Shown in pieces: positions 1 through 45,886 of a stretch of DNA of 45,886 nt. The DNA lies in IMG/VR virus record IMGVR_UViG_3300010368_000021, positions 1 to 45,886 of that record; one strand, given 5' to 3'. The DNA comes from a virus. The notes beneath the pieces are model-generated. The model was not told the DNA's origin, did not search any database, and saw only the letters and a list, made by a program, of their open reading frames with translations. How positions within the stretch are numbered: the stretch's first letter is position 1; each line of letters starts with the position of its first letter. A program made the position numbers and the translations under genes.

Positions 1-375
1 GTTCATCAGGAACTTCAGGTAACTCAGGTTCATCAGGAACTTCAGGTATAAACGGTACTTCAGGAACTTCAGGTTCATCAGGAACTTCAGGTAACTCAGG
101 TTCATCAGGAACTTCAGGTAACTCAGGTTCATCAGGAACTTCAGGAATAAACGGTACTTCCGGTTCCTCTGGTACTTCAGGTATAGACGGAACATCAGGT
201 TCTTCAGGTAACTCAGGTTCATCAGGAACATCAGGAATAAACGGTACTTCCGGTTCCTCTGGTACTTCAGGTAACTCAGGTTCATCAGGAACTTCAGGAA
301 TAAACGGTACTTCCGGTTCCTCTGGTACTTCAGGATCATCAGGAACATCTGGTACAAGTGGCACTTCAGGCAGTT
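1..375 (+). repeat. In-frame Gly-X-Y coding repeat tract
   Basis: Degenerate tandem repeats of 9-base multiples encode collagen-like triplets. A 38-base block starting GGAATAAACGGTACTTCCGG occurs identically at 144-181, 234-271 and 297-334. The offsets are 90 and 63 bases, both multiples of 9, so length change keeps both reading frame and triplet phase. Confidence 0.9.
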
Positions 376-932
376 CTTTTGCAGGAAGCATTACTGGTAC
401 AACTGCTAACGGTGTCTTAACTTATATCAACGCCACTAATAATCTACAAGTAGAATCAGCCTTAACATTTACTGGAAAATACTTACAATTTGATGAAGGT
501 TCATATCTAGTATATGACTCAGGAATTACTGGTACTCCCGATAATTCTGGTGAAGTTACATTTTATGGAACTTTTTATACTACTAATGGTACAATAGCAG
601 AAGGGGATTTAATTGTATTTACTACAGCAGGACTGAATTCTGGGTGGTTTAGAGCTTCCGCAAACAATGCAACATACGGAACAAAAATGTTAGGTATTGC
701 TATGGGCACTGCATCTAGTAATGGGATACTTTTAAGAGGTTGGGCTAAGAGTTCTGTATTTACACAAACAGGAAAAGGAAATAATTTATATGTTTCTACT
801 ACTGCTGGTGATTTACAAACAGCTGTTCCTAGTGGGAGTGGTAATATAGTTAGACTTGTAGGAAATATGATAGATGATGGTAATAATATAATATACTTTA
901 ATCCAGACAGTACTTGGGTACAAATAACATAA
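3..932 (+). CDS. Collagen-like tail fibre protein, 5'-truncated
   Basis: The reading frame is open from the window edge to the TAA at 930-932, so the N-terminus lies outside the window; an internal ATG at 687 is not the real start. The first ~115 codons encode Gly at every third position (G-T-S, G-S-S, G-N-S, G-I-N), a collagen-like triple-helix pattern rich in Ser and Thr. After about 375 the sequence becomes a non-repetitive, beta-rich C-terminal domain with many Gly, Thr and Asn, containing a TANGVLTYINATNNLQVE-type segment often found in phage fibre tips. Such proteins are thought to form trimeric fibres with the C-terminal domain as tip or attachment region. The adjacent genes (methyltransferase, beta-rich protein) fit a host-recognition block. 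Fibre role is inferred from composition and context; the receptor is unknown. Confidence 0.8.
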   Translation, partial: SSGTSGNSGSSGTSGINGTSGTSGSSGTSGNSGSSGTSGNSGSSGTSGINGTSGSSGTSGIDGTSGSSGNSGSSGTSGINGTSGSSGTSGNSGSSGTSGINGTSGSSGTSGSSGTSGTSGTSGSSFAGSITGTTANGVLTYINATNNLQVESALTFTGKYLQFDEGSYLVYDSGITGTPDNSGEVTFYGTFYTTNGTIAEGDLIVFTTAGLNSGWFRASANNATYGTKMLGIAMGTASSNGILLRGWAKSSVFTQTGKGNNLYVSTTAGDLQTAVPSGSGNIVRLVGNMIDDGNNIIYFNPDSTWVQIT

Positions 933-946
933 AATAAAAAACCAAT

Positions 947-1510
947 ATGACTTACTTATCGCAAAGCCTTACATTTGAATCTAATAGAATATACTTTATG
1001 GGTAATGATGGGTTCGAAAGAGAAGTGATGATGGATTGGGAGGATGAATTAATGTCTGGGTCAGCCGCATATGTTACTCAAAATGGAGGAGATATCTTAG
1101 AGATAGGATTTGGTATGGGTATATCAGCAGGATATATTCAATCAAACAAAATCTCCACTCATACAATAGTTGAAAATCATCCTGACATTATACCACGTGC
1201 TAAAGAATGGGCCTCTGATAAACCTAATGTTACTATAATAGAAGGAAGTTGGTATGATAATTTAAATACTTTATCAACCTATGATGGAATATTTCACGAT
1301 ACATATGGTGATGAAAGCCTTAGGTACCTATCCTCCTCATTAACACAGCTTATAAAACCTAGAGGGGTAGCAACCTGGTGGAATATGTTAACAACATCTT
1401 CTAATCTACACAACATACCAGATGTAGAATATCAAGAATTCGATATTACACCCCCTAAAAATTCATACTATAATAATAGTAAATATTTTTTACCTAAAAA
1501 GCAGTTTTAA
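947..1510 (+). CDS. Guanidinoacetate N-methyltransferase-like SAM methyltransferase
   Basis: A 187-residue class I SAM-dependent methyltransferase. The SAM-binding glycine motif is LEIGFGMG at residues 51-58, an acidic residue ending strand 2 is E76, and motif II is DGIFHDTYGD at 113-122. Beyond the general fold, it resembles guanidinoacetate methyltransferase: a W-E pair (W31-E32) just before the SAM domain, the GFGM variant of motif I, a (Y/H)DTY motif with D118, and a C-terminal PP-x4-YY segment. In GAMT the equivalents of E32 and D118 contact the guanidino group. The length is slightly below the ~235 residues of animal GAMT. It lies between two fibre-type genes, so a substrate on a fibre, an arginine-like side chain or a small guanidino compound are all possible. 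Family assignment is fairly sure; the substrate is unknown. Confidence 0.72.
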   Translation: MTYLSQSLTFESNRIYFMGNDGFEREVMMDWEDELMSGSAAYVTQNGGDILEIGFGMGISAGYIQSNKISTHTIVENHPDIIPRAKEWASDKPNVTIIEGSWYDNLNTLSTYDGIFHDTYGDESLRYLSSSLTQLIKPRGVATWWNMLTTSSNLHNIPDVEYQEFDITPPKNSYYNNSKYFLPKKQF

Positions 1511-1513
1511 GAT

Positions 1514-2209
1514 ATGGCAACAACAACAGTAACAGCCTCTAAAGAAGTAAGAGCATACAGTGCAGTTACTACTTCCTGGGCAGCCGCTAGAGACGCTACA
1601 TCAGCAGACAGCTTTACACAATTTACTACATCTACAACTACCGGACTTACCTCGGAAGTATATTCAACGGGAAGAGGAGGAGGACTCTATGAAGTAAGTA
1701 GAGGATTTTTCTTATTTGATGTATCAGGGGTAGGCGGAACTATAACTTCTATGGATTTAAAAATCTACGGAACTAATTACGATTCCATCGATGTAATGGT
1801 AGGTAAGAGTACAGCATTTTCAGATGATGGAAACAATTTTCAATCTGCTGATTTTAATAATTGGAGCCCTTCCTCTCCTACAGCATACATGGCTTCTTCA
1901 CTAGCCTGGGCTATAGATACCTATAATACACTAACATTAAATAGTACTGCTATTTCGGATGCAAACACTAATGGAGTATTAAATGTTGTAGTTTTAGGAA
2001 ATGATTATGATTATAGTAATAATGAACCTCTTTCAGCTATATCTAGATCTGCAGGAGCATGGTTTAAAAATGTAACATATCCAATATACCTAGACATTAC
2101 CTACACACCACCAGGGTACGGAAATATAGTAACAGGAGTTATACCAGATAGTATTACTAATGTAATAGATGTAGCAACAGCTAATATTAGTAATATTATA
2201 GGAGTATAA
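1514..2209 (+). CDS. Beta-rich tail fibre accessory / adhesin-like protein
   Basis: A 231-residue protein rich in Thr, Ser, Asn and Gly with alternating hydrophobic residues typical of beta-sandwich virion proteins. The stretch RGFFLFDVSG followed by TITSMDLKIYG (about residues 63-89) resembles the R-x-x-x-x-F-D-(L/V)-S...A-x-L-x-(L/I) core of DNRLRE/CBM96-type carbohydrate-binding modules. The C-terminus is short and repetitive (VIDVATANISN). It starts 3 bases after the preceding stop. Placed after a collagen-like fibre gene, it is probably a virion surface or fibre-tip protein; this is inference from composition, one motif and context. Confidence 0.5.
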   Translation: MATTTVTASKEVRAYSAVTTSWAAARDATSADSFTQFTTSTTTGLTSEVYSTGRGGGLYEVSRGFFLFDVSGVGGTITSMDLKIYGTNYDSIDVMVGKSTAFSDDGNNFQSADFNNWSPSSPTAYMASSLAWAIDTYNTLTLNSTAISDANTNGVLNVVVLGNDYDYSNNEPLSAISRSAGAWFKNVTYPIYLDITYTPPGYGNIVTGVIPDSITNVIDVATANISNIIGV

Positions 2210-2254
2210 TTTTAATAATGTAGGACATAACTAAAAAGAGTAGTATACTTCCAA

Positions 2255-2272
2255 TATAAATAACTATTTATA
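2255..2272. repeat. Inverted repeat of TATAAATA / TATTTATA
   Basis: TATAAATA (2255-2262), two bases, then TATTTATA (2265-2272): a perfect 8-base inverted repeat with a 2-base centre, located 27 bases before the next start codon. The left half equals the T4 late promoter box on the + strand; the right half is the box repeated throughout this window. Confidence 0.7.
2265..2272 (+). promoter_or_regulatory. TATTTATA box (candidate late promoter)
   Basis: Exact TATTTATA preceded by C and followed by A, 27 bases upstream of the ATG at 2300 in an otherwise gene-free 90-base gap. Confidence 0.55.
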
Positions 2273-2299
2273 AGAGGAGTACTTAATAATAATTTTCAA

Positions 2300-2854
2300 A
2301 TGATAAGAATTAGAGACATAATAGGATGCCCATCACTCCAGTACCACCTAGACAATAAACTCTCCTTATATGAGAATGTCTACCGGTACTCCAGCGAAAG
2401 CTTTATACAACTATTTACAGAAGCAAGACAAGCTCTTAGGGACGGTAATATACAGTTAAACGAACAGGATTTAGAGTTATTGGAATCTACAGATATCGGT
2501 GAATATGGAATATTTGAAGGTGAAAAAATACCTTTAGACCTACCCATGGTTTATGAAGCAGAATACCAAGGTAGGGAAGTAGCACTAAACAAACCTAAAC
2601 GGGGAGGATCTAAAAAGTTCTATGTTTATACAAAGAATAAAAAAGGAAACGTAGTAAAAGTATCCTTTGGAGCAGTAGATGGAGGACAGAATCTATCAGT
2701 AAAGTTGGATGATCCAAAAAGAAGAAAAGCATTTGCTGATCGTCATAACTGTGATCAAAAGAAAGACAAAAGTAAACCAGGGTACTGGAGCTGTAGATTG
2801 ACCAGATATGCCAAATCCTTAGGAATGAAAAAGAATTATTCAGGTTATTGGTAG
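2300..2854 (+). CDS. Conserved phage protein with basic Cys/Trp C-terminal module
   Basis: 184 residues, function unknown. The N-terminal half is acidic and probably helical. The C-terminal half (about 94-184) is basic: KPKRGGSKKFYVYTKN, then a GNVVKVSFG strand, DPKRRKAFADRHNC and YWSCRLTRYAKSLG. A module with the RGGxKKFYVY...RKAFADRHNC...YWSCRL pattern recurs in T4-like phages of aquatic bacteria, usually as a C-terminal part of otherwise unrelated proteins. Its two Cys and many basic residues could support nucleic-acid or metal binding, but I cannot assign a function. It is the first gene of a run of small genes behind a TATTTATA box. Confidence 0.7.
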   Translation: MIRIRDIIGCPSLQYHLDNKLSLYENVYRYSSESFIQLFTEARQALRDGNIQLNEQDLELLESTDIGEYGIFEGEKIPLDLPMVYEAEYQGREVALNKPKRGGSKKFYVYTKNKKGNVVKVSFGAVDGGQNLSVKLDDPKRRKAFADRHNCDQKKDKSKPGYWSCRLTRYAKSLGMKKNYSGYW

Positions 2855-2877
2855 GTATTGACAGTAAAAGGGGGTAT

Positions 2878-3144
2878 ATGGAAGAAACTGTAAACAGGCC
2901 ATACATAGAAGAAGGAGAAGTAAGAACCTTTACTCAGAATATATCTGAAGAAGAGTTGGTATGGCATAGAGATAAAGAAGACAGGATCCTACAAACGTTA
3001 CACTCTACAGATTGGAAATTTCAATTTGACAACCAGACACCTGAAGTATTATCAGAAAAAGATCTATTTATACCTAAAGAGACCTACCATCGTCTCATAA
3101 AAGGAAACGGTAATTTAAAATTAAGAGTAATAAAAATTGGCTAA
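2878..3144 (+). CDS. Small cupin-like conserved phage protein
   Basis: 88 residues from the ATG at 2878; a TTG at 2848 in the same frame would add ten residues and overlap the previous stop, but the ATG follows a purine-rich leader and is preferred. The sequence EELVWHRDKEDR, then FIPKETYHRLIKGNGNLKLRV near the C-terminus, looks like half of a cupin fold: the HR...H-R...G pattern and a terminal beta strand. Proteins of this size and pattern are common in T4-like phages of aquatic bacteria with no known role. The stop overlaps the TTG start of the next gene. Confidence 0.7.
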   Translation: MEETVNRPYIEEGEVRTFTQNISEEELVWHRDKEDRILQTLHSTDWKFQFDNQTPEVLSEKDLFIPKETYHRLIKGNGNLKLRVIKIG

Positions 3145-3274
3145 AAATAACGTAACTGGAGGTGCTCACGAAAAGACCAAAAGAAAAAGACCAGGAGTTC
3201 ACGCAAAATCAAAAACATCAAAGCTTAAAAATTCTAAGAATTATAAAAAGCTTTATAAAGGACAAGGATCATGA
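3137..3274 (+). CDS. Very basic 45-residue conserved phage protein, TTG start
   Basis: An open frame from TTG (3137-3139) to TGA (3272-3274). It reads MAKNNVTGGAHEKTKRKRPG and then HAKSKTSKLKNSKNYKKLYK, with about one third Lys/Arg. The start overlaps the preceding stop and the stop overlaps the next ATG (ATGA at 3271-3274), the packing seen throughout this window. A near-identical small Lys-rich protein (GGAHEKTKRKRPGVHAKSK pattern) is frequent in T4-like phages of aquatic bacteria. Its charge suggests DNA or RNA binding; I cannot name a function. Confidence 0.75.
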   Translation: MAKNNVTGGAHEKTKRKRPGVHAKSKTSKLKNSKNYKKLYKGQGS

Positions 3275-3615
3275 AATTAGTAAAAATAATACTAGAGTAC
3301 GGGGAATCTGACAATACTTTAGAAATGCTGCAGGCCGAACTAACAAAAAGGTACGGACAGTACAAACCTAACTTAACAATGAACCAGTATTCACAAGATC
3401 GTGAAAAAGGAGATAAATTATTTGGAAAAGGGTTTGGAAAACTAGAATTTATAGTACGGGAAGACCTTCCGAAAGAGCTATTCAATGAAATAACAAGATT
3501 CTTAGAAGATAAGCATTTTGCAATTACAAGTACAACTAGTACTTATGAAAATGAACCAGGAGAGAGGAGAATATACCCGTCAATTGGTTTTAATTTTAAT
3601 TTAAGAGACCTGTAG
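3271..3615 (+). CDS. Small phage protein with MKLxxIILE N-terminal tag
   Basis: 114 residues, unrecognised. It begins MKLVKIILEYGES: a nine-residue amphipathic tag ending in I-L-E, the consensus (I/L)xE of T4-type prohead proteases. The rest looks alpha/beta (KLEFIVREDLPKELFNEITRF, then YPSIGFNFNLRDL). The ATG overlaps the preceding TGA, and the TAG stop shares a base with the GTG start of the following kinase-like gene, so the two are probably translationally coupled. The shared N-terminal tag with the next gene suggests a common destination, possibly the phage head. Confidence 0.7.
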   Translation: MKLVKIILEYGESDNTLEMLQAELTKRYGQYKPNLTMNQYSQDREKGDKLFGKGFGKLEFIVREDLPKELFNEITRFLEDKHFAITSTTSTYENEPGERRIYPSIGFNFNLRDL

Positions 3616-4046
3616 TGAAACTATCGCAAATAATATTAGAAGGTCCGATAGAATATGATCCTGCTTTTAATAAACAGATAGATAAAATACAAGATAGAGG
3701 AGGAAAATACTTAGGCTCAGGGGATTACGGTTCTGTATATCTACTTGACGGTAAAGCGGTAAAGGTAACAACTGACGAAGTTGAATTAGATCATGCTGAG
3801 CTGCTTAAAGGAAAAAAAACAAATAATTTTGTCTTCATTTACGATGTTAGTAGGTTAGGGGATAAGTTAGGAGTAATTACAATGGACGTTATGGGGGAAT
3901 TTAAAGGAGAAATTCCTGAAGACTTTATAGATGCCTTAGAAGCGGAAGCAAAAAGATTAGGAATACCTTCTGATGAATTAGATATAAGGCCGGATAATTT
4001 TATGATCAACCCTAAATCTGGGAAATTAAAAATGACAGACGTATAA
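3615..4046 (+). CDS. Miniature protein-kinase-like protein with N-terminal tag
   Basis: 143 residues from a GTG start overlapping the previous TAG. After the tag MKLSQIILE|G it shows the protein kinase core in order: a glycine-rich loop LGSGDYGSVY (33-42), a beta-3 lysine K50 in AVKV, acidic helix-C candidates (E56-E62), a catalytic-loop-like LDIRPDNFM with D123 and N128, and D142 in TDV in place of DFG. The protein ends one residue later, so the activation loop and most of the C-lobe are absent; typical kinases are ~260 residues. All four invariant residues (K, D, N, D) are nevertheless present, so this is not a random remnant. It could be an active minimal kinase, a phosphotransferase of another kind, or a nucleotide-binding pseudokinase. 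A terminator follows immediately. Confidence 0.65.
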   Translation: MKLSQIILEGPIEYDPAFNKQIDKIQDRGGKYLGSGDYGSVYLLDGKAVKVTTDEVELDHAELLKGKKTNNFVFIYDVSRLGDKLGVITMDVMGEFKGEIPEDFIDALEAEAKRLGIPSDELDIRPDNFMINPKSGKLKMTDV

Positions 4047-4070
4047 GTTGCTTAATTGCAACTTTTTTCT
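4045..4070 (+). terminator. Intrinsic terminator after kinase-like gene
   Basis: A perfect 7-bp stem AAGTTGC (4045-4051) / GCAACTT (4058-4064), loop TTAATT, followed by TTTTCT. The stem starts inside the stop codon of the kinase-like gene and overlaps the -33 element of the next promoter. Confidence 0.8.
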
Positions 4071-4078
4071 TATATTAA
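4048..4078 (+). promoter_or_regulatory. TTG-N16-TTCTTATATT promoter before primase
   Basis: TTG at 4048-4050, 20 bases, then TATATT from 4071, with TTC just before it. The box ends 17 bases before the primase ATG at 4096. It resembles the Bacteroidetes TTG / TAnnTTTG arrangement and matches four other sites in this window in spacing. Confidence 0.65.
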
Positions 4079-4095
4079 GATAATAACTGTTAAGT

Positions 4096-5022
4096 ATGGA
4101 GTATACTTTTTTATTAGGATCTATAGAAAACGTATTGGGAAAGAGTCATAAAAGAGCTAGAGATAACTACGCTTTTAATTGTCCTTTCTGCAATCACCGA
4201 AAACCTAAGTTAGAAATTAATCTAGCAACTAATGAAGAAGGTAAAAACCACTGGGAGTGTTGGGTATGTAAATCCAGAGGAACTACTATATACTCGCTAC
4301 TAAAGCAATTAAAAATACCTAAAGGAGAAGCACAGGAGGTTCTCAAATACATAAAGAAAGGTAAAAAATACGAATATAGTAATGATGAAATCACAGAGCT
4401 TCCTAAAGAATACCAACCTCTACATTCAGCTACAACAAAATCTATCACTGCCAATAAGATAAGAAAGTACTTATATGAACGAGGACTTACCGACAATGAT
4501 TTTATTAAATACTCTATTGGATATACGACAGATGGAGACTATGGAGGTCGAATCATTATACCAAGTTATTCTGAGTCGGGTAGGCTCAATTATTTTATTG
4601 GAAGAACTTACGAAAGAGCGTATTTTAAATACAAAAACCCAGAAACTTCTAAAGACATAGTATTCTTCGAAAACATGATCAATTGGGATAAACCGATAAT
4701 ACTATGTGAAGGTGTATTTGATGCAATGGCAATACGGAGAAACGCTGTTCCCATACTAGGAAAAAGTCTTTCCCACTCTCTAATGAAAAGAATAATAACG
4801 TCAAAAGTAGATGACATTTATATAGCTCTGGATCAAGATGCACAAAAAGATGCATTAGAGATAGCAGAAAATTTATTAAATTCAGGAAAAAGGGTCTTTC
4901 TAATTGACTTAAAAGAAAAAGACCCAAGTGAAGTAGGGTTTAGAAATTTTACTAAACTTATTCAATCCGCAAAAGAATTAGACTTTACAGGTCTAATGGT
5001 GCACAAAATTAATGCCCTATGA
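4096..5022 (+). CDS. DNA primase (zinc finger plus TOPRIM)
   Basis: 308 residues, functionally equivalent to T4 gp61. The N-terminal zinc-binding domain has CPFC (C29, C32) and CWVC (C55, C58). A central region (RKYLYERGL...YSIGYT...GGRIIIPSY) is typical of DnaG-type RNA polymerase domains. The TOPRIM catalytic acids are E205 in LCEGVFDAM and D246/D248 in ALDQDA. It would synthesise RNA primers for lagging-strand replication together with the phage helicase, which is not in this window. The gene has its own host-like promoter after a terminator, separating it from the small genes upstream. It overlaps the nuclease gene by four bases (ATGA). Confidence 0.92.
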   Translation: MEYTFLLGSIENVLGKSHKRARDNYAFNCPFCNHRKPKLEINLATNEEGKNHWECWVCKSRGTTIYSLLKQLKIPKGEAQEVLKYIKKGKKYEYSNDEITELPKEYQPLHSATTKSITANKIRKYLYERGLTDNDFIKYSIGYTTDGDYGGRIIIPSYSESGRLNYFIGRTYERAYFKYKNPETSKDIVFFENMINWDKPIILCEGVFDAMAIRRNAVPILGKSLSHSLMKRIITSKVDDIYIALDQDAQKDALEIAENLLNSGKRVFLIDLKEKDPSEVGFRNFTKLIQSAKELDFTGLMVHKINAL

Positions 5023-5801
5023 TCAAACAAGGTACAGACATTTTAAAAGAACATGCCAAAGACCGGTTAACTTTTGATGGGAAATTACAACAAATCAACT
5101 TCTTAGATAACAGAGTTTACAAAAGAAGAGAAGATACTTACTATCCATCAGTTACGACGATACTACAGTATATGCCAAAAAATAGATTCTTTGAAACTTG
5201 GCTAAAAGATGTAGGACATAATTCTGATATTATTATGCAGAAAGCAGGTAAAGAAGGGACCCAGGTACACGAAGCTGCCGAAAGGTTAGTACTAGGAGAA
5301 GAAGTACACTGGATGGATGATTACGGCAAAGCTAAGTACAGCGAATTAGTCTGGAGCATGATCCTTAAATTTACAGAATTCTGGAAAGAAAATAAACCAG
5401 AATTAATATCAGCAGAAGACTTCGTATACTCTGATACCCATAAGTATGCAGGAACAGCGGATCTAGTTGTTAAAATGCACGGCGAAGTTTGGTTGCTGGA
5501 TATAAAAACATCCAACAGCTTACATAAATCCTATGATCTTCAATTATCCGCTTATGCAAGAGCACTAGAAGAGATGAAAGGAATTAAAATACAAAGGACA
5601 GGAATTATTTGGTTAAAAGCAAGTACTAGGGGACCTTCAAAACAAAAGGAAGTTATACAAGGGGCAGGATGGCAGATTAAAGTAATAGATGAAATTGAAG
5701 AAAATTTTGAATTATTTAAGCTAATACAGAAACTATACTTATTAGAAAACCCATCTGTTAAACCTAAATATAAGTCTTACCCTACTTCCATTAAACTTTA
5801 A
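5019..5801 (+). CDS. RecB/Cas4-family PD-(D/E)XK exonuclease
   Basis: 260 residues with the ordered motifs of RecB-like nucleases: an N-terminal histidine H84 in GTQVHEAAE, GTADLVV with D148, the catalytic D161-x-K163 in LLDIKTS, and the motif IV segment LQLSAYA (Q175, Y179). These residues coordinate the metal and cleave DNA. The protein has no Cas4 four-cysteine iron-sulphur cluster, so it is closer to the stand-alone RecB-like phage exonucleases. Its start codon overlaps the primase stop, pointing to a role in replication, recombination or DNA end processing. Confidence 0.85.
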   Translation: MIKQGTDILKEHAKDRLTFDGKLQQINFLDNRVYKRREDTYYPSVTTILQYMPKNRFFETWLKDVGHNSDIIMQKAGKEGTQVHEAAERLVLGEEVHWMDDYGKAKYSELVWSMILKFTEFWKENKPELISAEDFVYSDTHKYAGTADLVVKMHGEVWLLDIKTSNSLHKSYDLQLSAYARALEEMKGIKIQRTGIIWLKASTRGPSKQKEVIQGAGWQIKVIDEIEENFELFKLIQKLYLLENPSVKPKYKSYPTSIKL

Positions 5802-5804
5802 TAC

Positions 5805-5812
5805 TATTTATA
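5805..5812 (+). promoter_or_regulatory. TATTTATA box within palindrome TATTTATAAATA
   Basis: An exact box; with the next four bases (5805-5816) it forms a 12-base perfect palindrome that reads TATTTATA and TATAAATA. It is 61 bases before the start at 5874 and lies immediately upstream of a host-like promoter, so the downstream operon may have two promoters. Confidence 0.5.
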
Positions 5813-5822
5813 AATAAAATAG

Positions 5823-5853
5823 TTGGTAGATCTAAAATAAATTCATATATTTA
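5823..5853 (+). promoter_or_regulatory. TTG-N16-TTCATATATT promoter before nucleotidyltransferase genes
   Basis: TTG 5823-5825, 20-base spacing, TATATTTA 5846-5853 followed by GGTC. It ends 20 bases before the ATG at 5874. ATAGTTGG and TATATTTAGGTC are shared exactly with the element at 13620. Confidence 0.7.
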
Positions 5854-5873
5854 GGTCAATAAAATAAATTAGT

Positions 5874-6785
5874 ATGGGAGGTAACGTTTTTAATAATACT
5901 GCTTCAATTAAAAAAGAGAATATAAAACCTACATTGTTTGAATTTTTCAAGCAATTTAAAGCAATTTTTCCTAAAGCAGAACCATTTTTTAGAGAGATGA
6001 AAACTTTAGGATCTGTAGGGAAAAAAGACTACTCAGGGGATATTGACTTAGCCCTATCAGGAAAATCTTTTGACGATATTAACGATTGGGGATTAGATCA
6101 AGACCATATTAATAAACTATTCGATGGTTTCAAAAAACGAGCTAGAACATCGTCTGATGATCAACTAATGAAGAGAGCTGTTATAGTTTCTGTAGCTCAA
6201 AAAATTGAGGAAAGTAATACCGATATCTTAGCCGATGTGAAAGGCTCAGGAGCAGGAGCATTATTCCTCTTATTTCCACAGTTTGATGAAAATAAAGAAG
6301 AAGTAGGTGATAACGTACAGATAGATATAAACGTGGGAGACGTAGACTGGCTTTCCTTTGCATACCACTCCACTACCTATTCAGGAAATGTAAAAGGATT
6401 ACATAGAACTCAACTTATTGTTGCTCTATTTTCACATAAGGGATATACCTTTTCACACAATTATGGAGTTAAAGATAAAGAAACTCAAGAGATAGTAGCT
6501 AATAGTCCACAACAGGCTATAGAACTTTTAAATAAGTTATATAATATTAAGTTAGATAAAGAGACTGCTGGAGATTACTTTAAATTAATAGAGACATTAG
6601 AAGCGGGATTATCTACAGAGGATTTGAATGGTGTATACGACAGGTACTTAAAAATATTAGACAGTACTAGAGCAGATATTCCCGAAGATTTACAATCGTA
6701 TTGGATAGAAAACCAAGACAGATTAACACTTAAAGGTAAATTCCTACCGGATGAATCGAATTTAACTAAATATAAAACAGTATAA
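5874..6785 (+). CDS. Nucleotidyltransferase-fold protein
   Basis: 303 residues. The segment KTLGSVGKKDYSGDIDLAL (43-61) carries the polymerase-beta-type nucleotidyltransferase signature: G46-S47, then D56-x-D58. A third carboxylate probably comes from D151 in VQIDINVGD. This superfamily transfers NMP units to nucleic acids, proteins or small molecules. The next gene begins with a second copy of the same fold, two bases downstream, so the two probably act together or on each other, as in nucleotidyltransferase-based modification systems. The substrate is not visible from sequence. Promoter elements of both classes precede it. Confidence 0.7.
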   Translation: MGGNVFNNTASIKKENIKPTLFEFFKQFKAIFPKAEPFFREMKTLGSVGKKDYSGDIDLALSGKSFDDINDWGLDQDHINKLFDGFKKRARTSSDDQLMKRAVIVSVAQKIEESNTDILADVKGSGAGALFLLFPQFDENKEEVGDNVQIDINVGDVDWLSFAYHSTTYSGNVKGLHRTQLIVALFSHKGYTFSHNYGVKDKETQEIVANSPQQAIELLNKLYNIKLDKETAGDYFKLIETLEAGLSTEDLNGVYDRYLKILDSTRADIPEDLQSYWIENQDRLTLKGKFLPDESNLTKYKTV

Positions 6786-6786
6786 A

Positions 6787-9432
6787 ATGTCAGGTGTAGC
6801 CGGAGGTCAGAGAATAGAAAAGAAAGATGTTAAACGTACTTTCGATAAGTACGTAAAAGATGTTCTAGAAAAGATACCAGGATTCAAAAAAGCATCACTA
6901 TCTGGAAGTGTTAAAGCAGGAAGTAAGCCGGATTTTGGAGACCTCGACTTAATTGTTCAATTCGAAGGAGAAGATAAGAAAGAAGTTAAACAGAGAATAA
7001 TTAAAACAGTAACTTCGGAACCTGATAGCGTTATAGTTCCTTTTAAGAGTGAAAAATATTCAGGTAAAAAATACTACAACTCTGGAGAAATAATTACTAT
7101 CCTCTTTCCAATTACAGGTCAGCAAGATAAATACATACAAGTAGATAATATCATATCACTATCAGACGAAGAACATGCATTTAAAAATAGCTTCTTAGAT
7201 CTACCAGCCGAAAAACAAGGACTGTTATTAGGACTAGTAAAAGTTATTCTACTAGAAGAAAACCCAGTTGAACTGCTCAAGAGATTAAGCATAAATGATG
7301 TACCACAGCTTACACCAGATGAAGAATTAGAGTTCAATTTAAGTTCAAATAAACTAACTTTAAGGAAAGTAAAATTAAAAGATTTCAAAACAGTTGCTAG
7401 AGAAGATCTATGGAGTACAACAAATTGGGGACTAATAAGAGAACTTTTTAAAAACTATAACATAGACGGAACATTCGAAGATTTACTACAAGATATTAAA
7501 TCTAAAGTAAAAAATCCAAGATCAAAAGAAAGAATTAAAGGTGTTTTTAATAGTATGGTATCAGTAAAATCAGGGGAAGTGGGGACACCTAAAGGAGCAG
7601 GGAAAGAAAAAGCACTACAGACAGTAAATACTATACTAGAGGATGAGCAAGGTAAAACAGTAGGACTATACGCCGGAGGATTTAAACCACCTCACAAAGC
7701 TCATTTTAATAATGCAAAATTTTTAGCAGATAAAGTAGACAGGTTGGTTATATTTATAGGACCTAAAGTACGAGAAGGAGTAAGAATTAGCGCTGAACAA
7801 TCTAAGAGTATTTGGGAAATTTATGCCAAATACCTTCCGATACCGGTTGATATAATCCTATCAGAAGTAACCCCCATAAGAGACATTTATACTTTTGTAG
7901 ATGATAATCAAAATAGCTATTCTAAAATCATAACAGGAACTCTTCCCGAAGAAGCAAAAAGGTTTGACTATTTTATAAAAAATAAAGAAAAATATCCAAC
8001 AGTTGAAATATTAGAGTTACCAAGAGAAGGAGAAGAGGACAGTAAATTTTCTGCTAACTCAATAAGAAATTCTGTCAGGTACTTAAAAAGCGGGGAATGG
8101 ACACCACAGGAAATAAACAACTCAGATAAAGAAAGAAGTATAAACATAGCAGCAATGCGTGCACCATCAGAAAAAGAGATACAAATGCAAGAAGCTTTAG
8201 ATAAAACACTACACGAACTTTTTAACACTAATCAATTAGTTAAAGAAGGTTCTTCCGGAACAGCAATAGCTCCAAAAAGCGTTATTGCGTCAAAAGATAG
8301 AGCAATGCTAGTTACCGTATATAAGAAACTACTTACCCTACTCGGGGACGAGTACTACGATATAGTATTCAATGGAGATAGTATAACAGTTCGGAATAAA
8401 AAAGAAGGAGAAAGAGTTGGCTTTGATTACACACCATATATGGGCTCTATTTTAGAGTATATGATAGATCAAAAGATGAAAGTAACTCCCTTACCTGAAG
8501 TCAAAATTAGGAGAGATATAGCAGAATCAAGTGATTTCTTTGGACGTACAGCATTCTACGACCCTAATAAGAAAGAAGTAGTTCTCTACGTAGAAGGAAG
8601 ACACCCTAAAGATGTAATGAGATCTTTTACACATGAGATGATTCATCATAAACAGAATTTAGAAGGTAGATTAGGTTCCGTAGGAACTACTAATACAAAT
8701 GAAGATAGTAACTTAATAGAGATAGAAAAAGAAGCATACTTAGAAGGGAATATAACTTTCAGGAACTGGGAAGATGAGATTAAAAATGGTAAAAAAAAAG
8801 AAGTGATGGCAGAAGGTAAATACGATAAACTTACAAATACAATATCCTCAAATATCTTCAAAGCATGGAAACAAGCCGTAGATGAAGGAGAAGACGGGTT
8901 TCAATATAAAGACAACTATGAAGGTTTAGGAGCAAATTTCGATGTAGAAGCTACAATAGAATTAACATTCGATACGGGGACAATGGATGTTATTGAGACA
9001 ACAGGAGCAGGTACAGACAACGAAGGAGATTTCATTAGAATAGATGTAGAAGTAGATGAACAACTCCTACCAGAAATATGGGAAGAGATTTCTATGACAT
9101 TAAAGGATATTGTTAGACATGAAATAGAACACCTAACACATAACATAGGAAGCGATACTGCTAACCCCAATAAAGGAATGGCAGACGATCTTGAAAGAAG
9201 AGCTTGGATAAAATCAAAAAAATCAAGAGCTAATCAATATTTAGAGCTTGAAAAAGAGGTAGATGCAAATTTACAAGGACTACTCTTAAGGGCTAAAAAA
9301 GAAAAGAAACCCTTTGCTGATGTAGTGAACAGGTATATAGACTCACAAGATATAACACCAAGTCAAAAAGAAAAAATACTTACCCTATGGCGTAAAAGAC
9401 TACCAGCATTAGGAATAAGACAACTGCTGTAA
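6787..9432 (+). CDS. Four-domain fusion: nucleotidyltransferase, HIGH nucleotidylyltransferase, two HExxH domains
   Basis: 881 residues. Domain 1 (about 1-170) is a polymerase-beta-type nucleotidyltransferase: SLSGSVKAGS (38-47) and D52-x-D54 in FGDLDLIV. Domain 2 (about 290-460) is a HIGH-family nucleotidylyltransferase: GGFKPPHKAH (297-306) and FSANSIRNSVR as the second phosphate-binding motif. Domain 3 (about 500-670) carries a zinc-peptidase HEMIH (616-620). Domain 4 (about 678-881) carries a second HEIEH (778-782) in VRHEIEHLTH. Linkers include TILE (282-285) before domain 2, LVKE|G (484-488) before domain 3 and VMAE|G (673-677) before domain 4, all similar to the (I/L)xE cleavage rule of T4 prohead proteases. 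It may be a polyprotein matured in the head; this is inference. Individual domain families are seen directly; peptidase activity is not proven. Confidence 0.72.
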   Translation: MSGVAGGQRIEKKDVKRTFDKYVKDVLEKIPGFKKASLSGSVKAGSKPDFGDLDLIVQFEGEDKKEVKQRIIKTVTSEPDSVIVPFKSEKYSGKKYYNSGEIITILFPITGQQDKYIQVDNIISLSDEEHAFKNSFLDLPAEKQGLLLGLVKVILLEENPVELLKRLSINDVPQLTPDEELEFNLSSNKLTLRKVKLKDFKTVAREDLWSTTNWGLIRELFKNYNIDGTFEDLLQDIKSKVKNPRSKERIKGVFNSMVSVKSGEVGTPKGAGKEKALQTVNTILEDEQGKTVGLYAGGFKPPHKAHFNNAKFLADKVDRLVIFIGPKVREGVRISAEQSKSIWEIYAKYLPIPVDIILSEVTPIRDIYTFVDDNQNSYSKIITGTLPEEAKRFDYFIKNKEKYPTVEILELPREGEEDSKFSANSIRNSVRYLKSGEWTPQEINNSDKERSINIAAMRAPSEKEIQMQEALDKTLHELFNTNQLVKEGSSGTAIAPKSVIASKDRAMLVTVYKKLLTLLGDEYYDIVFNGDSITVRNKKEGERVGFDYTPYMGSILEYMIDQKMKVTPLPEVKIRRDIAESSDFFGRTAFYDPNKKEVVLYVEGRHPKDVMRSFTHEMIHHKQNLEGRLGSVGTTNTNEDSNLIEIEKEAYLEGNITFRNWEDEIKNGKKKEVMAEGKYDKLTNTISSNIFKAWKQAVDEGEDGFQYKDNYEGLGANFDVEATIELTFDTGTMDVIETTGAGTDNEGDFIRIDVEVDEQLLPEIWEEISMTLKDIVRHEIEHLTHNIGSDTANPNKGMADDLERRAWIKSKKSRANQYLELEKEVDANLQGLLLRAKKEKKPFADVVNRYIDSQDITPSQKEKILTLWRKRLPALGIRQLL

Positions 9433-9440
9433 AAAAAGGT

Positions 9441-9974
9441 ATGGGAAAACTAAAAGATTTGTTATTAGAAAAATCAGAAACTATGCCTCCGTATAATATC
9501 TACTGTGATATGGACGGAGTATTAACTGACTTCGAAACAAGGTTTGAGCACTACACAGGATACAGCAATCCAAAAGAGTATGAAGATGAATTTGGATCCG
9601 CAGCTTTTTGGAATATCATAGACGGAGAAGTAGGTATCAAATTCTGGTCAGAAATGCCCTGGATGCCTCAAGGACAGAGACTGTGGAATTTTATAGAACC
9701 TTACAGCCCGCAAATTTTGACATCTCCTTCAAGACATAATAACTCAAGACTAGGAAAAAACCTATGGGTTAGACAAAATATACCTTCATCTCCAAAAGTG
9801 ATATTTGCTTACTCAAAAGATAAGCAGAGATATGCTAACGAGAATTCAATTCTAATAGATGATAAAAAATCAAATATTGAAGAATGGATATCGAAAGGCG
9901 GAATTGCTATAAGATGTAAAGACGGAAATGTAGATTATGTTATAGAAAAATTAAAAGAATTAAAGTATGAGTAA
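9441..9974 (+). CDS. HAD-family 5'(3')-deoxyribonucleotidase-like phosphatase
   Basis: 177 residues. Motif I is IYCDMDGVLTDF with nucleophile D23 and D25. Motif II is the ILTSPS segment, motif III a lysine in FAYSKDKQRYA, and motif IV the acidic pair D140-D141 in ILIDDKKSN. Length and the FWS(E)MPWMP segment fit the deoxyribonucleotidase group, which dephosphorylates (d)NMPs. It starts MGKLKDLLLE|KSE, a tag like those on other proteins here and ending in LLE. It sits between the four-domain fusion and a zinc protein, overlapping the latter by eight bases. Confidence 0.8.
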   Translation: MGKLKDLLLEKSETMPPYNIYCDMDGVLTDFETRFEHYTGYSNPKEYEDEFGSAAFWNIIDGEVGIKFWSEMPWMPQGQRLWNFIEPYSPQILTSPSRHNNSRLGKNLWVRQNIPSSPKVIFAYSKDKQRYANENSILIDDKKSNIEEWISKGGIAIRCKDGNVDYVIEKLKELKYE

Positions 9975-10545
9975 GGAATCGTTACTAAAGAAAGAATTTA
10001 AACAAAGAGATGTACAGAGAGTCAGGAATATAGTTAATAAAGACTATACAGCTAAAACAAAAGCTCAAACAGGTTACAAAAAAATAATAGGCAAATACAA
10101 GGAGGGTGATATTTGGGAAGAATCAGGTAAAAATTGGACAATTAAAAACGGAATTAAACAAAATGTTACAAAATTAGATGCAGCTAAAAAAGCTGTTCGT
10201 ATACCACTAAGGTGCCCTAACTGCGGAGGTCCGATGAAACATCACTTAGCTCAAAAAATGTACAAAATTCATGGGTTTTGTTTTGATCCATGTACTGTAG
10301 AGTACGAAGCCGACTTAAGGAAAGCAGGACTATTTGAGCAGTATGAACAAAGAATGATGCAAGGCAGTATGAAACTCTTTGTAAAAGATATAGAACAGTG
10401 GGCTCTAGAGACAGTTAATTCACAAGATACTTTTATTACAGAACAGGGGGATATAGAAGATTGGAAATCTAACAACTCAGAAAAAAAGAAAATATTAAAA
10501 AATATCAAGCAGTATATAACACACCTATCAGAACACATAAAATAG
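9967..10545 (+). CDS. Conserved T4-like phage zinc-binding protein
   Basis: 192 residues. A likely zinc site consists of C83 and C86 in LRCPNCGGPM and C105 and C109 in FCFDPC. The N-terminal part (RDVQRVRNIVNKDYTAK, GDIWEESGKNWTIKNG) is of a type common to many T4-like phages from aquatic bacteria. The C-terminus is charged and helical. A role in nucleic-acid binding is plausible from the zinc ribbon and basic character, but no specific function can be given. It overlaps the preceding nucleotidase gene, so they are likely cotranslated. Confidence 0.75.
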   Translation: MSKESLLKKEFKQRDVQRVRNIVNKDYTAKTKAQTGYKKIIGKYKEGDIWEESGKNWTIKNGIKQNVTKLDAAKKAVRIPLRCPNCGGPMKHHLAQKMYKIHGFCFDPCTVEYEADLRKAGLFEQYEQRMMQGSMKLFVKDIEQWALETVNSQDTFITEQGDIEDWKSNNSEKKKILKNIKQYITHLSEHIK

Positions 10546-10548
10546 GTA

Positions 10549-10556
10549 TATTTATA
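10549..10556 (+). promoter_or_regulatory. TATTTATA box
   Basis: Exact match in the 37-base gap, 26 bases before the ATG at 10583. Confidence 0.55.
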
Positions 10557-10582
10557 ATTATAGCTTTTAAATATCAAAACCA

Positions 10583-12739
10583 ATGACTTATCAAGAAATT
10601 CAAGAACGTGTATCAAAATGCAAAATTGCACTAAATATAATTAAAGACAGAGGGTTAGGAAAACTTTCACAACAAAGTATGCTAATATCTAAAAAAAAAT
10701 TAGAACTACTTAAAGAATCTTTAGAAAGAAAGCTAGAAGCTGTAGAATTTGAAGATGAAAAAAAAGCAGCTGAATTCTCTAAAGACAATCCTGATGTGAC
10801 TGTTAAGCTAAAAAGCGAGCAACAGGAAATTGAATATTCAGTCGAAGAGACAAGAGTTATAGCCCTGGAAATTGCAAAGACACTAGTAAGTGCTTTGAGA
10901 GAAGTCGGAGATGAAGTAGCAAGAGGTACAGTAAAAGATATAATGTCTAACTCATTTACTATTTATATAGAGTACAAAAACAACTTTGAAGATGAGTTTT
11001 CATTTTACATAACTGGAGGTATTCTACACCTAGTTGATGATTCATTTGATAAAGAAATTGGCGAAGTAGGAATTAAGCCATCTGGAGAGCCGCTAGTTCA
11101 CAAAGATTTAGTAAAAAATAATCTTGTTAAATACTTTAATTCTTTAAACGAACAGGAATATTCGAAAGATATCGAAGTAGGAGCTGATGAATATGAAGAA
11201 AATATTGGCTTAGCTGATATTGAAGAAATGGGGTATGAAGCTGGTGAAGAAGCATTTGAAAAAATTAAAGGTAGATTTAAAAACAAACCAGACCACCAAG
11301 CATATAGAAAAGGATTCTTTCAAGGATTCATAGATAATGCTAGTTCTTATGGTTTAAATGAAGATCTAGATTTAGGACACGAAGACAACGAACCACATAT
11401 GTTAAAAGCAGACCTATATCGTATTGGAAAATATGCTATGGAACTTTATAAAATGGTAGATCAGTTTGAGGGTGTTGGTGAAGTAGATTTTCCGGCTTGG
11501 TGGCAGGCTAAAATTACTAATGCTAAAACTGCAATAGTAGGTGCTAAACATTACCTTGATTTTGAACTTAAAGAACCTGAAATCGATTCTATAGTAAGTT
11601 TAGATGAAATTGGAATGTTTCACGATCCAAAAGGATATGAGAAAAGCAAACCAGAAAAACCTACTTACACTAAAAAATACCTAAGTAAAGGTGTATACGA
11701 TATTTTTAAAAATGGTAAAAAAGTAAAAACCATTAAAGGTAGTGAAGGAGATGCTAATGCTTACATTAATCAACTTCAAAGAGAAATGTCTGAGGGTATG
11801 TCTGAAGAAGAATGGGCTAAAGCAAAAGAAGAAGATAGATTAGCTCAACTTCCAATGGACCAACAGCTAAAAATTAAAAAAATGACAGCTATGTTGAAAG
11901 CCGAGAAAAAACCTAAAAAAATAAATGAAGCAGAAATTGGTGAAGAGACTCCAAGACAGAGATACCTTACCTTATTTGATATATATAAAAAAGCTTCTAG
12001 GTCTGATCAAGACAGGTTGAGACCAGGAGTTCTTAAAGCAGCAAAGAAAATAGGAATAAAGTTAGACCTTGGAAATATTAACGAAGCCCCTAAAGGAGTA
12101 TACTATATTAAGGTAGCTGTAAGAGATGCTAGAAAAGCTATAATGATCTTAGATGACAAATATTATAAAGAAGTAATATACAACGGGTCAGATAGTTATT
12201 ACTTTAGTTCAGAAGAAACAGCCTACGATGCATTAGAAGATTTTGGTGGAAATGATATAGAGGTAGTAGATACAAATCTTGACTTATTTGCAGAAAATAA
12301 ACAATCAAAAACAAAAACAGTAGAAAATTTTGTTTCTGTATCATATGATAAAGGAAATGGTGCTACCTCTGCATCAATGATTTTAACTACAAGTGGTGAT
12401 GTTAAATTAGAAAGAAATAAAGAAATTAAGGAAGAGAGTTCAGACAGTTTAAGTAAAATGAAAGAATTAGCTAGGAAAGAGAGCGAACAAGGATATGTAC
12501 AGCATGTAAATAAACTACCTAATGGTGGGTATAGAGTCGAAGATTGGTATGATTCAGATAATACAGTATTTTCCTATGAAGGAGGAGAATTATTAGAAGG
12601 AGATTCAAAAAAAGAACAGAAGTTAAACGAGGAAAAAGCAACCTGTTGTGGAAGATGTGGAAGAGTTCACAAGAAATCAACGGAATGTAAAAAACCTTAC
12701 CTTTCTAAAAGTAACCCAAAGCATTGCAAAAATAAGTAA
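10583..12739 (+). CDS. Large modular phage protein with internal (I/L)NE sites, possible internal head polyprotein
   Basis: 718 residues that read as a string of small modules. About 1-255 is acidic and helical. About 268-330 (EPHMLKADLYRIGKYAMELY ... DFPAWWQAKI) is a module widespread in marine T4-like phages. About 355-400 is a short KGVYDIFKNGKK beta module. About 455-500 and 505-680 are further mixed domains. The C-terminus has a zinc-ribbon-like CCGRCG (688-693) followed by two more Cys. Modules are separated by LNE|D (E260), INE|A (E449), INE|A (E501) and LNE|E (E683), matching the T4-type prohead protease rule. This pattern suggests processing in the head. No enzymatic motif is evident. 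Confidence 0.65.
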   Translation: MTYQEIQERVSKCKIALNIIKDRGLGKLSQQSMLISKKKLELLKESLERKLEAVEFEDEKKAAEFSKDNPDVTVKLKSEQQEIEYSVEETRVIALEIAKTLVSALREVGDEVARGTVKDIMSNSFTIYIEYKNNFEDEFSFYITGGILHLVDDSFDKEIGEVGIKPSGEPLVHKDLVKNNLVKYFNSLNEQEYSKDIEVGADEYEENIGLADIEEMGYEAGEEAFEKIKGRFKNKPDHQAYRKGFFQGFIDNASSYGLNEDLDLGHEDNEPHMLKADLYRIGKYAMELYKMVDQFEGVGEVDFPAWWQAKITNAKTAIVGAKHYLDFELKEPEIDSIVSLDEIGMFHDPKGYEKSKPEKPTYTKKYLSKGVYDIFKNGKKVKTIKGSEGDANAYINQLQREMSEGMSEEEWAKAKEEDRLAQLPMDQQLKIKKMTAMLKAEKKPKKINEAEIGEETPRQRYLTLFDIYKKASRSDQDRLRPGVLKAAKKIGIKLDLGNINEAPKGVYYIKVAVRDARKAIMILDDKYYKEVIYNGSDSYYFSSEETAYDALEDFGGNDIEVVDTNLDLFAENKQSKTKTVENFVSVSYDKGNGATSASMILTTSGDVKLERNKEIKEESSDSLSKMKELARKESEQGYVQHVNKLPNGGYRVEDWYDSDNTVFSYEGGELLEGDSKKEQKLNEEKATCCGRCGRVHKKSTECKKPYLSKSNPKHCKNK

Positions 12740-12742
12740 AAG

Positions 12743-13360
12743 ATGAGAATAAACGAACTCAAAAGACTAATAGAACAAGCATACATCGAAGTTCTTTTAG
12801 AACAGGATAAAGAACCAGCACCAGAAGACCTTACAGGAGATGATACTGCAGGTCCGGAGACAGTTTTAGAAGATGCTACGGATACGATGTTAGAAAAATT
12901 TCCAACGCTAAAAGCAACTCTAGTTAAATTAATGACACAGGATTTCAAGGAGTTCGTTAAGTCTGTTGATTGGATATCACCACGACCAACTTCATTTAGA
13001 ATCAACCTCTCTAATGGGCAGGATTTTTCTCTTAAGTGGACAGGAAAGACTTTCGATGCACAAATCCAAGGAAAGAATTATGCATTAGGGAAGATTAGTG
13101 AATTTCAACAAGCTCTAGATAGATTAGGAGTTCTATATCAAGAAGCGCCCTTAACGGGAGCAGGGCTAGAGGGAGAGCCTGGAGCAGAAGGAGAGACAGG
13201 TTCCGGAGCCGGAGGAGGAGCAGGAGATTTTCCAGGAGGAGAAGATGCAGCATTTGCAGAGCCAGGAGCAGAAGCACCAGAGGGTGGAGAAGAAGCAGGA
13301 GGAGCTGATTTAGGAGGAGAAGAAATAGATTTTGAAGCAGGAGAAGAACCAGAAGCATAG
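12743..13360 (+). CDS. Small protein with acidic Gly/Glu/Ala-rich tail
   Basis: 205 residues. An N-terminal helix (MRINELKRLIEQAYIEVLLE) is followed by a folded region of about residues 45-135, containing SFRINLSNGQDFSLKWTG and LGKISEFQQALDRLG. The last ~65 residues are low-complexity Gly, Glu, Ala and Pro with many GGEE/GAE units, giving a strongly acidic disordered tail. T4-type scaffold and internal core proteins often have such tails, and the position between a possible head polyprotein and a tagged small protein fits. LLE occurs at 18-20 as a possible cleavage site. Function unknown. Confidence 0.65.
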   Translation: MRINELKRLIEQAYIEVLLEQDKEPAPEDLTGDDTAGPETVLEDATDTMLEKFPTLKATLVKLMTQDFKEFVKSVDWISPRPTSFRINLSNGQDFSLKWTGKTFDAQIQGKNYALGKISEFQQALDRLGVLYQEAPLTGAGLEGEPGAEGETGSGAGGGAGDFPGGEDAAFAEPGAEAPEGGEEAGGADLGGEEIDFEAGEEPEA

Positions 13361-13365
13361 TATAT

Positions 13366-13599
13366 ATGAAACTTATAGATATTTTAAACGAGGGAGAAGA
13401 ATTACCCTTTGGAAACAAGCCATCAGAGGCAAGAAAAGTACTAGAACTAGCAGCTAAAATAAACAGCGCAATAGTTAGTATTGACGACAGTATGAGTTAC
13501 GGAGACTTTGCAAAAGCAGTAGCAATAGTTCTAAGAGATGAGTACGGTAGGCATACTTATAAACTATTTACAGACGAGTTAAATACAAACTTAGAATAG
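13366..13599 (+). CDS. Small protein with MKLIDILNE tag
   Basis: 77 residues, unrecognised. The first nine residues MKLIDILNE followed by GEE match the tag seen on the kinase-like and other proteins, ending in the (I/L)xE rule. The remainder looks helical (SEARKVLELAAKINSAIVSI, then YGDFAKAVAIVLRDE) and acidic. It starts five bases after the acidic-tail gene and is the last gene before a host-like promoter. Confidence 0.65.
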   Translation: MKLIDILNEGEELPFGNKPSEARKVLELAAKINSAIVSIDDSMSYGDFAKAVAIVLRDEYGRHTYKLFTDELNTNLE

Positions 13600-13619
13600 A
13601 GTACGGAGAGATAGAATAG

Positions 13620-13650
13620 TTGGCTATTAAATATATATTTCGTATATTTA
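13620..13650 (+). promoter_or_regulatory. TTG-N16-TTCGTATATT promoter
   Basis: TTG 13620-13622, 20-base spacing, TATATTTA 13643-13650 followed by GGTC. It ends 23 bases before the TTG start at 13674. Its flanks ATAGTTGG and TATATTTAGGTC are identical to the element at 5823. Confidence 0.7.
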
Positions 13651-13673
13651 GGTCTATTTAAAATAACAGAACT

Positions 13674-14891
13674 TTGAAAACAGACGTAATCGATAAAATA
13701 GTACAGGAATGGGCTTACAGGTGCGAGAAAGGGTACCCGGATATAATGAACGCTGAAGACTCAAAAATACTTAAAGAGATTTATACCGAGTTTGGCGTAA
13801 AGTTAGAAGAAGAGGTTATTTCACAAGACCATGGAGATTATGAAAGAGTGGAAGGTGAGGATAACGTGTACGTTAGAGCGAAAGACGTAAACAGAGAAAC
13901 AGGTGAACCTAACCCTTCCGTAGAACTGTACAAAGTAGTTGGCTCCGGAAAAGGTAAGTCTAAGGCGGCTACAAAGTATGTTAATATAAATGCAGTAGAC
14001 AAGAAGGTTCTAGAAGAAGAAGAAGTTGAAAAAGTTCTATCAAGAGCAGGAGTAAGTGATGGAGAGATTAACTTGGTAAAGCAAAATGATAATTACAGGA
14101 GAGCATCCAATATTGAGGAGTTTATAAAAGATATAAAGGTATATATGGAAGCTTTTTATGAACTTTTACATGATTATAAAATTCCAAAAGGGGGAAAGGG
14201 AGAACTGTTACCGTTAGTTTCGATAAAAGGAGCACGTATCGGAGGAGCTAATGAGAAAGATATAACAGACAGTAACGGAAAAGTACTAGAAGTAAAAGAC
14301 TTTTCATCAGGAAACGAAATATCACTTGCAACTGGAGGCAGTACACTAGGCAGTATTTTCTTGAAAAACTACGAAACATTTAGGAACCAAGTAGCACCGT
14401 TTAACAAAGTACCTGAATTTAGGTTCATACTGCCGGGAGTAGAGAAGCTTACATCTATACCTGAAATGTACTTAGACGAACTTACCAGACTCCTTGATAA
14501 TTTCCCGTTAGATGATAAAAGTATAGGTAAAGAGTACGTAGAGGTGAAAATAGCAGGGAAGAAGTACCTAGTGAAGAAAGATCAAGAATATACACTAAAA
14601 GTTGACCAGCAAGGAATGATAATATCCTCAGAAACCTCACCAGAATTAGGAAAGAAGCAAGAGTTTGAACTAAGGAAGTTAATGGAACATCCATGGGTAG
14701 TAGGAGGATCAGCTGCACTAAAGAAAAATCTTAACGAAATAAAAAGTAAAGGGCTGCAAGGTATAGACTATCTTATGATATACGATAGAGGAAAAACGGT
14801 CATATTAGATATGCGGAAAGAAGAGGATAGAAGTAGGTTGACTGTAAAGAGGATTGCCAACGGAATACTTACATTAAAACTTAACTACTAA
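13674..14891 (+). CDS. PD-(D/E)XK nuclease-like phage protein
   Basis: 405 residues from a TTG start placed 23 bases after a promoter. The central region GARIGGANEKDITDSNG ... LEVKDF has D196 and E206-V-K208, the spacing of a restriction-endonuclease-type D...ExK active site, followed by a GNEISLATGGS segment. The N-terminal third is charged and helical; the C-terminal part includes a beta domain (YLVKKDQEYTLKVDQQGMI). Motif evidence alone supports a metal-dependent nuclease, with moderate certainty. It is the last gene before the terminase and is separated from it by a terminator. No small terminase is recognisable here, so a packaging-related role is possible but unproven. Confidence 0.5.
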   Translation: MKTDVIDKIVQEWAYRCEKGYPDIMNAEDSKILKEIYTEFGVKLEEEVISQDHGDYERVEGEDNVYVRAKDVNRETGEPNPSVELYKVVGSGKGKSKAATKYVNINAVDKKVLEEEEVEKVLSRAGVSDGEINLVKQNDNYRRASNIEEFIKDIKVYMEAFYELLHDYKIPKGGKGELLPLVSIKGARIGGANEKDITDSNGKVLEVKDFSSGNEISLATGGSTLGSIFLKNYETFRNQVAPFNKVPEFRFILPGVEKLTSIPEMYLDELTRLLDNFPLDDKSIGKEYVEVKIAGKKYLVKKDQEYTLKVDQQGMIISSETSPELGKKQEFELRKLMEHPWVVGGSAALKKNLNEIKSKGLQGIDYLMIYDRGKTVILDMRKEEDRSRLTVKRIANGILTLKLNY

Positions 14892-14961
14892 AGTAAGCCT
14901 CCCTAACTAGCCTCTTTTGCAAAAAATTAAACTATGTAGCAATACTAGTATAACAAACAAG

Positions 14962-14987
14962 CCCATCCTACAAAGGTGGGTTTTTTT
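14962..14987 (+). terminator. Intrinsic terminator before terminase
   Basis: A stem CCCA-T-CCT / AGG-TGGG with one bulged T and loop ACAA (14962-14980), followed by seven T. It separates the PD-(D/E)XK-like gene from the head cassette. Confidence 0.85.
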
Positions 14988-14996
14988 ATATCTATA

Positions 14997-15004
14997 TATT
15001 TATA
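14997..15004 (+). promoter_or_regulatory. TATTTATA box before terminase
   Basis: Exact match, ten bases after the terminator and 19 bases before the terminase ATG. Confidence 0.6.
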
Positions 15005-15023
15005 AGATATAAGTCTATAAGTT

Positions 15024-16598
15024 ATGCAGAATAGTGATATCAAAAAAATAATCACACAAGAGTATATTAAATGTGCAAAAGACCCTGCATACTTCATGAA
15101 GAAGTATTGCCATATACAGCATCCAACTAGGGGTAGAATTTTATTTAATTTATACCCATTCCAAGCAGAAGTACTACATCTATTTAGAGATCACCAATAC
15201 CTCATTACTCTTAAATCTAGACAACTAGGAATCTCTACCTTAGCATCAGCATACTCCCTTTGGCTAATGCTCTTCCATAAAGATAAAAACGTACTAGCAT
15301 TAGCAACTACCCAAGCTACAGCAAGGAACCTAGTAACAAAAGTAATTTTCATGTATGATGAATTACCTAAATGGTTAAAACTACCATCAGTAGAAAAAAA
15401 TAAATTATCCCTGAGACTCAAAAACGGATCAAAAATACAAGCTAAATCATCCAACTCGGATGCAGCTAGATCTGAAGCAGTTTCCCTGTTACTTATAGAT
15501 GAAGCAGCGTTCATAGATAATATTGATGAAACTTTCGCTGCTGCACAGCAGACACTTGCTACAGGAGGTCAATGTATGGCTCTCTCAACTCCCAACGGTA
15601 TTGGTAACTGGTTCCACCTGACTTGGGAAAAAGCAGAAACAGGAGAAAACTCTTTTATCCCTATAAAACTCCCCTGGACAGTACACCCAGAAAGAAACCA
15701 GGCCTGGAGAGAGCAACAAGATAAAGACCTAGGACCTAGAATGGCAGGACAGGAATGTGACTGTGATTTCCTAGCATCGGGTGATACAGTATTCGAACCA
15801 GAAGACTTAATGTTTTACGAACAAACATACCAAAGAGACCCTATCGAAAAAAGAGGAGTAGACAGTAACCTATGGATATGGGAACAACCTGACTACACGA
15901 AATCGTATATGGTTGTAGCGGATGTTGCTAGAGGGGATTCTGCCGACTACTCTGCTTTTCATATATTCAACATAGAGGATGCTATACAAGTAGGGGAATA
16001 CAAAGGAAAAATATCTCCAAAAGATTTTGGGAACGTGCTTGTAGGAATAAGTTCTGAATATAATGATGCACTTCTAGTTTGTGAAAATGCAAATATAGGG
16101 TGGGCTACTATCGAACAGATAATGGAGAGAGAATATAGAAACTTATACTATAGTCCAAAGAGTCAAATGGACACAGTTGAATCTTATATGACAAAGTATG
16201 AAAGAGACCAACTAGTACCCGGCTTCACAATGTCTATGAAAACAAGACCTCTTGTTCTAGCAAAAATGATGGAATATGTGCGAGAAAAATCAGTAATCAT
16301 TCAATCAAAACGAACAATGGGAGAGATGAGAGTTTTTGTTTGGAAAAATGGAAGAGCTCAAGCACAGACAAACTATAATGATGATCTAATAATGTCTTGT
16401 GCTACTGCACTATACGTGAGAGATACAGCTTTAAGGTTAAGACAGCAAGGAATGGACCTCGCTAGAGCCCAACTCTCATCCTTCACTAATTTAAATGCAA
16501 AAAACAATGCAATCTTTTCAGTTGATAACTCGCAAAGTAGTCCGTATATTGTAAAGACACCATATGGACACGAAGATGTGTCGTGGATACTTAAATAA
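15024..16598 (+). CDS. Large terminase subunit (T4 gp17-type)
   Basis: 524 residues. The ATPase domain has the deviant Walker A SRQLGIST (65-72), Walker B LLLIDEAAF with D159-E160, and the coupling motif ALSTPNG (186-192). The C-terminal RNase H-type nuclease starts at VVADVARGDSADYSAF with D300. It packages DNA through the portal and cuts concatemers. The family member in T4 is 610 residues, so this one is compact. The gene begins the head cassette directly before portal, the usual T4-like order. No small terminase subunit is seen upstream in the window. Confidence 0.96.
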   Translation: MQNSDIKKIITQEYIKCAKDPAYFMKKYCHIQHPTRGRILFNLYPFQAEVLHLFRDHQYLITLKSRQLGISTLASAYSLWLMLFHKDKNVLALATTQATARNLVTKVIFMYDELPKWLKLPSVEKNKLSLRLKNGSKIQAKSSNSDAARSEAVSLLLIDEAAFIDNIDETFAAAQQTLATGGQCMALSTPNGIGNWFHLTWEKAETGENSFIPIKLPWTVHPERNQAWREQQDKDLGPRMAGQECDCDFLASGDTVFEPEDLMFYEQTYQRDPIEKRGVDSNLWIWEQPDYTKSYMVVADVARGDSADYSAFHIFNIEDAIQVGEYKGKISPKDFGNVLVGISSEYNDALLVCENANIGWATIEQIMEREYRNLYYSPKSQMDTVESYMTKYERDQLVPGFTMSMKTRPLVLAKMMEYVREKSVIIQSKRTMGEMRVFVWKNGRAQAQTNYNDDLIMSCATALYVRDTALRLRQQGMDLARAQLSSFTNLNAKNNAIFSVDNSQSSPYIVKTPYGHEDVSWILK

Positions 16599-16602
16599 AC
16601 GA

Positions 16603-16610
16603 TATTTATT
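16603..16610 (+). promoter_or_regulatory. TATTTATT, one-mismatch box before portal
   Basis: Seven of eight bases match the TATTTATA box; it sits in a 26-base gap, 14 bases before the portal ATG. Confidence 0.4.
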
Positions 16611-16624
16611 AATAAACCATATTA

Positions 16625-18556
16625 ATGGCAGATACTTCACTATTTAAAAGGTTAGGGAGATTATTCTCTTCTGACGTAGTAATAAGAAACGTAGGCGGTG
16701 ACCAATTAAGGGTAGCTGATGTAAATCAAATACAATCCACAGGACGCTATCAAACAAACTCTTTAATAGATAGATTTTCTAGATTATATATTTACAATAA
16801 TAAAAATGTATTTAATCCAAATCTCAACTATCAAACACTCCGTATACAGCTCTACTCTGATTACGAAGCTATGGACACCGATCCCCTACTTGCATCTACT
16901 TTAGATATCTTAGCGGATGAAGCAACTTTAAAGAACGATCAAAACGAAGTTCTATCAATAAAGTCCTCAGATGAAAACATGCAAAGAGTGCTTTACAATT
17001 TATTCTACGATATTTTAAATATAGAATTCAACCTATGGTCCTGGACAAGGAATATGTGCAAATACGGTGACTTTTTCTTAAAATTAGAAATAGCTGAAGA
17101 ATTTGGAGTATATAATGTACTTCCGTACACTGTGTACCATATGACAAGACATGAGGGGATGGATCCAACAGAACCTGCTAAGGTAACTTTTCAACTAGAT
17201 CCTGACGGATTAGCATCTTCACAAGATCCGAACTACATTCCTAGAGATAATAGAAAAGTTATAGAATTTGACAACTACGAAATAGCACACTTTAGACTAA
17301 TATCAGATACAAACTACCTACCTTATGGACGCTCTTATATCGAACCTGCAAGAAAGGTATGGAAACAGTTAACCTTAATGGAAGATGCGATGTTAATCCA
17401 CCGCGTTATGAGAGCTCCAGATAAGAGAACCTTCTATATAAACGTAGGACAAATTCCACCAAATGAAGTTGAGCAGTTTATGCAGAAGACTATCAACACT
17501 ATGAAGAAAACACCGCATATTGACCCTCAAACAGGAGAGTACAACCTACGCTTCAATATGATGAATATGATGGAAGATTTTTATATTCCAGTAAGAGGAG
17601 GTGATACGCAAACTAAGATAGAAAGCACCCCCGGACTACAGTATGACGGGATTAGTGATGTAGAGTACTTAAGAGACAAGATGTTTGCTGCACTTAAGGT
17701 ACCTAAAGCATATTTCGGATACGAAGGTGATCTTTCAGGTAAAGCAACTTTAGCAGCTGAAGACATTAGGTTTGCAAGAACCGTAGAGAGATTGCAGAAA
17801 ATCCTGGAATCTGAGCTAACTAAGATAGCTTTAGTTCATTTATATGCTCAAGGATTTAAAGGAGAATCGTTAACTAACTTTGAAATTAAGCTTACAAATC
17901 CTTCAATCATATTTGAACAAGAGAAAGTAGCATTAATGAAAGAGAAAGTTGATTTAGCAGCACAAATGTTAAATACTAAATTATTTCCTACTGATTATAT
18001 ATATGATAATATTTTCAACTTATCAGAAGACAGGTACATGGAAATGAGAAACCTAGTAACTGAAGACTACAAGCGAACATTTAGACTGGGTCAGATTGAA
18101 AACGAAGGAAACGATCCTGCTAAATCCGGTAAGTCATACGGTACACCTCATGATCTAGCTACTCTATACGGTAGAAGAGCAGGAAAAGGAGATAAGGGTA
18201 CATATTTCGGGGATGTTCCTGCAGGCTATGAAGATCATCCTACACCGCCTCGAATAGGAGAGATCGGACCTGAAGGAGGAAGACCTAAAACTCATGCATC
18301 ACATTACGGAACAAATGACGGACTGGGAGGTAGGGATCCACTAGGGAAACAAGGAATGAAAGGAGGATATCCTTCTGACAATGAAAATGTAAATGAAATA
18401 CAGAAAGAGAGAGAGGTAAATAATACGATGGCACAGACAGTGTTTTTACAAAACCAAAAGATGTTCAGAGATACTAAGCAGATAATCTTCGAAAAACAGG
18501 AAGAAGACACTAGTAATTTACTAAATGAATCCCAGATTACAGATTTAGATAATTAA
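16625..18556 (+). CDS. Portal protein (T4 gp20-type)
   Basis: 643 residues. It forms the dodecameric ring at one head vertex through which DNA passes. The order of features fits gp20: LRIQLYSDYEAMDTDPLLAS near the N-terminus, the ILADEATLKN segment, the long wing with DNRKVIEFDNYEIAHFRL, and the stem/crown helices around KLFPTDYIYDNIFNLSEDRY. It is longer than T4 gp20 (524) owing to a Gly/Pro-rich C-terminal extension from about residue 495 (GKSYGTPHDLATLYGRR ... GKQGMKGGY), common in phages of this broad group. It sits between terminase and core genes. Confidence 0.95.
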   Translation: MADTSLFKRLGRLFSSDVVIRNVGGDQLRVADVNQIQSTGRYQTNSLIDRFSRLYIYNNKNVFNPNLNYQTLRIQLYSDYEAMDTDPLLASTLDILADEATLKNDQNEVLSIKSSDENMQRVLYNLFYDILNIEFNLWSWTRNMCKYGDFFLKLEIAEEFGVYNVLPYTVYHMTRHEGMDPTEPAKVTFQLDPDGLASSQDPNYIPRDNRKVIEFDNYEIAHFRLISDTNYLPYGRSYIEPARKVWKQLTLMEDAMLIHRVMRAPDKRTFYINVGQIPPNEVEQFMQKTINTMKKTPHIDPQTGEYNLRFNMMNMMEDFYIPVRGGDTQTKIESTPGLQYDGISDVEYLRDKMFAALKVPKAYFGYEGDLSGKATLAAEDIRFARTVERLQKILESELTKIALVHLYAQGFKGESLTNFEIKLTNPSIIFEQEKVALMKEKVDLAAQMLNTKLFPTDYIYDNIFNLSEDRYMEMRNLVTEDYKRTFRLGQIENEGNDPAKSGKSYGTPHDLATLYGRRAGKGDKGTYFGDVPAGYEDHPTPPRIGEIGPEGGRPKTHASHYGTNDGLGGRDPLGKQGMKGGYPSDNENVNEIQKEREVNNTMAQTVFLQNQKMFRDTKQIIFEKQEEDTSNLLNESQITDLDN

Positions 18557-18560
18557 ACAC

Positions 18561-18568
18561 TATTTATA
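18561..18568 (+). promoter_or_regulatory. TATTTATA box
   Basis: Exact match just after the portal stop, 40 bases before the ATG at 18609. Confidence 0.55.
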
Positions 18569-18608
18569 CAAGTAAGGTGTATTACCTATACCCCAAAACA
18601 CTATAGAA

Positions 18609-19463
18609 ATGCAAATCAAACACAGCAAGTATAAAAATACAGGTTTAATATTTGAACTGTTAGTTAAGCAAATAGCTGCTGACATCTTAAATAAAAAAGA
18701 TTCTCCTGCAGTTAAAATTTTGAGAAATTTTTACACAGGGAAGACTGCATTAGTAAGAGAGTTTAAATTATATGAATTTATTCTTAAAAGCAAATCAGTC
18801 TCACAATCTAGAGCAGAAGCAACTGTATCTACTATCATAGAAGTAGCACGAACTGTTAATAAAGACCTGCTCAAAGTTCAAAAGTATAAGTTAATTAAAG
18901 AAATTAAAGAAAATTATAATATCGAAGAATTCTTTTCTATTTCTGTAAAAGACTACAAACCTCTAGCAGCTCTATACTGCTTGCTAGAAGCTCATAAAGA
19001 AGACCATATAGTAGCTCCTTCATTCTTAATCGATAATAAAACAACTCTACTAGAACATCTCACAAAATCTCAACAAGATAAGGAAAATGTTAGAGAAACG
19101 TTAATAGAGGAATACTCAAAATACGACAAAGACCTACAGCTATTAATTTTTAAAATACTTTTAGAGAAGTTCAACTCAAAATATACTTCTCTTCTACCAG
19201 AGCAGAAAAATATACTACGGGAATTTATTACATCTGTAGATTCTTCTGCCAGGCTACGTAACATAGTGAACGAAGAGTTTGAAAAATTAAGACAATTAGT
19301 GCTTGCACACAAGGCAAAAGTCACTGACGATATATTAAATATTAAATTACAAGAGGTACTTAAAGGAATAGAACCAGTAGCTAAAACAAAAAAAGTAACT
19401 GATAACCACCTTGTAAGTATAATGCAATACTACGAATTAGTTGAAGAATTAAGAAGACTATGA
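18609..19463 (+). CDS. Conserved helical head-region protein
   Basis: 284 residues, almost entirely helical by composition, no recognised enzymatic motif. It begins MQIKHSKYKNTGLIFELLVK, a start seen in other T4-like phages at the same place. It lies where T4 has small prohead core genes 67 and 68, between portal and prohead protease, so an assembly or core role is likely by position. It overlaps the following tagged gene by four bases (ATGA). Function otherwise unknown. Confidence 0.7.
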   Translation: MQIKHSKYKNTGLIFELLVKQIAADILNKKDSPAVKILRNFYTGKTALVREFKLYEFILKSKSVSQSRAEATVSTIIEVARTVNKDLLKVQKYKLIKEIKENYNIEEFFSISVKDYKPLAALYCLLEAHKEDHIVAPSFLIDNKTTLLEHLTKSQQDKENVRETLIEEYSKYDKDLQLLIFKILLEKFNSKYTSLLPEQKNILREFITSVDSSARLRNIVNEEFEKLRQLVLAHKAKVTDDILNIKLQEVLKGIEPVAKTKKVTDNHLVSIMQYYELVEELRRL

Positions 19464-19723
19464 AGATAAGTCAATTAAGAGAAATAATTAAGGAGGTAAT
19501 GCAAGAGCTTTATGAAATAAGCGCAACCGGAACAGGAGCTAGCTTTACGCCCGGAACAGGAGCCCAATACGCAACACCTAACGCTTTCAGTAAAAATAAA
19601 GGAAAAAATGCTGCTACAAAATACGGAGAAAAATTAGGGTATAAAGTAGTAAAGCAAAAAAAAAGGCCATACAATACTAAAATGTTTGATTACTTAGATG
19701 AGAACACTACAAGAAAAATATAA
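19460..19723 (+). CDS. Small head-region protein, GTGASFTPGTGAQYATP type
   Basis: 87 residues. It starts MKISQLREIIKEVMQELYE, an amphipathic helix with IKE and LYE as possible protease sites. Next is the conserved low-complexity segment GTGASFTPGTGAQYATPNAF and a basic C-terminus (KVVKQKKRPYNTK). Proteins with this middle segment recur in T4-like phages of aquatic bacteria. The location among core genes suggests a small prohead core or internal protein comparable to T4 gp67/gp68 by position only. It overlaps its neighbours on both sides. Confidence 0.7.
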   Translation: MKISQLREIIKEVMQELYEISATGTGASFTPGTGAQYATPNAFSKNKGKNAATKYGEKLGYKVVKQKKRPYNTKMFDYLDENTTRKI

Positions 19724-20984
19724 CGCAATTTTAGAAAACAAATTTTCTAAATCCCAGTTTGTTAGAGATGCTAGATTAGAGCTACCTAACCTAATAAGTA
19801 ACTTCAATGGATTTGAGGATACTGTAACTATTCTTAAGAATAGATCAATGATTCATGAGACTAAGAAAAAAGAGACTATGAAATCTGAAGATTCATTTCC
19901 TGAAGAAGCAGTATCGAGAGGTGTCGATTACGAATTACAAGTACAAGGTATTAACATACCGTTAGAGATGCCCAACGATGAGGAATTAGAAAAAGCCAAA
20001 ACTAAAGTAGTTAAGAACTTATCTAAAGATCTCAACTTTTACTTAAACCTACTTTCAGGAGAATCAAAAAATGTTGATAAGCATGATAAGTATGTTGAAG
20101 CTAAAAAAGGAAAAGAAATAGATACTTTTAACGGAATGAAAAAAGCTGAATTAAGGGAAACACTCCATAAGTTGGTTAAAAAAGCTTTACAAGAAGGTAG
20201 AAGAGCTAAAATAAAAGGTGGTAAAGTAGTAACAGAAAATGATTACGAAACAGGAGGGTATGTAGAATCTATGGGACCCGAACTTGATAAGGTAGTAAAA
20301 CACCTCCAAGCAGTTTGGAATGAATGGAAAAACGGACCTATGACTGAACCAGAAATGGTTACTTTTGCAAAAGCAGATCTAGTTAACTACTTAAAAAATC
20401 AACTAAAAGAAATAGATGAGAGTTTCTTAGACGAAGCGGGATTAGAAGAAAAGAAAGGTAGAGACTTAGATAAAGACGGAGATATAGACTCTAACGATTA
20501 CCTAGCTGCTAGGGATAATGCAATTAAAAACTCTTTAAAAGAGAGCTTTAAAAAATTAATCAGAGGAATTTTAACAGAAGAAAAAAGAGTCTTACTAGAA
20601 GCTAAAGCAGAAAACTTAGAATCGTTTATTAACTACGAAAACGTAGATAACGAAGACTTAGCTGCACGTATTAGAAAAGGAGCTACAGAATTAGCAGAAC
20701 ATATTGCTAAAATAGAAAAAGCTCATTTAGATGCTAGACAAGGAATAGAAGCAATTTATGCAAATATTGGCTCCTTTATGGCTCCAGCCGTTTCAGTAGC
20801 ATTTAAAAAAGACTTACAACCAGTATTAAGTAAATATATGACAATAGAACTTCCCAAGTCTAAGAGAATATCTCCTGAAGAATTGGAAAAATTAGGTATT
20901 GATCCTACACAAGCTGGTAATTCTATGTATAAGGTTAATGAGAATAAAGGTAAGAAATCAAAATATACTAAAAGAAAAAATTAA
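19698..20984 (+). CDS. Probable prohead core/internal protein with EF-hand-like loop
   Basis: 428 residues, mostly helical and charged. An EF-hand/dockerin-type calcium loop lies at 256-267 (D256, D258, D260, G261, D262, D264) within KGRDLDKDGDIDSNDYLAAR. The N-terminus MRTLQEKYNAILENKF contains ILE|N at 11-13, and further (I/L)xE sites occur (LLEA, INYE). It stands between a small core-region protein and the prohead protease, so a role in the prohead interior is likely. The ATG lies 26 bases inside the preceding gene. There is no recognisable catalytic motif. Confidence 0.65.
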   Translation: MRTLQEKYNAILENKFSKSQFVRDARLELPNLISNFNGFEDTVTILKNRSMIHETKKKETMKSEDSFPEEAVSRGVDYELQVQGINIPLEMPNDEELEKAKTKVVKNLSKDLNFYLNLLSGESKNVDKHDKYVEAKKGKEIDTFNGMKKAELRETLHKLVKKALQEGRRAKIKGGKVVTENDYETGGYVESMGPELDKVVKHLQAVWNEWKNGPMTEPEMVTFAKADLVNYLKNQLKEIDESFLDEAGLEEKKGRDLDKDGDIDSNDYLAARDNAIKNSLKESFKKLIRGILTEEKRVLLEAKAENLESFINYENVDNEDLAARIRKGATELAEHIAKIEKAHLDARQGIEAIYANIGSFMAPAVSVAFKKDLQPVLSKYMTIELPKSKRISPEELEKLGIDPTQAGNSMYKVNENKGKKSKYTKRKN

Positions 20985-20985
20985 G

Positions 20986-21564
20986 ATGAACAACCTATTA
21001 GTAGAAATAACACCATTTAAATCAATACTCAGGGAGTCTAAAGAAAGGCCGGGGGTATACGAAGTAGAAGGAGTTTTACAAAGAGCAGGAGCTAAAAACC
21101 AAAACGGACGAGTATACGACAAGACCTTGCTTGAAAGAGAGTGTAAGAAGTATATGAATGAGTTCGTAAAAAATGGAAATGCTTTTGGAGAATTAGATCA
21201 TCCGGAATCAGCTGTAGTATCTTTAAAAAATGCTTCCCACGTAGTAAAAGACCTGTGGTGGGATGGTGATGAGCTAAAAGGAAGAATTGAACTACTCAAT
21301 ACACCTGTAGGAAATATTGTCAAAGAAATTATAAAAGCAGGACATACTATAGGAATCTCTTCTAGGGGTACAGGATCAGTACAACAAACAAACGAAGGAA
21401 CATTAGAGGTACAGCAAGACTTTGAATTAGTCTGCTGGGATTTCGTCTCCAATCCTTCCACACAGGGAGCTTTCATGAACCCAGTATCCTTAAACGAAGG
21501 AAAACTCCCTGAAAATAAGTACACAAAAATCAATTCAATAATCAACGAAATATTAAGAGCATAG
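20986..21564 (+). CDS. Prohead maturation protease (T4 gp21-type)
   Basis: 192 residues from the ATG at 20986; an earlier in-frame ATG at 20899 lies inside the previous gene and encodes a non-conserved segment, so it is not used. The serine protease signatures are H72 in FGELDHPES and S125/S126 in TIGISSRGTGS, in the order of herpes/T4-type prohead proteases. It cuts scaffold, capsid and internal proteins after (I/L)xE. The start of this protein itself contains LVE and ILRE, suitable for self-processing. It immediately precedes another internal protein and the scaffold gene. Confidence 0.93.
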   Translation: MNNLLVEITPFKSILRESKERPGVYEVEGVLQRAGAKNQNGRVYDKTLLERECKKYMNEFVKNGNAFGELDHPESAVVSLKNASHVVKDLWWDGDELKGRIELLNTPVGNIVKEIIKAGHTIGISSRGTGSVQQTNEGTLEVQQDFELVCWDFVSNPSTQGAFMNPVSLNEGKLPENKYTKINSIINEILRA

Positions 21565-21566
21565 AA

Positions 21567-22226
21567 ATGGAAAACAATTTTGACCTTAGAAAATTTTTAG
21601 TAGAAAATAAGTTGACTTCTACTTCAAGAACAATAAACGAACAAACTATTCCAAACGATATAGTTTGGACAGATGAAGACGAACAAACCGCTAGCCAGGG
21701 TACATTTAACCAAATGGACCAATCTTCAGATGATCTTGAAGGGTATGATGTTGAGCTATTAGGATATAGTCCAAGTACAGGAAAAGCATATAAGGGATAT
21801 GCTGGAGGTTCCTACGGAGAAACAGATTACGATGATATAGACGGAGTCGAAGAAATGAATCCACGTGAGACGGAGCACTATATTGCTGCTTTAAAAAAAC
21901 ATGAACCAGAACATTTCAACAAGATGACTCAAGGAGTTGATATATCAAAAAATAACTTATCGGAAGAAGACAAGGTAAGCTCTAGAGTAGATAAAGGAAG
22001 TATAAGCATAGCAAACATAGATACATCAGATTACCCAGACTTTTCTGATGCCTATATAGAGTATGCCGAATTTGAAGACGGTACCCCATTAACAGATGAA
22101 GAGATAGATCAGCTCAATGACGAGATGAGTGATGAAATACACCAATTAGCTTACGAATCATTATACGAAGGACTAACTAAGAGAGAAAGAGTAGTAAAAG
22201 AGGCAGTTCTCAAAGCTTTAAAGTAG
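21567..22226 (+). CDS. Acidic phage protein with DAYIEYAEF motif
   Basis: 219 residues, strongly acidic. It begins MENNFDLRKFLVENKLTSTS, a short helical leader with LVE|N. The C-terminal part has DYPDFSDAYIEYAEFEDGTP and a DEEIDQLNDE helix, a module repeatedly found in uncultured T4-like phages, with no known function. It follows the protease by two bases and ends before a strong terminator, so it is the last gene of this unit. An internal head protein processed by the adjacent protease is a reasonable inference. Confidence 0.68.
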   Translation: MENNFDLRKFLVENKLTSTSRTINEQTIPNDIVWTDEDEQTASQGTFNQMDQSSDDLEGYDVELLGYSPSTGKAYKGYAGGSYGETDYDDIDGVEEMNPRETEHYIAALKKHEPEHFNKMTQGVDISKNNLSEEDKVSSRVDKGSISIANIDTSDYPDFSDAYIEYAEFEDGTPLTDEEIDQLNDEMSDEIHQLAYESLYEGLTKRERVVKEAVLKALK

Positions 22227-22289
22227 AATAAAGCTATTAAGATAAAATCATAGTAATATTTCCTCGGACGCTACCGCAGGATTGATGTA

Positions 22290-22331
22290 CCTGTAAGCAT
22301 AACATAAGAACTGCTTACGGGTCTTTTTTTT
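22290..22331 (+). terminator. Intrinsic terminator before scaffold gene
   Basis: A 10-bp stem CCTGTAAGCA (22290-22299) / TGCTTACGGG (22312-22321) with one T-G pair and a 12-base loop, followed by TC and a run of T. Confidence 0.88.
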
Positions 22332-22370
22332 GCAGAAAACTAAGGACTTCTTGTTTTTATTTAAACAGCA

Positions 22371-22378
22371 TATTTATT
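22371..22378 (+). promoter_or_regulatory. TATTTATT, one-mismatch box before scaffold
   Basis: Seven of eight matches to the box, 40 bases after the terminator and 94 bases before the scaffold ATG, implying a long leader if used. Confidence 0.4.
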
Positions 22379-22429
22379 ATTACAAATATACGGTCAACTA
22401 TACCGCATTATAAAAAAAAACTTTCCTAT

Positions 22430-22448
22430 TACGATTCAAATAATCGTA
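22430..22448 (+). other. Leader hairpin upstream of scaffold gene
   Basis: A perfect 7-bp inverted repeat TACGATT (22430-22436) / AATCGTA (22442-22448) with loop CAAAT, 24 bases before the ATG at 22473 and followed by ACACACACAAAAA. No T-run follows, so it is not a terminator; it could shape the mRNA leader. Confidence 0.5.
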
Positions 22449-22472
22449 CACACACAAAAATTTTTATTAAAA

Positions 22473-23540
22473 ATGGCAAACAAAGATTTATTTAAGCAAG
22501 CTATTGCTGAAGCCAAATCTGTTCGTGAAGCCGCTATTGCAAACGCTAAACAAGCTTTGGAAGAGACTTTAACTCCTCATCTAAAAGATATGTTAGCTGC
22601 TAAACTTCAAGAGATGGAAGATGCATCAGAAGAAGGAGTAGTTAAAACAGAAGCACAAGGCAATATCGATGCTGACGAAAAGAACTCATTCGATCAACTA
22701 GAGGAAGAATACACTTTCGAAGAAGAGGATGAAGAAGCTGAGAATGATTCAGAAGAATCTGAAGACGAAGCTGAGGAAGAAGCAGAAGAAATTGAGGTAA
22801 AAGACATGGAAGTCGAAGACCTTAAAAACTTAATCCGCGATATCATCGCTCAAGAAGTTGGAAATGACGAAGCTGGGGAAGAAATGCCCGGCGAAGAAAT
22901 GCCAGCAGACGACATGGTAGGAATGGATAGTGAAGAAGAGATCGATTTAGATGAAATTCTAAGAGAACTTGGAGAAATGTCTCATGAAGTAGATGAGTAT
23001 GGATCTACTAAAATGAGTGAACCATCTGATTCTGCAGCAGCAGGGTTAGATAACATTATTAGCGGGCTACGAGCATTAACTAAAAAAGGAGGTCCTATAG
23101 CTAAGCAAGCATTTGCTGCTTTGCAAAGTTTAGGAGCTGGTGCTGGTGCTGCAATGCGTAATGAAGAAGAAATCTATGAACTAAACGAAGCACTAAGAAC
23201 AATTAAAGCTCTTAGCAAACAACTTCAGGAAACTAATTTGCTAAATGCTAAATTACTTTACTTAAATAAAGTATTTAAAGCAAACAACTTAACAGAATCT
23301 CAAAAAGTAAATATTATAACTGCATTCGACAAAGCAGAGACTGTTAAAGAAGCAAAACTAGTCTACAAAACAATTTCAGAAAACGTGATAGCTAGAACAA
23401 CTAGTAAATCAAAAGTTAATGAAGCAAAATTAGGTATGGCATCAAAAGCTACTGGAATTACTGCTAGAAGACCAGAAATAATTACAGAAGCTAATGAAAC
23501 TGTACTAAGAATGCAAAAGTTAGCAGGAATTATAAAATAA
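22473..23540 (+). CDS. Prohead core scaffold protein (T4 gp22-type)
   Basis: 355 residues. A helical N-terminus (MANKDLFKQAIAEAKSVREA) is followed by a very acidic middle (about 60-175, runs of Glu/Asp) and a helical C-terminal half with NEALRTIKALSKQLQE and LLYLNKVFKANNLTESQK. This layout and position directly before the capsid gene fit gp22, which fills the prohead and is degraded by the protease. Several (I/L)xE or NE sites are present (LNEA, VNEA, ITEA). It lies in a unit with the capsid gene between two terminators. Confidence 0.9.
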   Translation: MANKDLFKQAIAEAKSVREAAIANAKQALEETLTPHLKDMLAAKLQEMEDASEEGVVKTEAQGNIDADEKNSFDQLEEEYTFEEEDEEAENDSEESEDEAEEEAEEIEVKDMEVEDLKNLIRDIIAQEVGNDEAGEEMPGEEMPADDMVGMDSEEEIDLDEILRELGEMSHEVDEYGSTKMSEPSDSAAAGLDNIISGLRALTKKGGPIAKQAFAALQSLGAGAGAAMRNEEEIYELNEALRTIKALSKQLQETNLLNAKLLYLNKVFKANNLTESQKVNIITAFDKAETVKEAKLVYKTISENVIARTTSKSKVNEAKLGMASKATGITARRPEIITEANETVLRMQKLAGIIK

Positions 23541-23567
23541 AAAACTAAAAAAACCACACTATTAATT

Positions 23568-25145
23568 ATGGAATTAAATCAATTATTGGAAGGTGCAAAT
23601 AACTACAAGTCTCTACAAGCTGATTCAGCTAGACTTGCTGGGAAGTGGACTAAAACAGGCTTATTAGAGGGACTCTCTAATGAGAATGAAAGAAACAACA
23701 TGGCTATGATTCTTGAGAATCAAGCAAAACAGATTGTATCAGAACAATCAAGTACTAACGTAGGAGGAGGTAGTTTTTCCGCTGGTCAAGGTGAGCAGTG
23801 GGCAGGAGTAGCTCTACCACTAGTGCGTAAGGTATTCGCTCAAATTGCTGCTAAAGATTTCGTATCTGTACAGCCAATGAATCTACCTTCAGGACTAGTA
23901 TTCTATTTAGATTTTAAATATGGTACTGGAGGACGTACCAAAGATCTTAACAGTAATTTATACGGTAACGTATCTACTGCTAATGATAAGATGACTGTTG
24001 ATGAAGAAGTTTCTGGCGGCCTTTACGGTGCAGGAGCTTTCGGATACTCAATCAACTCAGGATCACTCGCAGTACAACAAGTAACAGCAGCTGCAACCTC
24101 AGCCTCTATCGCATACAACGATGATTTACTATTATCAGGATTCAAAACAGTAGCAGTAAATATGGCATCTGTCTCTTCTTTCGATCACGAAGCAGTTAGA
24201 GCTTTCCGTCTTTACTCATCATCTGTAGATGTAACTTCAAACCCAGAGCTTACTACAGTATCAGGAGATACAGTTACTTTCGTAGTAACAGGAAGTGCTT
24301 TGACAGTAGTTGCCTCTATAACAGGATCTGTATTATACCACAACCAGCCAACTGATAACACAAGAGGTGACTTCGAAGATAATCCAGGTGGTTCAATCGT
24401 GATACCAGAAATTAATGTACAGCTTGCTTCTGAATCAATTGTTGCTAAAACAAGAAAATTAAAAGCACAATGGACCCCAGAATTTGCTCAGGATCTTAAC
24501 GCTTATCATTCTATTGATGCAGAAGCTGAATTAACATCTATCTTATCTGAATATATCTCTATGGAGATTGACTTAGAGATCTTAGATATGTTAATACAAG
24601 ATGCTGTAACAACTGAAAGATGGTCAGCCCTTAATAATAAATTATGGAATGGGACTACATGGTCAACAGCTAGTTCAGATTTCTATAATACCCAAGGACA
24701 ATGGTTCCAAACTTTAGGAACTAAAATCCAAAAAGTATCTAACAAAATCCACCAAAAAACTTTACGTGGCGGAGCTAACTTCTTAGTATGTTCTCCAACT
24801 GTAGCTACAATCCTAGAATCAATTCCTGGATATGCTGCAAACACTGACGGTGACAAAATGGATTTTGCATTTGGTGTACAAAAAGTAGGTGCATTAAACG
24901 GACGTTACAAAGTATACAAAAACCCTTACATGACTGAAAACACAATCCTTATGGGTTACAGAGGTTCTCAATTCTTGGAAACAGGTGCTGTGTATGCTCC
25001 TTACGTGCCATTAATGATGACACCACTAGTATACGATCCAGATACTTTTACTCCCCGCAAAGGAATTATGACCAGATATGCGAAGAAAATGCTTAGACCA
25101 GAATTTTACGGTCGTATTTTCGTATCAGATCTAGAAACAGTATAG
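23568..25145 (+). CDS. Major capsid protein (T4 gp23-type)
   Basis: 525 residues, matching T4 gp23 (521). The N-terminal ~60 residues are a likely propeptide with LLE (6-8), LLE (32-34), ILE (48-50) and VSE (57-59) protease sites; T4 gp23 is cut after residue 65. Then follow typical gp23 segments: QWAGVALPLVRKVFAQIAAK, FYLDFKYG, FAQDLNAYHSIDAEAELT and the C-terminal KGIMTRYAKKMLRPEFYG. An upstream box is not seen in the 27-base gap, so it is probably transcribed with the scaffold. A UUCG-loop terminator follows. Confidence 0.95.
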   Translation: MELNQLLEGANNYKSLQADSARLAGKWTKTGLLEGLSNENERNNMAMILENQAKQIVSEQSSTNVGGGSFSAGQGEQWAGVALPLVRKVFAQIAAKDFVSVQPMNLPSGLVFYLDFKYGTGGRTKDLNSNLYGNVSTANDKMTVDEEVSGGLYGAGAFGYSINSGSLAVQQVTAAATSASIAYNDDLLLSGFKTVAVNMASVSSFDHEAVRAFRLYSSSVDVTSNPELTTVSGDTVTFVVTGSALTVVASITGSVLYHNQPTDNTRGDFEDNPGGSIVIPEINVQLASESIVAKTRKLKAQWTPEFAQDLNAYHSIDAEAELTSILSEYISMEIDLEILDMLIQDAVTTERWSALNNKLWNGTTWSTASSDFYNTQGQWFQTLGTKIQKVSNKIHQKTLRGGANFLVCSPTVATILESIPGYAANTDGDKMDFAFGVQKVGALNGRYKVYKNPYMTENTILMGYRGSQFLETGAVYAPYVPLMMTPLVYDPDTFTPRKGIMTRYAKKMLRPEFYGRIFVSDLETV

Positions 25146-25170
25146 TATTTAAACTGTATACATTAAAATT

Positions 25171-25194
25171 AGAGAGCTTCGGCTCTCTTTTTTT
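25171..25194 (+). terminator. UUCG-loop terminator after capsid gene
   Basis: A perfect 7-bp stem AGAGAGC / GCTCTCT closed by a TTCG tetraloop (25171-25188), followed by six T. It stands 25 bases after the capsid stop. Confidence 0.95.
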
Positions 25195-25250
25195 ATGAAC
25201 ATACTTTTATTTTCTGATATGTATAGGTATAAACTCAACGTTCATAATAT

Positions 25251-25937
25251 ATGGCTTCAAACCACCATACTGATGATGTATTCGTCCAAAAAAGAAAACC
25301 GAAAAACCCAATTAAATTTAATCTCCAACTTAACGAAGAGCAGAAAACTGCAAAAGCTTTAATACTCGAATCTCCAATAACTGTTATAAAAGGAATGGCA
25401 GGATCAGGTAAGACTCTAGTTGCAACTCAAGTAGCCTTAGATATGTTATTTAATAAACAGGTGAAAAAGATCGTTATAACACGTCCAACTGTTGCTAAAG
25501 AAGATATAGGATTCTTACCAGGAGACTTACAAGCAAAAATGGACCCTTGGTTAGCACCAATCTACCACAATTTATACTTACTCTACACTGAAGAGAAGAT
25601 TAAAAAAGAATTAGAGAACGGAACTATAGAAATTGTTCCATTTGCTTTTATGAGGGGGAGAACATTCCTAAACTCTTTTGTTATTGTAGATGAAGCGCAA
25701 AATGTAACGCATTCACAAATGGAAACTGTCATAGGGCGCCTAGGGAAGCACTCTAAAATGGTCATTTGCGGAGATATGGCTCAAATAGACTTAAAAGATA
25801 AAAGAGAAACAGGATTCTCTTTTCTTTCGAGAATAGAGGAGCAAGTAGACGGGTTTAGAACAATAGCCTTAGAACATAACCATAGACATGAGATAGTTGC
25901 TCCAATACTTAAAGTATACCAAACCTTCAGAGATTAA
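25251..25937 (+). CDS. phoH: PhoH-like ATPase
   Basis: 228 residues. Walker A is GMAGSGKT (48-55) and Walker B is VIVDEAQN with D147-E148; TRPTVAKEDIGFLPGD and ICGDMAQIDL are characteristic of PhoH-type ATPases. These are RNA-helicase-like P-loop proteins common in phages of aquatic bacteria; their phage role is unsettled, with links to RNA metabolism or phosphate stress proposed. It sits alone between the capsid terminator and the neck genes, without a clear promoter motif in the leader. Confidence 0.92.
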   Translation: MASNHHTDDVFVQKRKPKNPIKFNLQLNEEQKTAKALILESPITVIKGMAGSGKTLVATQVALDMLFNKQVKKIVITRPTVAKEDIGFLPGDLQAKMDPWLAPIYHNLYLLYTEEKIKKELENGTIEIVPFAFMRGRTFLNSFVIVDEAQNVTHSQMETVIGRLGKHSKMVICGDMAQIDLKDKRETGFSFLSRIEEQVDGFRTIALEHNHRHEIVAPILKVYQTFRD

Positions 25938-25941
25938 TTGC

Positions 25942-25949
25942 TATTTATA
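25942..25949 (+). promoter_or_regulatory. TATTTATA box before neck gene
   Basis: Exact match preceded by C and followed by A, five bases after the phoH stop and 15 bases before the ATG at 25965. Confidence 0.58.
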
Positions 25950-25964
25950 AGAAAACTAATATAA

Positions 25965-27107
25965 ATGGCTAATATAACTATCTGGGACGGTACAGCAAAC
26001 TTTAGTGCCGGAATGACTCCATTTGGATTCTATGACAGTGATCCCGATTTTCAAATAGATGCTGTAAAAGCAGCAAAATTCTGTGGTACGAGATTAGGAT
26101 TTCCACTCATGGATGTAGAACTACAATCAGGCTCCCTCTTTGCCTGCTTTGAAGAAGCTGTCTCAACATACGGAAACGAACTATTTCAATACAAAATACG
26201 AGAAAATTACTTATCTCTTGAAGGATCTTCGACAGGAAGTTTAGTAAACAAGAAAATACTCAATCCAACTTTAGATAGGATTATAAACATAAGTAAAAAC
26301 TACGGAACAGAGACCGAAGTAGGGGGATATGTGAACAGAAATACAGGATCTATTGAACTTATTTTAAATCAACAAAATTATGACCTAGATGCATGGGCAA
26401 TAGATCAGGGGATAGAAGGAGGAATAGAAATTAGAAGAGTCTTCTACGAAGCACCACCAGCAATCCTAAGGTACTTTGATCCTTACGCAGGTACAGGAAC
26501 AGGACTACAGTCCCTAATGGATGCTTTTGATTTTGGATCATATAGCCCAGGAGTAAACTTTCTACTAATGCCAGCTTCTTTTGATATACTGAAAATACAG
26601 GCAATAGAATTTAACGACCAAATACGAAGGTCTGCATATTCCTTTGAGGTAGTTAATAACAAATTGAAGATATTCCCTGTACCGAAAGCAAATGGCAGTC
26701 TTAAGTTTGAATTTTATAAAATAACAGACAAAAAAGCAGCAAGTTTTTTAGAAGGCGGAGATCTAATTACAAATATAGGGGAAGTACCTTATGATAATCC
26801 AAGGTACGAGACTGTAAACAGTGTCGGAAGACAGTGGATATTCAGATACACGCTAGCTTTAGCTAAAGAGTTATTAGCATACATACGAGGAAAGTATACA
26901 ACAGTACCAGTTCCTGGATCTGAAGCTACATTAAATCAAGCAGACTTACTAGCGGATGCAAGAACTGAAAAAGAAGCACTACTTTTAAACTTAAGAGAGA
27001 TGTTAGACCAAACATCAAGAACATCTCAATTAGAGAGAAAAGCCAGCGAAAGTGACTATCTAACCAAGACATTAAATGGGGTACCAATGACGATATACAT
27101 AGGATAA
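25965..27107 (+). CDS. Neck protein (T4 gp13-type)
   Basis: 380 residues. Features of the gp13 neck family include the N-terminal GFYDSDPDFQIDAVKAAKFC, LFACFEEAVSTYGNELFQYK and the long C-terminal helical region RQWIFRYTLALAKELLAYIRG followed by DLLADARTEKEALLLNLRE. T4 gp13 (309 residues) sits under the portal and joins the head to the tail. The gene follows phoH and overlaps the next small gene by one base. Confidence 0.85.
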   Translation: MANITIWDGTANFSAGMTPFGFYDSDPDFQIDAVKAAKFCGTRLGFPLMDVELQSGSLFACFEEAVSTYGNELFQYKIRENYLSLEGSSTGSLVNKKILNPTLDRIINISKNYGTETEVGGYVNRNTGSIELILNQQNYDLDAWAIDQGIEGGIEIRRVFYEAPPAILRYFDPYAGTGTGLQSLMDAFDFGSYSPGVNFLLMPASFDILKIQAIEFNDQIRRSAYSFEVVNNKLKIFPVPKANGSLKFEFYKITDKKAASFLEGGDLITNIGEVPYDNPRYETVNSVGRQWIFRYTLALAKELLAYIRGKYTTVPVPGSEATLNQADLLADARTEKEALLLNLREMLDQTSRTSQLERKASESDYLTKTLNGVPMTIYIG

Positions 27108-27412
27108 TGAAACTTACAAATATAATATCAGAAATACAATTCTCAATTTACCAAGCAATGGTAAGAGTAGGACATTCAGAAGGGATAACAGTACAAGATG
27201 TAGGGGAAATGCTTAGAGCAATGCCAGGGGTGTTAACAATTAACCAGGTATCACATAATGGAGATAATAATACAGCAATAATAAAAGTAAAATTACTAAC
27301 AACCAAGACACCTAGTGAAGCGTTTGCATCATTTAAAGCTACTTCTATTCAAAGAATACCTGAAGTAAAGAAAATAGAAGTTGCAGAAAAGACAATAGAA
27401 AAGAAAAAATAA
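27107..27412 (+). CDS. Small ferredoxin-fold-like protein with MKLTNIISE tag
   Basis: 101 residues. After MKLTNIISE|I the sequence reads as a beta-alpha-beta unit: GVLTINQVSHNGDNNTAIIK, then SEAFASFKATSIQRIPEV and a final VKKIEVAEKTIEKK strand. Homologous-looking small proteins occur between neck genes in other T4-like phages. The tag ends in ISE, matching the prohead-protease rule, although its neighbours are neck proteins rather than core proteins. Function unknown. Confidence 0.68.
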   Translation: MKLTNIISEIQFSIYQAMVRVGHSEGITVQDVGEMLRAMPGVLTINQVSHNGDNNTAIIKVKLLTTKTPSEAFASFKATSIQRIPEVKKIEVAEKTIEKKK

Positions 27413-27415
27413 AAT

Positions 27416-27901
27416 ATGCTGTTTGGATCTAATAGAGACTTTAACCTCCTAGTAAATATAAGCCGGGAGTTACTAAAAGATATAATAGAACAAGAGATTG
27501 GCTATTATAAACTGTCTTTAGACGATACTCAAGCAAATATATACGGGGAATCGCTAGAGAAAGTATACCTAAACCCTGTTAAACTTAATTGTTTAATAAC
27601 TAGGGGAGATCAAATAATAGATATAAGTGAATTTGGTCCGGATTTAGGTAGAGAAGCATCATTTGCTTTCATAAGAGAAGATTTAGTAGATGCAAACACC
27701 GTACCAGAAGTAGGGGACATAGTACTATGGCAAGAAGATTACTACGAGGTAGATACAGTAAGAGAGAACCAGTTATTCCTAGGTAGAGACAAGAGCTACA
27801 ACCTGACTGAATACGGTAGTAACTTTGGATCATCAATATCTATAATAGTAGATTGCCATCTAACAAGAGCAGACAGGATAGGCGTAACACAAGTACGATA
27901 A
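27416..27901 (+). CDS. Neck/head-completion protein (gp14-like)
   Basis: 161 residues. The segment DTQANIYGESLEKVYLNPVK followed by LNCLITRG, and the C-terminal DIVLWQEDYYEVDTVRENQ are typical of small phage neck proteins encoded just after gp13. T4 gp14 is larger (256 residues), so the equivalence rests on order and partial pattern. It would seal the head and provide the tail-docking surface. The following gene starts two bases after its stop. Confidence 0.68.
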   Translation: MLFGSNRDFNLLVNISRELLKDIIEQEIGYYKLSLDDTQANIYGESLEKVYLNPVKLNCLITRGDQIIDISEFGPDLGREASFAFIREDLVDANTVPEVGDIVLWQEDYYEVDTVRENQLFLGRDKSYNLTEYGSNFGSSISIIVDCHLTRADRIGVTQVR

Positions 27902-27902
27902 T

Positions 27903-29162
27903 ATGGCAAATAGTAGTAAAATAGTACCTAAAAAACAGTCGGAATTATCACAAGACTCCATAGATACGTATAATAATGCTGCAAAACAGCCAACACCCGA
28001 TGATCTTAAGAAGAATCGTGCATATAACCGCTCTGTCAAAGGAGATACTGTTAAGCAATTTAGTATCGGATTAAAAGATATAGACGAAACCATTGTATAC
28101 TACTTTAATAACGTAATAAAACCATCAGTATCTCAGAACGGTAAGAGAATAGCTGTACCTATACTGTACGGATCACCAGAAAGGTGGGCATCAGTACAAA
28201 AAGACGGGTTTTACCGAGATAAAAACGGTAAAATACAGACTCCCCTTATTATGTTTAAAAGAGAGTCTATTGAAAAGAATAGAACGTTAGGAAACAAGCT
28301 AGACGCTAATAACCCTAATAATTTTGCAATATTTCAAAAGAAGTACTCTAGAAAAAACATATATGATAACTTTGCAGCACTTACAAATAGGATTCCTGTA
28401 ACAGAGCTATACGGAGTCATTATACCTGACTATGTAAACATAACATATTCATGTATTATCTTTACAGAGTATGTAGAACAGATGAATAAAATTGTAGAAT
28501 CTATTAATTTCGCCTCAGATGCATACTGGGGTGATCCAGAGAGGTTTAGTTTCCGAGCAATGATTGATACCTACACTACCTCAACAGAACTAAACCAAGG
28601 ACAGGATAGAACAGTTAAGACCTCTTTTAATATCACTATGATGGGACATATAGTACCAGATGCAATTAATACATCGATAGCTAATATGAATAAATTTTAT
28701 TCTAAATCAGCAATTACCTTTGGATTAGAATTAGCTGGAACAACTGAGATACTTAATGCAAAAGCAGCTACACAGGCTTCTGCAAACCCAAAAGGTAGAT
28801 TCTTTGATGCAATAGCAGGAAAGACAGAGATAACAAACGTAACAAGCAATATGTCTGAAGAAGAGAGAGATTATATCAGTCTAACAGCACTTCTAGACAG
28901 CAACACAATAACTAATACGATAAATACAGAAGATAACAGTATTACATTCACTAATATCGCAATAGCAGTACCACCAACAGGATTCCCAGCACTAGGAGTT
29001 AATGACTTTAAAGTGTTTATTAATGGATTAATGACAGAACCATCAGCCATAGTATCTATATCTCAAGTAGGATCGAATGTTGTAATAGTATTTAATGCAG
29101 AACTAGGATATAGTATAACAGAACAGATGGAAATAGTAGCAGCAGGTAAATTTATAGTATAA
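27903..29162 (+). CDS. Tail sheath terminator/stabiliser (T4 gp15-type) with C-terminal extension
   Basis: 419 residues. The gp15 family core is visible: IAVPILYGSPERWASVQK, IQTPLIMFKR, then IIFTEYVEQMNKIVESINFA, RFSFRAMIDTYTT and FNITMMGHIVPDA. T4 gp15 (272 residues) caps the tail tube and sheath and binds the neck. The last ~120 residues (from about 300, TNVTSNMSEEERD onwards) are an extra beta-rich domain with FTNIAIAVPPTGFPALG and VFINGLMTEPSAIVSI, reminiscent of Ig-like or phage decoration domains. It is placed after the neck genes as expected. Confidence 0.82.
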   Translation: MANSSKIVPKKQSELSQDSIDTYNNAAKQPTPDDLKKNRAYNRSVKGDTVKQFSIGLKDIDETIVYYFNNVIKPSVSQNGKRIAVPILYGSPERWASVQKDGFYRDKNGKIQTPLIMFKRESIEKNRTLGNKLDANNPNNFAIFQKKYSRKNIYDNFAALTNRIPVTELYGVIIPDYVNITYSCIIFTEYVEQMNKIVESINFASDAYWGDPERFSFRAMIDTYTTSTELNQGQDRTVKTSFNITMMGHIVPDAINTSIANMNKFYSKSAITFGLELAGTTEILNAKAATQASANPKGRFFDAIAGKTEITNVTSNMSEEERDYISLTALLDSNTITNTINTEDNSITFTNIAIAVPPTGFPALGVNDFKVFINGLMTEPSAIVSISQVGSNVVIVFNAELGYSITEQMEIVAAGKFIV

Positions 29163-29560
29163 TGGCACAAGTATTTTGGGAGCAAATAGTAGATACATTA
29201 CCAGAGTTAGGAGAGCACCTAACAGGTTCTCTTAATTTATCCGGCTCGTTTAATATCTCGGGAGGCTTAACTTTAGATAATATAGATATACTCACTATAA
29301 TAGAAGAACACTCGGGAATATTTAAAGAAACAGGGTCATATTGGACGACTACAAATGATTTACAAATTACAGGGTCATTATTTATAGAATTAGATGGAAT
29401 TGAAGATGAATTTACAATAAGTATAGGAGGTTCTGAAAAACTAAAAGTAAATACACAGGGGATACTACAGATAGTATCACAGTCGGGAGAGCCAACACCA
29501 ATAACAGGAGGACTATACCTTAGTAATGATGATAATTTCTATCTCGGTTTTAATAATTAA
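29162..29560 (+). CDS. Small fibre-like structural protein
   Basis: 132 residues. It starts MAQVFWEQIVDTLPELGEHL and continues with GSLNLSGSFNISGGLTL, then repeated LxITGSLxIEL and INTQGILQI-type beta strands. Such patterns are typical of short trimeric tail or neck fibre shafts. It overlaps the preceding gene by one base and is followed by a box and a longer fibre-like protein. A virion surface role is inferred from composition and position. Confidence 0.6.
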   Translation: MAQVFWEQIVDTLPELGEHLTGSLNLSGSFNISGGLTLDNIDILTIIEEHSGIFKETGSYWTTTNDLQITGSLFIELDGIEDEFTISIGGSEKLKVNTQGILQIVSQSGEPTPITGGLYLSNDDNFYLGFNN

Positions 29561-29563
29561 ACC

Positions 29564-29571
29564 TATTTATA
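29564..29571 (+). promoter_or_regulatory. TATTTATA box
   Basis: Exact match preceded by C and followed by A, 31 bases before the ATG at 29603. Confidence 0.55.
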
Positions 29572-29602
29572 AAAAATAAAGAAATAGATAAAGTAAAGAA
29601 AC

Positions 29603-30454
29603 ATGGCAACTTGGAAAAAAATAATAGTATCCGGATCTAACGTATCCGAGTTAGTAAACGACGCAGGATATCTAACCTCAGCAACATCACTCAACGCATT
29701 CGTAACTGCTTCATTTAACGGAGTAAATATTATAGCAAACGATAGTCAAGGTGTATTAAACTTTGCTTCATCATCTGCACAAGGATTAACAATATCAGCA
29801 GATGCAGGTACCGATACACTTACTTTCGGTTTATCCGCAGTTCCTAATGCTAGTTTAGCTAATTCTGCAATAACGATAGCAGGAACATCAACATCTCTTG
29901 GAGGTTCAATTTCAGCTGCAACTATCTTATTAGGAACATTAGTAGTTTCCGGATCATCATTAGATTCACCGAATCAGGGGGAAGCAAGGCTTACAACAAA
30001 CGGCGTAGCAGCAGCATCGGTAGATTTAGGACTGCAAACAACTGATACTCCTACTTTTAGTGGACTTATTATTACAAATGATACAACAATTGGTGGAGAC
30101 CTAACAGTAAATGGGACAACAACATCCATTAACACAACAAACCTTGACATAGAAGATCAATTCGTATTACTAAGTTCTGGATCAGCAGCAACCCAAGATT
30201 CGGGAATTGTATTTGGTGGTTCAACAGGTGTAGCTCAATCAGGATCAGCAATGATTTGGGATGCAAGCTATAACTCGAACGATGGACGTCTTGCGATAGT
30301 TGGATCTATGGCTTCCACCGCTATTGGAAACCAAGTTCCATCTTACCATATCGCTGGTGTATTTGAAGGAACAGAAGTAAATGCAGCAACAGCAAAAGCA
30401 GATCACGTAGGAAACATTAGAGTAGAGAGTGGAGATATCTTTATCTACGTATAA
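29603..30454 (+). CDS. Tail fibre-like structural protein
   Basis: 283 residues, Ser/Thr/Ala/Gly-rich. It begins MATWKKIIVSGSNVSELVND followed by AGYLT, a start shared with fibre proteins of many uncultured T4-like phages. The middle has TPTFSGLIITNDTTIGGDLT and NTTNLDIEDQFVLLSSGSA, the recurrent beta-helix-like shaft units of such proteins. The C-terminus ends in a compact VGNIRVESGDIFIYV. It is probably a short tail or whisker-type fibre; the precise position in the virion is unknown. Confidence 0.65.
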   Translation: MATWKKIIVSGSNVSELVNDAGYLTSATSLNAFVTASFNGVNIIANDSQGVLNFASSSAQGLTISADAGTDTLTFGLSAVPNASLANSAITIAGTSTSLGGSISAATILLGTLVVSGSSLDSPNQGEARLTTNGVAAASVDLGLQTTDTPTFSGLIITNDTTIGGDLTVNGTTTSINTTNLDIEDQFVLLSSGSAATQDSGIVFGGSTGVAQSGSAMIWDASYNSNDGRLAIVGSMASTAIGNQVPSYHIAGVFEGTEVNAATAKADHVGNIRVESGDIFIYV

Positions 30455-30483
30455 GAATATAAATTAATCAGTTATAAAAAAAT

Positions 30484-30657
30484 ATGGGATTAATAGATAA
30501 AATTAAACCTAAGAAAGTAGAAGAAGAAGGGTTGACGAAAAAAGAGTGTGAATTTATCTTAGTTAAACTAAGATCAGCAACATACAAAGGAGAAGAATTC
30601 GAAACATTCTACACAGTATTCAAAAAAGTATCAAACCATATAAGAACACTCGAATAA
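30484..30657 (+). CDS. Small conserved phage protein (57 residues)
   Basis: An ATG-initiated frame from 30484 to TAA at 30655-30657. It encodes MGLIDKIKPKKVEEEGLTKK, then FILVKLRSATYKGEEFETFY and a helical end. Short proteins with the LTxxExxFLLxxLxxxTFKGxExE pattern are common in phages of aquatic bacteria. The frame has the base composition of the neighbours and is closed by a terminator three bases later. Function unknown. Confidence 0.75.
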   Translation: MGLIDKIKPKKVEEEGLTKKECEFILVKLRSATYKGEEFETFYTVFKKVSNHIRTLE

Positions 30658-30659
30658 GC

Positions 30660-30688
30660 AAAAGGTCCACTAGGGCCTTTTCTTTTTT
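30660..30688 (+). terminator. Intrinsic terminator before glycosylation block
   Basis: A 9-bp stem AAAAGGTCC (30660-30668) / GGGCCTTTT (30673-30681) with one T-G pair and loop ACTA, followed by C and six T. Confidence 0.88.
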
Positions 30689-30719
30689 AGGCAATTCCCG
30701 TATGGACTATAAAGTATAT

Positions 30720-30750
30720 TTGGATTATACAGAATAAATTCATATATTGG
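30720..30750 (+). promoter_or_regulatory. TTG-N16-TTCATATATT promoter before glycosyltransferase
   Basis: TTG 30720-30722, 20-base spacing, TATATTGG 30743-30750, ending 18 bases before the ATG at 30769. It is the only candidate promoter in the gap after the terminator. Confidence 0.68.
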
Positions 30751-30768
30751 TTGTAAAAATAAAGTAAA

Positions 30769-33700
30769 ATGGGTAGCAAAAAGCCTAATATCTTTGCTCA
30801 CGGTAGCTATATAGGAACAACAGGGTACAATAACCATACTCGTAACTTTTTCAGAGCACTATCAAAATACCTTCCAATAAAAGTACGTAATTTTACTATA
30901 GGATCGAAATGGAATGGGTATACCGATACTCCCCACGATAATGAACACTATATAGATACCCTAGATAAAACTCTCCTATATGAACAAACACTATGGGATG
31001 ATAAAAATCAAATACACCACTTCCCCATCTATACGGATTTCGAAAATAGTATTGATCACGATATCAATATTGTATTGAATGAAACCGACCACCACTACTT
31101 CTACCAAGAGTATACAGGAGTTAAGGTAGCTTACAATGTATGGGAGACCACCCGTCAACCAAAGCAGTTTTTTGAGAAACTAAAGGAATATAATCAAATA
31201 TGGGTTGCTTCGAATTGGCAGAGAGAATGTACTATCGAACAAGGCATTAATCCTAGTAAAGTAAAGGTAATCCCTGAAGCAGTAGATAGCTCGATATTTA
31301 AACCAGATAGTACTTCTACTCTACCGGAATATGAAGATAGTAGATTTAAGTTTATCTTATTCGGAAGATGGGATTACAGAAAAGCAACTAAAGAAATAAT
31401 AGAATCATTTTTACAGGAATTTAGCAAGGAGGAACCAGTTGATTTAATTGTATCAGTCGATAATAGTTTTGCCAAAGATGGATTCACTTCTACAGAAGAG
31501 AGATTAGAAAACTATAATCTGAAAGATTCGAGAGTAAAAGTAAAACACTTTCCTACTAGCGAAGAATATATTAAGTACCTACAAAAAGGTCATGTATTTT
31601 TATCTTGTGCTAGATCTGAAGGATGGAATTTGCCGCTCATAGAAGCTATGGCATGCGGCACTCCTTCGATTTATTCGAACTGCAGTGGACAACTTGAATT
31701 TGCCCAAGGGAAAGGACACCCAGTTAAAATTAAAGAAGTTGTACCAGCACAGTTTGGAGAATACAATTCATTCCACCGACACCTTATGGAAGGAGAATTT
31801 TATGAACCCGACTTTGAAGACTTAAAGAAGGTCATGAGGGAAGTCTATACAAATTACAGCACGTATAGAGAAAAAGCGTTACAAGAATCTGAATTAATTA
31901 GAGAACAATTTACATGGGATAATGCAGCACAGCTTGCTAATAAAGAACTAACTAAACTATATAGAGAATTGCCCAACAATACTATAGAAGTCTCCTTCGA
32001 GTACGGACCTAAGGTAGAGATAACAGGAGAACGAAACAGAGAGTACTTTGTAGAGTTTATAAATTCAACAAATAATGAAATAGTACATTCCTCTACCATA
32101 AAAAATGGAATGTGGACAAAATGTAAGAAAGAATTTTATATTCCATGGACTATAAAGGTAGATGGAGAGGTAATACATCAATTCGCTCTTGAAAATAGGA
32201 AAGTAAAAGTATCCTTTGATTCTAAATCAGTGGGGGATACTATTGCCTGGATGCCTCAGGTTGCAGAATTCAAAAAGAAAAATAATTGCGATATTGTAGT
32301 TTCTACTTTCCATAACGAATGGTTTGAAGGACTAGAAGCATATAAGGATATAACGTTTATAGAACCTAATACCCCTTGCCCTGCTTATGCACACTACAGG
32401 GTAGGTTGGTTTAAGACAGATAATAAATGGGATACTGGAAGTAAAAATCCTAATCAGGCAAATACAGTTCCATTAATCCAAACAGCAACCGACATACTAG
32501 GGCTCCCTTATAGAGAAGTAAACTACGGTATCAATTTTACCCCTAAAGAACGGCCTATTAAACAAAAGTACATATGTATCGGCCCCAGATCCACAGCCGG
32601 GTTAAAAGAGTGGACACATGAATCATGGAGAGCTCTTGCAAAAAAGTTACATAAGGACGGGTATAAAGTAGTTAACTTATCATATGAGGGATTTCAAGGA
32701 CCTTGTATTATTAATAAAGAGAAATTAAACTGGGAAGAAACGTGGAACTATTTGCATCATGCAGAACTGTTCATTGGACTAGGCTCTGGACTATCCTGGA
32801 TGAATTGGGCGTTAGGAAAACACACCTTAATGATTAACAATTTCATTCCGTTTGGATATGAATTTGCTACTAATTTGACCAAGGTAGAAAATAAATCAGT
32901 ATGTAATAACTGCTGGGTAGATAAGAAGTATGTATTTGATGCAGGAGACTGGAACTGGTGTCCAAGACATCGGGGAACTGATCTGCAGCATATATGTCAA
33001 AAATCAATCACAGTAGAGCAGGTCTATAATAATACACTTAGTATATTAAATAAAATAGAGTCGAACAGCTTCACCTGGATTACAGGAGGAGATGAGGAGT
33101 ATTTAAAAATGATAGAGGTTCTAGCAATAAGTCTTTTAAAATACTCGAAACACAAGTTAATTGTATATGGGTTCAATTGTGATTCTACTATTGATCTTCC
33201 TAATGTTATCAATAGGAGAATAGACTACAGAAAAAAGCCTACTCCAATACAACAAGGAGAACCGGATTTATTTAATAAGGACTTTTCTATCTATTTTGCT
33301 AAGTATATTGCGAGTATACAATCACTAAAGGAAGGTTATAGTACCTATGCATGGCTAGACGGGGATGCCTTTGTAACTCAACACATAGACAAATCTCTTA
33401 AACATATAACTCTCCTGCAAGATTATCCTCTCTTTATGAGATACTATCATAAGGATATAAATCAGTGGAAAAAACACGGCAACTTAAAGTTAACTGGTGC
33501 GTATGGAGTAGAGCTGGCAGATATAAAAAAAATAGAACGTAATCCTAATGAAAGGATAATTGCTACAGGCTTCTATTTTTATGATAAAAGGAGTAAGCCG
33601 TTTTTTGAACAATGTTTAGAGTGGAATAAAGAATTAAACAACTACAGCATAAAGATATATGTAGATGATAATGCATTTTCTGAAGAAAGAGTTGCAAACA

Positions 33701-34515
33701 GTATCTTATGGTTAGAAAATAAGACTGCCTACTTACCGGTTACTTGGAATAATTTTTATAGTAGTAAAGAAGAGAGGAACGTATCTGATTACTTTTTAAA
33801 ACAAGGATTTGATGTTATGTACGATGAGTATGAACTAGAACCCTACTTTATTCACGGACCAGATCCTTCCATAAAGAAAAAAGACGCTAATACACTACAA
33901 AAAGCATTTGAGAACTATCAAATAAGCAAACTAATGATAATTGCACACCCAGATGATGAAATGATATTTGGAGGAGGAGAATTAATCAAACATGGACCAG
34001 AATACAAGGTAATATGCCTAACTAATAAGTCGAATAAGATAAGGAGTAAGGAGTTTAAAAAAGTAATGAAAGAACTTAAAGTAGGTGCTTGGGAGATATA
34101 CGATTATGAGGATAGTATATATTCAACTGAAGAAGTCTACAATATTGAATGTACTCTGCTAAGCAGAAACTGGGAAAAAATAGTTACTCATAACCCTATA
34201 GGGGAATACGGACATCCACAACATAGATCGGTATTTAACTTTATTAAACAGTATATTAATAAAGGTATCTTAGACGATATACTGCATGTATTCGGTAAAT
34301 CGGAAAAAAAATTAACAAAAGATATCTTGGATAAGAAAAAAGAAATTCTTAAATTATATAGATCGGAGAAAAAAATTATAGACCAGCTTCTTAATAATAA
34401 CGGAGACTGGTTTAAAAGTAACAACATTAATACAAATTATATAGAATACGAAGATATCCAAAGATATCAAGAATCAAAAGATATTACTCCATTTATAGCC
34501 TGTTATGAGAAATAA
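30769..34515 (+). CDS. Four-domain glycosyltransferase/deacetylase fusion
   Basis: 1248 residues. Domain 1 (about 1-410) is a GT-B glycosyltransferase of GT4 type, with FILFGRWDYRKA and the E284-x7-E292 motif in SEGWNLPLIEAMACGTPS. Domain 2 (about 480-770) resembles bacterial autotransporter heptosyltransferases: GPRSTAGLKEWTHESWRALA, LFIGLGSGLSWMNWALG and a metal-site pattern C712-x2-C715, C731-P, C743. Domain 3 (about 775-1040) is a GT-A-like domain with D864-G-D866 in AWLDGDAFV. Domain 4 (about 1050-1225) is a PIG-L/LmbE-type deacetylase with AHPDDE (1059-1064) and IGEYGHPQHR. The four activities would add and edit sugars, probably on phage or host surface polymers or on phage DNA/proteins. 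The target is not visible. It overlaps the following gene by 11 bases. Confidence 0.8.
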   Translation: MGSKKPNIFAHGSYIGTTGYNNHTRNFFRALSKYLPIKVRNFTIGSKWNGYTDTPHDNEHYIDTLDKTLLYEQTLWDDKNQIHHFPIYTDFENSIDHDINIVLNETDHHYFYQEYTGVKVAYNVWETTRQPKQFFEKLKEYNQIWVASNWQRECTIEQGINPSKVKVIPEAVDSSIFKPDSTSTLPEYEDSRFKFILFGRWDYRKATKEIIESFLQEFSKEEPVDLIVSVDNSFAKDGFTSTEERLENYNLKDSRVKVKHFPTSEEYIKYLQKGHVFLSCARSEGWNLPLIEAMACGTPSIYSNCSGQLEFAQGKGHPVKIKEVVPAQFGEYNSFHRHLMEGEFYEPDFEDLKKVMREVYTNYSTYREKALQESELIREQFTWDNAAQLANKELTKLYRELPNNTIEVSFEYGPKVEITGERNREYFVEFINSTNNEIVHSSTIKNGMWTKCKKEFYIPWTIKVDGEVIHQFALENRKVKVSFDSKSVGDTIAWMPQVAEFKKKNNCDIVVSTFHNEWFEGLEAYKDITFIEPNTPCPAYAHYRVGWFKTDNKWDTGSKNPNQANTVPLIQTATDILGLPYREVNYGINFTPKERPIKQKYICIGPRSTAGLKEWTHESWRALAKKLHKDGYKVVNLSYEGFQGPCIINKEKLNWEETWNYLHHAELFIGLGSGLSWMNWALGKHTLMINNFIPFGYEFATNLTKVENKSVCNNCWVDKKYVFDAGDWNWCPRHRGTDLQHICQKSITVEQVYNNTLSILNKIESNSFTWITGGDEEYLKMIEVLAISLLKYSKHKLIVYGFNCDSTIDLPNVINRRIDYRKKPTPIQQGEPDLFNKDFSIYFAKYIASIQSLKEGYSTYAWLDGDAFVTQHIDKSLKHITLLQDYPLFMRYYHKDINQWKKHGNLKLTGAYGVELADIKKIERNPNERIIATGFYFYDKRSKPFFEQCLEWNKELNNYSIKIYVDDNAFSEERVANSILWLENKTAYLPVTWNNFYSSKEERNVSDYFLKQGFDVMYDEYELEPYFIHGPDPSIKKKDANTLQKAFENYQISKLMIIAHPDDEMIFGGGELIKHGPEYKVICLTNKSNKIRSKEFKKVMKELKVGAWEIYDYEDSIYSTEEVYNIECTLLSRNWEKIVTHNPIGEYGHPQHRSVFNFIKQYINKGILDDILHVFGKSEKKLTKDILDKKKEILKLYRSEKKIIDQLLNNNGDWFKSNNINTNYIEYEDIQRYQESKDITPFIACYEK

Positions 34516-35461
34516 CTTAATTATACTACTGTGTCACTGCAATACTCCTGAAAAAGAAGAGATTCTTAAAGAAAATATACTTATTCTCAAGCAAAGTAAT
34601 CACGATATACTTGTTGTATCTCATATCCCGGTTAATGTAGAAATTCAAAACCTAATAGACTATTTTATATACGATAAGAGTAATCCTATAATTACATTCC
34701 CGATTCGAGGAATGGTACACTGGAAGTATATAGAAGTAGCAGGGCAAAGCATTAAACTCCAAAATATCGCACCTGACTATGGATGGACAGTTATAAATCA
34801 AATTATAAATGCTTCAAAATTAACTCTACCTCTAGATTACACTCACTATTCGTTTATTAACTACGATATAGAGTTTACTAAAGAAATCTTACACGAGTTA
34901 AGAGAGCCAGCAGATTTGGTATGTAGTAAAGTACAGGATAACGAACACCCTCAAGGATATAGGTTTCCTAGTCTTATGATTAATATACTTTCTAAACATT
35001 CTCTACAGAGACTTATACCAAACTTACTAAAAGATGAATATACATGCGATACACATATGTCCGTCAAGAATGGAAAGTATAGAGATGTAGAACAGTATTG
35101 GGAGCATATGGTTTCAATTTTTGATTATCTTATTATAGAAAAGCCTATCAAGGATAAAGCTAATTTTGAATATCCAAAACTTTTCAATAAAAGTGAACAT
35201 CCAGAATTTAAAATATTTTTACAGAATAATAACACACATAGGAGAATAGATACAAACTCCTTTACGCCCAGAATTGTAATATATGATAACAAAGCACAGG
35301 GACTAACTTTAAATATAAATGATCAAGAAATCCTAATAGAAACAGATATAATACAAAATCTCCCAGAAATAACTTCTATAGGGTATACCTATAATAACAA
35401 GTATTTTGATTTAACCACAGCTTACACCACAGAAACTTTTACCACTATCAACTATGCATAA
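34505..35461 (+). CDS. Glycosyltransferase-like protein
   Basis: 318 residues, with the start inside the end of the previous gene. The N-terminal half looks like a GT-A fold: NLIILLCHCNTPEKEEILKE, HDILVVSHIPV, IDYFIYDKSNPII and HYSFINYDIEFT (YD in place of a canonical DxD). The C-terminal part has FEYPKLFNKSEHPEFKIF and short beta strands. The overlap with the four-domain enzyme and with the sugar methyltransferase makes a role in the same glycan pathway likely. Assignment is from pattern, not a diagnostic motif. Confidence 0.55.
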   Translation: MRNNLIILLCHCNTPEKEEILKENILILKQSNHDILVVSHIPVNVEIQNLIDYFIYDKSNPIITFPIRGMVHWKYIEVAGQSIKLQNIAPDYGWTVINQIINASKLTLPLDYTHYSFINYDIEFTKEILHELREPADLVCSKVQDNEHPQGYRFPSLMINILSKHSLQRLIPNLLKDEYTCDTHMSVKNGKYRDVEQYWEHMVSIFDYLIIEKPIKDKANFEYPKLFNKSEHPEFKIFLQNNNTHRRIDTNSFTPRIVIYDNKAQGLTLNINDQEILIETDIIQNLPEITSIGYTYNNKYFDLTTAYTTETFTTINYA

Positions 35462-36644
35462 CCACAAGAGAGATAACTGCGCAAGCTGTAACGGAACAGA
35501 CTTCAGCCAAGTTTATAATTTTGGAGAAGTACCTCTTGCCGGTAGCTTCCCTACAACCCCAGGAAAAGTAGCAAAGTACCCTCTTACAGTAATAATGTGC
35601 GAAAACTGTAAACTAGTTCAAACTAATTACCTAATTAACCCAGAAGAGTTATTTAAAGACTACAGATATATTTCCTCTATCAGTATGCAAAAACATTTTA
35701 ATCAGTATGCAAACTGGTTAGTAGAAAAAGAGAATATAGACTCCAGGGATATTATTTTAGAATTTGGATGTAATGACGGGCCTTTGCTTTATGCTCTTAA
35801 AGAAAAAGGAATTACAGCACTAGGGGTAGACCCAGCAACAAATATTATAAAGTTAGGTAGAGACAAAGATCTTCTTATCGTAGATGATTTTTTTAATAGT
35901 AATTTTATTAAAGAGAACTCACTGAATAACTGCTTTGACTATATACTTTCTAGTAATTCTTTTGCTCATATAGAAGATATTCAAGAGGTAATAGAAGGGA
36001 TAAAGATAGGACTAAAACCAAGAGGGAAACTTATTATAGAAGTACAGTATTTAGTTGACCTAGTAGAGAAATTTCAGTTTGACTTTATGTATCACGAACA
36101 CCTATACTACTATACCCTAACAAGCCTTCAGAACTTATTTAAACCACATGGATTAACTATCTTAAGTTTTGAAAGAATCCCTATTCATTCTGGGTCGATA
36201 AGAGTAGTTATAGGAACAGGAAAAAGTAGTCAGAAAGTGTTGAACCAAATAAAAAAAGAGAAACCCTACCTAGATCTTTCTAATTTTAATAAAAGTATCT
36301 CAACAGCTCTAAAACAGTTATACGACTACCTACAAGAAAATAAACATTTAGAAATAGCAGGTTACGGAGCTTCAGGTAGAGCTAATGTAGTGACTAGCTT
36401 GCTAGATTTAGATCAAACACTAATAAAGTATATTATAGACGAATCACCAGAGAGGTTTAATAAATGGACAGCAAATGGTAAAATACCAATATTACCACCA
36501 AAACATCTCATAGAGGATAAACCAGAAGCTATCCTTATATTTGCTTGGAATTTTGCAGATATTATTATAGAGAAGACAAAACACCTAGGTATACCGTACA
36601 TTATCCCGTTCCCTAAATTAGAGAAGTTGGATTTTAAAAAATAA
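35454..36644 (+). CDS. Sugar C-methyltransferase (TylC/NovU-type)
   Basis: 396 residues in the three-part layout of deoxysugar C-methyltransferases. An N-terminal zinc domain has C9, C12, C49 and C52. The SAM domain starts LEFGCNDGPLL (102-112). The YHEH motif (213-216), which in characterised relatives lies in the active site, follows in FDFMYHEHLYYY. The C-terminal third has IAGYGASGRANV and a second Rossmann-like end. These enzymes methylate C-3 (or C-5) of NDP-4-keto sugars. With the adjacent glycosyltransferases it points to a branched or methylated sugar used by the phage. It overlaps the previous gene by eight bases. Confidence 0.85.
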   Translation: MHNHKRDNCASCNGTDFSQVYNFGEVPLAGSFPTTPGKVAKYPLTVIMCENCKLVQTNYLINPEELFKDYRYISSISMQKHFNQYANWLVEKENIDSRDIILEFGCNDGPLLYALKEKGITALGVDPATNIIKLGRDKDLLIVDDFFNSNFIKENSLNNCFDYILSSNSFAHIEDIQEVIEGIKIGLKPRGKLIIEVQYLVDLVEKFQFDFMYHEHLYYYTLTSLQNLFKPHGLTILSFERIPIHSGSIRVVIGTGKSSQKVLNQIKKEKPYLDLSNFNKSISTALKQLYDYLQENKHLEIAGYGASGRANVVTSLLDLDQTLIKYIIDESPERFNKWTANGKIPILPPKHLIEDKPEAILIFAWNFADIIIEKTKHLGIPYIIPFPKLEKLDFKK

Positions 36645-36657
36645 TTTCATACATTAG
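36627..36657 (+). promoter_or_regulatory. TTG-N16-TTCATACATT promoter
   Basis: TTG 36627-36629 inside the 3' end of the C-methyltransferase gene, 20-base spacing, TACATTAG 36650-36657, ending 25 bases before the ATG at 36683. Confidence 0.6.
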
Positions 36658-36672
36658 CATATACACTAAACA

Positions 36673-36680
36673 TATTTATA
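36673..36680 (+). promoter_or_regulatory. TATTTATA box abutting a start codon
   Basis: Exact match that ends only two bases before the ATG at 36683. If it were a -10 element the transcript would start inside the gene, so here it may serve a downstream unit or be fortuitous. Confidence 0.35.
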
Positions 36681-36682
36681 AA

Positions 36683-36949
36683 ATGGCAAACAAAAAGTTA
36701 AAAAAAGAAGAAATTGATAAAATTGTTAACATCGAATCTAGAATACAAGCAGTACAGGTTGAACTAGGGCAAGTTGAATTGGTAAAATTAGATTTAAAAA
36801 AACGTCGGGATAATGCGATAAACTATTTAGAAGATACTCGTAGAGCAGAAAGAGAGTTGGTTAGCTCCTTAGAGGAGGCTTATGGGAAAGGTTCTATTAA
36901 TTTACAAAAAGGAGAATTCATACCTGAGATAACTAATACCAAAAAGTAA
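36683..36949 (+). CDS. Small coiled-coil phage protein
   Basis: 88 residues, predicted as a two-helix coiled coil from heptad-like spacing of hydrophobics (IESRIQAVQVELGQVELVKL, then RRAERELVSSLEEAYGKG). It ends with GSINLQKGEFIPE, an end also seen in similar short phage proteins. Function unknown. It is preceded by a host-like promoter and followed by a 166-base gap with two hairpins before the tail sheath gene. Confidence 0.7.
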   Translation: MANKKLKKEEIDKIVNIESRIQAVQVELGQVELVKLDLKKRRDNAINYLEDTRRAERELVSSLEEAYGKGSINLQKGEFIPEITNTKK

Positions 36950-36994
36950 CTTACAAGAAAGTATAAGACAGTCGAGAAGAAAGTTAAAGGAAAA

Positions 36995-37015
36995 GGAGAA
37001 GGTTTGCCCCTTCTC
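36995..37015 (+). terminator. Possible weak terminator or leader hairpin
   Basis: GAGAAGG (36996-37002) / CCTTCTC (37009-37015) with a 6-base loop forms a perfect 7-bp stem, but only TTCC TATTT follows, so termination is uncertain. Confidence 0.45.
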
Positions 37016-37019
37016 TTCC

Positions 37020-37027
37020 TATTTATA
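37020..37027 (+). promoter_or_regulatory. TATTTATA box, distal to tail sheath
   Basis: Exact match preceded by C, 88 bases before the sheath ATG and directly after a hairpin. A second copy lies closer, at 37078. Confidence 0.45.
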
Positions 37028-37034
37028 CACAGTC

Positions 37035-37061
37035 ACCTTCCTAAGAAACATAAAGGAAGGT
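37035..37061 (+). other. Hairpin in sheath leader
   Basis: A perfect 8-bp inverted repeat ACCTTCCT (37035-37042) / AGGAAGGT (37054-37061) with an 11-base A-rich loop, between the two boxes. TTTAC follows, so it is not a convincing terminator. Confidence 0.45.
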
Positions 37062-37077
37062 TTACAAAATAATCAGA

Positions 37078-37085
37078 TATTTATA
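37078..37085 (+). promoter_or_regulatory. TATTTATA box before tail sheath
   Basis: Exact match, 30 bases before the sheath ATG, the spacing usual in this window. Confidence 0.6.
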
Positions 37086-37115
37086 AAAGACATTAAATAA
37101 AAACCTTATCAAGAC

Positions 37116-38864
37116 ATGGCAGAATCAATTATCTCTCCAGGTGTATTCACAAGAGAAAATGACATTTCATTTATCCAACCAGCTCCAGTAGTAGCAGGTG
37201 CAGCAATTATTGGACCGACAGTTAAAGGACCGGTAGAAACTCCAACATTGGTTACTTCATATAACGATTATGTTAGAAAATTTGGAGTTACATTTACATC
37301 AGCCTCTACAAGTTATGAATTCATGACTTCGCTAGCAGTAAAAAACTACTTTCAACAAGGAGGAGGCTCAGTACTAGTTACTAGGATTGTATCAGGTGCT
37401 TATGACCCAGCTACCTCTACACACGTATCTGCATCAGCAAATGAAAGCTTACAACCTTTCGAGCTAGAAACTATAGGAGAAGGTACTCTTTATAATAACT
37501 CAACAGCACTGCTTGACCCAGGAGAACAAAACAGTGACAATTCACTAGTATCAGGCTCATCGGACAACGTAAGATGGGAGATATCAAATGTAAGTAATAC
37601 TCAAGGTACATTTTCTTTAAGTATTCGTCAGGGAGACGATAGCTTAAAAAGTAGGACAGTATTAGAGACTTTTAATAACGTATCATTAGACCCTAACTCA
37701 AGTAACTATATAGAAAAAGTAATTGGTAATCAATCTACAGCTCTAGTAACAGGAGCAGACGGAACGTATGTTAGAATATCAGGAGAATATATTAATAGAT
37801 CTAACTTCGTTAGAGTATCTGCAGTAAACTTACCAACAGTAAATTACCTAAGTACAGATGGAGTTACAGTAAACCTTGATACAGCAGGAACATCTTATTC
37901 AGCATCACTGCCAATAGTACAATCAGGTTCATTCTTCGATGCAGCCGGAGGTATCGCAAGCGGAGCTAATTTCTTTGGAAATATAAATAATACGAATACT
38001 CAAGGATTAGTAGTAGCTAACTATACAGATATAATTAACTTACTAGAAAATACAGAAGATTATATATTTAATATAATTTCTGCACCAGGCCTTATCTATG
38101 CTAATGCAACTCACATTACTCCAATAGATTCAATTATATCTCTTGCAGAAACTAGAGGGGACTGTATTGCAGTAGTAGACGTACAGAATTACGCAGCTAC
38201 CGTATCTAATGTAACTGCACAAGCAAGTGTACTAAATAGCTCATATGCAGCAACTTATTGGCCTTGGTTACAAGTTCAATCTGCTACAGGTAGAAACGAA
38301 TGGGTTCCAGCTTCAGTAATAATACCAGGAGTTTATGCATTTACAGACAATAGCTCAGCACCTTGGTTTGCACCAGCAGGACTTGTTAGAGGAGGAATTA
38401 CAGGAGTAATTCAAGCAGAAAGAAGACTAACCAGAACACAGAGGGATACTCTATATACTAACAAAGTTAATCCAATCGCTTCATTTCCAGGACAAGGAAT
38501 ATCAGTTTTCGGTCAAAAGACATTACAGACAAAAGCATCAGCTTTAGATAGAGTAAATGTAAGAAGATTGTTAATTGAATTGAAAAAGTTCATTGGAGAT
38601 CAAGCAAGAACTTTAATATTCGAGCAAAATACTCTCACAACTAGAAACAGATTCTTATCAACAGTAAATCCTTACTTAGAATCAGTAGTACAGAGACAGG
38701 GACTTTATGCATATAGAGTAGTAATGGATGATACAAACAACACAGCAGATGTTGTAGACAGAAACCAGCTAATAGGTCAAATATATATTCAACCAGCTAA
38801 AACTGCAGAATTTATAATACTTGACTTTACAATTGAACCTACAGGAGCAACCTTTGCAGGATAA
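37116..38864 (+). CDS. Tail sheath protein (T4 gp18-type)
   Basis: 582 residues. The contractile sheath signatures are the N-terminal SPGVFTRENDISFIQPAPV and AAIIGPTVKGPVETPTLVTS, and the conserved C-terminal core LDRVNVRRLLIELKKFIGDQ, FLSTVNPYLESVVQRQGLYA and VDRNQLIGQIYIQPAKTAEF. T4 gp18 is 659 residues. It polymerises around the tube and contracts on infection. It is paired with the tail tube gene 49 bases downstream, the standard order. Confidence 0.96.
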   Translation: MAESIISPGVFTRENDISFIQPAPVVAGAAIIGPTVKGPVETPTLVTSYNDYVRKFGVTFTSASTSYEFMTSLAVKNYFQQGGGSVLVTRIVSGAYDPATSTHVSASANESLQPFELETIGEGTLYNNSTALLDPGEQNSDNSLVSGSSDNVRWEISNVSNTQGTFSLSIRQGDDSLKSRTVLETFNNVSLDPNSSNYIEKVIGNQSTALVTGADGTYVRISGEYINRSNFVRVSAVNLPTVNYLSTDGVTVNLDTAGTSYSASLPIVQSGSFFDAAGGIASGANFFGNINNTNTQGLVVANYTDIINLLENTEDYIFNIISAPGLIYANATHITPIDSIISLAETRGDCIAVVDVQNYAATVSNVTAQASVLNSSYAATYWPWLQVQSATGRNEWVPASVIIPGVYAFTDNSSAPWFAPAGLVRGGITGVIQAERRLTRTQRDTLYTNKVNPIASFPGQGISVFGQKTLQTKASALDRVNVRRLLIELKKFIGDQARTLIFEQNTLTTRNRFLSTVNPYLESVVQRQGLYAYRVVMDDTNNTADVVDRNQLIGQIYIQPAKTAEFIILDFTIEPTGATFAG

Positions 38865-38877
38865 TTAAAAATTAAGA

Positions 38878-38885
38878 TATTTATA
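38878..38885 (+). promoter_or_regulatory. TATTTATA box before tail tube
   Basis: Exact match followed by A, 28 bases before the tube ATG. Confidence 0.58.
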
Positions 38886-38913
38886 ATAAAGTAACTAATA
38901 AAATAAGAAAGAT

Positions 38914-39399
38914 ATGGCCGTATTGGACCCTAATGAGATAATGTTTAGAGCCTTTGAACCGAAGGTACAGAACAGATTCATAATGTACATGGATAACATT
39001 CCATCATTCATGGTAAAAAAAGTAACAGCTCCAAGCTTTGATGATGGAGAGGTAATATTAGATCATATCAACTCTTACCGTAAGATTAGAGGAAAGAGAA
39101 AGTGGGGAGATATGGATATGACTTTGTACGATCCGATTACACCTTCTGGTGCTCAAGCAGTAATGGAATGGGCTCGTCTATCTTACGAATCAGTAACTGG
39201 TAGAGCAGGATACTCAGACTTTTATAAAAAAGACTTAACACTAAACGTATTAGGTCCAGTAGGAGATATCGTATCAGAATGGATTATTAAAGGAGCATTT
39301 ATTAAAACAATGTCTCAAGGATCTTTTGATTGGTCAGCACCAGACGCAGTTGAATTGACAATGACTGTTGCAATGGATTATGCCGTGCTTAACTATTAA
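38914..39399 (+). CDS. Tail tube protein (T4 gp19-type)
   Basis: 161 residues, essentially the length of T4 gp19 (163). Typical segments are KVQNRFIMYMDNIPSFMVKK, GKRKWGDMDMTLYDPITPSG and the C-terminal FDWSAPDAVELTMTVAMDYA. It forms the inner tube through which DNA passes. Spacing and order after the sheath support the call. The next gene is 71 bases downstream. Confidence 0.95.
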   Translation: MAVLDPNEIMFRAFEPKVQNRFIMYMDNIPSFMVKKVTAPSFDDGEVILDHINSYRKIRGKRKWGDMDMTLYDPITPSGAQAVMEWARLSYESVTGRAGYSDFYKKDLTLNVLGPVGDIVSEWIIKGAFIKTMSQGSFDWSAPDAVELTMTVAMDYAVLNY

Positions 39400-39438
39400 T
39401 GCAGCCTTGAAATTTTAAAACACATACTAAATTACTGC

Positions 39439-39446
39439 TGTTTATA
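39439..39446 (+). promoter_or_regulatory. TGTTTATA, one-mismatch box
   Basis: Seven of eight matches, 24 bases before the ATG at 39471. It lies in a small inverted repeat CTGT-N6-ACAG. Confidence 0.35.
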
Positions 39447-39470
39447 TACAGTACTTTAAAAAAAGATAAG

Positions 39471-39890
39471 ATGAAGTTAGTAACTATAATAAACGAGATC
39501 GAGGCAAGTAAATGTCCGACATCGACTCAAAATATAGGAGAAAACCTTCAAAATAGACAAAATGCTATAGATGAACACGAGTATGGTCCCTTAAATCCAA
39601 ACGAACCAAACGAAAAATTTTGGCAGGCTAAGGTAGATATGTGGAAGCTTGACTCTATAGAAGAAGCTAAAACATCCCTTTGCGGTAACTGTGCAGCATT
39701 TGATACTACAGCTAAAACATTAGACTGTATTGCTAAAGGAATCGGAGATGATGAAGGTACAGAAGATCCATTTGATGTAATTAAAGCAGGGGAACTAGGC
39801 TATTGTCGATTCCTAAAATTTAAGTGTGCTGCAGCTAGAACTTGTAATGCTTGGGTTGTAGGGGGTCCAATAACAGACAGAATAAACTAG
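39471..39890 (+). CDS. Cysteine-rich conserved phage protein with MKLVTIINE tag
   Basis: 139 residues. After the tag MKLVTIINE|I it has CPTSTQNIGENLQNRQNAID and YGPLNPNEPNEKFWQAKVDM. The cysteine-rich end contains SLCGNCAAFD, a further Cys before IAKGIGDDEG, LGYCRFLKFKCAAARTCNAW and GGPI. The Cys spacing suggests a metal or iron-sulphur site, comparable in general look to small high-potential iron-sulphur proteins, but this is unproven. Proteins with this exact layout are common in marine T4-like phages near tail genes. The tag ends in INE, as in T4-type protease sites. Confidence 0.75.
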   Translation: MKLVTIINEIEASKCPTSTQNIGENLQNRQNAIDEHEYGPLNPNEPNEKFWQAKVDMWKLDSIEEAKTSLCGNCAAFDTTAKTLDCIAKGIGDDEGTEDPFDVIKAGELGYCRFLKFKCAAARTCNAWVVGGPITDRIN

Positions 39891-39915
39891 AATAAACTAG
39901 AATAAAATAAAATAA
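39881..39915 (+). repeat. Short tandem repeats around a stop codon
   Basis: AATAAACTAG occurs twice in tandem (39881-39900), then AATAA repeats three times (39901-39915). The stop codon TAG (39888-39890) lies in the first copy, so expansion leaves the protein end unchanged. It separates two genes by 26 bases. Confidence 0.8.
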
Positions 39916-39916
39916 A

Positions 39917-40282
39917 ATGGAGAATTACGCAAAATTAGTATCACTCTTATTTCACTCTAGAACACAATCTCACATCCTACACTTACAGACATCTTCATTT
40001 GCTGAACACAAAGCATTAAATGATTATTATGATGGAATTATTGACCTAGTAGACGGTTTAATAGAATCTTACCAAGGGAAGTACGGTGTCTTGAGAGGTT
40101 ACTCTAATTACTCTCTATTAGAATATAAAGATAAAGACCAAGTAATCACTTATTTTGAAGCTTTAGTTAATAAAGTTATCTCCCTAGAAGAAGAAATAAC
40201 AGATTCATATATCCTGAACCAAATAGATACTGTCCTAGAATTACTAGAATCGACTCTGTATAAATTAAAATGGCTAAGCTAA
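39917..40282 (+). CDS. Helical DUF5856/Dps-like phage protein
   Basis: 121 residues, all helical. The pattern LFHSRTQSHILHLQTSSFAE followed by HKALNDYYDGIIDLVDGLIE and YQGKYGVLRGY is that of a family seen in T4-like phages (DUF5856), and it resembles the first helices of Dps/ferritin-like proteins (H..HL......H......Y..I...VD...E). Whether metal is bound is not known. It overlaps the next gene by 13 bases. Confidence 0.72.
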   Translation: MENYAKLVSLLFHSRTQSHILHLQTSSFAEHKALNDYYDGIIDLVDGLIESYQGKYGVLRGYSNYSLLEYKDKDQVITYFEALVNKVISLEEEITDSYILNQIDTVLELLESTLYKLKWLS

Positions 40283-40740
40283 GAGATTTAGTTAAAGAAA
40301 TACTCAGAGAGGAAAAAGAAAAACGAGACAGGTGCTTACGTATTGCTGACCGTAAATATAACAAACCGTCCGCTTATAAATCCGGTGCTGTAGTTAGATG
40401 TCGTAAGGGAAATATCTGGAAAGACATTAAAGAAACAGAGGATCCACAATCAGGCAGAGCTGCTCCATATGGATCAGGATATGCAAAAGTTAGAGAGGAA
40501 GTGTTAAAAATGATGAAAGAAGATGAATCTCTGCGTAAATGGTTCTCCCGTAAAGGTCAACCTGGTAAAAAAAGTGGTTGGGTGGATTGTAATACCTGTC
40601 GGGAAGTAGACGGGAAAACAAAATGTAAGTCTTGTGGAAGAGAAAAAGGAGAAAAGCGTTCAAAATATCCTTCATGTCGACCTACACCTGGACAATGTAA
40701 AACACCTGGAAAAGGGAGTAAATGGGGAAAACAAACTTAA
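40270..40740 (+). CDS. Basic Cys-rich phage protein (DUF5872-like C-terminus)
   Basis: 156 residues. It starts with the amphipathic MAKLRDLVKEILREEKE, then has DRCLRIADRKYNKPSAYKSG with VVRCRKGNIWK, a recurring phage module. The C-terminal part reads LRKWFSRKGQPGKKSGWVDC, NTCREVDGKTKCKSCGREKG and KYPSCRPTPGQCKTPGKG, a basic zinc-like domain of the DUF5872 kind. Eight or more Cys and high Lys/Arg suggest a nucleic-acid-binding structural protein. VKE and ILRE in the first 14 residues could be processed. A terminator follows. Confidence 0.75.
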   Translation: MAKLRDLVKEILREEKEKRDRCLRIADRKYNKPSAYKSGAVVRCRKGNIWKDIKETEDPQSGRAAPYGSGYAKVREEVLKMMKEDESLRKWFSRKGQPGKKSGWVDCNTCREVDGKTKCKSCGREKGEKRSKYPSCRPTPGQCKTPGKGSKWGKQT

Positions 40741-40750
40741 AATGTGAACT

Positions 40751-40780
40751 CAACCTACAAAATGGTTGTTTTTCTTTTTT
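40751..40780 (+). terminator. Intrinsic terminator
   Basis: A 5-bp stem CAACC (40751-40755) / GGTTG (40764-40768) with an 8-base loop, followed by TTTTTCTTTTTT. The stem is short but the T-run is long. Confidence 0.7.
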
Positions 40781-40790
40781 TATTTCCGTA

Positions 40791-40798
40791 TATTTATA
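40791..40798 (+). promoter_or_regulatory. TATTTATA box before gp26-type gene
   Basis: Exact match just after the terminator T-run, 29 bases before the ATG at 40828. Confidence 0.58.
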
Positions 40799-40827
40799 GT
40801 AACAACTAGTTTTAATTAATAAAATTT

Positions 40828-41571
40828 ATGGAAGACAAACAAAAATTCCCATCAGAAGTAGTAGATTTACCTTCTAGAGGAAAACTTTACCCTAAAGATT
40901 CTTTATTAACATCAGGTACTATTGAAATGAAGTACATGACAGCAAGAGAAGAAGATATCTTAACAAACCAGAACTATATACAAAAAGGTATAGTAATTGA
41001 TAAACTCTTACAGGCACTAATTGTAGACAAAGCAATTGACTATAACGAACTTCTAGTCGGTGATAAAAACGCTCTACTTATAGCTGCACGTATCTTAGGA
41101 TACGGAAAAGATTATGAATTTCAATATGATGGTGAGAAAGAAAGTATTGACCTTTCCCTACTAGAAAATAAACCACTTCACCCAGATGTAGAAAAAGCTA
41201 CAGAAAACATATTCAACTACACACTCCCTAACTCAGGAAAAGTAATTACCTTCAAGCTTCTATCACACGGAGATGAACAGGGGATTGACCAAGAAGTAAA
41301 AGGACTAAAGAAAATCAATAAAGACTCTTCAGCAGAGTTATCAACCCGTCTAAAGCATATGATTATTGCAGTGAATGGAGATAGCGAAAGAAAAACCGTT
41401 AGAGCCTTCGTGGATAATGAGTTCCTAGCAAAAGACTCTAGAGCATTTAGAAACTACCTGAGAGACTTTCAACCCGATGTAGATATGAAATTCTACCCGG
41501 AAAATGGACCGGAAGGGGGGGTCGATGTCCCGATAGGGGTTAATTTTCTTTGGCCTGACGCTAACCTATAG
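40828..41571 (+). CDS. Baseplate/tail-assembly protein (T4 gp26-type)
   Basis: 247 residues. The N-terminal LPSRGKLYPKDSLLTSGTIE followed by MKYMTAREEDIL is the signature of the T4 gp26 baseplate family; ALLIAARILGYGKDYEFQ and the end VPIGVNFLWPDANL also fit. T4 gp26 (208 residues) is required for hub assembly. Position directly before the tape measure gene is where other tailed phages encode the tail-assembly chaperone. Its last 35 bases overlap an open frame in +1 that carries a conserved continuation, so a frameshifted longer product may also be made. Confidence 0.85.
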   Translation: MEDKQKFPSEVVDLPSRGKLYPKDSLLTSGTIEMKYMTAREEDILTNQNYIQKGIVIDKLLQALIVDKAIDYNELLVGDKNALLIAARILGYGKDYEFQYDGEKESIDLSLLENKPLHPDVEKATENIFNYTLPNSGKVITFKLLSHGDEQGIDQEVKGLKKINKDSSAELSTRLKHMIIAVNGDSERKTVRAFVDNEFLAKDSRAFRNYLRDFQPDVDMKFYPENGPEGGVDVPIGVNFLWPDANL

Positions 41572-41800
41572 AGTATCTGTATTTACACAAATACATGAGA
41601 TAGTATTTAATAGTAAAGGAGGGTATGACTTTCATACTGTATATAATATGCCTTTATGGTTACGTAACTTTACTTTTCAAAAAATGCTAGAGTTTTACGA
41701 AAAAGAAAAACAAGAATACGATAAGGTAAATAAAAAAGGGACCGAACTAAGAGGTCCGTCAATATCAAAACCTTCATATAGTACTAAGGCTCGTAAATAA
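41552..41800 (+). CDS. Overlapping +1-frame partner of the gp26-type gene (possible frameshift product)
   Basis: A frame open from 41537 to the TAA at 41798-41800. It encodes TYRVSVFTQIHEIVFNSKGG, then YDFHTVYNMPLWLRNFTFQK and a Lys-rich tail. The IHEIVxxxxGGYD...YxMPxWLRxFTF pattern is that of a short protein found after gp26-type genes in T4-like phages. There is no ATG before 41648, which would cut off the conserved IHEIV part. The frame could be reached by a +1 shift at TTT-C (41545-41548) or CTT-T (41548-41551), or from a rare start such as CTG 41555. The start given assumes a shift. The stop lies in a hairpin. Confidence 0.6.
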   Translation, partial: GLTLTYRVSVFTQIHEIVFNSKGGYDFHTVYNMPLWLRNFTFQKMLEFYEKEKQEYDKVNKKGTELRGPSISKPSYSTKARK

Positions 41801-41811
41801 TTACGGGCCTT
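41786..41811 (+). other. Strong hairpin without T-run
   Basis: An 11-bp stem AAGGCTCGTAA (41786-41796) / TTACGGGCCTT (41801-41811) with one T-G pair and loop ATAA. It covers the stop codon of the short frame and is followed by GACTATTTATA, not a T-run. It may act as a processing or weak termination site. Confidence 0.6.
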
Positions 41812-41814
41812 GAC

Positions 41815-41822
41815 TATTTATA
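41815..41822 (+). promoter_or_regulatory. TATTTATA box before tape measure
   Basis: Exact match preceded by C and followed by A, three bases after the hairpin and 17 bases before the ATG at 41840. Confidence 0.58.
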
Positions 41823-41839
41823 ATAAATTCATTGTGTAA

Positions 41840-44800
41840 ATGGCGAATCAGCAACAAGAGGAAAACATAAGACTCCAAGAAGCAAAAAAATTAATACAAG
41901 ATATTAACAGCCTGAGAGTACAGATGAACCAAGAACCTTTAAAACTTGGAGATGCTGAAGCTGTTAAAGGTATACAATCGCTAAGAAACGAATTCAAGCA
42001 ACTTGCAAGAGATATTGGAGATGTAGACAACTCTGCTTCGAACCTATTCGAACAGATGGTAGGAATAGCGAAAGAATTTGGAGCTGTTAGTACACCTGCC
42101 AACCAATTAAAATCTGCTTTTAAAGGAATAGTCGCCGAAGCAGCAAAGTTAAAAAACGATGAACTAGGGTTGCTAGACCTTAGAACACGGGATTTAGAAA
42201 GTATAGAGAAGAAACTAGGACTTCAATATGAAGCTGCAAGAGTAGCAGCATCTCAATTTACAGGACAAGAAGCGTTAATAAAAAAAGCAGAAAAAGCAAG
42301 AGAAGAGGAGACTAAGCAAAGAAACCACATTAATAAACTCAAACAAGCTGCTATAGACTTAGAAGCTCAAGGTAACGATGACGGCGCCTTAGTAAAACTT
42401 GCATCTGTAGAGCGTTATGAAAAGCAAATAGTAGGTGTACAGAGATCTAGAGCTACCCTAGAAAAAGCAATTAAACCTGAAGCAAAAGCAGCATTAGCGT
42501 TCCTAAATGATCAAAAAAGCGCCTACACAAAGATACAAGATAAAGTAAAAGAAAGAAAAGGAACAGAAAAAGAAATAACTAGACTTTCAGGGGTAACAGG
42601 TGCATTAGTTGGAGGTACCGGAGCATTAATGGAGAGATTAGGTATGAGATCTGGTATATTCCACGATGCTATGAAAGACTCTGCAGAAGATATGCGTGCA
42701 ATGGCTAAGTCTACAGCTGAAGGAGGAAAGCAGTTTACCAAACTACAGATAGCTGCTACAGGTTTCTCTACACTTGCTAAAGGATTCTCAGGAGCATTGA
42801 AGGATCCAGCTGCTGCAGCACTTGCAATAGTTACTGCATTTTTAGATGTTAACAAAGCAGCAGTAGAGTTTACACAATATACAGGACAAGCAGCAGCATC
42901 ATTAGGAGGAGTAAATACGGAAGTTGCTTCAATGACCGATATGCTAAAAACAGCTGTAGAACTTACTAAACAAACAGGGTTAAATGCAGCGACTGTCTTT
43001 ACCTCCCAGCAAATAGGGCAGATAGCAGACGCTCAACAACTCCTAGGAGTATCCGCAGAACAAGCCGGTAAACTTGGAATGATGATGAAGCTGACCAGTA
43101 AATCAGCTGATGAAATAGGTAACGCTATATACGACAATGTAGATGCAGGAATATCCAATAAAGTCGTATATGACGATGTACTATCAGCATCAGATGACAT
43201 TACAGCTTCTGTTGGAGGAAATGCTAAAGCACTAGCAGGAGCCGCCTCCGCAGCTAGAAAAATAGGACTAGAACTATCAAAAGTTAATAGTATAGCAGAC
43301 GGCTTATTGGATTTTGAATCTTCTATAGAAGCAGAATTAGAAGCCCAGCTTCTGACTGGTAAAAGTATAAATTTAAATAAAGCAAGAGAGTTCGCTTTAA
43401 ACAATGATTTAGAGGGGCTTGCAAAAGAGTTATCTAAAAATGGAGCATCAGCAGCGGAGTATGCAAAAATGAACAGAATTGAGCAACAAGCACTAGCTAA
43501 AGCTTTAGGGATGTCCAGACAAGAACTAGGTACGATGGTACTCACTGAAGAAGCTATAGCCAGCATGACCGAAGAACAGGTTGCAGCAGCCAGAGGAGTA
43601 ACATTAGAGCAATCCAAGCAGATGGATATTCAAGCAAAAATACAAAAGTCTCTAGATAGATTAGCGCAAGCCTTTGCACCAATTCTAGAAGCGATAGTAC
43701 CAATAGTGGACGTACTGCTGAATATAATCAGACCAATTGCTGCAGGTGTTGGTTGGTTGCTTAAATGGAAGGCTGTATCCTATCCCCTAGTAGCTATATT
43801 TGGAGCTATTGCTGTCTCTATGGCAGCAATGAAAATAGCATCTTTTGCCGGAGCAGGTGTCAAAGGTTTTCAAGCAATGAGAACCTCCCTAACAGGTTTA
43901 CAACAGGGATTAAAAGGAATACCAGGACTGTTAAAAGGAGCAGGAGGAGCGTTAGGTAAATTAAGAGATGGACTAGTAGGAGAGTTTAAAGCAGTTACAA
44001 CACCAGCAGCACCAGAAGGAGGTATTGTGGAAGACCTGCAAGATAGGGCAAAGGATAAACTTGGGGATAAAGCAGAAAATGCAGCAACAGGAGCTGCAGG
44101 TACATCCGAACCAAAATCATCTGGGGTAAAGATAAAAGAGTTCCTTACAAATCTAGCAGCCGGACTTAAAGAAATGGCTTCAATGAAAGTAGTACAAGGA
44201 GCATTAGCTTTAATACCTGCAGCAATTGGACTAGTTGCTATGATCCCTGGATACTTAGGAGCTAAGTTACTAGAGAAAATCAGCGGACCTAAGTTACTTT
44301 TAGCTTTTCAATCATTATCACAAGGACTAAGCTCAATGTCTAAAACATTTATAGGTTCATTAGCACTAGCAGCCGCAGCAGCTGCATTTATGTTAATGAT
44401 ACCAGGATCAGCAGGAATGGCACTCATGGGACTAACTGCACCAATGGCAGCCGCAGGAATATATATACTTATACCGGCACTAGAAGCACTAGGAGCAGCA
44501 ATGATGACCGGAGTAGGAGCTTTAGGATTAGCAGCATTAGTCGGAATGGCAGTTGGATTAGGAGCTTCATTCGCCTTAATAGGAGCAGGAGCAATGATGT
44601 TTGGACTAGGTATAAAGTATGCAGCAGAAGGAATCAGCACGATATTCTCAGGACTCACAGGACTTATTTCTGCAATACCGCAACTTTACCTAATAGGAGG
44701 AGCATTAATGAGTATAGCAGGTGGATTAGGAGCTATAGCATTTGCAGGCTTTGCAGCAATACCTGCTCTATCAGCACTCTCAGGACTTATAATTATGGCA

Positions 44801-44986
44801 ACGCCTCTTCTTGCAGTAGCAGGATTATTTGGAGGAGACGAAGGAGAGGGAAGTAGTGACAGTTTTGCAAAACTAGAAGCTAAACTAGATATTCTAATAT
44901 CAGCAGTTCAAGCAGGAGGGAATGTTTACTTAGATGGAAACAAAGTAGGATCAGCCTTGACTATAGGTTCGTATAAAAGTTCTTAA
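41840..44986 (+). CDS. Tail tape measure protein
   Basis: 1048 residues, the second longest gene here. The N-terminal third is helical and charged with coiled-coil character (LQEAKKLIQDINSLRVQMNQ). The middle has Ala-rich helices typical of tape measures (QQIGQIADAQQLLGVSAEQA). From about residue 640 on there are long hydrophobic Ala/Gly/Leu stretches such as ALAAAAAAFMLMIPGSAGMA and TGVGALGLAALVGMAVGLGA, likely membrane-active segments inserted during DNA delivery. It ends with a short amphipathic region (FAKLEAKLDILISAVQAGG). Its location after the gp26-type gene matches; T4 gp29 is shorter (590), so this phage may have a longer tail. Confidence 0.88.
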   Translation: MANQQQEENIRLQEAKKLIQDINSLRVQMNQEPLKLGDAEAVKGIQSLRNEFKQLARDIGDVDNSASNLFEQMVGIAKEFGAVSTPANQLKSAFKGIVAEAAKLKNDELGLLDLRTRDLESIEKKLGLQYEAARVAASQFTGQEALIKKAEKAREEETKQRNHINKLKQAAIDLEAQGNDDGALVKLASVERYEKQIVGVQRSRATLEKAIKPEAKAALAFLNDQKSAYTKIQDKVKERKGTEKEITRLSGVTGALVGGTGALMERLGMRSGIFHDAMKDSAEDMRAMAKSTAEGGKQFTKLQIAATGFSTLAKGFSGALKDPAAAALAIVTAFLDVNKAAVEFTQYTGQAAASLGGVNTEVASMTDMLKTAVELTKQTGLNAATVFTSQQIGQIADAQQLLGVSAEQAGKLGMMMKLTSKSADEIGNAIYDNVDAGISNKVVYDDVLSASDDITASVGGNAKALAGAASAARKIGLELSKVNSIADGLLDFESSIEAELEAQLLTGKSINLNKAREFALNNDLEGLAKELSKNGASAAEYAKMNRIEQQALAKALGMSRQELGTMVLTEEAIASMTEEQVAAARGVTLEQSKQMDIQAKIQKSLDRLAQAFAPILEAIVPIVDVLLNIIRPIAAGVGWLLKWKAVSYPLVAIFGAIAVSMAAMKIASFAGAGVKGFQAMRTSLTGLQQGLKGIPGLLKGAGGALGKLRDGLVGEFKAVTTPAAPEGGIVEDLQDRAKDKLGDKAENAATGAAGTSEPKSSGVKIKEFLTNLAAGLKEMASMKVVQGALALIPAAIGLVAMIPGYLGAKLLEKISGPKLLLAFQSLSQGLSSMSKTFIGSLALAAAAAAFMLMIPGSAGMALMGLTAPMAAAGIYILIPALEALGAAMMTGVGALGLAALVGMAVGLGASFALIGAGAMMFGLGIKYAAEGISTIFSGLTGLISAIPQLYLIGGALMSIAGGLGAIAFAGFAAIPALSALSGLIIMATPLLAVAGLFGGDEGEGSSDSFAKLEAKLDILISAVQAGGNVYLDGNKVGSALTIGSYKSS

Positions 44987-44990
44987 CTTC

Positions 44991-44998
44991 TATTTATA
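44991..44998 (+). promoter_or_regulatory. TATTTATA box
   Basis: Exact match preceded by C and followed by A, 28 bases before the ATG at 45027. Confidence 0.58.
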
Positions 44999-45026
44999 AT
45001 AAAGAAAAACAATAAAATAAATAACT

Positions 45027-45236
45027 ATGGCAAACGGAATTCTTAACAACCAACTCCCTAATTCTATTTTAGGATTAGGAGGAACTACACCCCCCCTACG
45101 GCCGGGTGCAAATCCTAACTCAACCTTACACAACCAATCGTCAATAAATAATCAACCAGCGATTGAGCAAAGTCCTTCAAATCTAGATCTAGACGGAATA
45201 ACTCCCGAAAAATATTCAGATAATACCCCAGGATAG
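45027..45236 (+). CDS. Small Asn/Pro-rich tail-region protein
   Basis: 69 residues, low complexity: MANGILNNQLPNSILGLGGT, then PPLRPGANPNSTLHNQSSIN and an acidic end (NLDLDGITPEKYSDN). It has a box at the usual distance and stops five bases before the next ATG. Composition suggests a disordered structural peptide of the tail or baseplate. No function can be assigned. Confidence 0.65.
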   Translation: MANGILNNQLPNSILGLGGTTPPLRPGANPNSTLHNQSSINNQPAIEQSPSNLDLDGITPEKYSDNTPG

Positions 45237-45241
45237 TAAAA

Positions 45242-45886
45242 ATGGGGATTTTACAAAATTATAAAGAAGGGAATATGGATACCCTGCGTTCGATTAATTA
45301 CGCAGAGACAGGTACCGTAGCTCCGTATGTAATTAAGGATATAGATAACCCCCCAAGAAATAACGACAAATCACTAGGCCTTCAATTTAACAAACGCATC
45401 GACGATACATCACGTATCGCTCAAATGCTTATAGATAAACCAGGTTTAAAATTTACACTAAACCAAGCTTTACTACAACAAACAGATACTATTAGTAAAC
45501 TAAATAAGGCAAGTTCAGGAGGAATAAAGGGAATAGCAAAAGAAGCACTGGGGACTGTTAGAGATACAGTAATAGAGACAGCAAAAGTACTAGCCTCAAC
45601 TCTAGCTCAAGTACCAGTAAACGGAACAGGTACTCATTTCATAAGAGGATTTACACCAAACACTTACTTAAAACCAGGAGAATCTCAAATAGGAGGGTTA
45701 GCACAATCGCTAGGCCTTGGAGGAGCAGCACAATTTTTAGGCTTTGGAGGAATTGATGGAGCCTCACAAGCATTAGCAGGTACTAAGATTATACCAGACG
45801 GAAATCCTCAAGACGGTCTTCAAGTTTTTCCCATAGAGGATAAGTATTCTATCTCAAGTACGGTAGAGGGAGATCCAAAGCAATTA
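45242..45886 (+). CDS. Tail/baseplate structural protein, 3'-truncated by window end
   Basis: The ATG at 45242 opens a frame with no stop in the remaining 645 bases (215 codons visible). It begins MGILQNYKEGNMDTLRSINY and includes DKPGLKFTLNQALLQQTDTI, a Gly/Ala-rich hydrophobic region (GGLAQSLGLGGAAQFLGFGG) and VFPIEDKYSI near the edge. The PGLKF...NQALLQ phrase resembles a segment seen in large baseplate-associated proteins of similar phages. The position after tape measure, where T4-like phages encode tube-initiator and baseplate proteins, supports a baseplate role; the family is not recognised with certainty. Confidence 0.7.
   Translation, partial: MGILQNYKEGNMDTLRSINYAETGTVAPYVIKDIDNPPRNNDKSLGLQFNKRIDDTSRIAQMLIDKPGLKFTLNQALLQQTDTISKLNKASSGGIKGIAKEALGTVRDTVIETAKVLASTLAQVPVNGTGTHFIRGFTPNTYLKPGESQIGGLAQSLGLGGAAQFLGFGGIDGASQALAGTKIIPDGNPQDGLQVFPIEDKYSISSTVEGDPKQL

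Follow-up and report, generated by a model that had tools for sequence, protein, structure and literature searches.

Short, exchangeable N-terminal tags on unrelated proteins of a T4-related phage clade: probable capsid-targeting sequences

Why should proteins with nothing else in common begin with nearly the same short peptide? The question is raised by the window, i.e. the whole 45,886-nucleotide stretch of viral DNA analysed here. An earlier note had picked out nine tag-like N-termini, and all nine (9/9) are located in open + strand ORFs at the coordinates below, the ORF at 3615 starting with GTG. Among three that had been called looser versions, those at 19460 (L..II.E) and 40270 (L..LV.E) do match the core motif, phi-x-x-phi-phi-x-E, but the one at 12743 has Q replacing E. 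Two window tags were missing from that first list: a class B tag at 21567 and a V..IV.E N-terminus, with a TTG start, at 13674.

3271..3297, + strand: tag MKLVKIILE of a 114-aa protein of unknown kind (3271-3615), by the anchored pattern
3615..3641, + strand: tag (GTG)KLSQIILE of a small kinase-fold protein (3615-4046), by AlphaFold and PDB matches
9441..9470, + strand: tag MGKLKDLLLE of a 5'-nucleotidase-like HAD protein (9441-9974), phrog_2643
12743..12778, + strand: near-miss tag MRINELKRLIEQ (Q instead of E) of an acidic protein (12743-13360), by sequence
13366..13392, + strand: tag MKLIDILNE of a 77-aa protein of unknown kind (13366-13599), by sequence
13674..13709, + strand: V..IV.E at the N-terminus of a 405-aa protein with a TTG start (13674-14891); relatives start MSVVDKIVTEW or similar
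19460..19495, + strand: class C tag MKISQLREIIKE of a conserved small head-region protein (19460-19723) with 90 distinct relatives
21567..21641, + strand: class B tag MENNFDLRKFLVENKLTSTSRTINE of a protein in the protease-scaffold slot (21567-22226), by sequence and slot survey
27107..27133, + strand: tag MKLTNIISE of a protein with a ferredoxin-like fold (27107-27412), by AlphaFold and alignment
39471..39497, + strand: tag MKLVTIINE of a Cys-rich protein (39471-39890), by sequence
40270..40299, + strand: tag MAKLRDLVKE of a protein with weak likeness to DUF5872 and phrog_727 (40270-40740), by the anchored pattern and profile matches

An anchored form of the tag, ^M.{0,2}[KRQN][LIVMFY]..[ILVMFY][ILVM].E, matches seven proteins of the window (3271, 3615, 9441, 13366, 27107, 39471 and 40270). 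Enrichment was measured in eight contigs of the clade, which together supply 1,337 proteins of 60 aa or more. A strict pattern, [KR][LI]..[IL][IL].E from residue 2, is present in 20 of these proteins versus 0.05 expected; [KRQN][LIVMF]..[ILVMF][ILVM].E from residue 2 is present in 21 versus 0.39 expected by the internal rate; and a tag at residues 2-4 is present in 32 versus a mean of 1.5 and a maximum of 6 in 1,000 shuffles, the hits not all being independent because the eight contigs have orthologues in common. Core-matching N-termini number 92 versus 12.4 expected, with 7-15 on each contig. The excess is far above chance, and the original observation is confirmed. The 78 distinct tags have L, I or F at position -6 relative to the Glu and mostly I or L at -3 and -2, residues that are partly fixed by the search pattern, so that the independent test is the internal-position control.

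The bodies behind these tags do differ, as had been claimed. The 9441 protein matches phrog_2643 over residues 17-164 (E 2.3e-26; Pfam NT5C falls under its cut-off), the predicted fold of the 3615 protein matches PDB kinases (best E 5.5e-6), and the 39471 protein has no family match in Pfam or PHROG. The body of the 3271 protein has no relative among the proteins searched, and that of 13366 has a relative bearing a class C tag (E 2e-8). For the 27107 model, Foldseek returned nothing under E 0.001 from PDB and three matches <0.001 from BFVD, all uncharacterised proteins. The full core is present in 29 of the 41 relatives of 27107 and shifted (IIEQ, LQE, LGE) in 11; in one, which was excluded from the alignment, the called start lies 17 residues downstream and the tag is absent from the called ORF. 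Within the alignment, [ILVM].E occurs within residues 1-10 in 37/37 sequences. In relatives of the nucleotidase the core is shifted too (LLEA). Besides the kinase fold and the nucleotidase, a superoxide dismutase and a zeta-toxin-like enzyme are found among the tagged bodies. In Flavobacterium phage vB_FspM_immuto, the tagged proteins include immuto26A_178, _184, _188 and _195. Pfam homology of the superoxide dismutase starts at residue 12 (among the matches listed, PDB alignments start at 9-15, mostly 12-13), and in the AlphaFold model of the 3615 protein (4-row alignment) pLDDT is <50 in residues 1-9 only; the tag is thus an addition to the enzyme.

The gp21-type protease that had been assigned to 20986 is borne out by PF03420 (E 4e-35, 121.5 bits against a Pfam cut-off of 27) and by PDB 5jbl, a prohead core protease (E 1.5e-24). 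It lies in a set of head genes:

20986..21564, + strand: gp21-type S77 prohead protease, N-terminus MNNLLVE, C-terminal stretch INSIINEILRA (PF03420, phrog_207, PDB 5jbl)
22473..23540, + strand: putative scaffold, placed by its position between the protease and the major capsid protein
23508..23540, + strand: C-terminal tail of this scaffold, RMQKLAGIIK, like class D tags (RMQKLAGIITE), by sequence
23568..25145, + strand: major capsid protein, gp23 family (phrog_138, E 7e-77)

The scaffold-position protein has no PHROG match; its relatives comprise 89 unique sequences, and the tail is found in 88/89 unique scaffolds, plus one variant. The capsid protein has a candidate propeptide that would be cut following QIVSE, at residue 59 (IVSE codons 23733-23744). 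Tagged genes cluster here: 53/285 genes within 25 kb of the protease are tagged, versus 20/943 elsewhere (Fisher p 2e-20). In the slot between protease and scaffold, 60/71 unique genes, in 20 body clusters, carry a tag and 11/71 have no recognised one; 25/26 class A/C genes in the slot are one body family, so its variety comes chiefly from class B.

On the reading of the earlier note, tags should not be equally common in phages that lack a gp21-type protease. A crAss-like negative control search gave one locus only, and six named S77-lacking phage genomes therefore served as controls; they show no excess (4 core matches observed, 4.9 expected), and the anchored pattern matches 0/526 of their proteins. 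Other S77 phages (T4, KVP40, P-SSM4, HTVC008M, RM378 and Mel-JY01) are weakly enriched (26 vs 13.7), so the protease by itself is no predictor of tags. It is encoded in 16/16 relatives checked, 10 of which had been fetched via the protease itself and 6 via the portal. Among the matches listed, in samples chosen for length, it is present in 11/14 class B and 9/20 class D contigs and missing from 3/14 and 11/20, respectively, the completeness of none of these last being established.

Beyond class A, three N-terminal classes have the common core: C (MKKSQLRQIIKE), B (FDLKKFLVENKLT) and D (RMQKLAGIITE). Class A comprises 99 proteins in 24 body clusters, 14 of them single proteins. For classes B and D the loci (80 each, among the matches listed) were fetched by tag pattern, so that the following counts are not prevalences: the class B tag, FDLKKFLVENKL, lies no more than 30 aa from the first ATG in 89/97 ORF pattern matches, giving 79 proteins in 36 body clusters, and the class D tag in 88/92, giving 80 unique proteins in 47. 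(The class patterns vary: compared with these class-wise cluster counts, the slot survey is looser for B and the body-cluster survey looser for D.) That body-cluster survey places 648 tagged proteins from the loci fetched, among the matches listed, in 198 body clusters, including a mixed cluster of 149 that may be chained. More than one tag class occurs in 14/198 clusters, and B or D takes part in 10 of these; the class A and C patterns overlap, and A/C exchanges (4/14) therefore weigh little. In one case bodies 89.9% identical carry an A tag and a B tag, and in another bodies 80.5% identical carry a B tag and a D tag. Directly observed are the motif with its modularity and N-terminal position, the exchange of tags, the association with the protease and the clustering near head genes. 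As to function, PADLOC gave no match for 8/10 tagged proteins and two weak ones (E 0.0027 to 0.0078), and Pfam, for ten class B and D proteins, gave eight without a match, one HD domain over the cut-off and one match under it.

Taken together, these results argue that the N-termini of the window are most likely capsid-targeting sequences of the T4 type, greatly expanded and diversified. The capsid-targeting function proposed in the earlier note gains support from the T4 spacing, modularity, tag exchange, clustering near the protease and the low pLDDT of residues 1-9 in the 3615 model. The amphipathic phi-x-x-phi-phi-x-E tag would dock a protein on the prohead core during head assembly; the gp21-type protease would then cut following the Glu, releasing the mature protein within the head, and this protein could exit with the DNA at infection. 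In the T4-related clade the device would have been turned into a general cargo system, with tags exchanged among many unrelated proteins. Core docking, packaging, cleavage and injection are steps that we infer from the sequences.

Tags might instead dock proteins on the prohead core with no import signal, the products serving as assembly factors without being cut or retained in the head. Some tagged proteins do have numerous relatives (41 for 27107, 90 for 19460) and are encoded amid head and neck genes, and the residue following the Glu is diverse across 78 tag/body combinations (Ile, the commonest, in 19/78, 15 of these from one family), whereas the T4 sites examined are junctions of the E-A and E-S type. 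The 27107 and 19460 products may indeed be assembly factors instead of injected cargo. As a general account this is unlikely, however, since more than half of the class A body clusters (14/24) consist of one protein each and so are accessory, superoxide dismutase, nucleotidase and zeta-toxin-like enzyme have no evident assembly role, and the [ILVM]xE element is kept throughout the 27107 alignment.

Rather less probable is another destination, such as the tail, a membrane or another compartment of infection. An amphipathic N-terminal helix is able to bind membranes, and a few core matches adjoin baseplate genes; some core matches, such as immuto 81525 beside these genes in Flavobacterium phage vB_FspM_immuto (recorded host Flavobacterium sp. 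LMO8), are probably not cargo. Against such a destination stand the conserved Glu, the lack of excess in S77-lacking phages, the clustering near the protease, the resemblance of class D to the scaffold tail, and the match to T4 IPII, IPIII and gp24: the identical search in T4 gives seven hits, namely IPII, IPIII, gp24 (a gp21 substrate), gp2 and three other proteins, and misses IPI.

It is very improbable that the tags carry no signal and stem from inheritance of entire N-terminal domains from a common ancestor, or from a 5' coding sequence preferred for translation. The 13674 family, whose N-terminus is common to partners with poorly aligning later parts, fits this, as do a few within-contig tag pairs that are identical in DNA (L443, L341). 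However, the bodies directly behind the tag form 24 clusters for class A, 47 for D and 36 for B (the latter two among the matches listed), and homologous bodies carry different tags. Moreover, within one contig codons for the same residue differ at about 30% of positions: class B pairs (23) average 89% protein identity with the same codon at 73% of shared residues, class D pairs (10) average 99% with the same codon at 70%, and flanks are 30-56% identical, indicating selection on the peptide. Chance, i.e. that amphipathic Met-Lys starts are simply common, is scarcely credible: the loose core does occur inside proteins at 1.6 per 1,000 positions, but the N-terminal counts (20 vs 0.05, 32 vs 1.5) and the control phages speak against it. 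Both chance and coding bias were rejected on positional enrichment, the S77-lacking controls and the codon comparison of tag pairs.

Beyond capsid targeting as such, it is possible, and we propose it tentatively, that the tags form an open capsid-import code of interchangeable peptides, that class D imitates the scaffold tail LAGII at that tail's own site, and that each virion delivers multiple enzymes. Several N-terminal peptides with one core motif would recruit any kind of protein to the prohead; the tag of class D would occupy the site that the scaffold tail would bind. The likeness of class D to this tail suggests scaffold mimicry, which is no T4 feature, since T4 gp22 is without a CTS-like C-terminal tail. 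A virion might then deliver from several to a dozen or more enzymes, drawn from a pool already of at least 198 body clusters, whose members, mostly of unknown function, are plausibly counter-defence or host-takeover proteins.

T4 itself injects a handful of internal proteins, three of which block restriction enzymes (extract of PMC12373910). Should the tags work in this way, sequence alone would suffice to list what a large group of environmental phages injects, and the list would supply new candidates for anti-defence and host-takeover proteins. The binding partner of a capsid-targeting sequence also becomes directly testable through tag exchange and the scaffold-tail likeness, and import tags this small and portable would be of use for filling phage heads with enzymes.

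In the titles and abstract openings of the literature searched, no such tags are described for this phage group, and the papers examined that use 'capsid targeting' concern T4 and the giant phage SPN3US; that literature likewise yielded neither the string LAGIITE nor a virion proteome of immuto. Among known systems, ejection proteins of the giant phages SPN3US and 201phi2-1 have long N-terminal propeptides thought to be head-targeting (extracts of PMC5694885 and PMC9026906). Like the clade tags, these are N-terminal, and they are cut following Glu by a diverged prohead protease; several, however, exceed 100 residues, and those extracts describe no short module common to many unrelated proteins. 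The T4-type major capsid propeptide also has a counterpart, since the capsid protein of the window has a similar N-terminal region with its candidate QIVSE site, but that is a structural propeptide, whereas the clade tags would be cargo tags. The closest parallel is the T4 CTS itself, found on IPI, IPII, IPIII and Alt and cut by gp21. In the T4 CTS MKTYQEFIAE, residues 4 and 7 target and residues 8 and 10 permit cleavage, and the clade tags have equal spacing at these four mutationally mapped positions (extract of PMC9026906). Both are N-terminal, about 10 residues long, start with Met-Lys and are common to non-homologous proteins, and both phages have head genes of the gp20/gp23 type along with an S77 prohead protease; the (I/L)-x-E cleavage motif that ends the T4 sequence has its equivalent in the [ILVM]xE of all 37 aligned 27107 sequences. 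The two differ in that cleavage by gp21 is established for the T4 CTS and predicted from sequence for the clade, that class D resembles the scaffold tail whereas T4 has no such likeness to gp22, and that a handful of such proteins in T4 compares with 7-15 core N-termini per contig and several distinct, swapping tag classes in the clade.

The window (45.9 kb) is part of the genome of a T4-related tailed phage and carries genes for terminase, portal, PhoH, a gp23-type capsid protein, and the tail sheath and tube; among named phages, the closest relative found is Flavobacterium phage vB_FspM_immuto (portal identity 72%). The DNA at the window's left end (1-400) is repetitive, with TCAGGAACTTCAGGT-like units, and probably belongs to the last part of a repetitive gene that the contig boundary truncates. 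The nine N-termini named in the earlier note are all present, the gp21-type protease that it reported is an S77 prohead protease at 20986, and the anchored tag pattern ^M.{0,2}[KRQN][LIVMFY]..[ILVMFY][ILVM].E picks out seven proteins of the window. Enrichment was measured in eight clade contigs (1,337 proteins): immuto and the window itself, together with six IMG/VR contigs out of seven fetched from among sixteen relatives (the seventh, G005, was excluded as 99.998% identical to part of G006). At residue 2, the strict pattern [KR][LI]..[IL][IL].E occurs in 20 of the 1,337 proteins versus 0.05 expected from its internal frequency, and the looser pattern [KRQN][LIVMF]..[ILVMF][ILVM].E in 21 versus 0.39, these matches not all being independent since the contigs have orthologues in common. 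All tag types contain a core, phi-x-x-phi-phi-x-E (L..II.E in class A, LKKFLVE in B, LRQIIKE in C, LAGIITE in D), which starts at residue 3, 4, or 6 in 22, 25, and 29 proteins, respectively, versus about 2.1 expected at each. Counting against the capsid-targeting reading are the varied residue after the tag Glu, the shifted core spacing in some relatives, and certain core matches that probably do not represent cargo.

The tag is an appendage to the body that follows it. In a tagged superoxide dismutase (locus L208, 17179-17823), the Pfam match begins at residue 12, and matches to the listed PDB enzymes begin at residues 9-15, mostly 12-13. The predicted structure of the 3615 product, built from four aligned sequences, has pLDDT below 50 at residues 1-9 only, the remainder being modeled as a kinase-like fold; for the 27107 product, mean pLDDT is 61 over the first ten residues versus 86-91 for most of the ferredoxin-like body. 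The kinase-fold protein (3615-4046) terminates in TDV, just past the putative DFG aspartate (motif as read here), so that most of the C-lobe is absent. Further tagged bodies include a zeta-toxin-like enzyme, acetyltransferases, a nucleotidyltransferase domain, and an HD protein, and the 40270-40740 product has a weak likeness to DUF5872 and phrog_727. The latter shares a roughly 40-residue block, RCLRIADRKYNKPSAYKSGAVVRCRKGNIW, with the proteins at L118, G001:36176, L088, and L149; these proteins otherwise differ, and the block sits at varying positions in them.

The earlier note's view that the tag sits on unrelated proteins holds well beyond the window. The 99 unique class A proteins fall into 24 body clusters, of which 14 have a single member. 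The class D DNA pattern for MQxLAGIITE is found in at least 120 stretches; among the 80 loci listed, 88 of 92 ORF matches are no more than 30 residues from the first ATG, and 80 unique proteins form 47 body clusters. For class B, also among 80 loci listed, 89 of 97 matches are N-terminal (79 proteins, 36 body clusters), and of the eight internal copies, six belong to proteins whose own N-terminus bears a class B tag (L448, L450, L455, L470, L501, and L145). Several of these second tags follow an LQE, LKE, or MKE site, and by their sequence the double proteins look as if two cargo proteins separable by the protease had been fused. In the pooled loci (those of 800 bases or more outside L218-L312, which hold most panel genomes), 648 tagged proteins form 198 body clusters, 14 of which mix tag classes (in 10 of the 14, B or D is involved). 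Among bodies that differ in tag, example identities are 89.9% for L102 and L060 (tags A and B), 80.5% for L545 and L398 (B and D), 70.6% for L425 and L371 (C and D), and 66.3% for L437 and immuto L161 (B and C).

Comparison of tag copies points to selection acting on the peptide. Pairs of tags within a contig have a mean protein identity of 89% for B (23 pairs) and 99% for D (10 pairs), and use the same codon for the same residue in 73% and 70% of cases, versus 67% and 56% between contigs. Mean identity of the flanks is 37% (B) and 56% (D) upstream and 33% and 30% downstream; a few pairs match exactly at the DNA level. Among 37 sequences of the 27107 family, picked from the window and 41 relatives, [ILVM]xE lies within residues 1-10 in all 37 versus 0 to 2 for stretches whose first residue is 9 to 21; two regions further on carry such triplets in up to 22 sequences. 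The called ORF of one relative excluded from this alignment, L059, is without a tag.

The earlier note had set against its own reading the possibility that tags are equally common without a gp21-type protease; in a panel of twelve named phages they are not. Pfam S77 divides this panel in half, and the six phages lacking it had the core at residues 3-8 at chance level (4 versus 4.9 expected) and the anchored tag in 0 of 526 proteins. The six S77 phages of the panel show mild core enrichment (26 versus 13.7), and the eight clade contigs have 92 versus 12.4. Thus, the tag accompanies the protease, and the large repertoire is a clade feature. A tblastn search of 50,697 phage records, using a single peptide from each of classes B and D, matched only the four immuto records. 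Among IMG/VR contigs chosen for length, S77 is present in 11 of 14 with class B (the three longer than 150 kb all have it) and in 9 of 20 with class D, its absence meaning little because no such contig is known to be complete.

Tagged genes also lie near the protease. Within 25 kb of it, 53 of 285 proteins carry a tag, counted as a class B or D tag or as the core at residues 3-8, versus 20 of 943 elsewhere (six contigs, three assumed circular; Fisher p 2e-20). Protease and scaffold-position genes are on one strand in 114 of 174 loci, and the slot between them holds 71 unique genes: 32 class B (loose pattern), 26 A or C, 2 D, and 11 without a tag. Their bodies group into 27 clusters, of which 20 include at least one tagged gene; 25 of the 26 A/C genes belong to one body family, which also has a B-tagged member. 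In Microcystis phage Mel-JY01 (PP395634), an annotated ribosomal protein S21 gene (22183-22410) lies between protease and scaffold genes, and inspection of its N-terminus revealed no tag.

Of 89 unique scaffold-position proteins, 88 have the C-terminal ending (M/F/W)(Q/K)x(L/I)AG(I/L/V), and the remaining one ends LQKLAGIIK. The class D tag, RMQKLAGIITE, is this tail stretch followed by a putatively cleavable TE. From this resemblance we infer, as the boldest part of the interpretation, that class D tags mimic the tail of the scaffold. Most likely, the tag would dock its protein onto the core as this grows, cutting by the protease after the Glu would remove the tag, and the cargo would remain in the head and then be injected. 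Docking, cutting, packaging, and injection are read across from T4; the facts established here are those of sequence.

In T4 itself, the core search gives seven matches, IPII, IPIII, gp24, gp2, and three other proteins; IPI was not recovered. Tag-like N-termini are seen in gp2, the DNA end protector (MAIFQIINE-STPQ; NC_000866, 76061-76885, minus strand), and in a 54-aa ORF (MKTFKEFIKE; 18966-19130, minus strand). Unlike the clade scaffold, T4 gp22 has no such likeness to the tag in its tail. According to PMC9026906, the T4 protease cuts after L/I-X-E, and mutagenesis of the T4 tag showed that targeting depends on residues 4 and 7 and cutting on residues 8 and 10. The likeness to MKTYQEFIAE drawn in the earlier note is borne out, since the T4 tag reads Y..FI.E, with a spacing identical to that of the clade core.
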